From: Actinopolymorpha alba DSM 45243
Lineage (GTDB): Bacteria; Actinomycetota; Actinomycetes; Propionibacteriales; Actinopolymorphaceae
Assembly (NCBI RefSeq): GCF_000373925.1
Contig: NZ_KB892788.1
Span: forward strand, 1 to 44,068
Length of the DNA: 44,068 nt
Reading direction: 5' to 3'
The translations under genes were made by a program, and so were the position numbers. Below are positions 1 through 44,068 of the stretch, in pieces. Below the pieces are notes generated by a model that saw only the letters and a program-made list of their open reading frames with translations, had not been told where the DNA came from and made no database searches. How positions within the stretch are numbered: the stretch's first letter is position 1; the number at the start of each line of letters is the position of its first letter.

Positions 1-281
1 GGGATCATGGGCGCGACCAGGACGAGAAGTTCCACCGCCACCCGGTCGCAGACAAGCGGGGCGGTGAAGCCGCCGAAAGATTGCGCGACAACGATCAGAT
101 TGGTCCGATCGCCGATCGCCTCAGCCACGGTGTCGGCGTACTCGGTCAGGCCGGCCGAGTCGTCATCGCATGGAAGATCCGGCGAGATGGCCTCATGGCC
201 TCGCGCATGTAGTTCGGCCTCCACCAAATGCCAGTACCATCCGACATCGCCAGCGCCGTGGATCAACACGAATGTAGCCAC
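1..281 (-). CDS. alpha/beta hydrolase, N-terminal part (runs off the window)
   Basis: The minus strand reads from a GTG at 281 to the window edge without a stop. It begins VATFVLIHGAG, an alpha/beta-hydrolase first strand with the HG oxyanion motif. Further on it has an AQSFGGF nucleophile elbow (G/Q-x-S-x-G type) followed by TAPLVCDRV. This is the start of a small cytoplasmic esterase-like hydrolase of the Abhydrolase_6 type. A GGGGG-rich Shine-Dalgarno stretch lies just upstream of the GTG. The acid and histidine of the triad are outside the window, so substrate cannot be inferred. The family call is strong and the exact activity is unknown. Confidence 0.75.
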   Translation of the reverse strand, partial: MATFVLIHGAGDVGWYWHLVEAELHARGHEAISPDLPCDDDSAGLTEYADTVAEAIGDRTNLIVVAQSFGGFTAPLVCDRVAVELLVLVAPMI

Positions 282-576
282 CCTGCCCCCTTCTGCTGTT
301 CAGATCCCGATCCAGACCGCCACCTGCCCGTCTGGCTTTGGATAAATCGACGGGCGGGCCGCAGTTCCTTTTTCGTGGGTTAGGTTAGGCGACGGTGCTG
401 ACATTCTCGGCGGTGTCGCCGGGCTGTTGAGATCGGTCATGACCTTCACCTCGAGACCTGATCGCACCCAAATCCGTTCGGCTGCGGGACACCCAGCAAC
501 TCGCACGATCATCATCGTCCACGCGTTAATCCTTGCGATTCCTCACCGGGCGAGCAACGTGAGCGGCTGGCGACGG
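282..576. other. intergenic stretch, no gene supported
   Basis: This lies between the start of the minus-strand hydrolase and the end of the next minus-strand gene. A minus-strand reading with a possible GAGGTGAAGGTC ribosome site before an ATG near 440 runs to about 300 and is rich in Pro and Ser. It resembles no family I know and is more likely noncoding or a remnant. Confidence 0.3.
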
Positions 577-1890
577 TTAGCGTTGCGCCAGCACCATCAG
601 GTTGCGTGGGGTGAGGGAGCGGTCGCATAAGCTGCCGACCTGTACTTCGAAACCGGCCTCCTCGAGTCCGACGGCGAGGTCCATGACGAGCCACAGTTCC
701 AATGCGCGGCGAAAGGCGTGGCGGACGAGCTCGAGGCGACGGATCTCGGCGCGGCGCTGCTCGCCGACGGCCAGCCAATGCGTCCAGTCGACTGCGGCCG
801 GCAGGTCTACGCCTTCGCGGTGGGCCAGTACGTGGCAAAAATCGGCGAAGTCGCCCGACAGCCAGCGTGCAGGCATTGGGCGGAAGGTTCGGGCCGCTTC
901 GCCTTCGAGCTGGTTGCGCAAGGCGATGAAGCCCAACTTCCAGGCTTGGTCGCGGGCAAGGCGCCGGCGGTCGTGGCGCGAGGCGGTCACGGTTTCGGTA
1001 ACGGCCAGCCGGATGGCGTCGGCGTCAAGAGACAGCGAAGAGTCGCGGGCGAGCGGATGGTAGGCGTCAGCGATCCCAAGGTGGTAGCAGCACGGGGCGA
1101 TGCGGTAGCCGTGGGCGCCGGCTTGTGCGGCGCGGCGTACAAGGCAGCGGTGTAGTTCGCCGCAGGCGTGCAGCGCGACCACCGTGCGGCCCTTCACCTG
1201 GGCGTGGGCCGCGTCGTCAATGGCGTCGGCGCAGAGCACTGTCTGCTCGATGCCGGCGCGCTCGGCGAGCTGCGTGGCGTCGGCGCACAGCCTCGGGTCG
1301 ATCTCCAGCGATCGCACGGGCACCTGGTCGGCGAATGCGAGCCGTCGTCCCAAGTGACCTTTGCCGGCGCACCACTCCAGTAGGGGCGCATGTGCGGCCG
1401 GTGAGTGTGCGGCGAAAGCCTCGATCTGGGCGCGCTTGCGGCCGCGGATGCGCCGGTCGAGGCGAGGGGGCATGGCAGGCAGGTCACGCTTGGGCAGGGG
1501 CGGGAGGTTCGCCAGCCGTCCCAGTGTGTCGGCGACCGGCAACCTGGGAGTGAGCCAGTCGCGGCAGTCGTCGGGGTCGTGGGCCAGCTTTTCAAGCGTG
1601 CGGTCGTCGAGGCCGAGCACCGCCTCTGCCAGCTCAGGTTGGTCCGCGCACCAGTCCGGTCGGCGAACGTGGAAGGGCGACGGCCGCCAAAGTGTCTGAT
1701 GAGCATCGAGCGCCGCTTGCAGCTCCAGTAGACGCTGGCGGTTCGGTCCGCGCTGCAGGCGAACGTGCACGGCGTCTGCCAATGCCGACCGATGGCAAAC
1801 TCCCCGCGTTACGGAGAGATCGGAAGGTTCAGACTGCCTGGCGGTAACACTGTCCTGGCCATCCGCCGGCAGAGAAAATGAGCGCAGCAT
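577..1890 (-). CDS. SAM-dependent methyltransferase, METTL25/RRNAD1-like (Methyltransf_32)
   Basis: A 437-residue protein from ATG at 1890, which has a GAAGGG-type ribosome site. The reading frame is open further upstream, but that part has no family-like sequence. The first 30-40 residues may also be untranslated. Motif I EWCAGKGHLG lies at about 172-181. Next come SLEIDPR at about 194-200, HACGELH at 241-247 and APCCYH at about 265-270. This order (glycine-rich SAM loop, acidic loop, HxCG, PCCYH) is characteristic of the pfam13679 family, whose eukaryotic members include METTL25. The fold binds S-adenosylmethionine. The acceptor is not known for the bacterial members. The C-terminal third contains a predicted helical region and ends MVLAQR. 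It stands alone with no clear operon partner. Confidence 0.75.
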   Translation of the reverse strand: MLRSFSLPADGQDSVTARQSEPSDLSVTRGVCHRSALADAVHVRLQRGPNRQRLLELQAALDAHQTLWRPSPFHVRRPDWCADQPELAEAVLGLDDRTLEKLAHDPDDCRDWLTPRLPVADTLGRLANLPPLPKRDLPAMPPRLDRRIRGRKRAQIEAFAAHSPAAHAPLLEWCAGKGHLGRRLAFADQVPVRSLEIDPRLCADATQLAERAGIEQTVLCADAIDDAAHAQVKGRTVVALHACGELHRCLVRRAAQAGAHGYRIAPCCYHLGIADAYHPLARDSSLSLDADAIRLAVTETVTASRHDRRRLARDQAWKLGFIALRNQLEGEAARTFRPMPARWLSGDFADFCHVLAHREGVDLPAAVDWTHWLAVGEQRRAEIRRLELVRHAFRRALELWLVMDLAVGLEEAGFEVQVGSLCDRSLTPRNLMVLAQR

Positions 1891-2065
1891 GCCACACACC
1901 CTTCGATCGGGTAGTGGGCAGCTGCGAGCAACTGCCGCCATCCCACGCGAGTACGGCGCGAGATGGCTCTGTAGGAACGAGTCGAGCGTGTCACAACGGG
2001 CCCGACCCCGGCAACCGGCTTGCCAGCCTGAACGGCCGGCCCAGCGTGAACAGGGTGATCCGCGA

Positions 2066-2842
2066 TCACACCAGTAGGGCTGTGCGGTTGTCGAGAATGA
2101 ACTGCGCCGCTGCCCGGTAGCCCTCGGCGTGGTTCTCCTGGCGGTGCACCTCGAAGTCGGGATTGCCGGCACGGACCTCCTGCTCGATGTGGGCGGCGAT
2201 CGAAACCAAACGCAATACCACATGATCGAGAATCTCGGGCGGGGTAACTCCAAGCCCATAGGCGTCAGCGAACAGTTTCAGACGTGCGGCGCGCTCTGGC
2301 TCGTCGTTCCAACCGAACGGCGCCAGCGAGGCAGGAGGGTGTAGGGGCACGAACTGGTGTGCCGCATAGGACAGGTCCCACACGCGGTTGGACGGACGGA
2401 TGGAGTCCCAGTCGATGATGCCGACCACTTGGCTGCCGTCGAAGACGATGTTCCACGGCGCGAGGTCATGGTGTCCAATGCAGTTGATACGTGCGGGGAC
2501 AGCGGCTTCTTGGTCATGCCATGCATTCGGTCTCACCGGCACGAAGCCTTGGGTTGCGTCATGCATGGCGCGGATCGCACGAGCCACCTCCACCAACGCC
2601 TCGTCCGAGCGCTGAGCATCCGGCAGCGGGGGATAGCCGGTCTTCCCCTCGATGAAGCTGAGGACCTCCCGACGCCCGTCGGCCGTGATGCCAAGGACCC
2701 GTGGTGCCAGGGTGAAGCCGATCCGCTCGAAATGGCGCAATAGAGCGTGTACGTTGGCGCTCGCCGGGCTCAGACGGCGCTCGACTGTGTCTCCCTGACG
2801 CATAGGTTTGGAGAATCGGCCGCCGTCCATCAGCTCAGGCAT
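2066..2842 (-). CDS. APH-family phosphotransferase (aminoglycoside/choline kinase fold)
   Basis: A 258-residue protein. The kinase catalytic loop reads IGHHDLAPWNIVF (Asp126, Asn131), followed by the metal-binding GIIDWDSIRP (Asp144) and a WDLSYAAHQF segment, the order seen in APH(3')/choline-kinase-like enzymes. The N-terminal nucleotide lobe is short (about 70 residues), and the sequence VLSFIEGKTGYP is the hinge typical of the family. It probably phosphorylates a small hydroxylated molecule in the cytoplasm, and resistance to an aminoglycoside is possible but not shown. It is monocistronic, with a gap of about 100 bases to the next minus-strand gene. Confidence 0.8.
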   Translation of the reverse strand: MPELMDGGRFSKPMRQGDTVERRLSPASANVHALLRHFERIGFTLAPRVLGITADGRREVLSFIEGKTGYPPLPDAQRSDEALVEVARAIRAMHDATQGFVPVRPNAWHDQEAAVPARINCIGHHDLAPWNIVFDGSQVVGIIDWDSIRPSNRVWDLSYAAHQFVPLHPPASLAPFGWNDEPERAARLKLFADAYGLGVTPPEILDHVVLRLVSIAAHIEQEVRAGNPDFEVHRQENHAEGYRAAAQFILDNRTALLV

Positions 2843-2946
2843 GCGGCGACTCTAGCCGCTTACCTGGATTCCGACGCCTGCTGGCTCACCCCGGTCACGC
2901 ACTGCCCTTCCCGCGCTACCCGTTCCTAGCGGTCGGGGGGCGACGG

Positions 2947-3834
2947 TCAGTTGCCTGGTGATCGGTCGTGGATCGTGACAGCGAGCAGAGGTTGGCCGGC
3001 GCGCCGCTTGTTTGTGAGTGCCCAGGGGTTCTCAGGCTTTGTGTCGGGGCGGAAGCCGTGAGCTTCAGCCATTGCGGCTGCCTCAGCGAAGCCCGCGCCA
3101 AGCGCCTCCGGGAGGTGGGCGTCGCTACCGAAAGTCACCCGTTGTCCGCCCTCCTCACGCCACCAGGCAAGGATCGTGGCGTCGAGCGGGCGCCGGGTGT
3201 TGATCTCCAACGCTCGTTCGCCGGCAGCCAGCGCTCTAAGGGCGTGCCGCAGTTCGTCTTCGAACACGTTTGGATCGAACGGGCCAAGGGCTTCGGGCCA
3301 GAAGCGTACGGGGTAGTCGATATGGCCGAGGACATCGAACACGTCGGACTCGGCCACCATCCGAGGAATCTCCGCTAGGTACTGACGGAACGCAGCGTCT
3401 GCCGGATAGTGGGGGAACAGCTCCCACGGTTCGGCGTACTCGTCGCCGTCGGGAATGCAGTGAAGTGAACCAATCATCCGGTCGAAGGTGCCCTGGGCCA
3501 AGAGGTCAGCGATCTCGCCCGCATGGCGGTGTGGCTGACCCACCTCCATGCCGGTGAGGATCCGCAGGTCCGGATACTTCGCGCGGCACTTCTCGACCGA
3601 CTCCAGGTAGCCCTCAACATCGAGTTCGGAAGCTGTGAGGATCCCGTCTGTGACCAGATGACCGAACTTCTCGGCCAGATCGCCGGCCCGGAACGGAGTG
3701 AAATCCACATGCTCGGTAAAGGCGACCGCCGGAAGACCCAAGGCGACCGCCCGGGCACAGGTGGCGTCCATCGCGCCCAGATCGGTGTCCCATGACCACT
3801 CGCTGTGTACGTGACTATCTGCCGGAAGATCCAT
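2947..3834 (-). CDS. PHP-domain phosphoesterase (histidinol-phosphatase-like)
   Basis: A 295-residue protein from ATG at 3834. The frame stays open upstream but loses family similarity there, so this start is preferred although no strong ribosome site is visible. The metal-binding motifs of the PHP superfamily appear in order: SHVHSEWSWD near the N-terminus, TEHVDF at 40-45, GMEVGQPHRH near 105, GSLHCI, GHIDYP, and GSDAH near the C-terminus. These residues would hold a trinuclear metal centre in a TIM-barrel-like fold. The length fits stand-alone histidinol-phosphatase (HisK-type) enzymes, but there are no his genes nearby, so the substrate is uncertain. Confidence 0.8.
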   Translation of the reverse strand: MDLPADSHVHSEWSWDTDLGAMDATCARAVALGLPAVAFTEHVDFTPFRAGDLAEKFGHLVTDGILTASELDVEGYLESVEKCRAKYPDLRILTGMEVGQPHRHAGEIADLLAQGTFDRMIGSLHCIPDGDEYAEPWELFPHYPADAAFRQYLAEIPRMVAESDVFDVLGHIDYPVRFWPEALGPFDPNVFEDELRHALRALAAGERALEINTRRPLDATILAWWREEGGQRVTFGSDAHLPEALGAGFAEAAAMAEAHGFRPDTKPENPWALTNKRRAGQPLLAVTIHDRSPGN

Positions 3835-3892
3835 CCGGTCAGTCTGCCAGCCCGGAAGTACGCAGCCTGCTAGCGTCCGCCGAACGCCCAGC

Positions 3893-4235
3893 AGTGAGAT
3901 CAACGCCGCAGCTGCTGGCACCTGGACGATCGGCGATCTTACGGTCAACAGGATCGGATTCGGAACCAAATGCCTCGCCGGGGTTCCGCATTCGATATCG
4001 ACACCGCGAGCGACCGTTACCAGACGACTGCGTTGCTTCGGCGCGTCGTCGAACTCGGCGTCATTCACATCGACACGGCCACCTTCTAGCTCACCTACGC
4101 TGCTCCAAAGCTGGGGCAAATCCACCAACCAGGCTCGCCAACGTCTGCGTGGAGCATCTTGCAGAGGCCAGCACGATCGCTCCCGTCGTGGCGGTACAGA
4201 ACCGATACGGCGTCGACTTCGAGCGCCCCTGCAGC
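3893..4235 (+). pseudogene. decayed aldo/keto reductase remnant
   Basis: Three frames together spell an aldo/keto reductase. One gives TWTIGDLTVNRIGFGTKCLAG from about 3920. The next gives VVELGVIHIDTATF and then a stop at 4087-4089. After a further shift, LANVCVEHLAEASTIAPVV and VQNRYGVDFE run to about 4230. These match the first strand and the HIDTA motif, then the later GLSNV...VQNRY segment. The part between them, which would carry the catalytic Lys and His, is absent. The gene has therefore lost roughly the middle third and acquired frameshifts and a stop. No other source of these motifs is plausible. Confidence 0.75.
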
Positions 4236-4404
4236 CAGGTAAGGCGAGTGAGCCTGGAATGTACTCAGGAGGTGGCGTCCGTCGTTCCGTACGCGGCGAG
4301 GAAGACGCGCACGCCTTCGTCGGCGTGGCCATGCAGGTTCCTCTCGCGCCTCGGCACCTGGGTACCGTACCGTCCACCTCTATCCAAGGAAGGAGGGCGC
4401 GACC

Positions 4405-5040
4405 ATGAACGAAATCTGGTCCGTGGTTCACATCGAACGCGAGGCGTTGATCCAGGATCTGGAGACCTTGCCGCCACAGCGGTGGGCAACGCCATCACTG
4501 TGCCCCGGTTGGGACGTCCACGATGTCCTGGCCCACCTCGTTGATGACGCGAAGACCACGCGCCTGGGTTTTCTCCGCCACCTTATCGCCGCGCGCTTCG
4601 ACTTCGACCGCCTCAATGCCGCCGGGGTCACACGGGAGCGCGCTGACGATCCGCACCGCACTCTGGCCGAGTTCGGGGCGGTGAGCACCCGCACGACCAG
4701 TGCTCCGGCGGCGCTGGCCACTCGATTGGTCGAGGCGTTCGTACACGGGGAGGACATCCGACGCCCGCTCGACATCAGACGCGATTACCCGACTGTCCAC
4801 ATCGCAACCGCATTGCGTTACCAACTGAACACCGGCGTGGGGCTCGGCGGTGGTAAGGAACGAGCGCAGGGGCTGCGCCTTGTGGCGACGGATGCGGACA
4901 TCAGCGCCGGCACGGGCCCAGAGGTACGCGGGCCTGCCCTCGAATTGCTGCTGGCAGTATCCGGGCGCCCTGTCAGCGCCAACGTACTGACAGGTCCAGG
5001 AGTCACGACACTGACCCGCGAAGGTGGCCACCGGGCTTGA
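4405..5040 (+). CDS. MDMPI-family protein (maleylpyruvate isomerase/mycothiol-dependent type)
   Basis: A 211-residue protein with an excellent ribosome site (GGAAGGAGG) upstream of ATG 4405. The N-terminal four-helix DinB-like half has LCPGWDVHDVLAHLVDD, and a second conserved block reads EAFVHGEDIRRPL. The histidines in these blocks are the metal ligands of the TIGR03083/MDMPI_N family, which uses mycothiol in actinobacteria. A short C-terminal domain follows. The real substrate is unknown. Many such genes in actinomycetes are annotated as general thiol-dependent transferases or detoxification enzymes. Confidence 0.8.
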   Translation: MNEIWSVVHIEREALIQDLETLPPQRWATPSLCPGWDVHDVLAHLVDDAKTTRLGFLRHLIAARFDFDRLNAAGVTRERADDPHRTLAEFGAVSTRTTSAPAALATRLVEAFVHGEDIRRPLDIRRDYPTVHIATALRYQLNTGVGLGGGKERAQGLRLVATDADISAGTGPEVRGPALELLLAVSGRPVSANVLTGPGVTTLTREGGHRA

Positions 5041-5052
5041 CAACGGCTCCGT

Positions 5053-5088
5053 CCTTATCGATTATCGAGACATCGACTTTCGATAAGG
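5053..5088. promoter_or_regulatory. palindromic operator before the DUF2975-Xre pair
   Basis: Perfect 9-base arms CCTTATCGA and TCGATAAGG (5053-5061 and 5080-5088) enclose two more ATCGA motifs. The right arm overlaps the Shine-Dalgarno sequence AAGGAGG of the membrane-protein gene. A repressor bound here would block transcription or initiation. The Xre-type regulator encoded just downstream is the obvious candidate (inference). Confidence 0.6.
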
Positions 5089-5095
5089 AGGGGTC

Positions 5096-5698
5096 ATGAA
5101 GTTGTGGGAGAGCATCCGCCGGCCGGACTGGTTGAAGGAGCTACAGGCCGTGCTCATTCTCGGCCTGCTCGTGGTCGGCGCGCTGGGGGTGTTCGGTACC
5201 GGCGCCACGGCGGCGGTTGGCGACTCCTTGTCCCTGCAGTTACCCGCCTCGGCGGTCTCCGGCACCGTCGAATACGGACTGCGCGCGGGAGTCGCGATCG
5301 CCTCGGAGCAGGACGTGACTGTCACAGTGGCTGATCCGAGCCTCCAGCAGCGGGTCGTCTGGGCGCTGACCACGCTGCCGACCCAGGTGGTGGTCGCGGC
5401 ACTCTTGGCGCTGCTCCTCCGCATCGTGCGGCACGCCCGCCACGGTGACCCGTTCACCCCGGCGACCGTGCGCCGACTGCGGGTCCTCGCGATGCTCGCG
5501 CTCGCTGGCGGTTACCTCGGATTCCTGATTGAGCTGATCGCCGCGATAAACCTGTCGACCACGGTGACCACCGACGGCGCGGTCGGGTTCTCGCAGCTGC
5601 CCCTGCACTGGTTCCTGATCGGATCTGGACTGTTGGCAGTCGCCGAGGTGGTCAAGCGCGGCTACGCGATGCGCGCCGAGCTGGAGACGGTGGTCTGA
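5096..5698 (+). CDS. DUF2975 four-helix membrane protein
   Basis: A 200-residue protein with an AAGGAGG ribosome site eight bases upstream. Hydrophobic segments at about 15-38, 92-112, 124-147 and 162-182 indicate four membrane passes. Between the first two is an extracytoplasmic loop of about 50 residues. The layout and the adjacent small Cro/C1-type regulator match the DUF2975 (pfam11188) family, which is typically paired with YozG-like regulators. The stop overlaps the start of the regulator (TGATG), so the two are translationally coupled. The role is unknown; a stress- or differentiation-controlled membrane function has been assumed for relatives. Confidence 0.8.
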   Translation: MKLWESIRRPDWLKELQAVLILGLLVVGALGVFGTGATAAVGDSLSLQLPASAVSGTVEYGLRAGVAIASEQDVTVTVADPSLQQRVVWALTTLPTQVVVAALLALLLRIVRHARHGDPFTPATVRRLRVLAMLALAGGYLGFLIELIAAINLSTTVTTDGAVGFSQLPLHWFLIGSGLLAVAEVVKRGYAMRAELETVV

Positions 5699-5937
5699 TG
5701 CCGCCGGCGGAGGAACATCAGGTCGAGCTGCACCTCGACAAGCTGCTCGCGGAGCGGGGGATGACACTCACCGAGCTCGCCGACCGGATCGGCCTGACGC
5801 TGGCCAATCTCTCCGTGCTCAAGAACGGTCGGGCCCGTGCCATCCGGTTCAGCACCCTGAGCGCCCTGTGCCAGGAGCTTCAGTGTCAGCCCGGTGACCT
5901 GATGACCGTACGTCTCACCCGGCAGGCCCACCACTGA
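5698..5937 (+). CDS. Xre/YozG-like HTH regulator
   Basis: A 79-residue protein dominated by one helix-turn-helix. LTELADRIGLTLANLSVLKNG lies at about 24-44, followed by AIRFSTLSALCQELQCQPGDL, the classic HTH_26 (Cro/C1) pattern. It is co-translated with the DUF2975 gene. It probably binds the palindrome ahead of the operon and autoregulates, as in other DUF2975 pairs (inference). Confidence 0.88.
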   Translation: MPPAEEHQVELHLDKLLAERGMTLTELADRIGLTLANLSVLKNGRARAIRFSTLSALCQELQCQPGDLMTVRLTRQAHH

Positions 5938-6081
5938 ACTGGCCCTCCTGCGGCTCGACCGCGCCAACAGGACCGTCCTCATAGCCGGGACGAGTACGGC
6001 CCAAAAAAGCGATGGCGATGATTCGTGGAGATGGCTATGGTCCGTCGAGCGTGGATGTCTCTCGAGTGAGAAAGGGCGTCG

Positions 6082-7893
6082 ATGCCTGGCTCCGTGCTCG
6101 CGACAACTGTCCGGTACCTGCCAACCGTCAGCAAGCCATTGACGCTTCTTCTCCTAGTCTTTTCGATCGCGCATCCAGCGCTGAGTGTCGCCTTCATTCT
6201 TTCCGTTGGTGAAGTCATCGATCGATTGCCGAGTGCGGTGTCCGGACGCACGGAGATCTGGATCCCGCTAGCGGTCGTGGCGATCGTTTACGTACTGCAG
6301 CAATGCGTCGGCCATGCGTCGAGGATCGTGGACTGGCATCTTGGTCAGCGACTGAACAACCTTCTCGATGATCGGACGATGGCTGCGGTGCTGAAGCCCG
6401 CCGGGCTGGACCACCTGGAAGACGACCGCAACCGGGATCTCGCCGCGGAGGTTGCCGACGGTCTGGGTGCTGGCCGTTGGCGACCCGCTGAGGCGCCAGG
6501 GGCATGGAGACGGTTCGTCAGCGGGATTGTCGGCGTCGTCTTCTCGGTCATCGTGGTGGGAATGTTCCAGTGGTTGATAGGGGTGGCGCTGGCCGTCGCG
6601 ATGCTGGGCGCGCTCGCATTCAGTGTGAGGCACCTCGCGAGGATGATGCTGGAAAGGATCGACGAGGAGGGGGAGGCGGAGTTCCGGAGGCTTGATTACG
6701 AACGGGACATCGTCATGTCACCGGCCTGGGGAAAGGAACTACGCGTCCTCGGCTTCGGAGAATGGATCATCAATCGGTGGTATCGCCGTCTCACCTACGT
6801 CCTGGCGCTCGACATCAGAAAGATGGGCCGGTTGGGACCAGGCGTGATCGGGGCAACCGTCTCTCTCGTGGCCGTGATCTCTGTGGCATTCGTCTGGGCG
6901 TCGGTGCAGATCTCGTCCGGCGCACTCAGCATTGGCGCGGCCGCCGTGCTGGCGCAGGCCGTGCTGCGCCCACTTGCCGACGTGGAGTCCATAGGCCAAG
7001 CCCACTTCGATCTGACTGAGGCAAGCCGCCCGCTCAAGGCCCTGACGCTGCTGGAGAGCCGGATCGAGGAGAGATACGTAGCTCCGATCCTCACTACACC
7101 CAGGGCGGCCACGCAGGTAGCGAAGGACGCGCCTTCTACGAGTGTCGCCTTCCGAGGGGTCCACTTTCGCTATCCGAACTCCGACAGAGCTCTACTAAGT
7201 GGCGTTGACCTCGACATACCCGTCGGGACCTCACTGGCGATCGTCGGACTGAATGGTGCCGGAAAGACGACCCTGATCAAACTGCTGTGTCGGTTCTGTG
7301 AACCTTCACAAGGCGCGGTGCTGGCCGACGGGATCGATATCGCGACAATGGACGCAAGTGAATGGCAGGGACGAATAGGGGCGATCTTCCAGGATTACGC
7401 GCAGTTCCCCATGAGCGCCATCGACAACATACGGGTGGGGAATCTGGCCGCGAGCCGTGAGCGGGCACTGGCGGCGGCGGGTCGCGCCGGGATTGACCGA
7501 GCGATAGCGGAGCTTCCGCACGGTTGGGAGACCATGCTGGCGCGGGAATTCAGCAACGGTGCCCAACTGTCGGGAGGGCAGTGGCAGCGCGTCGCCCTGA
7601 GCCGGGCCCTGCTCGCCGCGGAGTCCGGCGCTCGCATTCTCGTGCTGGACGAACCCGCGGCCAACCTCGACGTCAGAGCCGAAGCCGAACTCAACAAGGG
7701 ATTCCTCACCATGACGAAGGGCCTGACCACCGTGCTCGTGTCACACCGGTTCTCGACGGTTCGGCAGGTGGACAGGATCTGCGTCCTCGAAGACGGACAC
7801 ATCACCGAGACCGGTTGTCACGAGGAGTTGATGGAGCTGGACGGAAGATACGCGGAGATGTTCCGCCTCCAGGCTATGAGGTACGCCCTATGA
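6082..7893 (+). CDS. ABC transporter half, permease-ATPase fusion (first of pair)
   Basis: A 603-residue protein. ATG 6082 follows an AAAGGG ribosome site. Residues 1-330 form the membrane domain, with hydrophobic helices near 20-42, 60-76, 148-182 and 255-300. The nucleotide-binding domain follows: Walker A GLNGAGKTT at 389-397, Q-loop FQDYAQFP, signature LSGGQ at 496-500, Walker B ILVLDEP at about 519-525, and H-loop VSHRF. All catalytic residues look intact. It is an ABCB-type half exporter that overlaps the next gene by four bases (ATGA), so the two products very likely form a heterodimer. The cargo is unknown; lipids, peptides or drugs are all possible. No precursor-peptide or biosynthetic gene adjoins it. 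Confidence 0.9.
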   Translation: MPGSVLATTVRYLPTVSKPLTLLLLVFSIAHPALSVAFILSVGEVIDRLPSAVSGRTEIWIPLAVVAIVYVLQQCVGHASRIVDWHLGQRLNNLLDDRTMAAVLKPAGLDHLEDDRNRDLAAEVADGLGAGRWRPAEAPGAWRRFVSGIVGVVFSVIVVGMFQWLIGVALAVAMLGALAFSVRHLARMMLERIDEEGEAEFRRLDYERDIVMSPAWGKELRVLGFGEWIINRWYRRLTYVLALDIRKMGRLGPGVIGATVSLVAVISVAFVWASVQISSGALSIGAAAVLAQAVLRPLADVESIGQAHFDLTEASRPLKALTLLESRIEERYVAPILTTPRAATQVAKDAPSTSVAFRGVHFRYPNSDRALLSGVDLDIPVGTSLAIVGLNGAGKTTLIKLLCRFCEPSQGAVLADGIDIATMDASEWQGRIGAIFQDYAQFPMSAIDNIRVGNLAASRERALAAAGRAGIDRAIAELPHGWETMLAREFSNGAQLSGGQWQRVALSRALLAAESGARILVLDEPAANLDVRAEAELNKGFLTMTKGLTTVLVSHRFSTVRQVDRICVLEDGHITETGCHEELMELDGRYAEMFRLQAMRYAL

Positions 7894-9707
7894 GCGAAGC
7901 TGCCGCACCAAAGTCACCCTGGCTTCCTGACTCGGTTCGTGCCCTGAAGCTCATCCTGGTCCTCGCGTTCCGAGCGGATCTCGTGGGGACGATTCTTCTG
8001 TGCCTGTCGCTGCCGCTCAGCTACGTCTCGCCCGCTTTCGGTGCGCTGGCCGTGAAAGCGCTGATCGAGTCCGACATCGACAGCGCGTCGTCGGTCGCCT
8101 GGGCGGCGACGCTTGCGGGGCTGGCCGCCGCGGCAGCGTTCGGCTCCATGCAGTTGAGTGTCTACCTGATCCACGTTGTCGGGAAGAAGATCGACCTCGT
8201 TGTCCAGCGACAGCTCACCGAGATGCTCGCCGGACTTCCTGGCATCGAGCACTTCGAGCGGCCGGACGTCTTCAACCAGATCCAGGTCCTGCGTAAAGAG
8301 TCGGGCATCATCGGTGTCGGTATCACCGCGACGCTGAGCTTGTTCGGCACGGTGTTCCAAGCGGTCATCGCGTGCGTTCTGCTAGCCGCTCAGACTCCAC
8401 TGCTGCTGCTCCTGCTGCTGTTCGCCCTTCCGTCGTTCGTCATCGGAGGAATCTCCAATCGTTGGATCCGCGTGGCCCAAGAGGAGACGGCAGAGTCCGA
8501 TCGCCTGCTGCATCGCTTCGTCGCAATGGCCGGCGAGATGCCGGTCGCGCGTGAGGCTCGCCTCTTCAGACTCGGCACTGAGCTGCGGGACAGGCGGCGG
8601 CGCCTCGCAAACCACGTGGACCAGACCCAAGGCAGAGCCCTCACGCGCTCGACTCTGCTGAGCGCCGGCGGAGACCTCGTCTTCGCAGTGGGCTACCTTG
8701 GCGCCGTCGCGTTGGTTGTCGCCCGTACCCTGGCCGGCGAACTGACAGTCGGCGATGTGATCGTCACGCTGGTGCTTGCCGGTCAGACCCAGGGGTTCGT
8801 TTCCGGCCTCGTGAACGGGGTCCGTGACGTCGCCAGCGTATGCATCGTGGGAGCGAAGATGGAGTGGCTGTCTCGCTACCGACGTACGCAGGCACGCGAC
8901 GCAGACACTCCGACCGCCGAACCCCCGCGCCGCCTCACTGAGGGTATCCGGCTGGACAAGGTGTCCTTCACGTATCCCGGCACCTCGAAGGAGGTCCTCA
9001 GCGATGTCTCGTTGGTGTTCGAACCAGGCACCGTGGTCGGGCTCGTTGGGGAGAACGGCGCCGGAAAGACTTCGCTTGTCAAGCTCCTGCTCGGCCTTTA
9101 TCAACCGACGTCCGGACGGGTGCAGGTCGACGGCCAGGACCTGTCGGGGATCGACCCGGAGGCGTGGAGAAGGCGTACGAGCGGGGCGTTTCAGGACTTC
9201 TGCCGGCCGGAGTTTCGCGCGCGTGAGTGCATAGGCATGGGCGACGTGGAACGCATGGACGACGAGGACGCCGTCCTGACCGCAGTGAGGCGGGGTACTG
9301 CGGAGCATGTCATAGCTGGCCTGGCCCACGGCCTGGACGCTCAGCTCGGATCCTCCTGGAAGGCAGGCGTCGACCTCTCCGGCGGGGAATGGCAGCGGCT
9401 CTCGCTGGCGCGTGGCCAGATGCGCAGGACACCACTCCTGCTCGTCATGGACGAACCCACCGCATCGCTCGACACCGAGGCGGAGCACCAGATCTTCCTC
9501 ACCTTCGCGAGCGCAGCCAAAGACGTCGCGGAGGTCGGCGGCATCACCTTGTTGATAACGCACAGGTTCTCCAGTGTGCAGATGGCCGACCAGATCGTCG
9601 TACTCGATGAAGGCCGCGTTCGGGAGGTCGGCACGCATCACGAGCTCGTTCGGAGGAACGGGTTGTACGCCGAATTGTTCGACCTCCAAGCGGAGGCCTA
9701 CCGCTAA
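7890..9707 (+). CDS. ABC transporter half, permease-ATPase fusion (second of pair)
   Basis: A 605-residue protein whose ATG overlaps the stop of its partner. The frame is open further upstream, but that part lies inside the partner gene and is not family-like. The membrane domain (about 1-330) has helices near 22-55, 68-96, 143-190 and 258-300. The ATPase domain has Walker A GENGAGKTS at 387-395, LSGGEWQRL as signature, Walker B LLLVMDEP and H-loop ITHRF. Its signature ends in Glu rather than Gln. Both nucleotide sites therefore look competent. It is followed by a strong hairpin terminator. Confidence 0.9.
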   Translation: MSEAAAPKSPWLPDSVRALKLILVLAFRADLVGTILLCLSLPLSYVSPAFGALAVKALIESDIDSASSVAWAATLAGLAAAAAFGSMQLSVYLIHVVGKKIDLVVQRQLTEMLAGLPGIEHFERPDVFNQIQVLRKESGIIGVGITATLSLFGTVFQAVIACVLLAAQTPLLLLLLLFALPSFVIGGISNRWIRVAQEETAESDRLLHRFVAMAGEMPVAREARLFRLGTELRDRRRRLANHVDQTQGRALTRSTLLSAGGDLVFAVGYLGAVALVVARTLAGELTVGDVIVTLVLAGQTQGFVSGLVNGVRDVASVCIVGAKMEWLSRYRRTQARDADTPTAEPPRRLTEGIRLDKVSFTYPGTSKEVLSDVSLVFEPGTVVGLVGENGAGKTSLVKLLLGLYQPTSGRVQVDGQDLSGIDPEAWRRRTSGAFQDFCRPEFRARECIGMGDVERMDDEDAVLTAVRRGTAEHVIAGLAHGLDAQLGSSWKAGVDLSGGEWQRLSLARGQMRRTPLLLVMDEPTASLDTEAEHQIFLTFASAAKDVAEVGGITLLITHRFSSVQMADQIVVLDEGRVREVGTHHELVRRNGLYAELFDLQAEAYR

Positions 9708-9837
9708 GCCAGCGGCTGCCGCACTCCTGGCCAGCACCGATCGTGCTGCGGCGAATTTGATCGAAAGACTTGCTCAACTCGCGTCATGATCGCGTCCTTG
9801 GCGTGTCCTAGCTGAGGGCGGCGAGTTCGCCTGCCCG

Positions 9838-9872
9838 GGTGTCCGGCCCGAATTCCCTGCGGGCCGGACACC
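9838..9872. terminator. hairpin terminator between convergent genes
   Basis: Perfect 13-base arms GGTGTCCGGCCCG and CGGGCCGGACACC with a 9-base loop. There is no T-run, as is usual in high-GC actinobacteria. It lies between the ABC pair (+) and the RibD-type remnant (-) and would work in both directions. Confidence 0.85.
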
Positions 9873-9894
9873 GCCGCGACACAGCTGTCCCCGA

Positions 9895-10340
9895 TCAGTT
9901 ATCGGCAGGACGGTAGATGGCGATGATCACACCTGGGCCCGTGCGCTGCCAAACACCACCAGGTTCCCCTCGAGCTCCTTCTTGAGCGTGGCCACCTCGT
10001 CGGAAGCTTCACCCTTCAACAGCGTGGAGTTCTGCCAGGGCAGCGGCTCGCTCAGCGTCCTCGATGCCACGTACTTCTGCACGCGGTTGAGTGCCTCGGT
10101 GAACGGATTCCTCTCCTGCTTGGGCCAGTAGTCGGCGAATCGCTCGTACGTCGTACGGCCAGCCAGCAGGGACCACCCGCCTGACATGCGCGCGCTCATC
10201 ACCTCCTGCATGGCCGGATCTGCTCCACGGCTCGCCCAACCGCCGTGCCGGAAGCCATCGCGAGGATCCTCATCCGGGTGCCCCGGCGCCTGCATGACAC
10301 CATCGAGCGTCACGTGCTCGATCACCACAACCTTGCCCAT
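9895..10340 (-). pseudogene. RibD C-terminal/dihydrofolate-reductase-like gene with internal deletion
   Basis: From ATG 10340 the frame reads GKVVVIEHVTLDGVMQAPGH, then AGRTTYERFADYWP and NLVVFGSAR, the first two thirds of a RibD_C/DHFR-fold reductase. It then hits a stop at 9927. In another frame immediately afterwards comes TGPGVIIAIYRPADN and a stop at 9895, the normal last strand of the same family. The intervening block of roughly 55-60 residues (the ELVQSLM...LVLGxG part) is missing. The gene has lost an internal segment with a frameshift and is most likely dead. An intact paralogue lies at 35104-35655. Confidence 0.75.
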
Positions 10341-10405
10341 GCGATCTCGTTCGTCGTCGTCCGCAGGGACTCGACAAGGAAAACGACAAGGAGGTACAGA
10401 CCCCC

Positions 10406-11179
10406 ATGTACGAACTCTCCCCATGCATCGAGCTCCTCTTCACCGAATATGACCGGCCGTTCCTCGACCGCATCCGCGCGGCCGCCGCAGCCGGTGTGCC
10501 CGCCGTGGAGTTCTGGTTCTGGCAAGACCAGGACATTGCCGAGGTCCAGGCAGTCCTCAAGGACACGGGCATGTCCATAACCTCACTGGTAGCTGAGCCC
10601 TGGGGCGCCGCTATCAACCCCGACCGACGACCGGAATTCCTCCAAGGAGTCACCCAGGCCTGCGCCCTGGCCAGCAGGCTCGCGGCACCTGCTGTCGTTG
10701 TCGTGGCCGGTGACGAGCTGCCGGAAGTCCCACGCGCGACCCAGCACGCGACAGTTGTCGAGGCGCTCACCGCCGCCGCACCCATTGCGGCCGACTACGG
10801 CGTGACGCTCGTCCTGGAACCCCTCAACACCTTCGACCACCGCGGCCACTACCTTCGCGACACGAGCGAAGGACTCGACATCATCCGTGAGGTCGACCAA
10901 CGCAGCGTCCGGCTTCTCTACGACCTCTACCACTCCGTCATGATGGGTGAAGACCCACAGCAGGTCCTCTCCGGGAACGGCGACCTCATCGCGCACGTCC
11001 AGATCGCCGACGTACCCGGACGCGGCGAACCTGGTACAGGGAACATCGACTGGTCACTCCAACTCAACACCCTGCACGATGTCGGCTACCGAGGACGTCT
11101 TGGGCTGGAGTACTACCCGCAAACCGACTCCGCGGCCTCCTTGGCCTACTTGCAGCGGCTCTTGAGCAGGTCGGTCTGA
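10406..11179 (+). CDS. hydroxypyruvate isomerase family protein (Hyi-like TIM barrel)
   Basis: A 257-residue protein. The AAGGAGG ribosome site sits about 12 bases from ATG 10406, and the start is separated by 65 bases from the divergent RibD-type remnant. Family hallmarks are VLEPLNTFDHRGHYL, LLYDLYHSVMMGE, HVQIADVPGRGEPGTGNIDW and GLEYYP; they supply the metal-binding Glu, Asp, His and Glu of the xylose-isomerase-like barrel. Close relatives interconvert hydroxypyruvate and tartronate semialdehyde in glyoxylate metabolism. No glyoxylate carboligase or tartronate-semialdehyde reductase is adjacent, so the substrate may differ. Confidence 0.82.
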   Translation: MYELSPCIELLFTEYDRPFLDRIRAAAAAGVPAVEFWFWQDQDIAEVQAVLKDTGMSITSLVAEPWGAAINPDRRPEFLQGVTQACALASRLAAPAVVVVAGDELPEVPRATQHATVVEALTAAAPIAADYGVTLVLEPLNTFDHRGHYLRDTSEGLDIIREVDQRSVRLLYDLYHSVMMGEDPQQVLSGNGDLIAHVQIADVPGRGEPGTGNIDWSLQLNTLHDVGYRGRLGLEYYPQTDSAASLAYLQRLLSRSV

Positions 11180-11260
11180 ATGTAGGAGTTGATGCGCGAG
11201 GCGGCTCGGCCGTCAAAGAAGACGGTTTACCGACCGTGTCTTGATGGGCACTCGTGCGTC

Positions 11261-11650
11261 ATGCGTGCTATCTGCCCTATGTGCGGCGGGACCGGACAGC
11301 TCAGTGTCGAACATTGCGCGGCTTCGTTGCGGGACCGACGCGTTGTCAGCGTCCTTATCCCTCGACGATGCGCGACGTGCAGGGGCTGTGGATGGCCGCC
11401 GCACCCGCGATCGGCCAAGCCGACGCGCCCACCAGCGAGCGTCCTGGACACCTCACGGGACGTGAAACAACCCGCCCCGATCCCATGGAGGTGGGGCGGA
11501 TTCATACGGTGGATCGAGAGCAGATTTAGACGGCGGCGCCGGGCGCGACCAGGCCGGACTCGTACGCGAACACCACCAGCTGGGCCCGGTCCCGGGCGGC
11601 AACCTTTGCCATCGCTCGCGAGACGTGGGTCTTGGCCGTCAGCGGGCTGA
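11261..11650 (+). CDS. small zinc-ribbon protein, copy 1 (paralogue of 34431-34835)
   Basis: Not a family I recognise. It begins MRAICPMCGGTG and has a second pair in CATCRGCGW, two CxxC knuckles 33 residues apart resembling half of a DnaJ-type zinc finger. A basic, proline-rich tail follows, with the conserved QPAPIPW and a GGF-x-RW-x-ESR block. About two thirds of the first 86 residues are identical to copy 2. Most nucleotide differences are synonymous, and the only gaps are 3 and 6 bases. That argues strongly for a real, selected protein. Similarity stops at about 11526, exactly at the stop codon of the convergent response-regulator gene. The frame then runs 125 bases antisense to that gene, so the last 40 residues (Arg/Pro-rich) are probably not native. 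The frame is open back to 11189 (MMREAARP), but the upstream part is conserved as DNA in a different frame, so the ATG at 11261 is preferred. No strong ribosome site is seen. Confidence 0.6.
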   Translation: MRAICPMCGGTGQLSVEHCAASLRDRRVVSVLIPRRCATCRGCGWPPHPRSAKPTRPPASVLDTSRDVKQPAPIPWRWGGFIRWIESRFRRRRRARPGRTRTRTPPAGPGPGRQPLPSLARRGSWPSAG

Positions 11651-12203
11651 CGACGAGCCGCGAGGCGATGTCGTCGTTGGACAGTCCGGACGCGACCAGA
11701 CGGACGACCTCGCGTTCCCGCGCGGTCAGAGCAGTCAGCTCTGGTGGCTCCCGGCGCGGGCGGGCATCCGCCGACGAAGCACGGATGCACCGGGCGATCA
11801 CGGTCCTGGTGATACTTGGCGAGAGCAGCGCGTCGCCGCGCGCCACGATGCGTACGGCCTGAAGCAGCTCATCAGGCTCGATGTCCTTCACCAGGAAGCC
11901 GCTGGCACCCGACCGCAGCGCCGCGAAGACGTTCTCCTCCTCCGCGAAGGTGGTGAGGACGACGACCCGCACGGCGTTCAGCCCCGGGTCGGTGGTGATC
12001 CGGCGGGTCGCTGTCACCCCGTCAACCTCCGGCATCTGAATGTCCATCAGGACCACATCAGGCCGGAGTTCGCGAGTCAGGGCGATCGCCTGCCCGCCGT
12101 TGTCGGCTTCGCCGACCACCTCGATGTCGGTCGCACTCTCCAGAAGTGCCCGGAAGCCGGCTCGGACCAAAGCCTGGTCATCGGCCAACAGCAGACGGAT
12201 CAC
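11526..12203 (-). CDS. NarL/LuxR-family response regulator
   Basis: A 225-residue protein. The receiver domain starts VIRLLLADDQ, has phospho-acceptor Asp54 in LMDIQMPEVDG, the Thr of VVVLTTF and the Lys of FLVKDIEPD. The C-terminal LuxR helix-turn-helix reads LTAREREVVRLVASGLSNDDIA. GTG 12203 overlaps the stop of the upstream kinase gene by four bases (ATGTGA). That coupling makes it the cognate partner of the kinase. The 3' end touches the zinc-ribbon gene on the other strand. Its targets cannot be read from sequence. Confidence 0.93.
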   Translation of the reverse strand: MIRLLLADDQALVRAGFRALLESATDIEVVGEADNGGQAIALTRELRPDVVLMDIQMPEVDGVTATRRITTDPGLNAVRVVVLTTFAEEENVFAALRSGASGFLVKDIEPDELLQAVRIVARGDALLSPSITRTVIARCIRASSADARPRREPPELTALTAREREVVRLVASGLSNDDIASRLVVSPLTAKTHVSRAMAKVAARDRAQLVVFAYESGLVAPGAAV

Positions 12204-13435
12204 ATCGCCTCCCGGGGCAGGCGCGCCCACACACTGAAGCCTCGTCCGGACTTCGGTCCGGCTTCGAACTGGCCACCGAGTGCCTCGGCCCGCTCCCGCA
12301 TCCCGGCCAGACCGTGCCCGCCGCTCGGGCGCTTCCCGTCAGTGCGTACACCATCGGTGCCCACGCCCGAACCGCCATCGGCGGTGCCTACGCCGTCGTC
12401 GCTCACCTCGACCGTGACCCATTCCGGCTCCCAGGTCAGGCTCACCTGCGCCCGTGCCGACGGCCCGGCGTGGCGCAACACGTTGGTCAGCGACTCCTGG
12501 AGGATCCGGTACACCGCGTGGTCAGTCGGCTCGGCCAGTCGCGGGTCGTCGAGGTCGCTGTCGAAGGTGATGTCCAGGCCAGCCGCTCTTACCGCGGCCA
12601 GCAGATCTGGCAGCCGGTGAAGGCCGCCGTCGTGGGCTGCCATCGTGGCCGGCTCACCGTCAGCTCGTATGACAGCCAGGGTCGAACGCATCTCGGCCAA
12701 CGCCTCCTTGCCGGTACGCCGGATCGCGGTCAGCGCTTCACGGGCGTGGTCGGGCTCACGGTCGATCAGGTGCAGCGCGGTGCCTGACTGTACGGTGATG
12801 GTGGCGATGGCGTGGGCCACTGTGTCGTGGAGTTCTCGGGCGATGCGCAGGCGTTCCTCAGCGACCCGCTGGCGGGCGAGCAGCTCCTGCTCCTCTTCTG
12901 CCAGGCGCAGACGCTGGCGCACCTCTGCGGCGTACGCTCGTCGACTGCACGCGAGCGCGCCCAGCAGCATCGCCACGGCCGCCAACGCGAACTCCGGCAG
13001 GAAGATGGCGAATGCATCGAGCGGGGGTTCGCCACGACGTACCGTCACGAAGTAGCCGGCCGACAGGAAGGCGACGGGGACCGGCAACGCCCGCCACAGG
13101 AACCCTGCCCGCGCTGCGTCGTACAACGGGATGGCAAGCACCACCGAGGGCGGGAAGCCCGGATAACCCAGCGTGTAGAACACCAACAGGGCCACCGCGA
13201 CCAGGTAGAGCGTGGCCACCGGCAACCGCCGCCTCAGCAGCAACGGCGCGGCCATCGCCACACCGAGTACGTACGCCAACCAGTCACGATCGGCGGAATC
13301 GGCTTCACGCCCGGTCACGATCGCGATCTCGGCGGCGGCGAGCACCACACCTACCACCGCGGTATCGACCAACCATCGCCGAGCCGCGGTGCGCGTCCGA
13401 CTCCCGACCTGATCTCGGTCGGGCACCCGCATCAT
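12200..13435 (-). CDS. sensor histidine kinase, NarL-type (HisKA_3)
   Basis: A 411-residue membrane kinase. The N-terminal half has four to six hydrophobic segments between residues 25 and 165 and no large extracytoplasmic domain, so it probably senses the membrane or an intramembrane ligand. The coiled region 165-200 leads into the dimerisation box ARELHDTVAH with phospho-accepting His203. The ATPase domain has an ESLTNVLRHA N-box and DDGVG. A glycine-rich insertion of about 20 residues separates DDGVG from GHGLAGMRERA. ATG 13435 is chosen; GTG 13441 and ATG 13432 are also possible. It forms an operon with the response regulator. Confidence 0.9.
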   Translation of the reverse strand: MMRVPDRDQVGSRTRTAARRWLVDTAVVGVVLAAAEIAIVTGREADSADRDWLAYVLGVAMAAPLLLRRRLPVATLYLVAVALLVFYTLGYPGFPPSVVLAIPLYDAARAGFLWRALPVPVAFLSAGYFVTVRRGEPPLDAFAIFLPEFALAAVAMLLGALACSRRAYAAEVRQRLRLAEEEQELLARQRVAEERLRIARELHDTVAHAIATITVQSGTALHLIDREPDHAREALTAIRRTGKEALAEMRSTLAVIRADGEPATMAAHDGGLHRLPDLLAAVRAAGLDITFDSDLDDPRLAEPTDHAVYRILQESLTNVLRHAGPSARAQVSLTWEPEWVTVEVSDDGVGTADGGSGVGTDGVRTDGKRPSGGHGLAGMRERAEALGGQFEAGPKSGRGFSVWARLPREAM

Positions 13436-13485
13436 TGCCACCGGCCAACGGTACGCTCCGCGTGGCCCAACGGAGGTACGACGTC

Positions 13486-14358
13486 ATGAATTACCGAACT
13501 CTCCAAGCGGGGCAGACCGCGCAGGTCTGGTTCGGCGGCCCCGGCATGTCTGAGCCAGAGCTGTTGTTCGAGACGAGCCAGATCCTGATCGAGGCGCCCA
13601 ACTGGTCGCTGGACGGAGCGTCGCTGTTCGTCAACGGCAACGGCCGCCTCTGGCGGATCGACCTCGACGCCCCCCACACGGGACTCATCCCGATCGAGTT
13701 GCGCGATCTTCCCGAGATCAACAACGATCATGTGCTCGACCCCGACGGGCGGAACGTCTACTTGTCGGCGATGGACGGCCACATCTACCGAGGATCACTC
13801 ACTGGTGGCGAGGTGGTCCGGGTGACCTCCGAGGAAGGCATCTGGCACTTCCTGCACGGGGTGTCGCCCGACGGGACCCGGCTGGCCTACGTCAGGCTCC
13901 GCGACTTCGGCGAACCGGGGCGCCTCGCGCTGATGGAGCCGCACGGGCCGTCGGTGGTCGTCGACACCGGTGACGGTCACCTGGACGGTCCGGAATGGTC
14001 GCCGGACGGTACCTGGATCTACGTCAACTCCGGGAGCTTCACCCAGGCCCCGGGTCATGCCCAGCTCGCCCGCGTTCCAGACGGTGGCGGAGCCCTCGAG
14101 CGGCTCGTCACCAGCGAGACCGTCGACTGGTTCCCGCACCTGTCGCCGGACGGACAGTTCGCCTCCTACATCGTCTTTCCCGCCGGAACGCTGGGACATC
14201 CCCCGGACCTCGACGTCGAGGTGCGCGTCGTCGCGACCACCGACTGGTCGACTGCTGTCCAGTCCTACCCCGTGTTCGGCGGTCAAGGCACGATCAACGT
14301 CAACAGCTGGTCCCCGGACAGCGCGAGGTTCGCCTTCGTCGCGTACCCGCTGACATGA
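13486..14358 (+). CDS. TolB-like/WD40-type beta-propeller protein
   Basis: A 290-residue protein with ribosome site CGGAGG ahead of ATG 13486. The repeated blade signature is SPDG followed by a hydrophobic strand: SPDGTRLAYVR, SPDGTWIYVNS, SPDGQFASYIV and SPDSARFAFVA. The N-terminus has NWSLDGASLFVNG and DPDGRNVYLSA. Together these suggest five to six blades (PD40/TolB_C type). There is no signal peptide, so it is probably cytoplasmic. Its stop overlaps the ATG of an aldo/keto reductase (ACATGA), which suggests a functional link, perhaps in sugar metabolism; that is inference. Confidence 0.8.
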   Translation: MNYRTLQAGQTAQVWFGGPGMSEPELLFETSQILIEAPNWSLDGASLFVNGNGRLWRIDLDAPHTGLIPIELRDLPEINNDHVLDPDGRNVYLSAMDGHIYRGSLTGGEVVRVTSEEGIWHFLHGVSPDGTRLAYVRLRDFGEPGRLALMEPHGPSVVVDTGDGHLDGPEWSPDGTWIYVNSGSFTQAPGHAQLARVPDGGGALERLVTSETVDWFPHLSPDGQFASYIVFPAGTLGHPPDLDVEVRVVATTDWSTAVQSYPVFGGQGTINVNSWSPDSARFAFVAYPLT

Positions 14359-15320
14359 CCGATCACGACCTCAACCGTCAGGACTGGCTCCGGCCACTCG
14401 GCTCGACCGGGCTCACCGTCTCCGCGGTGGCCATCGGAGGCGGACCGATCGGCAGCATGCCGCAGATGTTTGGCTACGACGTTCCCGCCCAGCAGGCGAT
14501 CGATCTCGTAGCGGACATCCTCCGCGGCCCGATCCGCGTTATCGACACCTCCAACGGCTACTCAGACGGAGAGAGCGAGCGACGAATCGGAGCGGGAATC
14601 AGGCGAGTAGGAGGGCTCACCGGCGGGCACTGGATCGCCACCAAGGTCGACGGGCGAGACGGCAACTACTCCGGCGCACGGATTCGTCGATCCGTCGAGG
14701 AGAGCATGGAGCGCCTCGGACTCACGCACCTCCCGCTCGTCTACCTGCACGATCCCGAGTACGCGCTCGACCATGGACTCGACAGCCCGGGCGGCGCCGT
14801 CGATGCGTTGGTGTCCCTACGCGACCAAGGGGTCATCGGACACATCGGCGTCGCCGGCGGCGACATCGCCGTCATGAACCGCTTCCTTGACCTCGAGGTC
14901 TTCGAGGTGTTGCTGACCCACAACCGCTATTCCCTGGTCGACCGAAGCGCCGCCACGCTCATCGCGCGCGCTGCGGCCGCGGGCTTGGGCGTCGTGAACG
15001 CGGCGTACCTGGGTGGCGGCCTGCTCGCGAATCCACGCGGACCAAAGAGCTATGGCTACCGCCCCGCCAAACCGGCAACCATCGAAGCGGCGCTGGCCCT
15101 GGAGTGCTTGTGCAAGGAGTGGGGAACGGACCTGGCGACCGCCGCGTTGCAGTTCTCCCTTCGAGACCCGCGCATCCACATGTCGACCGTCGGGATCAGC
15201 AAACCCGAGCGACTCGCCGCTTTGTGGAGATCCATCCAGGTGGAACTGCCGAGCGAATTCTGGGCCGCCGCCGAAGACCTGCTACCTGATCCGGAAAACT
15301 GGCTGGAACCGCCCGCTTGA
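14355..15320 (+). CDS. aldo/keto reductase
   Basis: A 321-residue (alpha/beta)8-barrel oxidoreductase. The catalytic tetrad is visible: Asp64 in VIDTSNGY, Tyr69, Lys97 in IATKVDG and His132 in YLHDPEY. NADPH-binding signatures near the C-terminus (STVGISKPERL) are also present. The layout resembles D-threo-aldose/L-fucose dehydrogenase-like AKRs. It is translationally coupled to the beta-propeller gene upstream, and its end is only about ten bases from the convergent carboxylase gene. Substrate is probably a sugar or sugar derivative (inference). Confidence 0.88.
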   Translation: MTDHDLNRQDWLRPLGSTGLTVSAVAIGGGPIGSMPQMFGYDVPAQQAIDLVADILRGPIRVIDTSNGYSDGESERRIGAGIRRVGGLTGGHWIATKVDGRDGNYSGARIRRSVEESMERLGLTHLPLVYLHDPEYALDHGLDSPGGAVDALVSLRDQGVIGHIGVAGGDIAVMNRFLDLEVFEVLLTHNRYSLVDRSAATLIARAAAAGLGVVNAAYLGGGLLANPRGPKSYGYRPAKPATIEAALALECLCKEWGTDLATAALQFSLRDPRIHMSTVGISKPERLAALWRSIQVELPSEFWAAAEDLLPDPENWLEPPA

Positions 15321-15331
15321 CCGGCAGGGAT

Positions 15332-18300
15332 TCAGCCGAGTGCCGCGAGGCCACGCTCGATCGCCGCGATCAGCCGGGGTCGCAGCTCGTTCGCGCTGAT
15401 CACCGCGTCGACCGAGCCAACCTCGACGGCCCGCTGGATGCTGTGCACCCGGTCGAACCCGGCCGCGACCTCGCCGAGCTTCTCGGCCCGGACGGCGGTC
15501 CGCACCTCCGCCAGCTCCGTCGCCATCGCCGCGCGTTCCGCTCCGGCTGCCTTGGCCACCCGCGCGGCCAGGGTCGACACGCGGGGGTCGGCCGACGTGC
15601 GGGCGTCGACCTCGCCGGCGAACACGACCGCCGCCGCGGGCGCGCCACCGATCACAGAGGCGTACGAGCCCTCCACCGCCAGGACGGTCAGGCTCGGATT
15701 CAGTGCCTTGGAGAACACCACGAACGCCCCACCGTGGTAGCGCGACACCACACAGAACACGATCGGTCCGACGAAGTTGACGATCGCCCGGCCGATCTCC
15801 GCGCCGTACTCCAGCTGGAGGTTCCGCATCGAGTCCGGTGACCCGTCAAAGCCGGACAGGTTCGCCAACACGACTAGAGGCCGGTTCCCACTGGCCGCGT
15901 TGATCGCTCGCGCCACCTTCTTCGACGAGCGCGGGAACAGTGTCCCCGACGTGTAGGTGTCGGGCCCATCGGTGGGTGGGAAGCCCCGTCGGGGTACGGA
16001 CTTGGATTCGATCCCGAGCAGGCAGACCGGGTACCCACCGAGTCTCGCGTCCTGGACCACGGCGGTGTCAGCGTCAGCCATCCCAGCCCAGCGCTCCAGC
16101 ACCATGGAGTCCTGGTCGGTGACCGCCTGCATCACCGTACGGATGTCGAAGGCCTTCTTGCGGTCCGGGTTGGTCACCGCGGAGAAGATGTCGCCGACCG
16201 TACGGAAGTCGCTGCCCGGCGCGTCGTGCGGGTACGTCGTGACGTCCCGGTCCACCGGATCGGTCGTCTCGGCCCGCCGCGGCCCCGACTCGCCCGGAAC
16301 GACGTATGTGTATTCGTAGTGGGCCATCAGCACGTCGCGGGCACCCTGCAGGTCCGGCGCCCAGTACTGCGCCTGTCCGTTCGGACCCATCACCCTGTCG
16401 TAGCCGCCGATGCCGAAGTTGTCCTCCGCGGAGACACCGCCGGAGAAGTCCAACGACTGTTTGCCGGTGAGCACCATCGCGCTGTCCGGCGTCATCACCA
16501 AAATGCCCTTGGTGTGCATCAACATCGTCGCCTCGGCGTTCCAGTACGGCTGCGCGCCGACGTTGATACCCGCGACCACGACGTTGATCTCGCCGCCGTT
16601 CTGGGTGAACTCGACGATCCGCTTGAGCGCCTTCGCGATCCAGTCCATGTTCTCGGTGCCGGAGTCCATCGAGATCCGGGCGCCGGCGGACAGCGCGTAC
16701 CACTCGACCGGAACCCGCATCCGCTCGGCCAGGTCAAGAGCCGCGATCACCCGCGCGCACTCGGCCTCCGCCACGGCGCCGAGCGCCTTCGTCGGGTCGC
16801 CGCTGAGCACCACGCGGGTGACGCCCTCGGGATAGCGCAGCGTTGGCGTACTGACCACCCCGGCGATCAGCCCCGCCTTGTTGAGCCCACGTGGCCGGTC
16901 GGCTGGCACCAGCGTTCCGGAGTCGTCCAGGTCGTATTCGACGACCGAGCCGCCCGGGCCGGCGACCATGTCGGTCAGCTCGTACGGGTAGACCGTGTTG
17001 CGGCGACGCGAGCGCAGGACCTTCTGGGCGTAGTCGTCGAGCGGTTTGAGTCCCTCGGTCGTCGGCGCCTCGACAGAGGTGACGACACCGGATCCCCGCT
17101 GGTAGGAGAAGCGCGCGACCACCGGCGCCACAGTGCCGTCCGGCGTCCTGACCCGGCCCTGCGCCAACACCTCCTCGATGCCCGCACCGACGGTGAGCGG
17201 TGCGATGTTGCGCTGCAGAGCGGTCAGCTCATCGACCTGGACGTCGACGACGGGCCAGATGTGCACCCAGACGTGGTTCATGTCCAGGCGCGCGCCGGCC
17301 GTACCGCGGGTACTGCGGGCCCGGCGAATGCCCTCCAGGCAGTTCGCGATCGCCCGCTCGACGTGCGGCAGGGATGTCACCTGCCCGTCGTCGTCGCGTA
17401 CGACGGCGAACTGGCGGACCTGGGCGAGTGCCACCAGTCGCTGGTCCGCGTCGTTGTCCCGCGCCACGCAGTGGTAGAGCAGCACGTCCTCGGGGGCCTC
17501 CAGCCGGGTGATCCGAAAGTCGCGAAGCCGCCACAGGTTCAGCCGCCGGCCCACCATCGGGTGGACGCCGCGGACGTTGTCGTCCTCGGCGACCGATCCG
17601 CCGGCCGGCCGGTAGGTGAAGTACTCCACCGCCTGGTCGCCGCCCCGTGCGATGGCCAGGGAGATCCGGCGTACGCGCCGAGCCCACGGTAGGGCCGCGA
17701 CCAGAGCGCGGCACTCGTCCGACGCCTCCTGCTGTCCTTCCGGAGTGTCCGGTCCGAACAGGTACAGGTCGACCACTGCCCCGTGCCCGGCGGGTCTGGT
17801 ATCGATCTGCGCGGTAAGAGCACGGACCAGACCGCTGTCGGAGTCGGCGAGCTCGGCGACCGTACCGACCGTACTGACCAGGTGGAGCGGACGGTCGTCC
17901 AAGGAGTAGTCGGCCGTCGCGAACGGTCTCCCGTCGACGGTGGACTGGCCCAGGTTGTGCAGCTCGTACTCGCGGTAGTGCCGGCGGATCAGCACCTCGA
18001 GCATCGGCTCCCGCTCTGAGCTCCTGGTCGCGTTCGGCTCCTCGCTCGTCCCTCGCTCGCTCGCCGAGCCGCTCTGACTCCAGCGGTGCTCCAGCCGCTG
18101 CGCCAGGAACCGAGCGATCTGTTCCGGGATGGCCGCGAGTGCCTCGATCCGCTGCCGGCGGTCCGGCGCATCCGGGTTCGCCGCGAGCGACGCGACCTCG
18201 TTGCCGACGCCGGCCACCACCTCGGCCCGCGCCTCGTCCACCAACGGCTGGTCGAACCAGCGGAAACGTACGCTGCGGGCCAGGTCGCCGACGACCGGGA

Positions 18301-20920
18301 AGCGCAGCTGGGTGGCGAGCACCAGCCGCTCGAGTACGTCTCGAACCCGACCGTCCAGCGGCGGGGCCGGTCTCGGCTCGGTGATCCAGCACTGCAGCAT
18401 CGCGGTGACCAGCAGCACGTCAGGCGTCGATCGCTGCTGCGCGAGGAAGATCCGGAACACCGCCTCTTCCAACTCGGCACTGCGCTCCAGGTCGGTCACG
18501 CCGTAGTGGCCGAGCACGCGGGCGAGCCGGACGCGGAACTCCTCCGGCAGGCCGCCGCGGTCCGGGTCGAGGCTCTGCAGGTAGGTGTGGAAGTGCTCGC
18601 GCGGACTGTGGACGCGGTTCTCGGTGCTGACCTCCTCGCCAGCCGGACGGTTGCGGCTGAGCTCGGCGAAGTCGGCGAACACCTGCAGCAGCTCGATCTC
18701 CGCCGTCGCAGGGGCCTCTCCGGCAGCCGCCGACTCGGCCCGGGCAGCCAGGTAGCCGGCCAGCATCTCGCCCTCGTCGCGGGGGTCGATGTCGAAGCCG
18801 AGGAGCATGCTGCGCAGGTCGTCCAGACCGCGCTCGGCCCGCTCCGATGCGGACTTCTCCACGGTCTCGCTCGGCAGGTCCAGGTCAACTTCAGTGGCCG
18901 CCATGGCCAAGGCGGTGGTGCTCGCGTCACTCGCGGCACTCCCGTCGGCGACCGGCTCCAGCCGGACCAGGGGCGCGCTGGTCTCGACCTGGCTCCCGGT
19001 GGAGACCAGAAGCTCCCGCACGGTGGCCCGGAACGGCGCGTACAGCACCGTCTCCATCTTCATGCTCTCCAGCACCAGCACCGGTGCACCAGCCTCGACC
19101 TCGGCGCCCGGCCCTACCGGGGTCGCGACGACCAGGGCTGGTGCCGGCGAGCGCAGCACCCCGCCCTCATCTCTGCTGACCCGATGGGTGATGCCGTCCA
19201 CCTCGACCAGATGCACCGGACCGTGCGTGGCGGTGACCAGCCGGAAGCTCCGGCCGCCGACGACCAGCCGACCGGAGTACGTGCCCAACCGCTCCAGCTC
19301 GCCGTAGACCACCTGCTCGTCGACGCCGCTGCCAACGCCGACGCGGAACCGGTTCGGACCAATCTGCGCCACGGTCACGCGGTACGCGACCCCACGCAGT
19401 TTGAGGTCGATCGCCCGGCCCACCTCGTGCTGCACCTGGGGCCGTCCGCCGTGCGCGGTCGCCAGCAGCCGAAGGCGCTCAACCTGCTCGGCCTCCTCGT
19501 ACCCCTCGATCGCCGCCGCGACCAACCCGATACCGGAGTGCCGGTGGGAGACCAGCCGGCCCTCGAGGCGTACCCGGTCGATCCAGCCGGTGTCGGCGCT
19601 GCCGTCGATCACCTCGGGTTGGTCGAGCAGCGCGAGGATGAAGCTCTTGTTGGTGACGCCGCCCTCGATGATCACGGTGGTCGCGGCAACCGCCCGGCGC
19701 AGCCGCGCCAGCGCCTCCTCCCGAGTTCGGCCGTACGCGATGATCTTCGCGATCATCGAGTCGAACTCGGCCGGGATGGTGTCGCCCACGCTGACGCCGG
19801 TGTCCACCCGCACACCGGGACCCGCCGGCAGGTCGAGCAGTGCGATCCGGCCCGGCGACGGGGCGAAGTCGCGGTCGGGGTCCTCGGCACACAGCCGGGC
19901 CTCGACCGCGTGCCCACTCTCGGTCGGCCGCGCGCCTTCGAGCCGGCCACCGGCGGCGATGTTCAGCTGAGCCTTCACCAGGTCGACGTCGGTGGTCACC
20001 TCGGTGATCGGGTGTTCAACCTGGAGCCGGGTGTTGACCTCGAGAAAGGCGAAGAACGTGTCGCTCGGACGGTACAGGAACTCGACTGTCCCGGCGCCGC
20101 GGTAGCCGACCGCGAGCGCGAGCCGCTCGGCCGCGCTCTTGAGCTGGTCGACCTGCGCCACGGACAGCACGGGAGAGGCGGACTCCTCGATCACCTTCTG
20201 GTTCCTGCGCTGCACGGAGCAGTCCCGCACACCGAGCGCCCAGGCGGTGCCCTGGCCGTCGGCGATCACCTGTACCTCGACGTGGCGGGCTCCGGTCACC
20301 AGCTGCTCGAGGTACACCACGCCGCTGCCGAACGCACGCTCCGCCTCGTCGCGGGTGCGGTCGTACGCCTGCTTGAGGTCCTCGGGCGACATGATCACCC
20401 GGATGCCCCGACCGCCGCCGCCGGCGGCTGCCTTGAGCATCAGCGGGTAGCCGACCTTCTCGGCCTCCGCGAGTGCCGCGTCCAGCGTGTCGACCGGGCC
20501 GCCGCTCCACCGCGCGACCGGGACACCGACCTCCTCAGCAACGAGCTTGGAGGCGATCTTGTCGCCGAGCCTGCGCATCGCCTCAGGCGTCGGCCCGATG
20601 AACGTCACGCCGAGCCGCTCGCACAACTCGGCGAACGCGGGATCCTCGGCGACGAAGCCCCAACCGACCCACGCGGCGTCCGCCTCCGTCTCGCGAAGGG
20701 CGCGCTCGAGCACCGCGAGATCGACGTACGGTCGCGCCGAGGCCGGCCCCAGCGGGTAGGCGAGGTCGGCCTCCCGTACGAACGTCGCCGTCCGCTCGAC
20801 GTCGGTGTAGAACGCCACCGTCTCGATCGGCTCGCCGCCCTCCGCGTTGAGCTCACGAACGGCGTTGATCAGCCGCATCGCGGCCTCGCCACGGTTCACC
20901 ACCGCGATCCGCCTGAACAC
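15332..20920 (-). CDS. single-chain acyl-CoA carboxylase (BC-BCCP-CT fusion, eukaryote-like architecture)
   Basis: A protein of about 1862 residues carrying every step of a biotin-dependent acyl-CoA carboxylation. Residues 1-110 are the biotin carboxylase N-domain (VNRGEAAMRL). About 115-325 is the ATP-grasp domain, with a KAAAGGGGRGIRV glycine loop and FLEVNTRLQVEHPITE. About 330-455 is the carboxylase C-domain. The biotinyl domain centres on ESMKMET with the biotinylated Lys621 (codon 19058-19060). A helical central region of several hundred residues follows, then a two-part carboxyltransferase at about 1300-1862 (NVVVAGINVGA, GGYDRVMGPNG, LANLSGFDGS, SRYHGGAFVVFS). Most bacteria split these over separate subunits. 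This order and the long central region resemble eukaryotic ACC. GTG 20920 is chosen because a GGGGGCG ribosome site precedes it and relatives start MFKRIAIVNRGE-like; GTG 20947 is in frame. Substrate (acetyl-, propionyl- or longer acyl-CoA) is open. Confidence 0.88.
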   Translation of the reverse strand: MFRRIAVVNRGEAAMRLINAVRELNAEGGEPIETVAFYTDVERTATFVREADLAYPLGPASARPYVDLAVLERALRETEADAAWVGWGFVAEDPAFAELCERLGVTFIGPTPEAMRRLGDKIASKLVAEEVGVPVARWSGGPVDTLDAALAEAEKVGYPLMLKAAAGGGGRGIRVIMSPEDLKQAYDRTRDEAERAFGSGVVYLEQLVTGARHVEVQVIADGQGTAWALGVRDCSVQRRNQKVIEESASPVLSVAQVDQLKSAAERLALAVGYRGAGTVEFLYRPSDTFFAFLEVNTRLQVEHPITEVTTDVDLVKAQLNIAAGGRLEGARPTESGHAVEARLCAEDPDRDFAPSPGRIALLDLPAGPGVRVDTGVSVGDTIPAEFDSMIAKIIAYGRTREEALARLRRAVAATTVIIEGGVTNKSFILALLDQPEVIDGSADTGWIDRVRLEGRLVSHRHSGIGLVAAAIEGYEEAEQVERLRLLATAHGGRPQVQHEVGRAIDLKLRGVAYRVTVAQIGPNRFRVGVGSGVDEQVVYGELERLGTYSGRLVVGGRSFRLVTATHGPVHLVEVDGITHRVSRDEGGVLRSPAPALVVATPVGPGAEVEAGAPVLVLESMKMETVLYAPFRATVRELLVSTGSQVETSAPLVRLEPVADGSAASDASTTALAMAATEVDLDLPSETVEKSASERAERGLDDLRSMLLGFDIDPRDEGEMLAGYLAARAESAAAGEAPATAEIELLQVFADFAELSRNRPAGEEVSTENRVHSPREHFHTYLQSLDPDRGGLPEEFRVRLARVLGHYGVTDLERSAELEEAVFRIFLAQQRSTPDVLLVTAMLQCWITEPRPAPPLDGRVRDVLERLVLATQLRFPVVGDLARSVRFRWFDQPLVDEARAEVVAGVGNEVASLAANPDAPDRRQRIEALAAIPEQIARFLAQRLEHRWSQSGSASERGTSEEPNATRSSEREPMLEVLIRRHYREYELHNLGQSTVDGRPFATADYSLDDRPLHLVSTVGTVAELADSDSGLVRALTAQIDTRPAGHGAVVDLYLFGPDTPEGQQEASDECRALVAALPWARRVRRISLAIARGGDQAVEYFTYRPAGGSVAEDDNVRGVHPMVGRRLNLWRLRDFRITRLEAPEDVLLYHCVARDNDADQRLVALAQVRQFAVVRDDDGQVTSLPHVERAIANCLEGIRRARSTRGTAGARLDMNHVWVHIWPVVDVQVDELTALQRNIAPLTVGAGIEEVLAQGRVRTPDGTVAPVVARFSYQRGSGVVTSVEAPTTEGLKPLDDYAQKVLRSRRRNTVYPYELTDMVAGPGGSVVEYDLDDSGTLVPADRPRGLNKAGLIAGVVSTPTLRYPEGVTRVVLSGDPTKALGAVAEAECARVIAALDLAERMRVPVEWYALSAGARISMDSGTENMDWIAKALKRIVEFTQNGGEINVVVAGINVGAQPYWNAEATMLMHTKGILVMTPDSAMVLTGKQSLDFSGGVSAEDNFGIGGYDRVMGPNGQAQYWAPDLQGARDVLMAHYEYTYVVPGESGPRRAETTDPVDRDVTTYPHDAPGSDFRTVGDIFSAVTNPDRKKAFDIRTVMQAVTDQDSMVLERWAGMADADTAVVQDARLGGYPVCLLGIESKSVPRRGFPPTDGPDTYTSGTLFPRSSKKVARAINAASGNRPLVVLANLSGFDGSPDSMRNLQLEYGAEIGRAIVNFVGPIVFCVVSRYHGGAFVVFSKALNPSLTVLAVEGSYASVIGGAPAAAVVFAGEVDARTSADPRVSTLAARVAKAAGAERAAMATELAEVRTAVRAEKLGEVAAGFDRVHSIQRAVEVGSVDAVISANELRPRLIAAIERGLAALG
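18036..18070. repeat. low-complexity CTCGCTCGTCC-type segment inside the carboxylase gene
   Basis: A run of CTCGCTCG units bounded by GGCTC and GAGCC encodes SASERGTSEEP near residue 955, in the central region of the carboxylase. The peptide is hydrophilic and unlike its surroundings. I have an impression of similar short repeats in actinomycete genomes, but that is memory, not checked. It keeps the reading frame. Confidence 0.4.
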
Positions 20921-20934
20921 CGACCCGCCCCCAG

Positions 20935-20966
20935 ACTTCGACTGCACTTCACTTCGACTGCACTTC
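20935..20966. repeat. 16-base direct repeat at the 5' end of the carboxylase gene
   Basis: ACTTCGACTGCACTTC occurs twice in perfect tandem. It overlaps the more upstream of two candidate GTG starts of the carboxylase gene, which is another reason to prefer the downstream GTG at 20920. It could be a regulatory repeat or replication slippage. Confidence 0.6.
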
Positions 20967-21135
20967 GTGGCGCCGGATCACCGACCGGATCACCGCCGCC
21001 ACGAGCACAGGGTTTCAGGCCTGAGGAGTTACCGTCGAGTCAACCTCCGGGCGGGGTGTCTTCCGCACCGGACAATGCCAGCCGCGGCTGGTGTGGCAAG
21101 GCCCAGGTCGAGCACGGTGGAGAGCGAGGAGATTC

Positions 21136-21927
21136 ATGGACGATGATCCGAGACGCCATGGCCTGCGTACCGGATTCGACAGGGCGGCGGAGGACTACCA
21201 GCGCACCAGACCGGTCTGTCCGCCCGAGCTGTTCGACGACCTGATCGACCTGGCAGGACTCAAAGTGGGGGACCGGGTGATCGAGATCGGCTGTGGCACC
21301 GGGCAGGCGACCGTCCCGCTCGCCGAGCGCGGGATGGCTGTCACCGCTGTGGAGCTGGGTGCCGAGTTGGCGGCCACCGCCCGCCAACGCCTGGTCGGAT
21401 TTCCTGCTGCCGAGGTCGTGACCAGCTCGTTTGAGGACTGGCAGCCGCAAGGTGCCCCGGTCGATGCGGTGGTGGCCGTCAACTCCCTGCACTGGATCGA
21501 CCCGCAGCTTCGTTACTCAAAACCCTATGAGCTGCTGCGCTCCGGGGGCGCCATGGTCGTGGCCGGATGCCAGCGGGCACAGCCCGCCGACGCCGAGCCC
21601 TTCTGGGCGGATGTGCAGGAGGACTACGAGGCAGTGGACTACGAAGGTGGCCCGCCGCCACCTCCCGAACAGATCGGTTCGCGACACTTCCCATCCGCGG
21701 CCGGGAGCCTCTTCGAGGAGGTGGCGAGCCTGCGCTACCCCTTTCACCTCCGCTACAGCGCCGAGGGTTACCTCGCCAACCTGGCAACGCAGTCTGGCAC
21801 TCACGCCCTTGGTGAGACCCGAAGCGCTGAGTTCCTCGCGCGCGTAGGGCGCCGACTGGAATCGCTCGGCTGGCCGCAACTGACCGCCACCTTCGTTGGA
21901 CTTCTCACTGTCGGGCGGCGGAAGTGA
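21136..21927 (+). CDS. class I SAM-dependent methyltransferase
   Basis: A 263-residue protein with GAGCGAGGAG as ribosome site. Motif I VIEIGCGTGQAT, motif II VELGAEL, and VNSLHWID at the post-motif position are typical of Methyltransf_11/25 enzymes. The N-terminus GLRTGFDRAAEDYQRTRP marks the cluster of actinobacterial small-molecule methyltransferases. Its stop overlaps the GTG start of a phosphotransferase (GTGA), so the two are co-translated. Acceptor unknown. Confidence 0.88.
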   Translation: MDDDPRRHGLRTGFDRAAEDYQRTRPVCPPELFDDLIDLAGLKVGDRVIEIGCGTGQATVPLAERGMAVTAVELGAELAATARQRLVGFPAAEVVTSSFEDWQPQGAPVDAVVAVNSLHWIDPQLRYSKPYELLRSGGAMVVAGCQRAQPADAEPFWADVQEDYEAVDYEGGPPPPPEQIGSRHFPSAAGSLFEEVASLRYPFHLRYSAEGYLANLATQSGTHALGETRSAEFLARVGRRLESLGWPQLTATFVGLLTVGRRK

Positions 21928-22835
21928 GTGCCGCCGCGCGTCGTACGGCCGGTGCTGCGAGCCGATTTGCGCCCGAACCTGTGGTGGCCGAGATCAACGC
22001 CCGGGCGGGTTGTGGCCTGGAGTTCCTCGGTATGGCCGAGTGGGGCGACTCCGGCGGGGCGTATGTGCGATGGCCCGATGGCAGGCACGGTGTCGTCACG
22101 CGCAGCTTCGCGCCACTCGACCAACTCCACACGACTGCCGACATCCTCCACCTGGCAAGATCTCGAGGTCTGCCCGTACCCCGCCACGACCTGATCGTTG
22201 AACTTCGCGACGGCACCGCGGCCATCGTCCAGGAACGCCTTTCCGGTACGCCGCTACGCCGCGTTGACGCCGACACGATCGACACGATCGACGCGATGGT
22301 CGCCGTCAATGACCGCTTCGCCGGCCTGCTCGCCGACCGGTCCGACGTACCCATACCAGCGATGCACCTACGCGCGAGCGGGCCTGCGTTCTTCCGTCAC
22401 GAGACACTCGAGGCCCACAGCGAGCGCAGCCGCCGGCTCCTTCACCTGATCCGCGAGACCGGCGCCGCAGAACCACACGAGATGTCAGGCGACGACCTCA
22501 TCCACAACGACTACAGGCCCGAAAACGTCCTCTGCGACGACCGGGGTCAGATCACCGGCGTCGTCGACTGGCATGTCCTACGCGGTGACCGGCACTTCAC
22601 CCTCGTTGGCCTGCTCTTCGCCCTCACTTGGTGCACCATCGACCCGCGCTGGTCTGGAGTTCAGCAGTCTGCGATCGACAGACTCGACGAGATCCTTGCC
22701 GCAACGCTAGAACCCCACCTGCTGCGGCTCTATTGGGCACATTGGATGCTGCGCCAACTGGACCTGACGATCAGCCACCACACACCCGAGTCCATCGAAA
22801 TCCACCTCGACCTCGGGGAATCCCGTCTCAACTGA
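21924..22835 (+). CDS. APH-family phosphotransferase
   Basis: A 303-residue protein from GTG 21924. The catalytic loop DDLIHNDYRPENVL and the metal-binding GVVDWHVLRGD are those of aminoglycoside/macrolide kinases and related small-molecule kinases. The N-lobe has VQERLSGTPLRR. The C-terminal helices (YWAHWMLRQLDLTI) complete the fold. It is coupled to the methyltransferase upstream, so the pair may modify one substrate. The first phosphotransferase of the window (2066-2842) is only distantly similar. Confidence 0.82.
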   Translation: MSAAARRTAGAASRFAPEPVVAEINARAGCGLEFLGMAEWGDSGGAYVRWPDGRHGVVTRSFAPLDQLHTTADILHLARSRGLPVPRHDLIVELRDGTAAIVQERLSGTPLRRVDADTIDTIDAMVAVNDRFAGLLADRSDVPIPAMHLRASGPAFFRHETLEAHSERSRRLLHLIRETGAAEPHEMSGDDLIHNDYRPENVLCDDRGQITGVVDWHVLRGDRHFTLVGLLFALTWCTIDPRWSGVQQSAIDRLDEILAATLEPHLLRLYWAHWMLRQLDLTISHHTPESIEIHLDLGESRLN

Positions 22836-22845
22836 TCTGCAAGTT

Positions 22846-22874
22846 ATTCGCGGCCGTTCCAACCGGCTGCGAAT
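22846..22874 (+). terminator. hairpin after the phosphotransferase gene
   Basis: ATTCGCGGCCG and CGGCTGCGAAT pair over 11 bases with one mismatch around a 7-base loop, starting 11 bases after the stop codon. The position suggests a terminator for the methyltransferase-phosphotransferase operon. Confidence 0.55.
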
Positions 22875-23008
22875 CTGACTGATGGATGGTCAGGTCCTTC
22901 TGATAGCACCTGACCCACGGCGCGCATCGAGATAACTCCCGTACGGCGCTGCAGGAGCGTACCCGCAACGTTCGTACAGCGCGATCGCTTCCGGCTACGT
23001 GCCATATC

Positions 23009-23022
23009 GAGGCCTATTCAAA
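23009..23022. repeat. 14-mer shared with 36601-36614
   Basis: GAGGCCTATTCAAA occurs here and at 36601-36614 in the same orientation. In both places a longer palindromic element follows downstream. The surrounding 22836-23295 contains no gene I can support. Confidence 0.6.
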
Positions 23023-23069
23023 AGGCCCTCGCACCGATTCGCGCATAGTGGGCGCGTCTCGAACCAACC

Positions 23070-23135
23070 AAGATCATTTCGGGGAAGTGGCCCACGTCTC
23101 GCGCGAAAGGTGGGCCACTTCCCCGAAATGATCTT
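23070..23135. repeat. perfect 26-bp inverted repeat (hairpin)
   Basis: Arms at 23070-23095 and 23110-23135 are perfectly complementary over 26 bases around a 14-base loop (GTCTCGCGCGAAAG). The arms begin AAGATCATTTCGGGGAAGTG. This is much longer than a normal terminator, and there is no adjacent gene end. It may be a non-autonomous mobile or repetitive element, or a structured RNA. Confidence 0.75.
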
Positions 23136-23181
23136 GAGTCAGCCCCAGGTAGTCCGGTCCGTGAGACATGAGGCTGCGCCT

Positions 23182-23241
23182 TCAAGAATCATGAAGGATT
23201 TTGGTCAAATAGCGACGAAAAGCCTTCATGATCATGGCCCG
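23182..23241 (+). repeat. palindromic element, copy 1 (inverted copy at 36632-36690)
   Basis: A 60-base element that is itself a near-palindrome: ATCATGAAGGATTTTGGTC against GACGAAAAGCCTTCATGAT. The reverse complement of 36632-36690 matches it with three substitutions and one single-base gap. Both copies lie in gene-free DNA. Confidence 0.8.
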
Positions 23242-23295
23242 TCGCTTTAGCGGAGTTGATCAACGGTCCAGGTTCTGGTTGCTCGCCGAGGCCGA

Positions 23296-23421
23296 TCAGG
23301 GGCCCGATCCGGGCATGCCGGTGTCGATCAGGGTCAGCCCGTCTGGATCCGCCCACAGGTAAGCGTGCCCGACCGGGAACCGGAGGAAGGAGAGCCGCGG
23401 CCGCAACTGGATGACGTCCAT
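23296..23421 (-). pseudogene. truncated metallo-beta-lactamase-fold hydrolase (first 41 residues)
   Basis: From ATG 23421 the frame reads LSFLRFPVGHAYLWAD, then DGLTLIDTGMPGSG, followed by a stop at 23296. This is the unmistakable first sheet of a metallo-hydrolase-like MBL-fold protein. The HxHxDH metal motif and everything after are missing. The remnant abuts the repeat-bearing intergenic region, which suggests that the rest was deleted. Confidence 0.7.
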
Positions 23422-23514
23422 GCGCCAGACCGTAAGGGCCTTCGCCCCCGTCCGGATAGAGATCTACGCCGTCCGCCGAATCAGCTCAGGGCTTCGAAAG
23501 AGCCTGGCAGGCGT

Positions 23515-24471
23515 TCAGAGGCGGAAGTGGTCGGTGGCGTTGATCAGATGGTGGCGGGTCCCGGGCTCGGAGCCGCCGTGGCCCGCGTCCTCGACAATGT
23601 GGAACTCGGCCTCAGGCCAGGCTTGGTGAAGATCCCATGCCTGATTGGGTGGAGTCTTCATGTCGTAGCGGCCGTTGACGATCACAGCAGGAATGTGCCG
23701 AATACGTTCGATACCCGACAAAAGCGCATCGTGAGCGAGGAAACCGCCGTTGCTGATGTAGTGGTGGGTGATGCGAGCGAACGTGACAACGGTGGCGTCG
23801 TCGAGTTTCGGCGGCTCGACGGGGAGCAGAGTGTTGGCCGAGAGCTCCCAGTCCAACCAGGCACGGGCTGCCGGGAGGTGCACTGCTGGGTCCGGGTCGC
23901 CGATGCGGCGGCCGTAGGCGGCGATCAGGTCGTGCTGCTCGGCGGCGGGGATCGCGTCGCGGAAGGATGCCCATTCGGCAGGGAAAAGGTTGGCGATGCC
24001 GGCGGGGGTGAATGTCCACGCTTCGTCGGACGGGCGGACGAGGTAGATGCCACGCAGCACCAGTTCGGTGACGCGTCCCGGGTGGGCCTGGGCGTACGCA
24101 AGGGCAAGGGTGCTGCCCCAGCTTCCGCCGAAGACCAGCCAGCGGTCGATGGAGAGATGCTCGCGGAGCCGCTCTATATCTTCGATCAGGTGCGGGGTGG
24201 TGTTGTGCTCCAGTGAGACATGCGGGTCCGCGGCACTCGGTCGGCTTGCGCCGCAGTTGCGCTGGTCGAACAGCACGATCCGGTATGCGTCTGGATCGAA
24301 GAGCCGGCGGAAGTCTGGCAGGAGGCCGCCGCCGGGGCCGCCGTGCAGGAAGACCGCGGGCTTGCCGGCGGGATTCCCGCAGATCTCCCAGTAGATCTCG
24401 TTGCCGTCACCAACATCAAGCAGACCGGAGACATACGGCTCGATCGGCGGATAGAACTCCCTCAGCCTCAT
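23515..24471 (-). CDS. pip: prolyl iminopeptidase
   Basis: A 318-residue alpha/beta hydrolase of family S33. HGGPGGG at 43-49 is the oxyanion loop typical of prolyl aminopeptidases. FDQRNCGASRP at 68-78 corresponds to the DQRGxGxS signature. The nucleophile is Ser117 in GGSWGS, the acid is in NGRYDMKTPP, and the His is in DAGHGGSEPG. It removes N-terminal proline from peptides in the cytoplasm. ATG 24471 begins MRLREFYPPIEPY, as relatives do. The gene starts 59 bases from the end of the next minus-strand gene. Confidence 0.92.
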   Translation of the reverse strand: MRLREFYPPIEPYVSGLLDVGDGNEIYWEICGNPAGKPAVFLHGGPGGGLLPDFRRLFDPDAYRIVLFDQRNCGASRPSAADPHVSLEHNTTPHLIEDIERLREHLSIDRWLVFGGSWGSTLALAYAQAHPGRVTELVLRGIYLVRPSDEAWTFTPAGIANLFPAEWASFRDAIPAAEQHDLIAAYGRRIGDPDPAVHLPAARAWLDWELSANTLLPVEPPKLDDATVVTFARITHHYISNGGFLAHDALLSGIERIRHIPAVIVNGRYDMKTPPNQAWDLHQAWPEAEFHIVEDAGHGGSEPGTRHHLINATDHFRL

Positions 24472-24530
24472 GCGATCAAGTAGTACACGATCACGATTCG
24501 ATCGGAGCCGGGGCACCTGCCACCCACGCG

Positions 24531-24947
24531 TCAGGCGGTCAGCAGCCCGACGCCGAGGCTGATCACACCCGCGGCGAGGGAGAGCGCACCGATCCAGAGC
24601 ACCACGATGAACCTGTTGGGTCCGGTGACGTTCCGGCCGGCGGAGGAGGCGAAGAACCCCGCCGACATCAGGATCGCGGCGACGGGCACCCCCAGCCGGG
24701 CGATCCACAGGAGTACGCCGGTGAGGCCGGTGGCGTCCACGTAGAGCAGGCCGACCAGGCTCAGGATCACGAGTACGCCGGCATGGCCGTGCCCGGCGCG
24801 CGCGAAGGCCTTCTGGAAGTCGGTCATCGGCACCTCGCCACGGGCGATCCGGGTCATGAACCAGCCGCCGACCTGGATGGTGACGATGGTGAGGAGAACC
24901 GCTCCGGCGATAATCCTGGATTCGGTACTCAGTGCCATGGTCGCCAC
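24531..24947 (-). CDS. four-helix membrane protein of unknown function
   Basis: A 138-residue protein from GTG 24947, which has an ideal AAAGGAG site seven bases upstream. Four hydrophobic segments lie at about 10-30, 52-72, 76-98 and 108-132. A short loop with TDFQKAFARAGHGHAG between the first two carries a conserved-looking His pair. It does not match a family I can name. It follows the DoxX-like gene by 31 bases on the same strand and is probably co-transcribed under MerR control. Confidence 0.75.
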   Translation of the reverse strand: MATMALSTESRIIAGAVLLTIVTIQVGGWFMTRIARGEVPMTDFQKAFARAGHGHAGVLVILSLVGLLYVDATGLTGVLLWIARLGVPVAAILMSAGFFASSAGRNVTGPNRFIVVLWIGALSLAAGVISLGVGLLTA

Positions 24948-24978
24948 GGCGTACTCCTTTCGATCAGCGTGACAAGGG

Positions 24979-25512
24979 TTATCGGGACACCGGAGTTGCT
25001 CCCGCGGCGCCGGGGTGCGGCAGGTGCAGTACGCGTCGAACCACCGTGCTGTCGGCCGATCGGGCCACCCAGACAGCGATCGCGATGTAGAGAACCTGTT
25101 CTGGAACGCGCAGCCACAACGATGTCGGCTCTCCTCCGTTGAACGACACGTGCGCGACGGCGGCGTAGATGTTCGCCGGAAGCAGGAGCACGTAGAGCGC
25201 GGCGAGGCTGATCCCGGCTGCCCAGCGGGTCGCGGCCACGACCAGGCCGACGGCACCCAACAACTCCAGCACTCCGGTCAGGTACACCATCGCGTCCGCG
25301 AACGGCACGACGGGCGGCACCATCCGGACCAGATCGGCGTGGTTGGGCATCGCGGTGACGCTCGCCGGTACGAAGTGTGCGCTCGCGGTGATGACGAGCA
25401 TGACGGCCATCCCGTGCGCAGCGCTGGCCGGCCAGCTGGCGAACCGCCGTACGCCAAGCGCGCCCAGGAGCCGGAAACCCAGTGTGGTGATCACCAGTAC
25501 GAGTTCGAGCAT
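24979..25512 (-). CDS. DoxX-family membrane protein
   Basis: A 177-residue protein with four predicted helices. GVLELLGAVGLVVAATRWAAG and LYVLLLPANIYAAVAH are typical of the DoxX/DoxD-like fold. An AAGGTGGAAGG ribosome site precedes ATG 25512. DoxX-like proteins in actinobacteria are linked to redox or membrane stress, but the function here is inference. It is divergent from a MerR regulator with a shared palindromic operator. Confidence 0.82.
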   Translation of the reverse strand: MLELVLVITTLGFRLLGALGVRRFASWPASAAHGMAVMLVITASAHFVPASVTAMPNHADLVRMVPPVVPFADAMVYLTGVLELLGAVGLVVAATRWAAGISLAALYVLLLPANIYAAVAHVSFNGGEPTSLWLRVPEQVLYIAIAVWVARSADSTVVRRVLHLPHPGAAGATPVSR

Positions 25513-25526
25513 GACCTTCCACCTTG

Positions 25527-25570
25527 ATGGATAGTTGAGGTATCCGTTTATGGATACTGATACTATCCAT
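25527..25570. promoter_or_regulatory. operator between DoxX operon and MerR gene
   Basis: Outer perfect 9-base arms ATGGATAGT (25527-25535) and ACTATCCAT (25562-25570) enclose an inner pair GTATCC/GGATAC (25540-25545 and 25552-25557). Nested palindromes between divergent genes are expected for a MerR-family site. Confidence 0.7.
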
Positions 25571-25590
25571 GACGACGGAGAGGAAGGCAA

Positions 25591-26265
25591 ATGCGTATCG
25601 CGGAGCTGAGCCGGCGGTCAGGGATCGCGGTCCCGACGATCAAGTACTACCTGCGGGAGGGTCTGCTGCCGCCCGGCGAGCTGACCAGTCCCAACCAGGC
25701 CAGCTACGACGAGCATCACCTGCATCGACTCCGCCTGATCCGAGCCTTGACGGACCTCGCGCAGGTTCCCGTGGCCGGGGTCAGAGTCGTCCTGGAAGTG
25801 CTCGACTCCGACACGATGTCCCTTCACGCCCGGATCGGTACGGTGCATCGAGCGATCAGCCCGAGTCGGCGGCTGACCGCGAGTGACGATGCGCGCACCG
25901 CCGCCGCGGACCAGGTGCGGGAACTCATCGAACGCCGCGACTGGCAGGTCGAGCCGGACGCACCTGCCATCGGCACTCTGGTCGAGACCATCGCCGTCCT
26001 GCGGACGCTCGGCCAGGACCATCTGCTCGGCACCCTGGACTCCTATGCGGAGGCCGTTGAGCGGTTCACCGAACTGGAGGTCGCGGCGGTCACCTCGCGC
26101 ACAGACCCTGATCAGATCGCCGAAAGCGTGGTGATCGGAACCATCCTCGGCGAGACACTCATCTCCGCACTACGCCTGCTGGCCCAGGAGAACAACTCGG
26201 CCCGACAGTTGGGCCAGAACACCCGATCGAAGCGGCGCAGTGAAGGAACGCGCCGACGCGCTTAG
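25591..26265 (+). CDS. MerR-family transcriptional regulator
   Basis: A 224-residue protein. The winged-helix N-terminus MRIAELSRRSGIAVPTIKYY and LREGLLPPG is a textbook MerR domain. The helical C-terminus (about 80-200) is longer than in metal sensors and has no Cys pair, so it is likely a small-molecule or drug sensor. It probably controls itself and the divergent DoxX operon through the nested palindrome. Confidence 0.9.
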   Translation: MRIAELSRRSGIAVPTIKYYLREGLLPPGELTSPNQASYDEHHLHRLRLIRALTDLAQVPVAGVRVVLEVLDSDTMSLHARIGTVHRAISPSRRLTASDDARTAAADQVRELIERRDWQVEPDAPAIGTLVETIAVLRTLGQDHLLGTLDSYAEAVERFTELEVAAVTSRTDPDQIAESVVIGTILGETLISALRLLAQENNSARQLGQNTRSKRRSEGTRRRA

Positions 26266-26853
26266 GCCGGGTCCGTAGGCACCGCGAGCTTCTTTCCGGG
26301 CGTGTTCGCTGTGCGACTATGCGTCAGGTTCAATGAGTCGACGCAGTTCCGCCATGAATCGGGAGAGGTCGGCTGAGGTGACCCGCTGGAGCCGGAGTTG
26401 ATAGATGGATTTCACGGCTTCTGATCTACGCAGGGCACCTTGCCGAGATCTATCAACGGCACGCTGCGTTTATCGGCGTGCGGAGGAGATCCGAGAAGGG
26501 CCGCGCCCGGGACCGGTGAACTGGATTCGGGCGTCCATGGCGGTGCTCCTTTCAGGTCAAGGGCTGGTGCCTTCGGGATCGTTGATCCCGCTAACGGGCA
26601 TCCAGTGAGGAGAGCGCGAACATCAGTGGGTGGCGCCGTCACGATCCTCATGGCGGTCGCCTGGAGAGGCGTCTACGGACGGTACCTCCGCCGCCCTTGT
26701 AGCGCCAGCAATTTCCGCGCGGGCCGGTCGACCCGAGTCGTGGGATGGATACGAGGCAGCCACTTTGGACGATCAGGTGCGTGTCGGGCGATGAGTTTGG
26801 GAACGGTCCCGAGTCAGGATCTGTGTCAGCGATGCCACTTGTGAGGAGAGTCC
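26266..26853. other. gene-poor stretch with one broken minus-strand reading
   Basis: No intact gene is visible. On the minus strand an AAAGGAG site eight bases before ATG 26538 starts a 22-residue reading (MDARIQFTGPGRG) that stops at 26470. In another frame, SIYQLRLQRVTSADLSRF runs to a stop at 26317. The strong ribosome site suggests a former gene of about 70 residues, now frameshifted. I do not recognise the family. GGGATC-GTT-GATCCC near 26576 is a small palindrome. Confidence 0.4.
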
Positions 26854-27368
26854 ATGCTGCCCGAGCCGATTTCGGCGAAAGACCTCAACATCTACGGCGA
26901 CGCCGAGTTGCCCTGGAGCCGGGTGCGTGAGGCGTTGAAGACCCTGCCTCGGCCGGAGACTCCACAGTTTCTCGGGACCGTTCGACCGGACGGCAGCCCG
27001 CATTCGGCGGGCATCGGCTGCATCGAGCACGATGGCGGCTTCTACTTCACCAGCGGCCCCAAGACCTGAAGTCCCGCAATCTGGCCGCCAATCCGGCCTG
27101 CGCCCTGTCGTTCCGGCTTTCCGATGTCGACCTGGTGCTGGAGGGCGAGGCGCACCGAACCACCGACGTGGGCGAACTCGACCAGGTCACCACGTTGTTC
27201 CGCGATTCCGGCTGGCCCGCCGAACGCGACGGCGACGCGGTCACCGCTCCGTACAGTGCCCAAAGCGCTGGGCCGCCGCCCTGGTATCTCTACCGTTTCG
27301 CCGTCCGCACCGCTGTCGGAGTCGCGCTCACCGCCCCACACGGGGCGACACACTGGCGGTTCGCGTAA
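26854..27368 (+). pseudogene. pyridoxamine-5'-phosphate-oxidase-family protein with a frameshift
   Basis: The first 71 residues (LPRPETPQFLGTVRPDGSPH, then GGFYFTSGPKT) are the start of a split-barrel FMN/F420-binding PPOX-family protein. A stop follows at 27067-27069. One frame over the protein continues without a gap as KSRNLAANPACALSFRLSD and ends WRFA at 27368. The junction ACCTGAAGTCC lacks a single base compared with the expected codon. It is a recent one-base deletion or a sequencing error. The full product would be about 171 residues. Confidence 0.75.
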
Positions 27369-27443
27369 GAAGCGCCCATCCACTCGCACGGCCGGGATGA
27401 ACCGTTCACCTCTCACTTGATGCAAGGCGTCATGTACGTGCCT

Positions 27444-28064
27444 TCACGGGTTGCTGGGCCGGCGCTGTCTGGACCTGCCTGAGGAAGGGGCGACCAGAAT
27501 CGAATGGATCGTCGCGACGAGGGTGGCCGCGACCTCGCTGCCGTTCATGCGCCCGGCGTGGACCTCGTCTGCGGCGCCGTGCACGACGTAGTGCACGACG
27601 TTGACGAGCCAGGTGATCGGCAGGTCAGTGCGGAAGGTGCCGTCAGCTTGACCGCGGCGGATAAGGTCTTCGACCCGTGCGGAGGGGCCGGCGTGCAAGT
27701 CGCGAATGCGTCCGGCGGGCAGTGTTCCCTCTGCTGCTGCCAGCAGTGCCGTGGATTCAGCGAGCAGGGTCCAGCTGGAATCAAGTAACCGTGCCAGTGC
27801 GTCGCGTGCGTCCCCGGTGAGGTCCACGGCCGACAGCGTCGCCTCGCCGTCGCGAAGGGCGTCGACCACGGCGGCCTCGACGAGTTCGGCGCGGCTGGGG
27901 AAGTGCCCGTAGAGCGTCATCCGTCCCACACCCGCAGCTTTGGCGATCTCGTCGATGGTCGCTTCTGGGTTGCCGCTCAGGGTTGCGCGCGCCGCGGAGA
28001 CGATGCGGGCGATGCTGCGTTCGGCGTCAGCGCGCCGACGTGGTCGGGCAGCGGCGGGAGACAT
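27444..28064 (-). CDS. TetR-family repressor
   Basis: A 206-residue protein. The HTH reads ATIDEIAKAAGVGRMTLYGHFPSRAELVEA at about 35-65, as in TetR_N. The C-terminal ligand domain is helical. It is divergent from a DHA2-type exporter, with two matching palindromes between them, so it very probably represses the exporter and itself until a drug-like ligand binds. Confidence 0.92.
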   Translation of the reverse strand: MSPAAARPRRRADAERSIARIVSAARATLSGNPEATIDEIAKAAGVGRMTLYGHFPSRAELVEAAVVDALRDGEATLSAVDLTGDARDALARLLDSSWTLLAESTALLAAAEGTLPAGRIRDLHAGPSARVEDLIRRGQADGTFRTDLPITWLVNVVHYVVHGAADEVHAGRMNGSEVAATLVATIHSILVAPSSGRSRQRRPSNP

Positions 28065-28074
28065 GCCACCAGTT

Positions 28075-28137
28075 TAACTCGTACGGGAATGTACGCGTTA
28101 GCCTAGCCCGTTAGAAGCTCGTACTTGGATGTACGAG
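28075..28137. promoter_or_regulatory. two TetR operators between repressor and exporter
   Basis: Site 1 (28075-28100) is TAACTCGTAC, then GGGAAT, then GTACGCGTTA: an imperfect palindrome with one mismatch pair. Site 2 (28118-28137) is CTCGTAC, TTGGAT, GTACGAG: a perfect 7-base palindrome. Both share the CTCGTAC/GTACG core with a 6-base spacer, so they are very likely the sites of the flanking TetR regulator. Confidence 0.8.
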
Positions 28138-28154
28138 TTAGGCGGGAGATTCCG

Positions 28155-29555
28155 ATGACACAACACGAGGCCAGCGCGACATCGGCGCGGCACAGCGCGG
28201 CCCATCCGCTGCGATGGCGCATCCTGGGCTTTCTTGGTGTAGCCCAGTTGATGTTGATCCTCGACGTGACGGTGGTGGCTATCGCGCTGCCGCACATGGG
28301 GACGGATCTTGGTCTGAGCCGAGCGGCGCTGACCTGGACGGTGAGCGCATACACGTTGACCTTCGGTGGCCTGATGCTGCTGGGTGGTCGGATCGCAGAC
28401 CTGATCGGCGCCAGGCGGGTGGTGCTCGCCGGTCTGCTGCTGTTCACGGTGGCGTCGCTGGTGACCGGTCTCGCCCAGTCCTCCATGATGCTGCTGAGCG
28501 GTCGGGTCGCGCAGGGTGTTGGCGCGGCGCTGTTGTCTCCGGCGGCGCTGTCCCTGGTGGTGACGCTGTTCGACGGCGACGAGCGGAGCAGGGCGCTCGG
28601 GGTCTGGTCGGCTCTCGGTGGTGGCGGCGCGGCGCTCGGTGTTCTGCTGGGTGGTCTGCTCACGGCCGGGCCGGGCTGGCCGTGGGTGTTCTACGTAAAC
28701 GTGCCGATCGGGCTGGGCATCCTGGCCGCTCTCGTGCGGATGCTGCCGAGGCAGACCACCCCCGTACCCGGGGGCCGGCTGGATGTCCTGGGGGCGCTCC
28801 TGGTCACCGCCTCCTCCGGCGCGATGATCTACCTGCTGGTCAACGCCGGCGATCACGGGTGGCTCACCGGTGCCAACGCCGGGCTGGTCGTACTGGCCGC
28901 GGTGGGCTACGCGGCGTTCGTGGCGCGGCAGAAGACCGCCCGCTCACCCCTTATGGACGTCGCATTGCTGGTCCGACGCCCGGTGGCTACTGGCACGTTC
29001 CTCATCCTGATGGCGACCGCGCTGATGATCGCCGTGTTCTTCCTCGGCACGTTCTACTTCCAGCACGCGAACGGTTACGGCGCCCTGCACACGGGTCTGC
29101 TGTTTCTTCCGGTCGCACTGGCGACGATGCTGGGTGCTCAGCTCACCGGCCGGGTGCTCGCCCGATGGGGAGCGCGCCGACTTGCCGTCGCCGGGCTCAT
29201 CGTCGCCGCGATCGGGATGGCTGTGCCCGCACTGTGGATGTACCCAGCGGTCGTGGTGATCGGCGTCGCGATCGCTGCCGCGGGGACCGGTGCATTGTTC
29301 GTTGTCGCGTCGGCGACCGCACTTGGGCAGGTGGCTCCGCACGAGAGCGGGATCGCTTCCGGCATCGTCAGCACGTTCCACGAGTTCGGTGCTTCCCTCG
29401 GAGCGGCTGTCATCTCGAGCGTCGCAGCGGCGAGCCTCGCCGACAACACGCTCGGCGGTTTTACCAACGGTTTCGTCGTCGCCGCGGTCGCCGCTGGTGT
29501 GGCAGCTGTCGTGGCCGCTCTTCTGACGCCTGGGCGAACAACCAAGGCGACGTGA
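28155..29555 (+). CDS. MFS drug exporter, DHA2 type
   Basis: A 466-residue membrane protein with GGCGGGAG upstream of ATG 28155. Motif C-like LDVTVVAIALPHMGTDL and motif A LGGRIADLIGARRV are in place, followed by VTGLAQSSMMLLSGRVAQGVGAA. The hydropathy suggests 14 helices, shared with EmrB/QacA-type proton-coupled exporters. The divergent TetR gene and operators indicate substrate-induced expression. The substrate is unknown. Confidence 0.9.
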   Translation: MTQHEASATSARHSAAHPLRWRILGFLGVAQLMLILDVTVVAIALPHMGTDLGLSRAALTWTVSAYTLTFGGLMLLGGRIADLIGARRVVLAGLLLFTVASLVTGLAQSSMMLLSGRVAQGVGAALLSPAALSLVVTLFDGDERSRALGVWSALGGGGAALGVLLGGLLTAGPGWPWVFYVNVPIGLGILAALVRMLPRQTTPVPGGRLDVLGALLVTASSGAMIYLLVNAGDHGWLTGANAGLVVLAAVGYAAFVARQKTARSPLMDVALLVRRPVATGTFLILMATALMIAVFFLGTFYFQHANGYGALHTGLLFLPVALATMLGAQLTGRVLARWGARRLAVAGLIVAAIGMAVPALWMYPAVVVIGVAIAAAGTGALFVVASATALGQVAPHESGIASGIVSTFHEFGASLGAAVISSVAAASLADNTLGGFTNGFVVAAVAAGVAAVVAALLTPGRTTKAT

Positions 29556-29614
29556 CCGTCGGTTCGGGCAGTCCGGTGGGCCTGCGGAGTCTGTCCCGGC
29601 AGCCCGCTTAGGAG

Positions 29615-29649
29615 CAGGACCCGCGGTGGCAGATCCACCGCGGGTCCTG
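29615..29649. terminator. bidirectional hairpin terminator
   Basis: CAGGACCCGCGGTGG and CCACCGCGGGTCCTG are perfect 15-base arms around a 5-base loop. It sits between the exporter (+) and the convergent TIGR03086-family gene (-). Confidence 0.88.
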
Positions 29650-29684
29650 AGCGTGCCGGGCAACGCCGGCCCAACGGAAGCCCG

Positions 29685-30260
29685 TCAGCGCGGTGTCCAG
29701 AACGGGTCGCGGCCGATGAAGCCGAGCATCCGGGTTTGAGCATCAGCGTCGTCGGGAGTAGGGACGGCTGGACCGTACTGGCCTGAGGCGCGCAGCAGGT
29801 CGTCGATCGGCTCCATACCGGCCAGCAGCGCCGCGCAGAACTCGGGGTCGAGCTGGTCGTCCTGCCCGGTGCCGCGGGCCAGGTCCCAGGTGTGCATGAA
29901 CACGTCGGAGGTGTAGAACCGGTCGATCGCCTGGTCCAGGGGTACTTCACCGGTGTGCGGGTTGACCAACAACCGGTGCGGGGTCTCCGGGTCATCCAGC
30001 AGCGTCTGCACTGCGGCGCACTGTGTCTCCCAGGCCGCGACCGGGTCGTCGTCCACGCTGGGTCCGGTGGGCAGCTCGACGCTGGTGCCGGCGGCAAGGA
30101 ACGCTGGGAACCATTCGACGAGGTGGCGTACCACGTCGCGGGCGGTCCAGCCGGCGACCGGGGCGGGGGCGTCCCAGTGCTTGGCACCGCGGACGCGATC
30201 GGTGAACCCAGCGGCGATCTGGCGGTGCCGCTCGGCGGGGTGCAGGTCAGAAAGTGCCAT
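29685..30260 (-). CDS. TIGR03086/MDMPI-family protein
   Basis: A 191-residue DinB-like four-helix protein. VAGWTARDVVRHLVEWFP and DVFMHTWDLARGTG contain the family histidines that hold a metal. The C-terminal Asp-rich segment ends ...GRDPFWTPR, common in TIGR03086. It is the last gene of a three-gene operon with an SRPBCC protein and an ArsR regulator and overlaps the SRPBCC gene by 14 bases. Likely thiol-dependent chemistry, with unknown substrate. Confidence 0.85.
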   Translation of the reverse strand: MALSDLHPAERHRQIAAGFTDRVRGAKHWDAPAPVAGWTARDVVRHLVEWFPAFLAAGTSVELPTGPSVDDDPVAAWETQCAAVQTLLDDPETPHRLLVNPHTGEVPLDQAIDRFYTSDVFMHTWDLARGTGQDDQLDPEFCAALLAGMEPIDDLLRASGQYGPAVPTPDDADAQTRMLGFIGRDPFWTPR

Positions 30261-30717
30261 CGGCCAGCATCCTTTCAAGCTTGGCATAGCCGTCTTTCAC
30301 GCCGGTCTCCATGCCGCTCTCCAGCCAGGCGTCGCGGGCCTCGAAGCTGTCCACCAGCGACTGGGCGCGCAGCCCGCTCCGGCCGTTGCCGAGGTCGTCG
30401 AACCACAGTGTCTCCAGGGCCACCCCATCGGGTTCGCCCTCGTACGTGAACGTCTGCACGATCCGGTCCGGGCGCACGTCGTGGAAGCAGCCGCGGAACG
30501 CGTACTCCGCTCCGTCGCCGGCGATGGACACGTACCGGTAGCTGCCGCCGGTACGCGCGTCCCAGTGGTCGATGCGTGTGCGCAGGGTGTCCGGGCCGAC
30601 CCATCGCCTGAACAGCTCGGCGTCGGTGTGTGCCCGGAACAGCTGCTCAGGTGTGGCCTGGAACTCGCGCGCGATGCGGATGATGGGGACCTTGTGGTCC
30701 GCCTCGATCGTGGTCAT
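30247..30717 (-). CDS. SRPBCC/AHSA1-domain protein
   Basis: A 156-residue protein with the AHSA1 pattern: IRIAREFQATPEQLFRAHTD, LFRRWVGPD, GGSYRYVSIAG and GYAKLERMLAD. The START-like cavity binds a hydrophobic ligand. The gene starts 3 bases after the ArsR gene stops. ArsR plus AHSA1 plus TIGR03086 is a recurrent actinobacterial operon of unproved function. Confidence 0.88.
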   Translation of the reverse strand: MTTIEADHKVPIIRIAREFQATPEQLFRAHTDAELFRRWVGPDTLRTRIDHWDARTGGSYRYVSIAGDGAEYAFRGCFHDVRPDRIVQTFTYEGEPDGVALETLWFDDLGNGRSGLRAQSLVDSFEARDAWLESGMETGVKDGYAKLERMLADGTF

Positions 30718-30720
30718 GCC

Positions 30721-31068
30721 TTAGTGCTCCTTGTGTTCGTCGGCCTCGTTCATCCCGGCCAACACGCGGTCGAGGCGCTGGTAGCGCTGCTCGGCCTGCC
30801 GACGGTACCGCTCAATCCATTCGTCCATCAGGTCAAACGCTCCAGTCTCCAGGTGCACCGCGCGCGGCTGTGGACCGCGCAACCGGCTCACCAGGCCCGC
30901 CTGCTCCAGTACCCGCAGATGCTTGTACACGGCCTGCACGCTGATCTGGTACGGCTCGGCGAGTTGGTTCACCGTGGCGTCGGCGACCGCGAGCCGGGCC
31001 ACCATGTCACGGCGGGTCGGGTCTGACAGGGCGGTGAAGACCTTGGACAGGATGTCGGCCGGCACCAT
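30721..31068 (-). CDS. ArsR-family regulator
   Basis: A 115-residue winged-helix protein. VFTALSDPTRRDMVARLA and ISVQAVYKHLRVLEQAGLV are the canonical ArsR elements. No cysteine is visible in the alpha-3 or alpha-5 metal positions, so it is not a standard metal sensor. It is the first gene of the operon with an SRPBCC and a TIGR03086-family gene. A 12-base palindrome lies just ahead of its start. Confidence 0.92.
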   Translation of the reverse strand: MVPADILSKVFTALSDPTRRDMVARLAVADATVNQLAEPYQISVQAVYKHLRVLEQAGLVSRLRGPQPRAVHLETGAFDLMDEWIERYRRQAEQRYQRLDRVLAGMNEADEHKEH

Positions 31069-31080
31069 CGTCCTCGTTTC

Positions 31081-31092
31081 AACCGATTGGTT
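31081..31092. promoter_or_regulatory. operator candidate of the ArsR operon
   Basis: AACCGATTGGTT (arms AACC/GGTT around GATT) lies 12 bases upstream of the ArsR start codon. The size and placement suit autoregulation by the ArsR dimer. Between it and the next gene (31093-31234) I see nothing supportable. Confidence 0.55.
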
Positions 31093-31234
31093 TAAAGGCC
31101 AAGGTAGTCCGTTGACGCACCACGGTCAAGGGAGCTCGCGCTCGATAACCTCGCCGCACTACACAAGCAAGTCGCCGTGGCTCCTGGGCCGCCACGCCAC
31201 TCCGTCAGTGTCGTCGCCGCCGTGCTGGCGTGCG

Positions 31235-31579
31235 TCACCGACAGACATGAGCGTCGGCCGCTCGCCGCAGGTCTGCAGCGATGTCGTCCCAGTCTGGACC
31301 GTGTAGGTAGAGGTTGTCCGCCGCCTCGCGCATGATCGCTGGGTCGTCAGGTCGCTGCAGGAGAATCAGCCGGTAAGCGAGGTTGCGGACCCAGACCGGC
31401 AGAAGGCCGTCAACGACGTGTGGGCATAGTTCATGCAGCATGGCGAGGATCGAGTCCGGGTCGGCGAAGGTCAGTTCCTCAACGAAGTGGCGTTCCTGGT
31501 GGTCGAGGTTGCACTCTGGCGTGGGTCGGTACTCGTCGCCGTAGAGGCAGCGGGCGTGCTCCGTCAGGGTGCTATGCAT
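31235..31579 (-). CDS. hypothetical protein, acidic, no family recognised
   Basis: A 114-residue reading from ATG 31579. It is acidic and helix-rich: MHSTLTEHARCLYGDEYRPT, DPDSILAMLHELCPHVVDG, PAIMREAADNLYLHGPDWDD. The composition (few Arg runs, regular hydrophobic spacing) looks like a real cytoplasmic protein, not a shadow. No longer reading competes on the other strand. No partner gene or motif points to a function. Confidence 0.55.
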   Translation of the reverse strand: MHSTLTEHARCLYGDEYRPTPECNLDHQERHFVEELTFADPDSILAMLHELCPHVVDGLLPVWVRNLAYRLILLQRPDDPAIMREAADNLYLHGPDWDDIAADLRRAADAHVCR

Positions 31580-31740
31580 GGTCGGGAGCCTACGGCTGCC
31601 GTGATCTGCGGGACAGAACCCTAGGCCGAGAGAGCGGCTGATGTGTGGCCGTGATCAGGCGGGGATGCTGCGCGAAACAGCGAGCTGCGCCGGGCCATCG
31701 AACATTTCCCTCGCCGGTTACCTCTGGCGTCTCTTTAGAT

Positions 31741-33030
31741 CTACTGCTTACCGGTGGCAGATCGAGCATGGCAGCGATCGGCGTCAGGCATCTTCTGAGG
31801 AGTCCGGGGATGAGGAACAGTGGTACGAACCACGGCCCGGCCATCTGGAAGTTCGGATGGACATAATGGCGTGGCTTCGCGGTCACCACATTCGTTCGCG
31901 GTTGTCATTGACGGCCTGCGGATCCGGAGGGTCGAGAAGACGGCCATCGTGAGCCAGAGCGCGGGTTCGAGTTCCCAGTGTGCCGACAACCACATGGGAG
32001 CCCAGCAGGCGAGCAGCGAACCCAGGATGAGGGTGCGACCGGAAGCACCGCGGGTGCCGGTGATGAGGGTGGTAGCGACGACGGCGGCGAAGATCGCCAA
32101 ACCGATAATGCCGAGCCCAGTGCCGACCTCGAGGACTATGTTGTGGGCGCCGAGTCGTAGCGGTGGGAGGGTGGTGAATCCACCAGCGCCGATTCCCAGG
32201 AGCCAGTGATCGATGAACGTTTGTCTGGCAAGCGGCCACAGAATCAGCCGGTAAGAAAGGTCCCCGGTCGAACGTACGGACGCAGCGTCAACAGCGCGCA
32301 GCCAACTGGTCGCCAATCCAGTTGAGATCACGAGTGCCGTCAGACAGATTCCAATGCACAAAATGGAGATCCCGCGACGAAGAACGAACCGATGTATGGG
32401 CAGCCAAGCGGCGACGAGAACGACCCCGACAAGCGCTCCGCGACAGCCAGTTTGCAGGATCCCAAAAACAATTGCCACGGCGGCAGCGGCCAATACCAAT
32501 CGAGCCCATCGAGCCGAGGAGTGGGTGGTCCAGAGCAGGATTATGACGACGAGACCGGTGACCAGCGCGTAGGCCAGGTTGTTGACATTTATCCCGTCGA
32601 TGCCATAACGGGCGGTCGAGAACCCGACGACCAAGGGCATTGTTGGGTTCTGGTAGATCAGAAGAACGATGGCGACAAGGCAACCGCTGACGTAACCCCA
32701 GGCGACCACGGATATCCGCCGCTGGTTGGTGATGATGGTCCGGGTGGCCAGAAAAATTATGAGGACTTCGAGTAGGCAGCGGACGGTGTACCAGGTCCAT
32801 TGTGGCTGGATAGCCCAGACGATCGACGTGGCAGCGAAGGCCACATAGAGCATTGCAAATGTCTCTGGAGCCTCTATGCGCAGATGCCTGACGTGCAACA
32901 GCAGGATCACAGCGCAGATAACTGACCCGTGTACGACCGCGATCGCGGGGTTGAAAACCGAAGTCGCCGCCACACCTCCAAGCAGGAGGGGCGAGGCGGT
33001 AGTTATCGCGCGCTGCGGGCTCATCGGCAT
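31741..33030 (-). CDS. O-antigen ligase/Wzy-like polytopic membrane protein
   Basis: About 429 residues with ten or more hydrophobic helices. The signature segment HWLLGIGAGGF, then HNIVLEVGTGLGIIGLAI, is the Wzy_C/WaaL-type periplasmic loop with its conserved Gly-rich GxGxGxF and the following HN. Such proteins ligate or polymerise surface polysaccharide at the outer face of the membrane. ATG 33030 is chosen for its GGAGG site 5 bases upstream; ATG 33057 (MSDIARED) and a longer frame are also open. The last 50 residues are polar and cytoplasmic. It stands alone with no glycosyltransferase nearby. Confidence 0.8.
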   Translation of the reverse strand: MPMSPQRAITTASPLLLGGVAATSVFNPAIAVVHGSVICAVILLLHVRHLRIEAPETFAMLYVAFAATSIVWAIQPQWTWYTVRCLLEVLIIFLATRTIITNQRRISVVAWGYVSGCLVAIVLLIYQNPTMPLVVGFSTARYGIDGINVNNLAYALVTGLVVIILLWTTHSSARWARLVLAAAAVAIVFGILQTGCRGALVGVVLVAAWLPIHRFVLRRGISILCIGICLTALVISTGLATSWLRAVDAASVRSTGDLSYRLILWPLARQTFIDHWLLGIGAGGFTTLPPLRLGAHNIVLEVGTGLGIIGLAIFAAVVATTLITGTRGASGRTLILGSLLACWAPMWLSAHWELEPALWLTMAVFSTLRIRRPSMTTANECGDREATPLCPSELPDGRAVVRTTVPHPRTPQKMPDADRCHARSATGKQ

Positions 33031-33156
33031 CAGGTCCTCCCGCGCGATGTCGCTCATGTGAGGATCCGACCTAGACGAATTCCCGGTGGCCTTCTCGGCG
33101 AGCGGCAGAACAGACACGTCCCCAACAGTAAACGCCAACAAACACAAGCCGGGCGA

Positions 33157-33230
33157 TCAGGTATTGGCGCGGACGATAGTCCAGTCCAGATTGCTGGCGG
33201 CGAGCCGGAGAGTGCCTGATCCGTCCGGTG
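33157..33230 (-). pseudogene. short NAD(P)-binding-protein fragment
   Basis: The minus strand reads LRLAASNLDWTIVRANT and stops at 33157. AAxxLDWTIVRP is a signature of NmrA/atypical short-chain dehydrogenases. Only about 22 residues are recognisable, so this is a remnant. Confidence 0.45.
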
Positions 33231-33281
33231 CGTGACCGTTGCCGCCCTCGTGGCGGGGGCGGCGTCTGCCTACGCTGACCG

Positions 33282-33530
33282 GTGAGTGAACGTACGACGG
33301 GTGTCACCGGGCGGGTCGTGGTGCTGGTGCTGCCTGAGGTGAATCTGCTGGACCTCGGCGGATCGGTGCAGGTCTTCGACGCGGGGACCTGGGTGGCGGC
33401 TAACGGCTGGAGTACGCCGCCGAGACCGCCGAGGTGCGCACCGCGCAGGAGCTGGCGCTGGCTGGGCTCGCCGGACTGGCGGCGACGGAGGCGGGCCCCG
33501 GCGACCTGGTGCTCATACCGGGCCCGCGGG
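33282..33530 (+). pseudogene. GlxA-type (DJ-1/PfpI plus AraC) regulator, N-terminal remnant
   Basis: GTG 33282 starts VVVLVLPEVNLLDLGGSVQVFDA, the first strand and elbow of the GATase1-like domain of GlxA/FtrA regulators. After VAANGW the frame is lost; one frame over it resumes as YAAETAEVRTAQELALAGLA and then GDLVLIPGPRG. The AraC DNA-binding half is absent. The remnant ends where unrelated sequence starts at about 33530. Confidence 0.65.
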
Positions 33531-33544
33531 GCTGCGGGGGATGG

Positions 33545-33690
33545 TTGGCCAGCCGCGCGGCAGTGTCCACGGGTCGGATCACATTGGCCCGGCGCACCTG
33601 CTCCCTGATCACACGCCGGCCTAGGTGGAGGACGGTGCGCTGCCCGAACCCGATGTCGTGGTCGTGCACGGGGACCGACCCGACCGGGGG
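33545..33690 (+). pseudogene. Uma2-like endonuclease fragment
   Basis: One frame reads SDHIGPAHLLPDHTPA, a stop, then VEDGALPEPDVVVVHGDRP. The EPDVVVV-xGD block is the catalytic-core strand of the Uma2 (DUF820) PD-(D/E)XK family. The call rests on a single motif and is tentative. It is embedded among other fragments. Confidence 0.35.
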
Positions 33691-33701
33691 CCAGGAAGCG
33701 G

Positions 33702-34190
33702 CACTGCGGGACTGGATGGCGGCTGTCCTACCCGCGCTGGACGCTGGACGGCCCGACCGCGATCCCCGCCAACCGTCTCGCCGCCGCCGACCTGGCGTAC
33801 GCCCTGAACGCAGCCTTCCCCTGGCTGCGGCCCACGGTCGGCATCGGCCTGCTCGAGGGCGTGGGCGAACTCGACGCCGCCGCCGCGTTCGAAGGCTATG
33901 GCGGGGTGTCCTTCGCGGCGCGGACGGCAGTGCCTTGCAGCCCAGGGCACGGTGACCACCCGGCATGGGGTTGTCCGGTCGCCGAACCTGCGCGTGCCAC
34001 CGTCCAACTCCCCGACCGCGGACGGCGCCTCGGTGAGTTCGGCTTCGACCCCGTACTGCGCGACCTCGCCGCGCACACCGACCGGACTTGCCCGGACCCT
34101 GATCCGGCGGGTGGTACGGCGCCGTGCCGGTTGGCACGCACGCGACAGCATTCCCGAATGGCCCCTACCACGGAAATCAATGAAGGATGA
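33702..34190 (+). other. open reading stretch, not recognised, start not visible
   Basis: A frame free of stops runs to 34190: YPRWTLDGPTAIPANR, then LAYALNAAFPWLRPTVGIGL, ELDAAAAFEGYGGVSFAA, and RRLGEFGFDPVLRDLAAHTD. It has an amino-acid mix normal for this genome. No start codon with a ribosome site is evident, and the region upstream is made of other gene fragments. It could be the 3' part of another truncated gene. I cannot place the family. Confidence 0.35.
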
Positions 34191-34370
34191 GCCGTTCATA
34201 TATATTCCACTCGTGGAACTATCCTGATTTCGATCAGGCTGCCGGGCTCATTTCTCCGCGAACTTTTCGCTGATCGAATAAGAAGCGAATTATGTCTGAC
34301 GTTATGAAGCCTCCTTGGGTAGACGGCCCTTCGAAAAGAATTAGGGGTGACGTAAATAGCGCATACCATC
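34191..34370. promoter_or_regulatory. AT-richer leader ahead of zinc-ribbon copy 2, with palindrome TTCCACTCGTGGAA
   Basis: This 180-base stretch is clearly richer in A and T than the rest of the window (ATATATATTCC, AGAATTAGGGG, GCGAATTATG). It contains the palindrome TTCCAC-TC-GTGGAA at 34205-34218. No gene is visible in it. It probably holds the promoter of the zinc-ribbon gene, or it is acquired DNA. Confidence 0.4.
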
Positions 34371-34430
34371 ATGAGTGGCTTGCCAACCTTCTGGCGGTTT
34401 ACCGGCCAGGTTGACGGGAATTCCGGCCTC

Positions 34431-34835
34431 ATGCGTGCTATCTGTCCCGTGTGCGGCAAGTCCGGCCGCCTCGGCGTTGAACTTTGCGCGGCTTCGCTGC
34501 GCGACGGACGCGTTATCAACATCCTCATCCCTCGACGCTGTGCGACGTGCAGAGGTTTTTGGCCGCCTCACCCGCGATCGGTCAATCCGCCGCGCCAACC
34601 GGCGAACGTCCTGGAGGCCTCGCCAGTCGTGATCCAACCTGCCCCGATCCCATGGAGTCGGGACCCGGGCGGATTCACGCGGTGGGTTGAGAGCAGGTTG
34701 CATGACGGGAGTGGAGCTCTTACTCCCCTGGGGCCTGGCCGGGTACGCGCCAAACACCGCCGCGCCAGGAAATGGGGACTGTGGGCGGCTGGATTCCGGA
34801 GGCTACTCGCGCCGTCTGCCCGTTCGATCACCTAG
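34431..34835 (+). CDS. small zinc-ribbon protein, copy 2 (paralogue of 11261-11650)
   Basis: 134 residues from ATG 34431. It starts MRAICPVCGKSG and has CATCRGFW as second knuckle, then WPPHPRS, QPAPIPW and GGFTRWVESRL. Compared with copy 1, one codon is lost after CRG and two are gained before GGF, both in frame. The C-terminal 48 residues (KHRRARKWGLW and a Leu/Ala/Arg-rich end) have no counterpart in copy 1 and may show the native end of the family. The frame extends to ATG 34371 upstream, but the DNA conserved there reads in another frame in copy 1. A CGGTTTACCG element 26 bases before the ATG is shared by both copies. A 13-base hairpin follows 63 bases after the stop. Function unknown; nucleic-acid or protein binding through one zinc is the natural guess. 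Confidence 0.65.
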   Translation: MRAICPVCGKSGRLGVELCAASLRDGRVINILIPRRCATCRGFWPPHPRSVNPPRQPANVLEASPVVIQPAPIPWSRDPGGFTRWVESRLHDGSGALTPLGPGRVRAKHRRARKWGLWAAGFRRLLAPSARSIT

Positions 34836-34898
34836 AAGGTCGCCATGGGGCCGGCACGTTCACACCAGCTGGACGACGACCTGTCGGGAGTCCTCGGC

Positions 34899-34930
34899 GC
34901 ACGCTGGTACCTCGACTGGTACCAGCGTGC
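34899..34930. terminator. hairpin after zinc-ribbon copy 2
   Basis: GCACGCTGGTACC and GGTACCAGCGTGC are perfect 13-base arms around a 6-base loop. The probable terminator of the zinc-ribbon gene. Confidence 0.7.
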
Positions 34931-35049
34931 TCGGCCAGCCGAACCCGTACCGCTGCCGCGCTCTGCGACCGGGTCGAGGCGTCGCTGGCTGTACTGAGCC
35001 AGCCGGGCGAGGTGATCGGCGCCGGGGGAGAGGTGTCAACGGCTAGGGG

Positions 35050-35097
35050 TTCGGAACGGCGGGTTGGTGCGCGGTGGCCGCAATCCGCCGTTCCGAA
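35050..35097. terminator. inverted repeat at the end of the RibD-type gene
   Basis: TTCGGAACGGCGG and CCGCCGTTCCGAA are perfect 13-base arms around a 22-base loop, seven bases beyond the stop of the minus-strand reductase gene. Likely its terminator. Confidence 0.65.
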
Positions 35098-35103
35098 AGC
35101 TCA

Positions 35104-35655
35104 CTACACCGGTCGGTAGGTCGCGATGATCGCACCACTGCTGGTCGGCCGGGCACTCACCAGTTCGAGCTTCTTCAACGGGCTGTCGTCGGCGAACAGC
35201 TTCCTGCGGCCTTCACCGGCGATCACCGGGTGGATCACCAACACCAGTTCGTCGAGCAGGTCCTGAGCCAACAGCGACTGGACCAGACCCGGGCTGCCGG
35301 CGATCGTGATCTCCTTGCCATCGCTCGCCTTGAGCTGCTTGATCGCGGCGGCGAGGTCACCCTTGATCAGCGTGCTGTTCGCCCACTCGTCGACGTTGTC
35401 CAGCGTGGTCGAGAAAACGTACTTGGACGAGTTGTTGATCCAGTTCGCAAACTCCGCGTCCTCGCCGCTGGTGTAGGCGGGCCAGTACCCGGCCCACATG
35501 GCATAGGTCGCCCGGCCGAGGAGCACCGTGTCGGCGGTCTCCAGCGTCGCGGCCAACGCCGCACCCATCTCCTCGTCGAACTCGAACTGCCACTGGTCCG
35601 GGGACTCAACGACGCCGTCGAGGGAGATGAACAGAGTCGAAACAATCTTGCGCAA
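35104..35655 (-). CDS. RibD C-terminal/dihydrofolate-reductase-fold protein
   Basis: 183 residues, the full length of the stand-alone RibD_C family. MRKIVSTLFISLDGVVESPD, LLGRATYAMWAGYWP, ITIAGSPGLVQSLLAQDLLDEL, HPVIAGEGRRKLF and GAIIATYRP run in the expected order. The fold binds NADPH, but the stand-alone family has no settled substrate. It shows what is missing in the broken paralogue at 9895-10340. Confidence 0.88.
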   Translation of the reverse strand: MRKIVSTLFISLDGVVESPDQWQFEFDEEMGAALAATLETADTVLLGRATYAMWAGYWPAYTSGEDAEFANWINNSSKYVFSTTLDNVDEWANSTLIKGDLAAAIKQLKASDGKEITIAGSPGLVQSLLAQDLLDELVLVIHPVIAGEGRRKLFADDSPLKKLELVSARPTSSGAIIATYRPV

Positions 35656-35767
35656 GATGACGACCTCTCTATTACGGGCCAGCGTTTTCCCGTGAGGTCC
35701 CAGGACGCCGCCTGGGTCGAGGCTGGCCCCGATTGCTGCGCCTGGGATGTTAGGTCGGAAGAAGAGG

Positions 35768-36469
35768 TCAGGTCTTGTACAGAAGCGACAGCGGCACCGA
35801 CGGATCCTGGGCGCTCAACTGCGTGGCGGTCCGCCCGACATAGCGGGTCAGCGACCGCGCCAGGTGTGGCTGGTCGAAGTATCCGAGTCGGTGGATCACG
35901 TCGTGGGCCGGCACGCCCGCCTGGATCAGGGCCGCCGCCTGCCGGGCCCGATCGATCTGCCGGATGGCGCCGCGGGTAAGTCCGGTCGCCGCCACGAAGC
36001 GCCGCTGGAGGGTACGTTCGGAGACGTCCGGTGACGCTCCACGTAGCACCTCGGCGACGATCGGGTCGCAGACCAGGACACCCTCGCGCACCATCCGCCG
36101 TACGAACACCTCGGCAGTGTCGTAGTCGGGAAGGTGCCAGGCCGAGCCCTTCAGCCAGAACGACCTGCGTGTCGCGTCAGGAATCTCGACAGAATCGTCG
36201 ACGAGCCGGTTGATCGGAAGGTGCGGCATCGACGTGCCGAGCGAGAAGCTGATCCCGAAGAAGGTGGCGCCCTCGGGAACCGGCGCCGGACTCGCCGTCG
36301 ACTCCGGCCCTTGGACAGCCACACTGACCTGACCGCGTTGCTCCCAGATGACCAGATCCCAATGCGATGTCGCGATCGACATCATGCGGTTGCTGTCATC
36401 GCTACGGCTGCGCCACACCCGCTCGATGTAGGGCGAATCGGACGGCCGATTCTCGATCTCCAAGCCCAT
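35768..36469 (-). CDS. AraC-family transcriptional regulator
   Basis: 233 residues from ATG 36469. It starts MGLEIENRPSDSPYIERVWR, the usual beginning of this family, and GAGGGA lies nine bases upstream. The frame can be read back to 36559, but that ATG sits inside an inverted repeat with no ribosome site. The C-terminal AraC domain has SERTLQRRFVAATGLTRGAI and VIHRLGYFDQPHLARSLTRYVGRTA. The N-terminal part is a DUF6597-like sensing domain. Targets unknown. Confidence 0.87.
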   Translation of the reverse strand: MGLEIENRPSDSPYIERVWRSRSDDSNRMMSIATSHWDLVIWEQRGQVSVAVQGPESTASPAPVPEGATFFGISFSLGTSMPHLPINRLVDDSVEIPDATRRSFWLKGSAWHLPDYDTAEVFVRRMVREGVLVCDPIVAEVLRGASPDVSERTLQRRFVAATGLTRGAIRQIDRARQAAALIQAGVPAHDVIHRLGYFDQPHLARSLTRYVGRTATQLSAQDPSVPLSLLYKT

Positions 36470-36555
36470 CCGAGTCATTCCCTCGCGGTCGACGGACGCT
36501 GACCAAACTACACCAAGACCGACCTGGACACCTCGGCACGGCGTTTGCTGGGTTG

Positions 36556-36592
36556 TCATAGGTTTCTCGGCTAGAGACCGAGAAACCTATGA
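36556..36592. promoter_or_regulatory. perfect inverted repeat upstream of the AraC gene
   Basis: TCATAGGTTTCTCGG and CCGAGAAACCTATGA are perfect 15-base arms around a 7-base loop. It lies about 87 bases ahead of the preferred AraC start, so it may be the operator of that gene or part of the repeat cluster just downstream. Confidence 0.6.
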
Positions 36593-36600
36593 CGGCTCGG

Positions 36601-36614
36601 GAGGCCTATTCAAA
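36601..36614. repeat. 14-mer shared with 23009-23022
   Basis: GAGGCCTATTCAAA, identical to the copy at 23009-23022 and in the same orientation. It lies immediately ahead of the inverted palindromic element here. Confidence 0.6.
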
Positions 36615-36631
36615 GCCTCTCGCCGGAGCTG

Positions 36632-36690
36632 CGGGCCATGATCATGAAGGATTTTCGTCGCCATATGACCAAAATCCTTCATGATCTTGA
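36632..36690 (-). repeat. palindromic element, copy 2 (inverted relative to 23182-23241)
   Basis: A 59-base element. Its own arms are ATCATGAAGGATTTTCGTC and GACCAAAATCCTTCATGAT, nearly perfect. In reverse complement it matches copy 1 with three substitutions and one gap. It sits in a gene-free region between an AraC-type gene and a second AraC-like gene. Confidence 0.8.
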
Positions 36691-36730
36691 GGGTGCCCAC
36701 TATGTGAGATCGCTCGCGAGTTGCGATGAC

Positions 36731-36774
36731 TTGGCGGAGGAGTTTCGGCAAAGAAGCCGAGACGCCTCCGCCAA
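36731..36774. repeat. 19-base inverted repeat
   Basis: TTGGCGGAGGAGTTTCGGC pairs with GCCGAGACGCCTCCGCCAA around a 6-base loop with two non-complementary positions. It is one of three distinct hairpins between 36556 and 36774, none of which follows a gene end. Confidence 0.65.
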
Positions 36775-36833
36775 AGTCGGCTCCGGCTCCCTCGCGAGGC
36801 CGCGCGGTCTATCGCATCGCCCCACCGGCACGC

Positions 36834-36968
36834 TCAATTCGCCCTGCCTGCGTGGTGACGACTTACCGCGGGCGGCGTCACATCACCAGGCCGGTAGCAG
36901 GACCGCCAGGCGCAGAAGCCTCGTGAACTCACCGCCAACCTCGTCTCGACAGCGGTTCGTGGATTCAT
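36834..36968 (-). CDS. possible 44-residue peptide with strong ribosome site
   Basis: GAAAGGAGCGACCG ends directly before ATG 36968. The reading MNPRTAVETRLAV goes on to a stop at 36834 and is basic, with two Cys. It resembles nothing I know. The excellent ribosome site is the only argument in favour. It may equally be the frameshifted start of a lost gene. The remaining part of 36775-37136 shows nothing else. Confidence 0.3.
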   Translation of the reverse strand: MNPRTAVETRLAVSSRGFCAWRSCYRPGDVTPPAVSRHHAGRAN

Positions 36969-37136
36969 CGGTCGCTCCTTTCGGACCGCGGATTCTGGCG
37001 CCGTGGTCAGGCGACAACAATGTCGCTCTCGCACATGAGAATGTCACATCGTGATCGTGGGACAGTGTGCCGGAATACCCAGTCCAGCTGCGGACATGAG
37101 GGCTGGACAGCTCTTGTCTGATGGGGTCCAAAATGC

Positions 37137-38000
37137 GTGATTGTGACCTCGGGAATGCCAACACCCATCAGCGACGCCCTCGCGTTCGTACGGCGTGAAT
37201 GGGCTGGTGGGCGTCTTCGAGCGATCCGGCTGCAAGAGCTCGCGGATGCGGCATCGGTGTCGACGGGTCATTTCGCGCGGCAGTTCCGCGCGTACTACTG
37301 CATGGGTGCCGCCACCGCGCTGGAGCGGCTACGCCTTGCCTGTGCGGCGTCGTTGCTGCTCGACGGTAACCAGCCCATCGCGGTGATAGCGAAGGAATGC
37401 GGGTTTGCCGACGCGTATCACTTCTCCAAGCGCTTTTCGGCGACCTATGGTGTACCGCCAGGCCGTTATCGCCGGTCGCACCTGAACCTCGACGCCGACG
37501 CGCCGCTGGTGGAGGCGGGGCTGAAGGCGATGGCTGCGACGCTGTGGCCTCCCACCGCGATTGAGCAGATCGTTACCACTTCGGCGCCGCCCTTTCTCCG
37601 CAAGGGCCGCAGCTATGGGCAGAGCTTCACCGTGCCGTACGGTCTGCGGCTCACCGAGGTCAGGTTCATGCTGGCGACCTACAGCAGCACGACGTCGGGG
37701 ATCACCGTCACGCTTTACCGCGGTGAACCCGGTCAGGCGCGGGACCGGCTCGCCAGGAAACGGATCGATCCGATGTCCGACAACACCACTGAGTGGTTGA
37801 CGATCCCCCCGCTCGAACACGGCAGGTACTACCTCGAACTCACCCAACCGGCCGGGACGCCGACCTGGTGGTGGCATCAGGGCAACGTTGCCGCGGTGGG
37901 TGGGACCGCCCATATTGACGGCTCGCCCGTTCACGACACGAATTTCATCTTCTCGGCGACGGCCGTAGGTCCCGCCGCCACGCGCACCGCCGCGCACTAG
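37137..38000 (+). CDS. AraC-type regulator with N-terminal HTH and C-terminal beta-rich domain
   Basis: 287 residues from GTG 37137 (ATG 37155 also possible). The double HTH comes first: LRAIRLQELADAASVSTGHF near 27-46 and PIAVIAKECGFADAYHFSKRFSATYGVPPGRYR at about 80-112. In most AraC proteins it is last. A linker and a beta-strand-rich half then run to the end: YGQSFTVPYGLRLTEVRF, SGITVTLYRGEPG, LEHGRYYLELTQPAGTPTWWW. This second half looks like a jelly-roll/carbohydrate-binding-type module, so it may sense a sugar; that is inference. It lies upstream of the hydroxyacid dehydrogenase operon on the same strand and may regulate it. Confidence 0.8.
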   Translation: MIVTSGMPTPISDALAFVRREWAGGRLRAIRLQELADAASVSTGHFARQFRAYYCMGAATALERLRLACAASLLLDGNQPIAVIAKECGFADAYHFSKRFSATYGVPPGRYRRSHLNLDADAPLVEAGLKAMAATLWPPTAIEQIVTTSAPPFLRKGRSYGQSFTVPYGLRLTEVRFMLATYSSTTSGITVTLYRGEPGQARDRLARKRIDPMSDNTTEWLTIPPLEHGRYYLELTQPAGTPTWWWHQGNVAAVGGTAHIDGSPVHDTNFIFSATAVGPAATRTAAH

Positions 38001-38048
38001 AAGGGGACTCTGATCCCGATCTACCTTATTTTCAAGAACCTTGGCTGA

Positions 38049-38141
38049 CTCGACACGTTCTATCCGCTCAGCACGTACGCCGCCCGGGCGCTCGAGGTCG
38101 GCGCACCGCTGCGCGAGGACGGCTCGGTGGCGATCCGATGA
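38049..38141 (+). pseudogene. C-terminal remnant of an operon gene
   Basis: Thirty codons read DTFYPLSTYAARALEVGAPL and then REDGSVAIR and a stop that overlaps the ATG of the next gene (GATGAG). The sequence resembles the C-terminus of a Gfo/Idh-type oxidoreductase, but the call is weak. The upstream part is gone, with a stop at 38046. Only the translational coupling to the dehydrogenase gene was kept. Confidence 0.4.
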
Positions 38142-39133
38142 GCCTTCACCGTCCGGCGGTCGGCATCGCGTGCGATCCGAGGATTCGCGACAGCTACCTC
38201 GCGCCGGCCGACCTGGCCCGGCTGGAGTCGTTCGCGCGCGTGTCGACGGCCGACTTCGCCGGTCAGTGGTCGACGACCGCGCCGCGCCTCCTGATGGTGG
38301 GCGACCTCGAGGGCGACAGGTTCGGCGGCCGGGTCGACGTGGCTGCCGCGTCGGCGCGCGGGGTTCGGGTCGTCGACACCACGCACGGGTCGTCCTATCC
38401 CGTGGCCGAATGGGCCCTTGCCCTGTCCATCATGGGACTGCGCGACGCCGGCCGGAGGTTCCGTGCGCTGGTGGCGGGGGTGCCGCACCCGGACGAGGCC
38501 GGTTGGCCGCCACGGGAGCTGACCGGCCGCACCGTCGGCCTGATCGGGTTCGGTCACATCGCCTGGCGGCTCGTGGAATTGCTCGCACCCTTCCACGTTG
38601 AGCTGCTCGTTCACGACCCGTACGCCCCGCGTGAACTCGCGGACGCACTGGGCGTGACATTCGCGCCGCTCGACCACGTGCTCGCCCACAGCGACGTCGT
38701 GATCTGCCTTGCACCGTTGACGTCCCAGACCCGGGGCATGCTAGGTGCCCGGGAGCTGGACCTGTTGCGGCCAGGAAGCGTGTTCGTCAACGTGTCCCGG
38801 GGCGCGGTCGTCGACACCGCGGGTCTGGTGGCCCGCCTCCGCCGCGACGACATCATCGCCTGCCTCGATGTCCATGATCCCGAGCCGATCCCGGTCGACG
38901 CCGACGTACGTAACCTCCCCAACGTGTTCCTGTCGCCGCACATCGCCGGAACCACGCCGGAGTCGCGGAGCCGCTTCTTCCGGCTGATGGTCGACGACCT
39001 TGAACGAACCTTCACGGGAGCCGAACCACGCGCCATGCTGACCGCTCGCATCGTGTCAGTCCGCAATGCCGCGGTAGATCCCGAAGGCGTCGATCCCCCC
39101 GGCGCCGGCGACGAACCCGGAGGTGGGTCGTGA
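38138..39133 (+). CDS. D-2-hydroxyacid dehydrogenase
   Basis: 331 residues. The Rossmann motif GLIGFGHIAWRL lies at 134-145. The active-site Arg221 is in NVSRGAVVDT, the acidic position is in LDVHDPEPIP, and His268 is in LSPHIAGTT. The protein has the domain order of the NAD(P)-dependent 2-hydroxyacid dehydrogenase family (GHRB/PdxB/SerA superfamily). Residues after 305 are an irregular tail. Its stop overlaps the GTG of the amidohydrolase gene (GTGA). It probably oxidises or reduces a 2-hydroxyacid in a catabolic route shared with the next genes. Confidence 0.87.
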   Translation: MSLHRPAVGIACDPRIRDSYLAPADLARLESFARVSTADFAGQWSTTAPRLLMVGDLEGDRFGGRVDVAAASARGVRVVDTTHGSSYPVAEWALALSIMGLRDAGRRFRALVAGVPHPDEAGWPPRELTGRTVGLIGFGHIAWRLVELLAPFHVELLVHDPYAPRELADALGVTFAPLDHVLAHSDVVICLAPLTSQTRGMLGARELDLLRPGSVFVNVSRGAVVDTAGLVARLRRDDIIACLDVHDPEPIPVDADVRNLPNVFLSPHIAGTTPESRSRFFRLMVDDLERTFTGAEPRAMLTARIVSVRNAAVDPEGVDPPGAGDEPGGGS

Positions 39134-40016
39134 TCCTGGACAGCCACTGCCATGCGTGGCGGCGTTGGCCGTATGACCCGTTGGTGCCCGATCCCGCCTC
39201 GCGCGGAAGTGTCGAGCAGTTGCTGTACGAGATGGACGCCAACGGTGTCGAGAAGGCCGCGCTCGTGTGCGCCCGGATCGGCACCGGCAGTTGCGCCAAC
39301 GATGACAACAACGACTATGCGGCGGAGGCCGCGGCCCGCCACCCGGACCGGCTGGTGGTGATCGCCGACATCGACTGTTCGTGGCGGCCCGAGCACCACA
39401 CACCGGGTGCCGCGCGCCGGTTGCGGGAAACGGCAGAGCGGCTCGGCATCGCCGGCTTCACCCACTACGTCCATCCCGGGAACGACGGGTGGTTCACGTC
39501 AGAGGAGGGCATGGGGTTCTTCGCGGCCGCTGCCGAACTCAACCTGATCGCGAGCCTCGCGCTTTCGCCCGCGTGGCAGCGGGACCTTCGCCAGGTGGCG
39601 CGGGCGTTTCCGACGCTGCCGATCCTCGTCCACCACCTGGGCGGCCTCTCACCCGCGCGGCCGTCGTACGCCGACGATCTGGCGGAGACGATCGCGTCGG
39701 CCGCGCAACCGAACATCCTCATCAAGGTGTCCGGCTTCCACTATGTCTCCGCCCGCGGCTGGGACTTCCCCTACGCGGATGCTCGCGAGACGTTCCGCCA
39801 GCTTTTCCAGGCGTACGGGCCAGACCGGATGTGTTGGGGGTCCGACTTCCCCGCCGCCCGCGCGTTCCTCACCTACACCCAGTCGCTGGAGGTGGTCCGG
39901 TCCCACTGCGACTTCCTCCAGCCCCACGACCTCGACCAGCTCCTCGGCGACACCCTGGCCCGGGTGCTCGCCACCCGCCGTCCCGCCACCATCGCCGTAC
40001 CGGAAGGAACCCCGCC

Positions 40017-40032
<16 letters not shown>
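39130..40032 (+). CDS. amidohydrolase-2 family hydrolase/lactonase
   Basis: 300 residues from GTG 39130. The start ILDSHCHAWRRWPYDPLVPDP is the metal-binding HxH of the amidohydrolase-2/LigI-type family. The later landmarks are THYVHPGN, LVHHLGG, LIKVSGF and CWGSDFPA with the final Asp. Such TIM-barrel enzymes hydrolyse lactones such as 2-pyrone-4,6-dicarboxylate or decarboxylate acids. It is co-translated with the dehydrogenase, and its end overlaps a monooxygenase remnant by 16 bases. Confidence 0.85.
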
Positions 40033-42317
<2,285 letters not shown>

Positions 42318-42353
42318 TCTGCCGGCAACCGGGGGACCGCGCGGGTCAACAGC

Positions 42354-43434
42354 TCAACCCTGGGCGACAGCGGTGCGCTGGTGGCGTTGGAGGAGGTGTG
42401 CGCGGAGGGTGGCGGCGTCATTGCCCACCCAACCGAGAAGTGCGGATCCACGGTGACGTTGGTATGGCAGGCCGAGGTAATACAGGCCAGAGATCGGGCT
42501 GATGCCGTGGGTGTGTCGTGGCCATCCGGTGGTGGCGATGGCGTCGGGGACGGTCAGCCAGTTGTAGTCGGGTCGGTAGCCGGTGGCCCAGATCACTGTG
42601 GATGCGGTGATCTCGTGGCCGTCGACGGTGCGTATCTGGCTTTGATTCGCGAACGTGACGGCGGTCGACGATCTTGACACCACGGCGTTTGAGCCGGCGG
42701 AGGTTCGTGCCGATAAGTGGGTCGCGTTCGCGGATCCGCCGCCCGAGCCAACCCTCAGCAGGTGCCCGCATGACGCCGAGACGATCCAGCCAGGTGAACA
42801 CGTCGCGACCGAGAACGCGCTGCGGAATCGCGGGTTGACGGCTTCCCACGGCCAGTGTCACGGGGCGGAGTTTGGACAACTCCTCAGCGATCTGGAGGCC
42901 GGAGTTGCCAGCCCCGATAACGAGCGTTGGGCCTTCGGGAAGCTGGGCGGGGCTGCGGTAGTCATTGGTGTGAATCTGGGTGACGTCGGACGCCAGATTC
43001 CGGGCCATGGCTGGGATTGCTGGTTGCTGGAATGGTCCGGTCGCTACCACGACGGCCTGAGCGGAATAGGACCCGTGCTCGGTGATCGCCTCGAATCGGC
43101 CGTCAGCACCGTGGCGTAATTTCCGTACGCTCGTGCCGAGTCGGATCGGCAGCCCGAAGTCTTCGGCGTAGCCGGTGAGATAGTCGGCGACTCCGTCCTT
43201 GGACGGATAGTGGTCGGCCGGTGCGGGAAAAGGGCGGCCGGGTAGGCCGCTGTGGCGGGCGGAGGTAAACAACCGTAGTGAGTCCCACCGGCGCCGCCAG
43301 GATCCGCCCACCGCCGTACCAGCTTCGACGATCAGGAAATCCTTGCCTGCTTGGCGGAGCTCGTAGCCAATGGCAAGCCCGGCTTGACCGGCGCCGACGA
43401 CAAGGACATCGACGTCGGCGGAATCAGCCGTCAT
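42354..43434 (-). pseudogene. flavin-containing monooxygenase (FMO/Baeyer-Villiger type) with a frameshift
   Basis: From ATG 43434 the FAD site VLVVGAGQAGLAIGYEL comes first, followed by GGSWRRRWDSLRLFT and the NADP site LVIGAGNSGLQIAEEL. At about 42675, after RRGVKIVDR, the frame is lost. One frame over it resumes as TVDGHEITASTVIWATGYRP and ends LQRHQRTAVAQ at 42354. The total is 3n+1 bases, so one base has been gained (true mutation or sequencing error). The ATGYRP motif is intact. The whole gene would make about 359 residues, a normal length for this putative flavoprotein family. Confidence 0.8.
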
Positions 43435-43489
43435 CGCGGTAAACCTCCGGTATCAAAAGGCCAGGCAGGCTGCGGAAATCTCCCACGCC

Positions 43490-44068
43490 CTAGGCGTGTA
43501 GGGGGTGTTCGTGGTCGGAGTGTCCGGAGGGTTCGACTTGGAGGGTTGAGTGTTCGAGGTCGAAGTGTCCGGTGAGGCAGGTTTGGAGTTTGTCGAGGAT
43601 TTGTGGGGCGTGGCCGTCTTGGAAGCATCCGGTGTCCAGGACGATGTGGGCGGTGAGGATGGGTAGGCCGGAGGTGACGGTGTGGACGTGGAGGTCGTGG
43701 ACGTCTTGTACGTGGTCGACTTGGAGGAGGTGGCGGCGGATTTCGTTGAGGTCGACTTGGGTGGGTGCGGCTTCGAGGAGGATGTTGACGGCTTCGCGTA
43801 GGAGGCGGATGGCGCGGGGGAGGATGACGAGTCCGATGACGATGGAGACGAGTGCGTCGGCGCGTAGGAATCCGGTGGTCGCGATCACTCCCGCGGCGAT
43901 GAGGACGCCGACAGAGGTGAGGGTGTCGGTGGTGACTTCGAGGAACGCGCCGCGCATGTTGAGGCTGGCGTCTCGTGCGCGGAAGAGTAGTGCGACTCCG
44001 ATGAGGTTGCCGGTGAGGCCGATGAGGGCGAAGAGTGCCATCCCTGCGGGTTCGACCGGCGTCGGTTC
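43490..44068 (-). CDS. cation diffusion facilitator (CDF), C-terminal part (runs off the window)
   Basis: 193 codons are visible, with the N-terminus outside the window. Membrane helices are NLIGVALLFRARDASLNMRG, LTSVGVLIAAGVIATTGF and LVSIVIGLVILPRAIRLL. A cytoplasmic ferredoxin-like domain follows: VQDVHDLHVHTVTSGLPILTAH. The tail is His-rich (HSDHEHPLHA). TxDTLTSVGVL, next to FRARDASLNMRGAFLEV, is where CDF proteins bind the transported Zn2+ or Co2+. Codon use (many CAA and CTC) differs somewhat from the neighbours. Confidence 0.85.
   Translation of the reverse strand, partial: EPTPVEPAGMALFALIGLTGNLIGVALLFRARDASLNMRGAFLEVTTDTLTSVGVLIAAGVIATTGFLRADALVSIVIGLVILPRAIRLLREAVNILLEAAPTQVDLNEIRRHLLQVDHVQDVHDLHVHTVTSGLPILTAHIVLDTGCFQDGHAPQILDKLQTCLTGHFDLEHSTLQVEPSGHSDHEHPLHA

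Follow-up and report, generated by a model that had tools for sequence, protein, structure and literature searches.

The window analyzed here, a stretch of 44,068 nucleotides from Actinopolymorpha alba DSM 45243 (contig NZ_KB892788.1, positions 1 to 44,068), contains two paralogous open reading frames on the forward strand, which begin at positions 11261 (copy 1) and 34431 (copy 2). In a MAFFT alignment, 62 of the 88 codons common to both are identical (70%, invariant columns), the only gaps are one of a single codon and one of two codons, and both CxxC knuckles are present in each copy. These results agree with a first-pass annotation made from the sequence, which had reported the readings at 11261 and 34431, approximately two-thirds identity over 86 positions, the same two gaps and both knuckles. 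The features of the two loci are as follows.

11223..11526, forward strand: duplicated DNA block, copy 1, with about 38 bp before the ATG
11261..11527, forward strand: copy 1, 89 codons (MRAICPMC...WIESRF), core and shared tail
11261..11392, forward strand: copy 1 core, a predicted double-CxxC zinc ribbon of 44 codons, based on homology to short family members and a pair omega of 0.32
11393..11527, forward strand: copy 1 tail, Pro/Arg-rich, with copy 2 as its only convincing match
11528..11650, forward strand: remainder of the copy 1 open frame as far as its first stop, running antisense to the response regulator; GC3 0.55
11526..12230, reverse strand: LuxR-type response regulator, neighbour of copy 1; the copy 1 block ends in contact with its stop codon
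34395..34699, forward strand: duplicated DNA block, copy 2
34431..34700, forward strand: copy 2, 90 codons (MRAICPVC...WVESRL), core and shared tail
34431..34559, forward strand: copy 2 core, a predicted double-CxxC zinc ribbon of 43 codons, based on family homology, omega and model pLDDT
34560..34700, forward strand: copy 2 tail, disordered in the model (pLDDT <50 from residue 46)
34701..34835, forward strand: C-terminal extension particular to copy 2 up to its stop, absent from copy 1

The homologous DNA blocks (11223-11526 and 34395-34699) are about 304 bp long and 78% identical with an E-value of 1e-65, and the likeness of the paralogues is therefore not due to chance. Homology starts approximately 36-38 bp 5' of both ATG codons, and a 2-nt indel within this upstream stretch indicates that it is probably non-coding and that the ATGs are the likely starts. 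At the other end, homology stops in both copies after ESR[FL] without a common stop codon. The continuation of copy 1 beyond this point (11528..11650) is probably not its native C-terminus. The GC3 of the copies (0.64-0.77) is lower than that of the response regulator (0.83), and several window genes are equally low. In a Pfam scan, the genes adjacent to the two copies differ, except for a RibD_C-like gene near each, and these unlike immediate neighbours leave no common partner evident.

The 49 nucleotide differences between the copies are distributed 12/12/25 over the three codon positions, with a third-position excess that gives binomial p-values of 0.008 for the whole pair, 0.09 for the core and 0.03 for the tail. 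The NG86 method counts 20.5 synonymous and 28.5 non-synonymous differences. Maximum-likelihood dN/dS is 0.45 for the whole pair (p=0.018 against 1), 0.32 for the core (first 44 columns; p=0.016) and 0.63 for the tail alone (p=0.38), the last being indistinguishable from neutral. The earlier claim that the pattern is one of selection thus holds, as purifying selection, for the pair overall and for the core. Its wider version, in which the whole 86-residue architecture is a selected family, is not supported, since the tail is convincingly matched between these two copies only and its omega does not differ significantly from 1.

Because there is no common stop within the homology and the copy 1 frame runs antisense through the response regulator, copy 1, at least, may be decaying. 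According to this somewhat unlikely reading, a tail-bearing member was copied in the segment of ~304 bp, at least one of the copies lost its native 3' end, and the pair, or one of the two, survives as a relic, so that the selection signal is past or comes from a single branch. The tail omega, the GC3 of 0.55 in the copy 1 extension and the occurrence of the tail-bearing form in one genome only fit such a history, but neither frame has a stop, both indels are in frame, and the third-position excess (25 of the 49 differences) and the overall omega argue against it. A very improbable and already disfavoured reading is that the frame preserved in the duplicated block is an antisense one, of which the zinc-ribbon reading is a shadow. 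One antisense frame does show the same third-position pattern (12/12/23, NG86 0.49), as expected because the third positions of that register fall on sense third positions, and a long open antisense frame (11227-11790) lies over copy 1. However, the 12/12/23 register has a stop inside the block, and homology to proteins of other species, with conserved cysteines, is found in the sense frame.

This homology is provided by proteins of 52-55 residues with a CPxC...CxTC...W layout, which profile A1 identifies in 7 of 8 genomes of Actinopolymorphaceae. Profile A1 was built from the two window copies, one row from genome G004 and one from genome G002; it and profile A2 contain the window copies, whose scores there are by construction. 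Rows outside profile A1 match it with E-values of 3.1e-25 (G003), 3.8e-23 (G005), 1.2e-22 (G001) and 5.6e-15 (G007), and a third copy in the A. alba genome (C1) matches at 3.2e-16. Profile A4 omits the window copies; it recovers copy 1 at 8.3e-10 and does not list copy 2 at E<=1e-6. Residues C5, P6, C8, A20, R27, C37, T39, C40 and W44 are invariant in all nine sequences, and the window copies share both the knuckle pattern of the family (two CxxC, CxTC, then Trp) and profile homology over the core of about 50 residues.

In all seven genomes carrying the family, which belong to related soil bacteria, the short gene adjoins the NAD-synthesis gene nadE, an assignment made by Pfam in three genomes, by gene order in two and by adjoining nadE and EamA peptides in two. 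The third copy of the A. alba genome is one of these nadE-linked genes, whereas other genes adjoin the window copies, which are paralogues and not the orthologue of the nadE-linked gene and form sisters in the tree (support 100/99). Orthologues of the short gene have NG86 dN/dS values of 0.11-0.22 in five of six pairs and 0.42 in the sixth. The short protein has the same layout and knuckle spacing as the window copies, and most members of both forms have Arg or Lys before a hydrophobic pair preceding the first knuckle. Unlike the window copies, the short protein has no tail of ~45 residues and ends 3-7 residues after Trp-Leu, and it mostly carries RTGTGLV or similar where they have RVINILI or RVVSVLI. 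The suggestion of a family in this lineage is therefore sound for the core, which has homologues across Actinopolymorphaceae, and not for the tail, which the short homologues lack. Among the titles and abstract openings listed for anti-TRAP and DnaJ zinc motifs, small actinobacterial zinc fingers and the genus, none deals with the family, which is not proof of absence.

Beyond the two window copies, no convincing tail match for the tail-bearing form was found in samples of the genus (6 genomes), order (293) and phylum (396), or in named species genomes, viral contigs, plasmids and phages; limited candidates per genome were scored in the large samples, and near records of the source genome may be absent from the named collections, so misses are possible. 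A search with the tail and the copy 2 extension against the 8 genomes of Actinopolymorphaceae likewise gives no convincing match besides the window copies, and tail-only matches there have E-values of 0.11 and worse. Residues 1-59 of the G004 sequence reach into the tail (E 6.4e-6), with the part past the core lying behind a stop, residues 19-70 of the G005 sequence match into the tail at E 0.009, and weak matches in the source genome that reach into it have E-values of 0.02-0.99. A lack of homologues combined with a dN/dS near 1, the outcome set beforehand as counting against the selected-family proposal, roughly describes the tail alone and does not describe the core.

A quite improbable alternative is that the copies are cargo or an accessory protein of a mobile element, of the phage-type small zinc protein kind, that has moved around the chromosome. 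The core query matches small double-CxxC proteins in three IMG/VR contigs and one phage record (E 6e-3), and hits of family members at E<=0.1 extend to 15 PHROG families, the best at 0.0012 and none from copy 2. A 19-nt inverted pair with 79% complementarity brackets copy 2 (34392-34410 / 34734-34752) and was considered as element ends; with such a pair in 1 of 40 Markov-resampled controls and none at copy 1, it is too weak to name an element. Against this alternative, Pfam finds no transposase, integrase or phage family among the 20 window ORFs that were scanned (five of which are without any match), searches with the window query turn up nothing in phages or plasmids and no confirmed match in viral contigs, and the core family keeps a conserved position next to nadE. 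The window contains no tRNA as an integration site.

Neither window copy reaches a Pfam or NCBIfam cut-off, and the earlier statement that no known family was recognised is confirmed at these curated thresholds. Weak Pfam matches (E<=1) to DnaJ_CXXCXGXG and to Anti-TRAP each occur in eight of the nine members, but the lowest E-value among the nine (0.00051) belongs to the unrelated GRXCR1-2_C model, and such matches are therefore not specific. Anti-TRAP (RtpA, NF058604 / PF15777), described in PMC2896485 as a zinc-dependent oligomer that binds TRAP, resembles the copies in its very small size and two CXXC motifs. Its NCBIfam model has a cut-off of 65 bits and gives sub-threshold matches of 12.8-18.5 bits in five of six scanned proteins, with copy 1 at 12.8 bits and no match for copy 2. 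The anti-TRAP knuckles lie nearer to each other, since ~43 residues of the present proteins correspond to ~25 positions of the profile. The DnaJ cysteine-rich domain (PF00684) shares a CPxCxGxG-type first knuckle with several members and matches weakly in eight of nine (best E 0.0012); copy 1 scores 11.9 bits against the gathering score of 32.7, and copy 2 does not appear among the matches at E<=1. DnaJ has four CXXCXGXG motifs inside a J-domain protein, whereas the window copies have only two CxxC motifs and no J domain, and the first motif of copy 2 is CPVCGKSG. In the region of its second knuckle, copy 2 gives short local matches to DZR_2 and Zn_ribbon_TFIIB (PF18912, PF13453), both sub-threshold, at 17.9 bits (cut-off 27) and 15.5 bits (cut-off 22).

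The structural model of copy 2 is of moderate confidence, for the core only: block means of pLDDT are 70-84 over residues 1-40, and pLDDT is below 50 from residue 46, with strands at 2-4, 13-22 and 28-34 and a disordered tail. A Foldseek search against the PDB returns no matches at E<=0.001, the closest DnaJ structure match by profile has an E-value of 0.037, and the short form, when modelled separately, gives a poor result (mean pLDDT 55).

The explanation we favour, with reasonable though limited confidence, is that the copies arose by lineage-specific duplication from a small Cys4 zinc-ribbon protein, kept beside nadE in Actinopolymorphaceae, and carry an added tail. They probably act as a putative protein- or RNA-binding regulator. 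Judging from the sequence and the model, the four cysteines (C5, C8, C37 and C40) most likely coordinate a single Zn2+ ion, which would hold a beta-hairpin in place, and the core may serve as a small module that oligomerises or binds a partner, either protein or RNA, as in anti-TRAP or the DnaJ cysteine-rich domain. The disordered Pro/Arg-rich tail would have been gained before the duplication of the copies and could add affinity for nucleic acid or a partner. A stronger version, which we consider unlikely, makes the tail-bearing pair a recently neofunctionalised two-part regulator, in which an anti-TRAP-like zinc module has, in one lineage, been fused with a tail that is new, basic and disordered and that binds either a partner protein or nucleic acid. 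If true, a new segment would have arisen beside a conserved zinc ribbon, with its short relative still at nadE in the same genome.

The tail-extended duplicates represent a modest but real find and not a new kind of system. They reveal an uncurated small-protein family kept beside nadE in one bacterial family, with one genome in which the module has been duplicated and extended, and they offer a small example of how a minimal zinc ribbon can acquire a tail. The find would carry more weight if the nadE-linked form were to regulate NAD or glutamine metabolism.

The two zinc-ribbon readings that the first-pass annotation placed at 11261 (copy 1) and 34431 (copy 2) are present as described, with 70% protein identity, and their alignment contains exactly the one-codon and two-codon gaps claimed for it. 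At the DNA level, 11223-11526 matches 34395-34699 over about 304 bp (78% identity, E 1e-65), where the local alignment ends. Homology opens 36-38 bp 5' of both ATGs, and because a 2-nt indel in this upstream stretch suggests that it is not translated in the frame of the copies, the ATGs at 11261 and 34431 are the most likely start codons. At the other end homology breaks off after ESR[FL], ahead of any stop codon, and both frames stay open past the block. The relevant features are as follows.

9927-10424, minus strand: RibD_C-like reductase gene, two genes from copy 1 (Pfam 20.8 bits, below the 24.1 cut-off)
11261-11650, plus strand: copy 1 and its open frame past the block, antisense to a response-regulator gene
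11526-12230, opposite strand to copy 1: LuxR-type response regulator
15332-20947, minus strand: single open frame of 1871 codons (GC3 0.90), whose start (RRIAVVNRGEAAMRL) resembles a biotin-carboxylase N-terminus
34431-34835, plus strand: copy 2 and its open frame past the block
35104-35655, minus strand: RibD_C reductase gene near copy 2, above the Pfam cut-off
G000:C1:185752-185907: third, short relative in the window's genome

Each copy consists of a core with two CxxC knuckles and a Pro/Arg-rich tail. The copies differ at 49 nucleotides in 88 codons (12, 12 and 25 by codon position), with NG86 dN/dS of 0.42 overall, 0.28 in the core and 0.64 in the tail. Fitted pairwise by codon ML, omega is 0.45 for all 88 codons (p=0.018 against 1), 0.32 for the 43 core codons (p=0.016) and 0.63 for the 45 tail codons (p=0.38, no difference from 1), and the excess of third-position differences has p=0.008, 0.09 and 0.03, respectively. 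On these figures the shared frame very probably encodes protein, and purifying selection acts on the core, judged by codon comparison. The dN/dS comparison bears out the proposal of a protein kept by selection for the core but not for the tail, in which an indel that keeps the frame and a marginal bias in codon position hint weakly at constraint against an omega not different from 1. The leading alternative is that one or both copies are decaying.

The search for homologues recovered core relatives outside this genome. A four-sequence profile found members in 7 of the 8 Actinopolymorphaceae genomes, the window's own included (E <= 0.001), with G006 the sole miss. A nine-row profile matched 9 of 293 genomes in an order-level sample (E <= 1e-5), comprising the same seven and a further two that are more distant (G059 and G065), and a profile built without the window copies (A4) matched 2 of 394 in a class-level sample (E <= 1e-6), one being the window's own. 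Of 34 pattern stretches, 2 were confirmed, giving Actinopolymorpha rutila and A. pittospori as named matches. Short members have 52-55 residues, taking GTG as the start codon in G007, whose first residue was entered as M in both alignments and should be L. C5, P6, C8, A20, R27, C37, T39, C40 and W44 are invariant in the nine aligned rows. Compared pairwise, the orthologues of G001, G003, G004 and G005 have NG86 dN/dS of 0.114, 0.12, 0.144, 0.15, 0.223 and 0.42; pairing each of these four with the nadE-linked A. pittospori copy gives 0.53-0.56. A G059 locus (L062, G059:C1:106000-119000) also carries, on its minus strand near 7000, two small readings with double CxxC motifs that are not in the same frame (...NTLCPDCGGSGEIRV... 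and ...QQICPSCKGKAWKTT...), close to an HTH gene and a GntR regulator.

The short member sits after the NAD synthase gene (nadE), or after an EamA transporter gene that itself follows it. By Pfam, NAD synthase and EamA are both confirmed in G004 and G007, and NAD synthase and glutamine synthetase in the window's genome, where the EamA gene does not lie between nadE and the zinc-ribbon gene. Marker peptides of nadE and EamA adjoin the zinc-ribbon gene in G001 and G005, and ORF starts give the same order for A. pittospori (G002) and for A. rutila, whose zinc-ribbon peptide is that of G003. A second A. pittospori member has a Ser/Thr kinase on one side and a DksA/TraR-type protein on the other. 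Counting copies and neighbours, as had been advised, yielded a third copy and nadE synteny for the short members, but neither window copy adjoins nadE. Copy 1 is flanked by a sugar-isomerase-like gene and, on the other side, a two-component pair, and copy 2 lies upstream of the convergent RibD_C gene; a RibD_C-like gene near each copy is taken as chance.

The claim that the copies match no known family holds for Pfam and NCBIfam, both falling below every cut-off there. By E-value alone, the best Pfam match of other members is GRXCR1-2_C (0.00051, four members), the DnaJ cysteine-rich domain and anti-TRAP recur most often among the weak matches (each in 8 of 9 members), and the family profile best matches the DnaJ domain 1exk among PDB sequences (E 0.037). 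PMC2896485 describes anti-TRAP as a 53-residue protein with DnaJ-like, zinc-binding CXXCXGXG motifs whose oligomerisation requires zinc. The zinc-ribbon family resembles both in motif and size; membership tests placed the window copies in neither. The AlphaFold2 model of copy 2 (mean pLDDT 56.6) has a core of moderate confidence, with block means of 70-84 for residues 1-40 and strands at 2-4, 13-22 and 28-34, and a disordered tail. The short form modelled alone is poor (mean pLDDT 55.1), and Foldseek found no significant match in the PDB.

In the tree, the copies are sisters (support 100/99) on a branch that is 1.14 changes per column long, with 6 of 9 inner branches unsettled for their deeper placement. 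Because they are sisters, the tail was most likely acquired before the duplication. It has no convincing match in the genus, order, phylum or bacterial-family samples, named species, plasmids or phages, and appears new in sequence, but unproven.

A 19-nt inverted pair (34392-34410 and 34734-34752, 79% complementary) flanks the block at copy 2; a bracketing pair turned up in 1 of 40 resampled controls, and none of that kind was found at copy 1. Two short dyads 5' of copy 2 (34205-34238, TTCCACTCGTGGAA and CCTGATTTCGATCAGG), possibly an operator or terminator, lie in an AT-rich stretch (47-53% GC vs 66% for the window). A REP-like palindromic element of about 50 bp (36545-36600, GGTTGTCATAGGTTTCTCGG...CCGAGAAACCTATGACGGC) is dispersed in this genome: 64 of the 68 own-genome matches fall on it, at no fewer than 38 places besides its own, many of them counted on both strands. 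These are lower bounds, the scoring having covered 40 of 290 candidates. It is absent among the matches listed for the other five genomes of the genus. Among its copies, the one at G000:C1:185660-185711 sits some 40 bp past where the nadE-linked zinc-ribbon gene ends.

The suggested new family of this lineage takes shape as a family of small zinc-ribbon proteins with members chiefly in this bacterial family. Among the genomes searched, the tail matches convincingly only between the two window copies, which are a real pair of lineage-specific paralogues. As a working hypothesis, their predicted Cys4 zinc module would bind protein or RNA, accompanied by a disordered basic tail.
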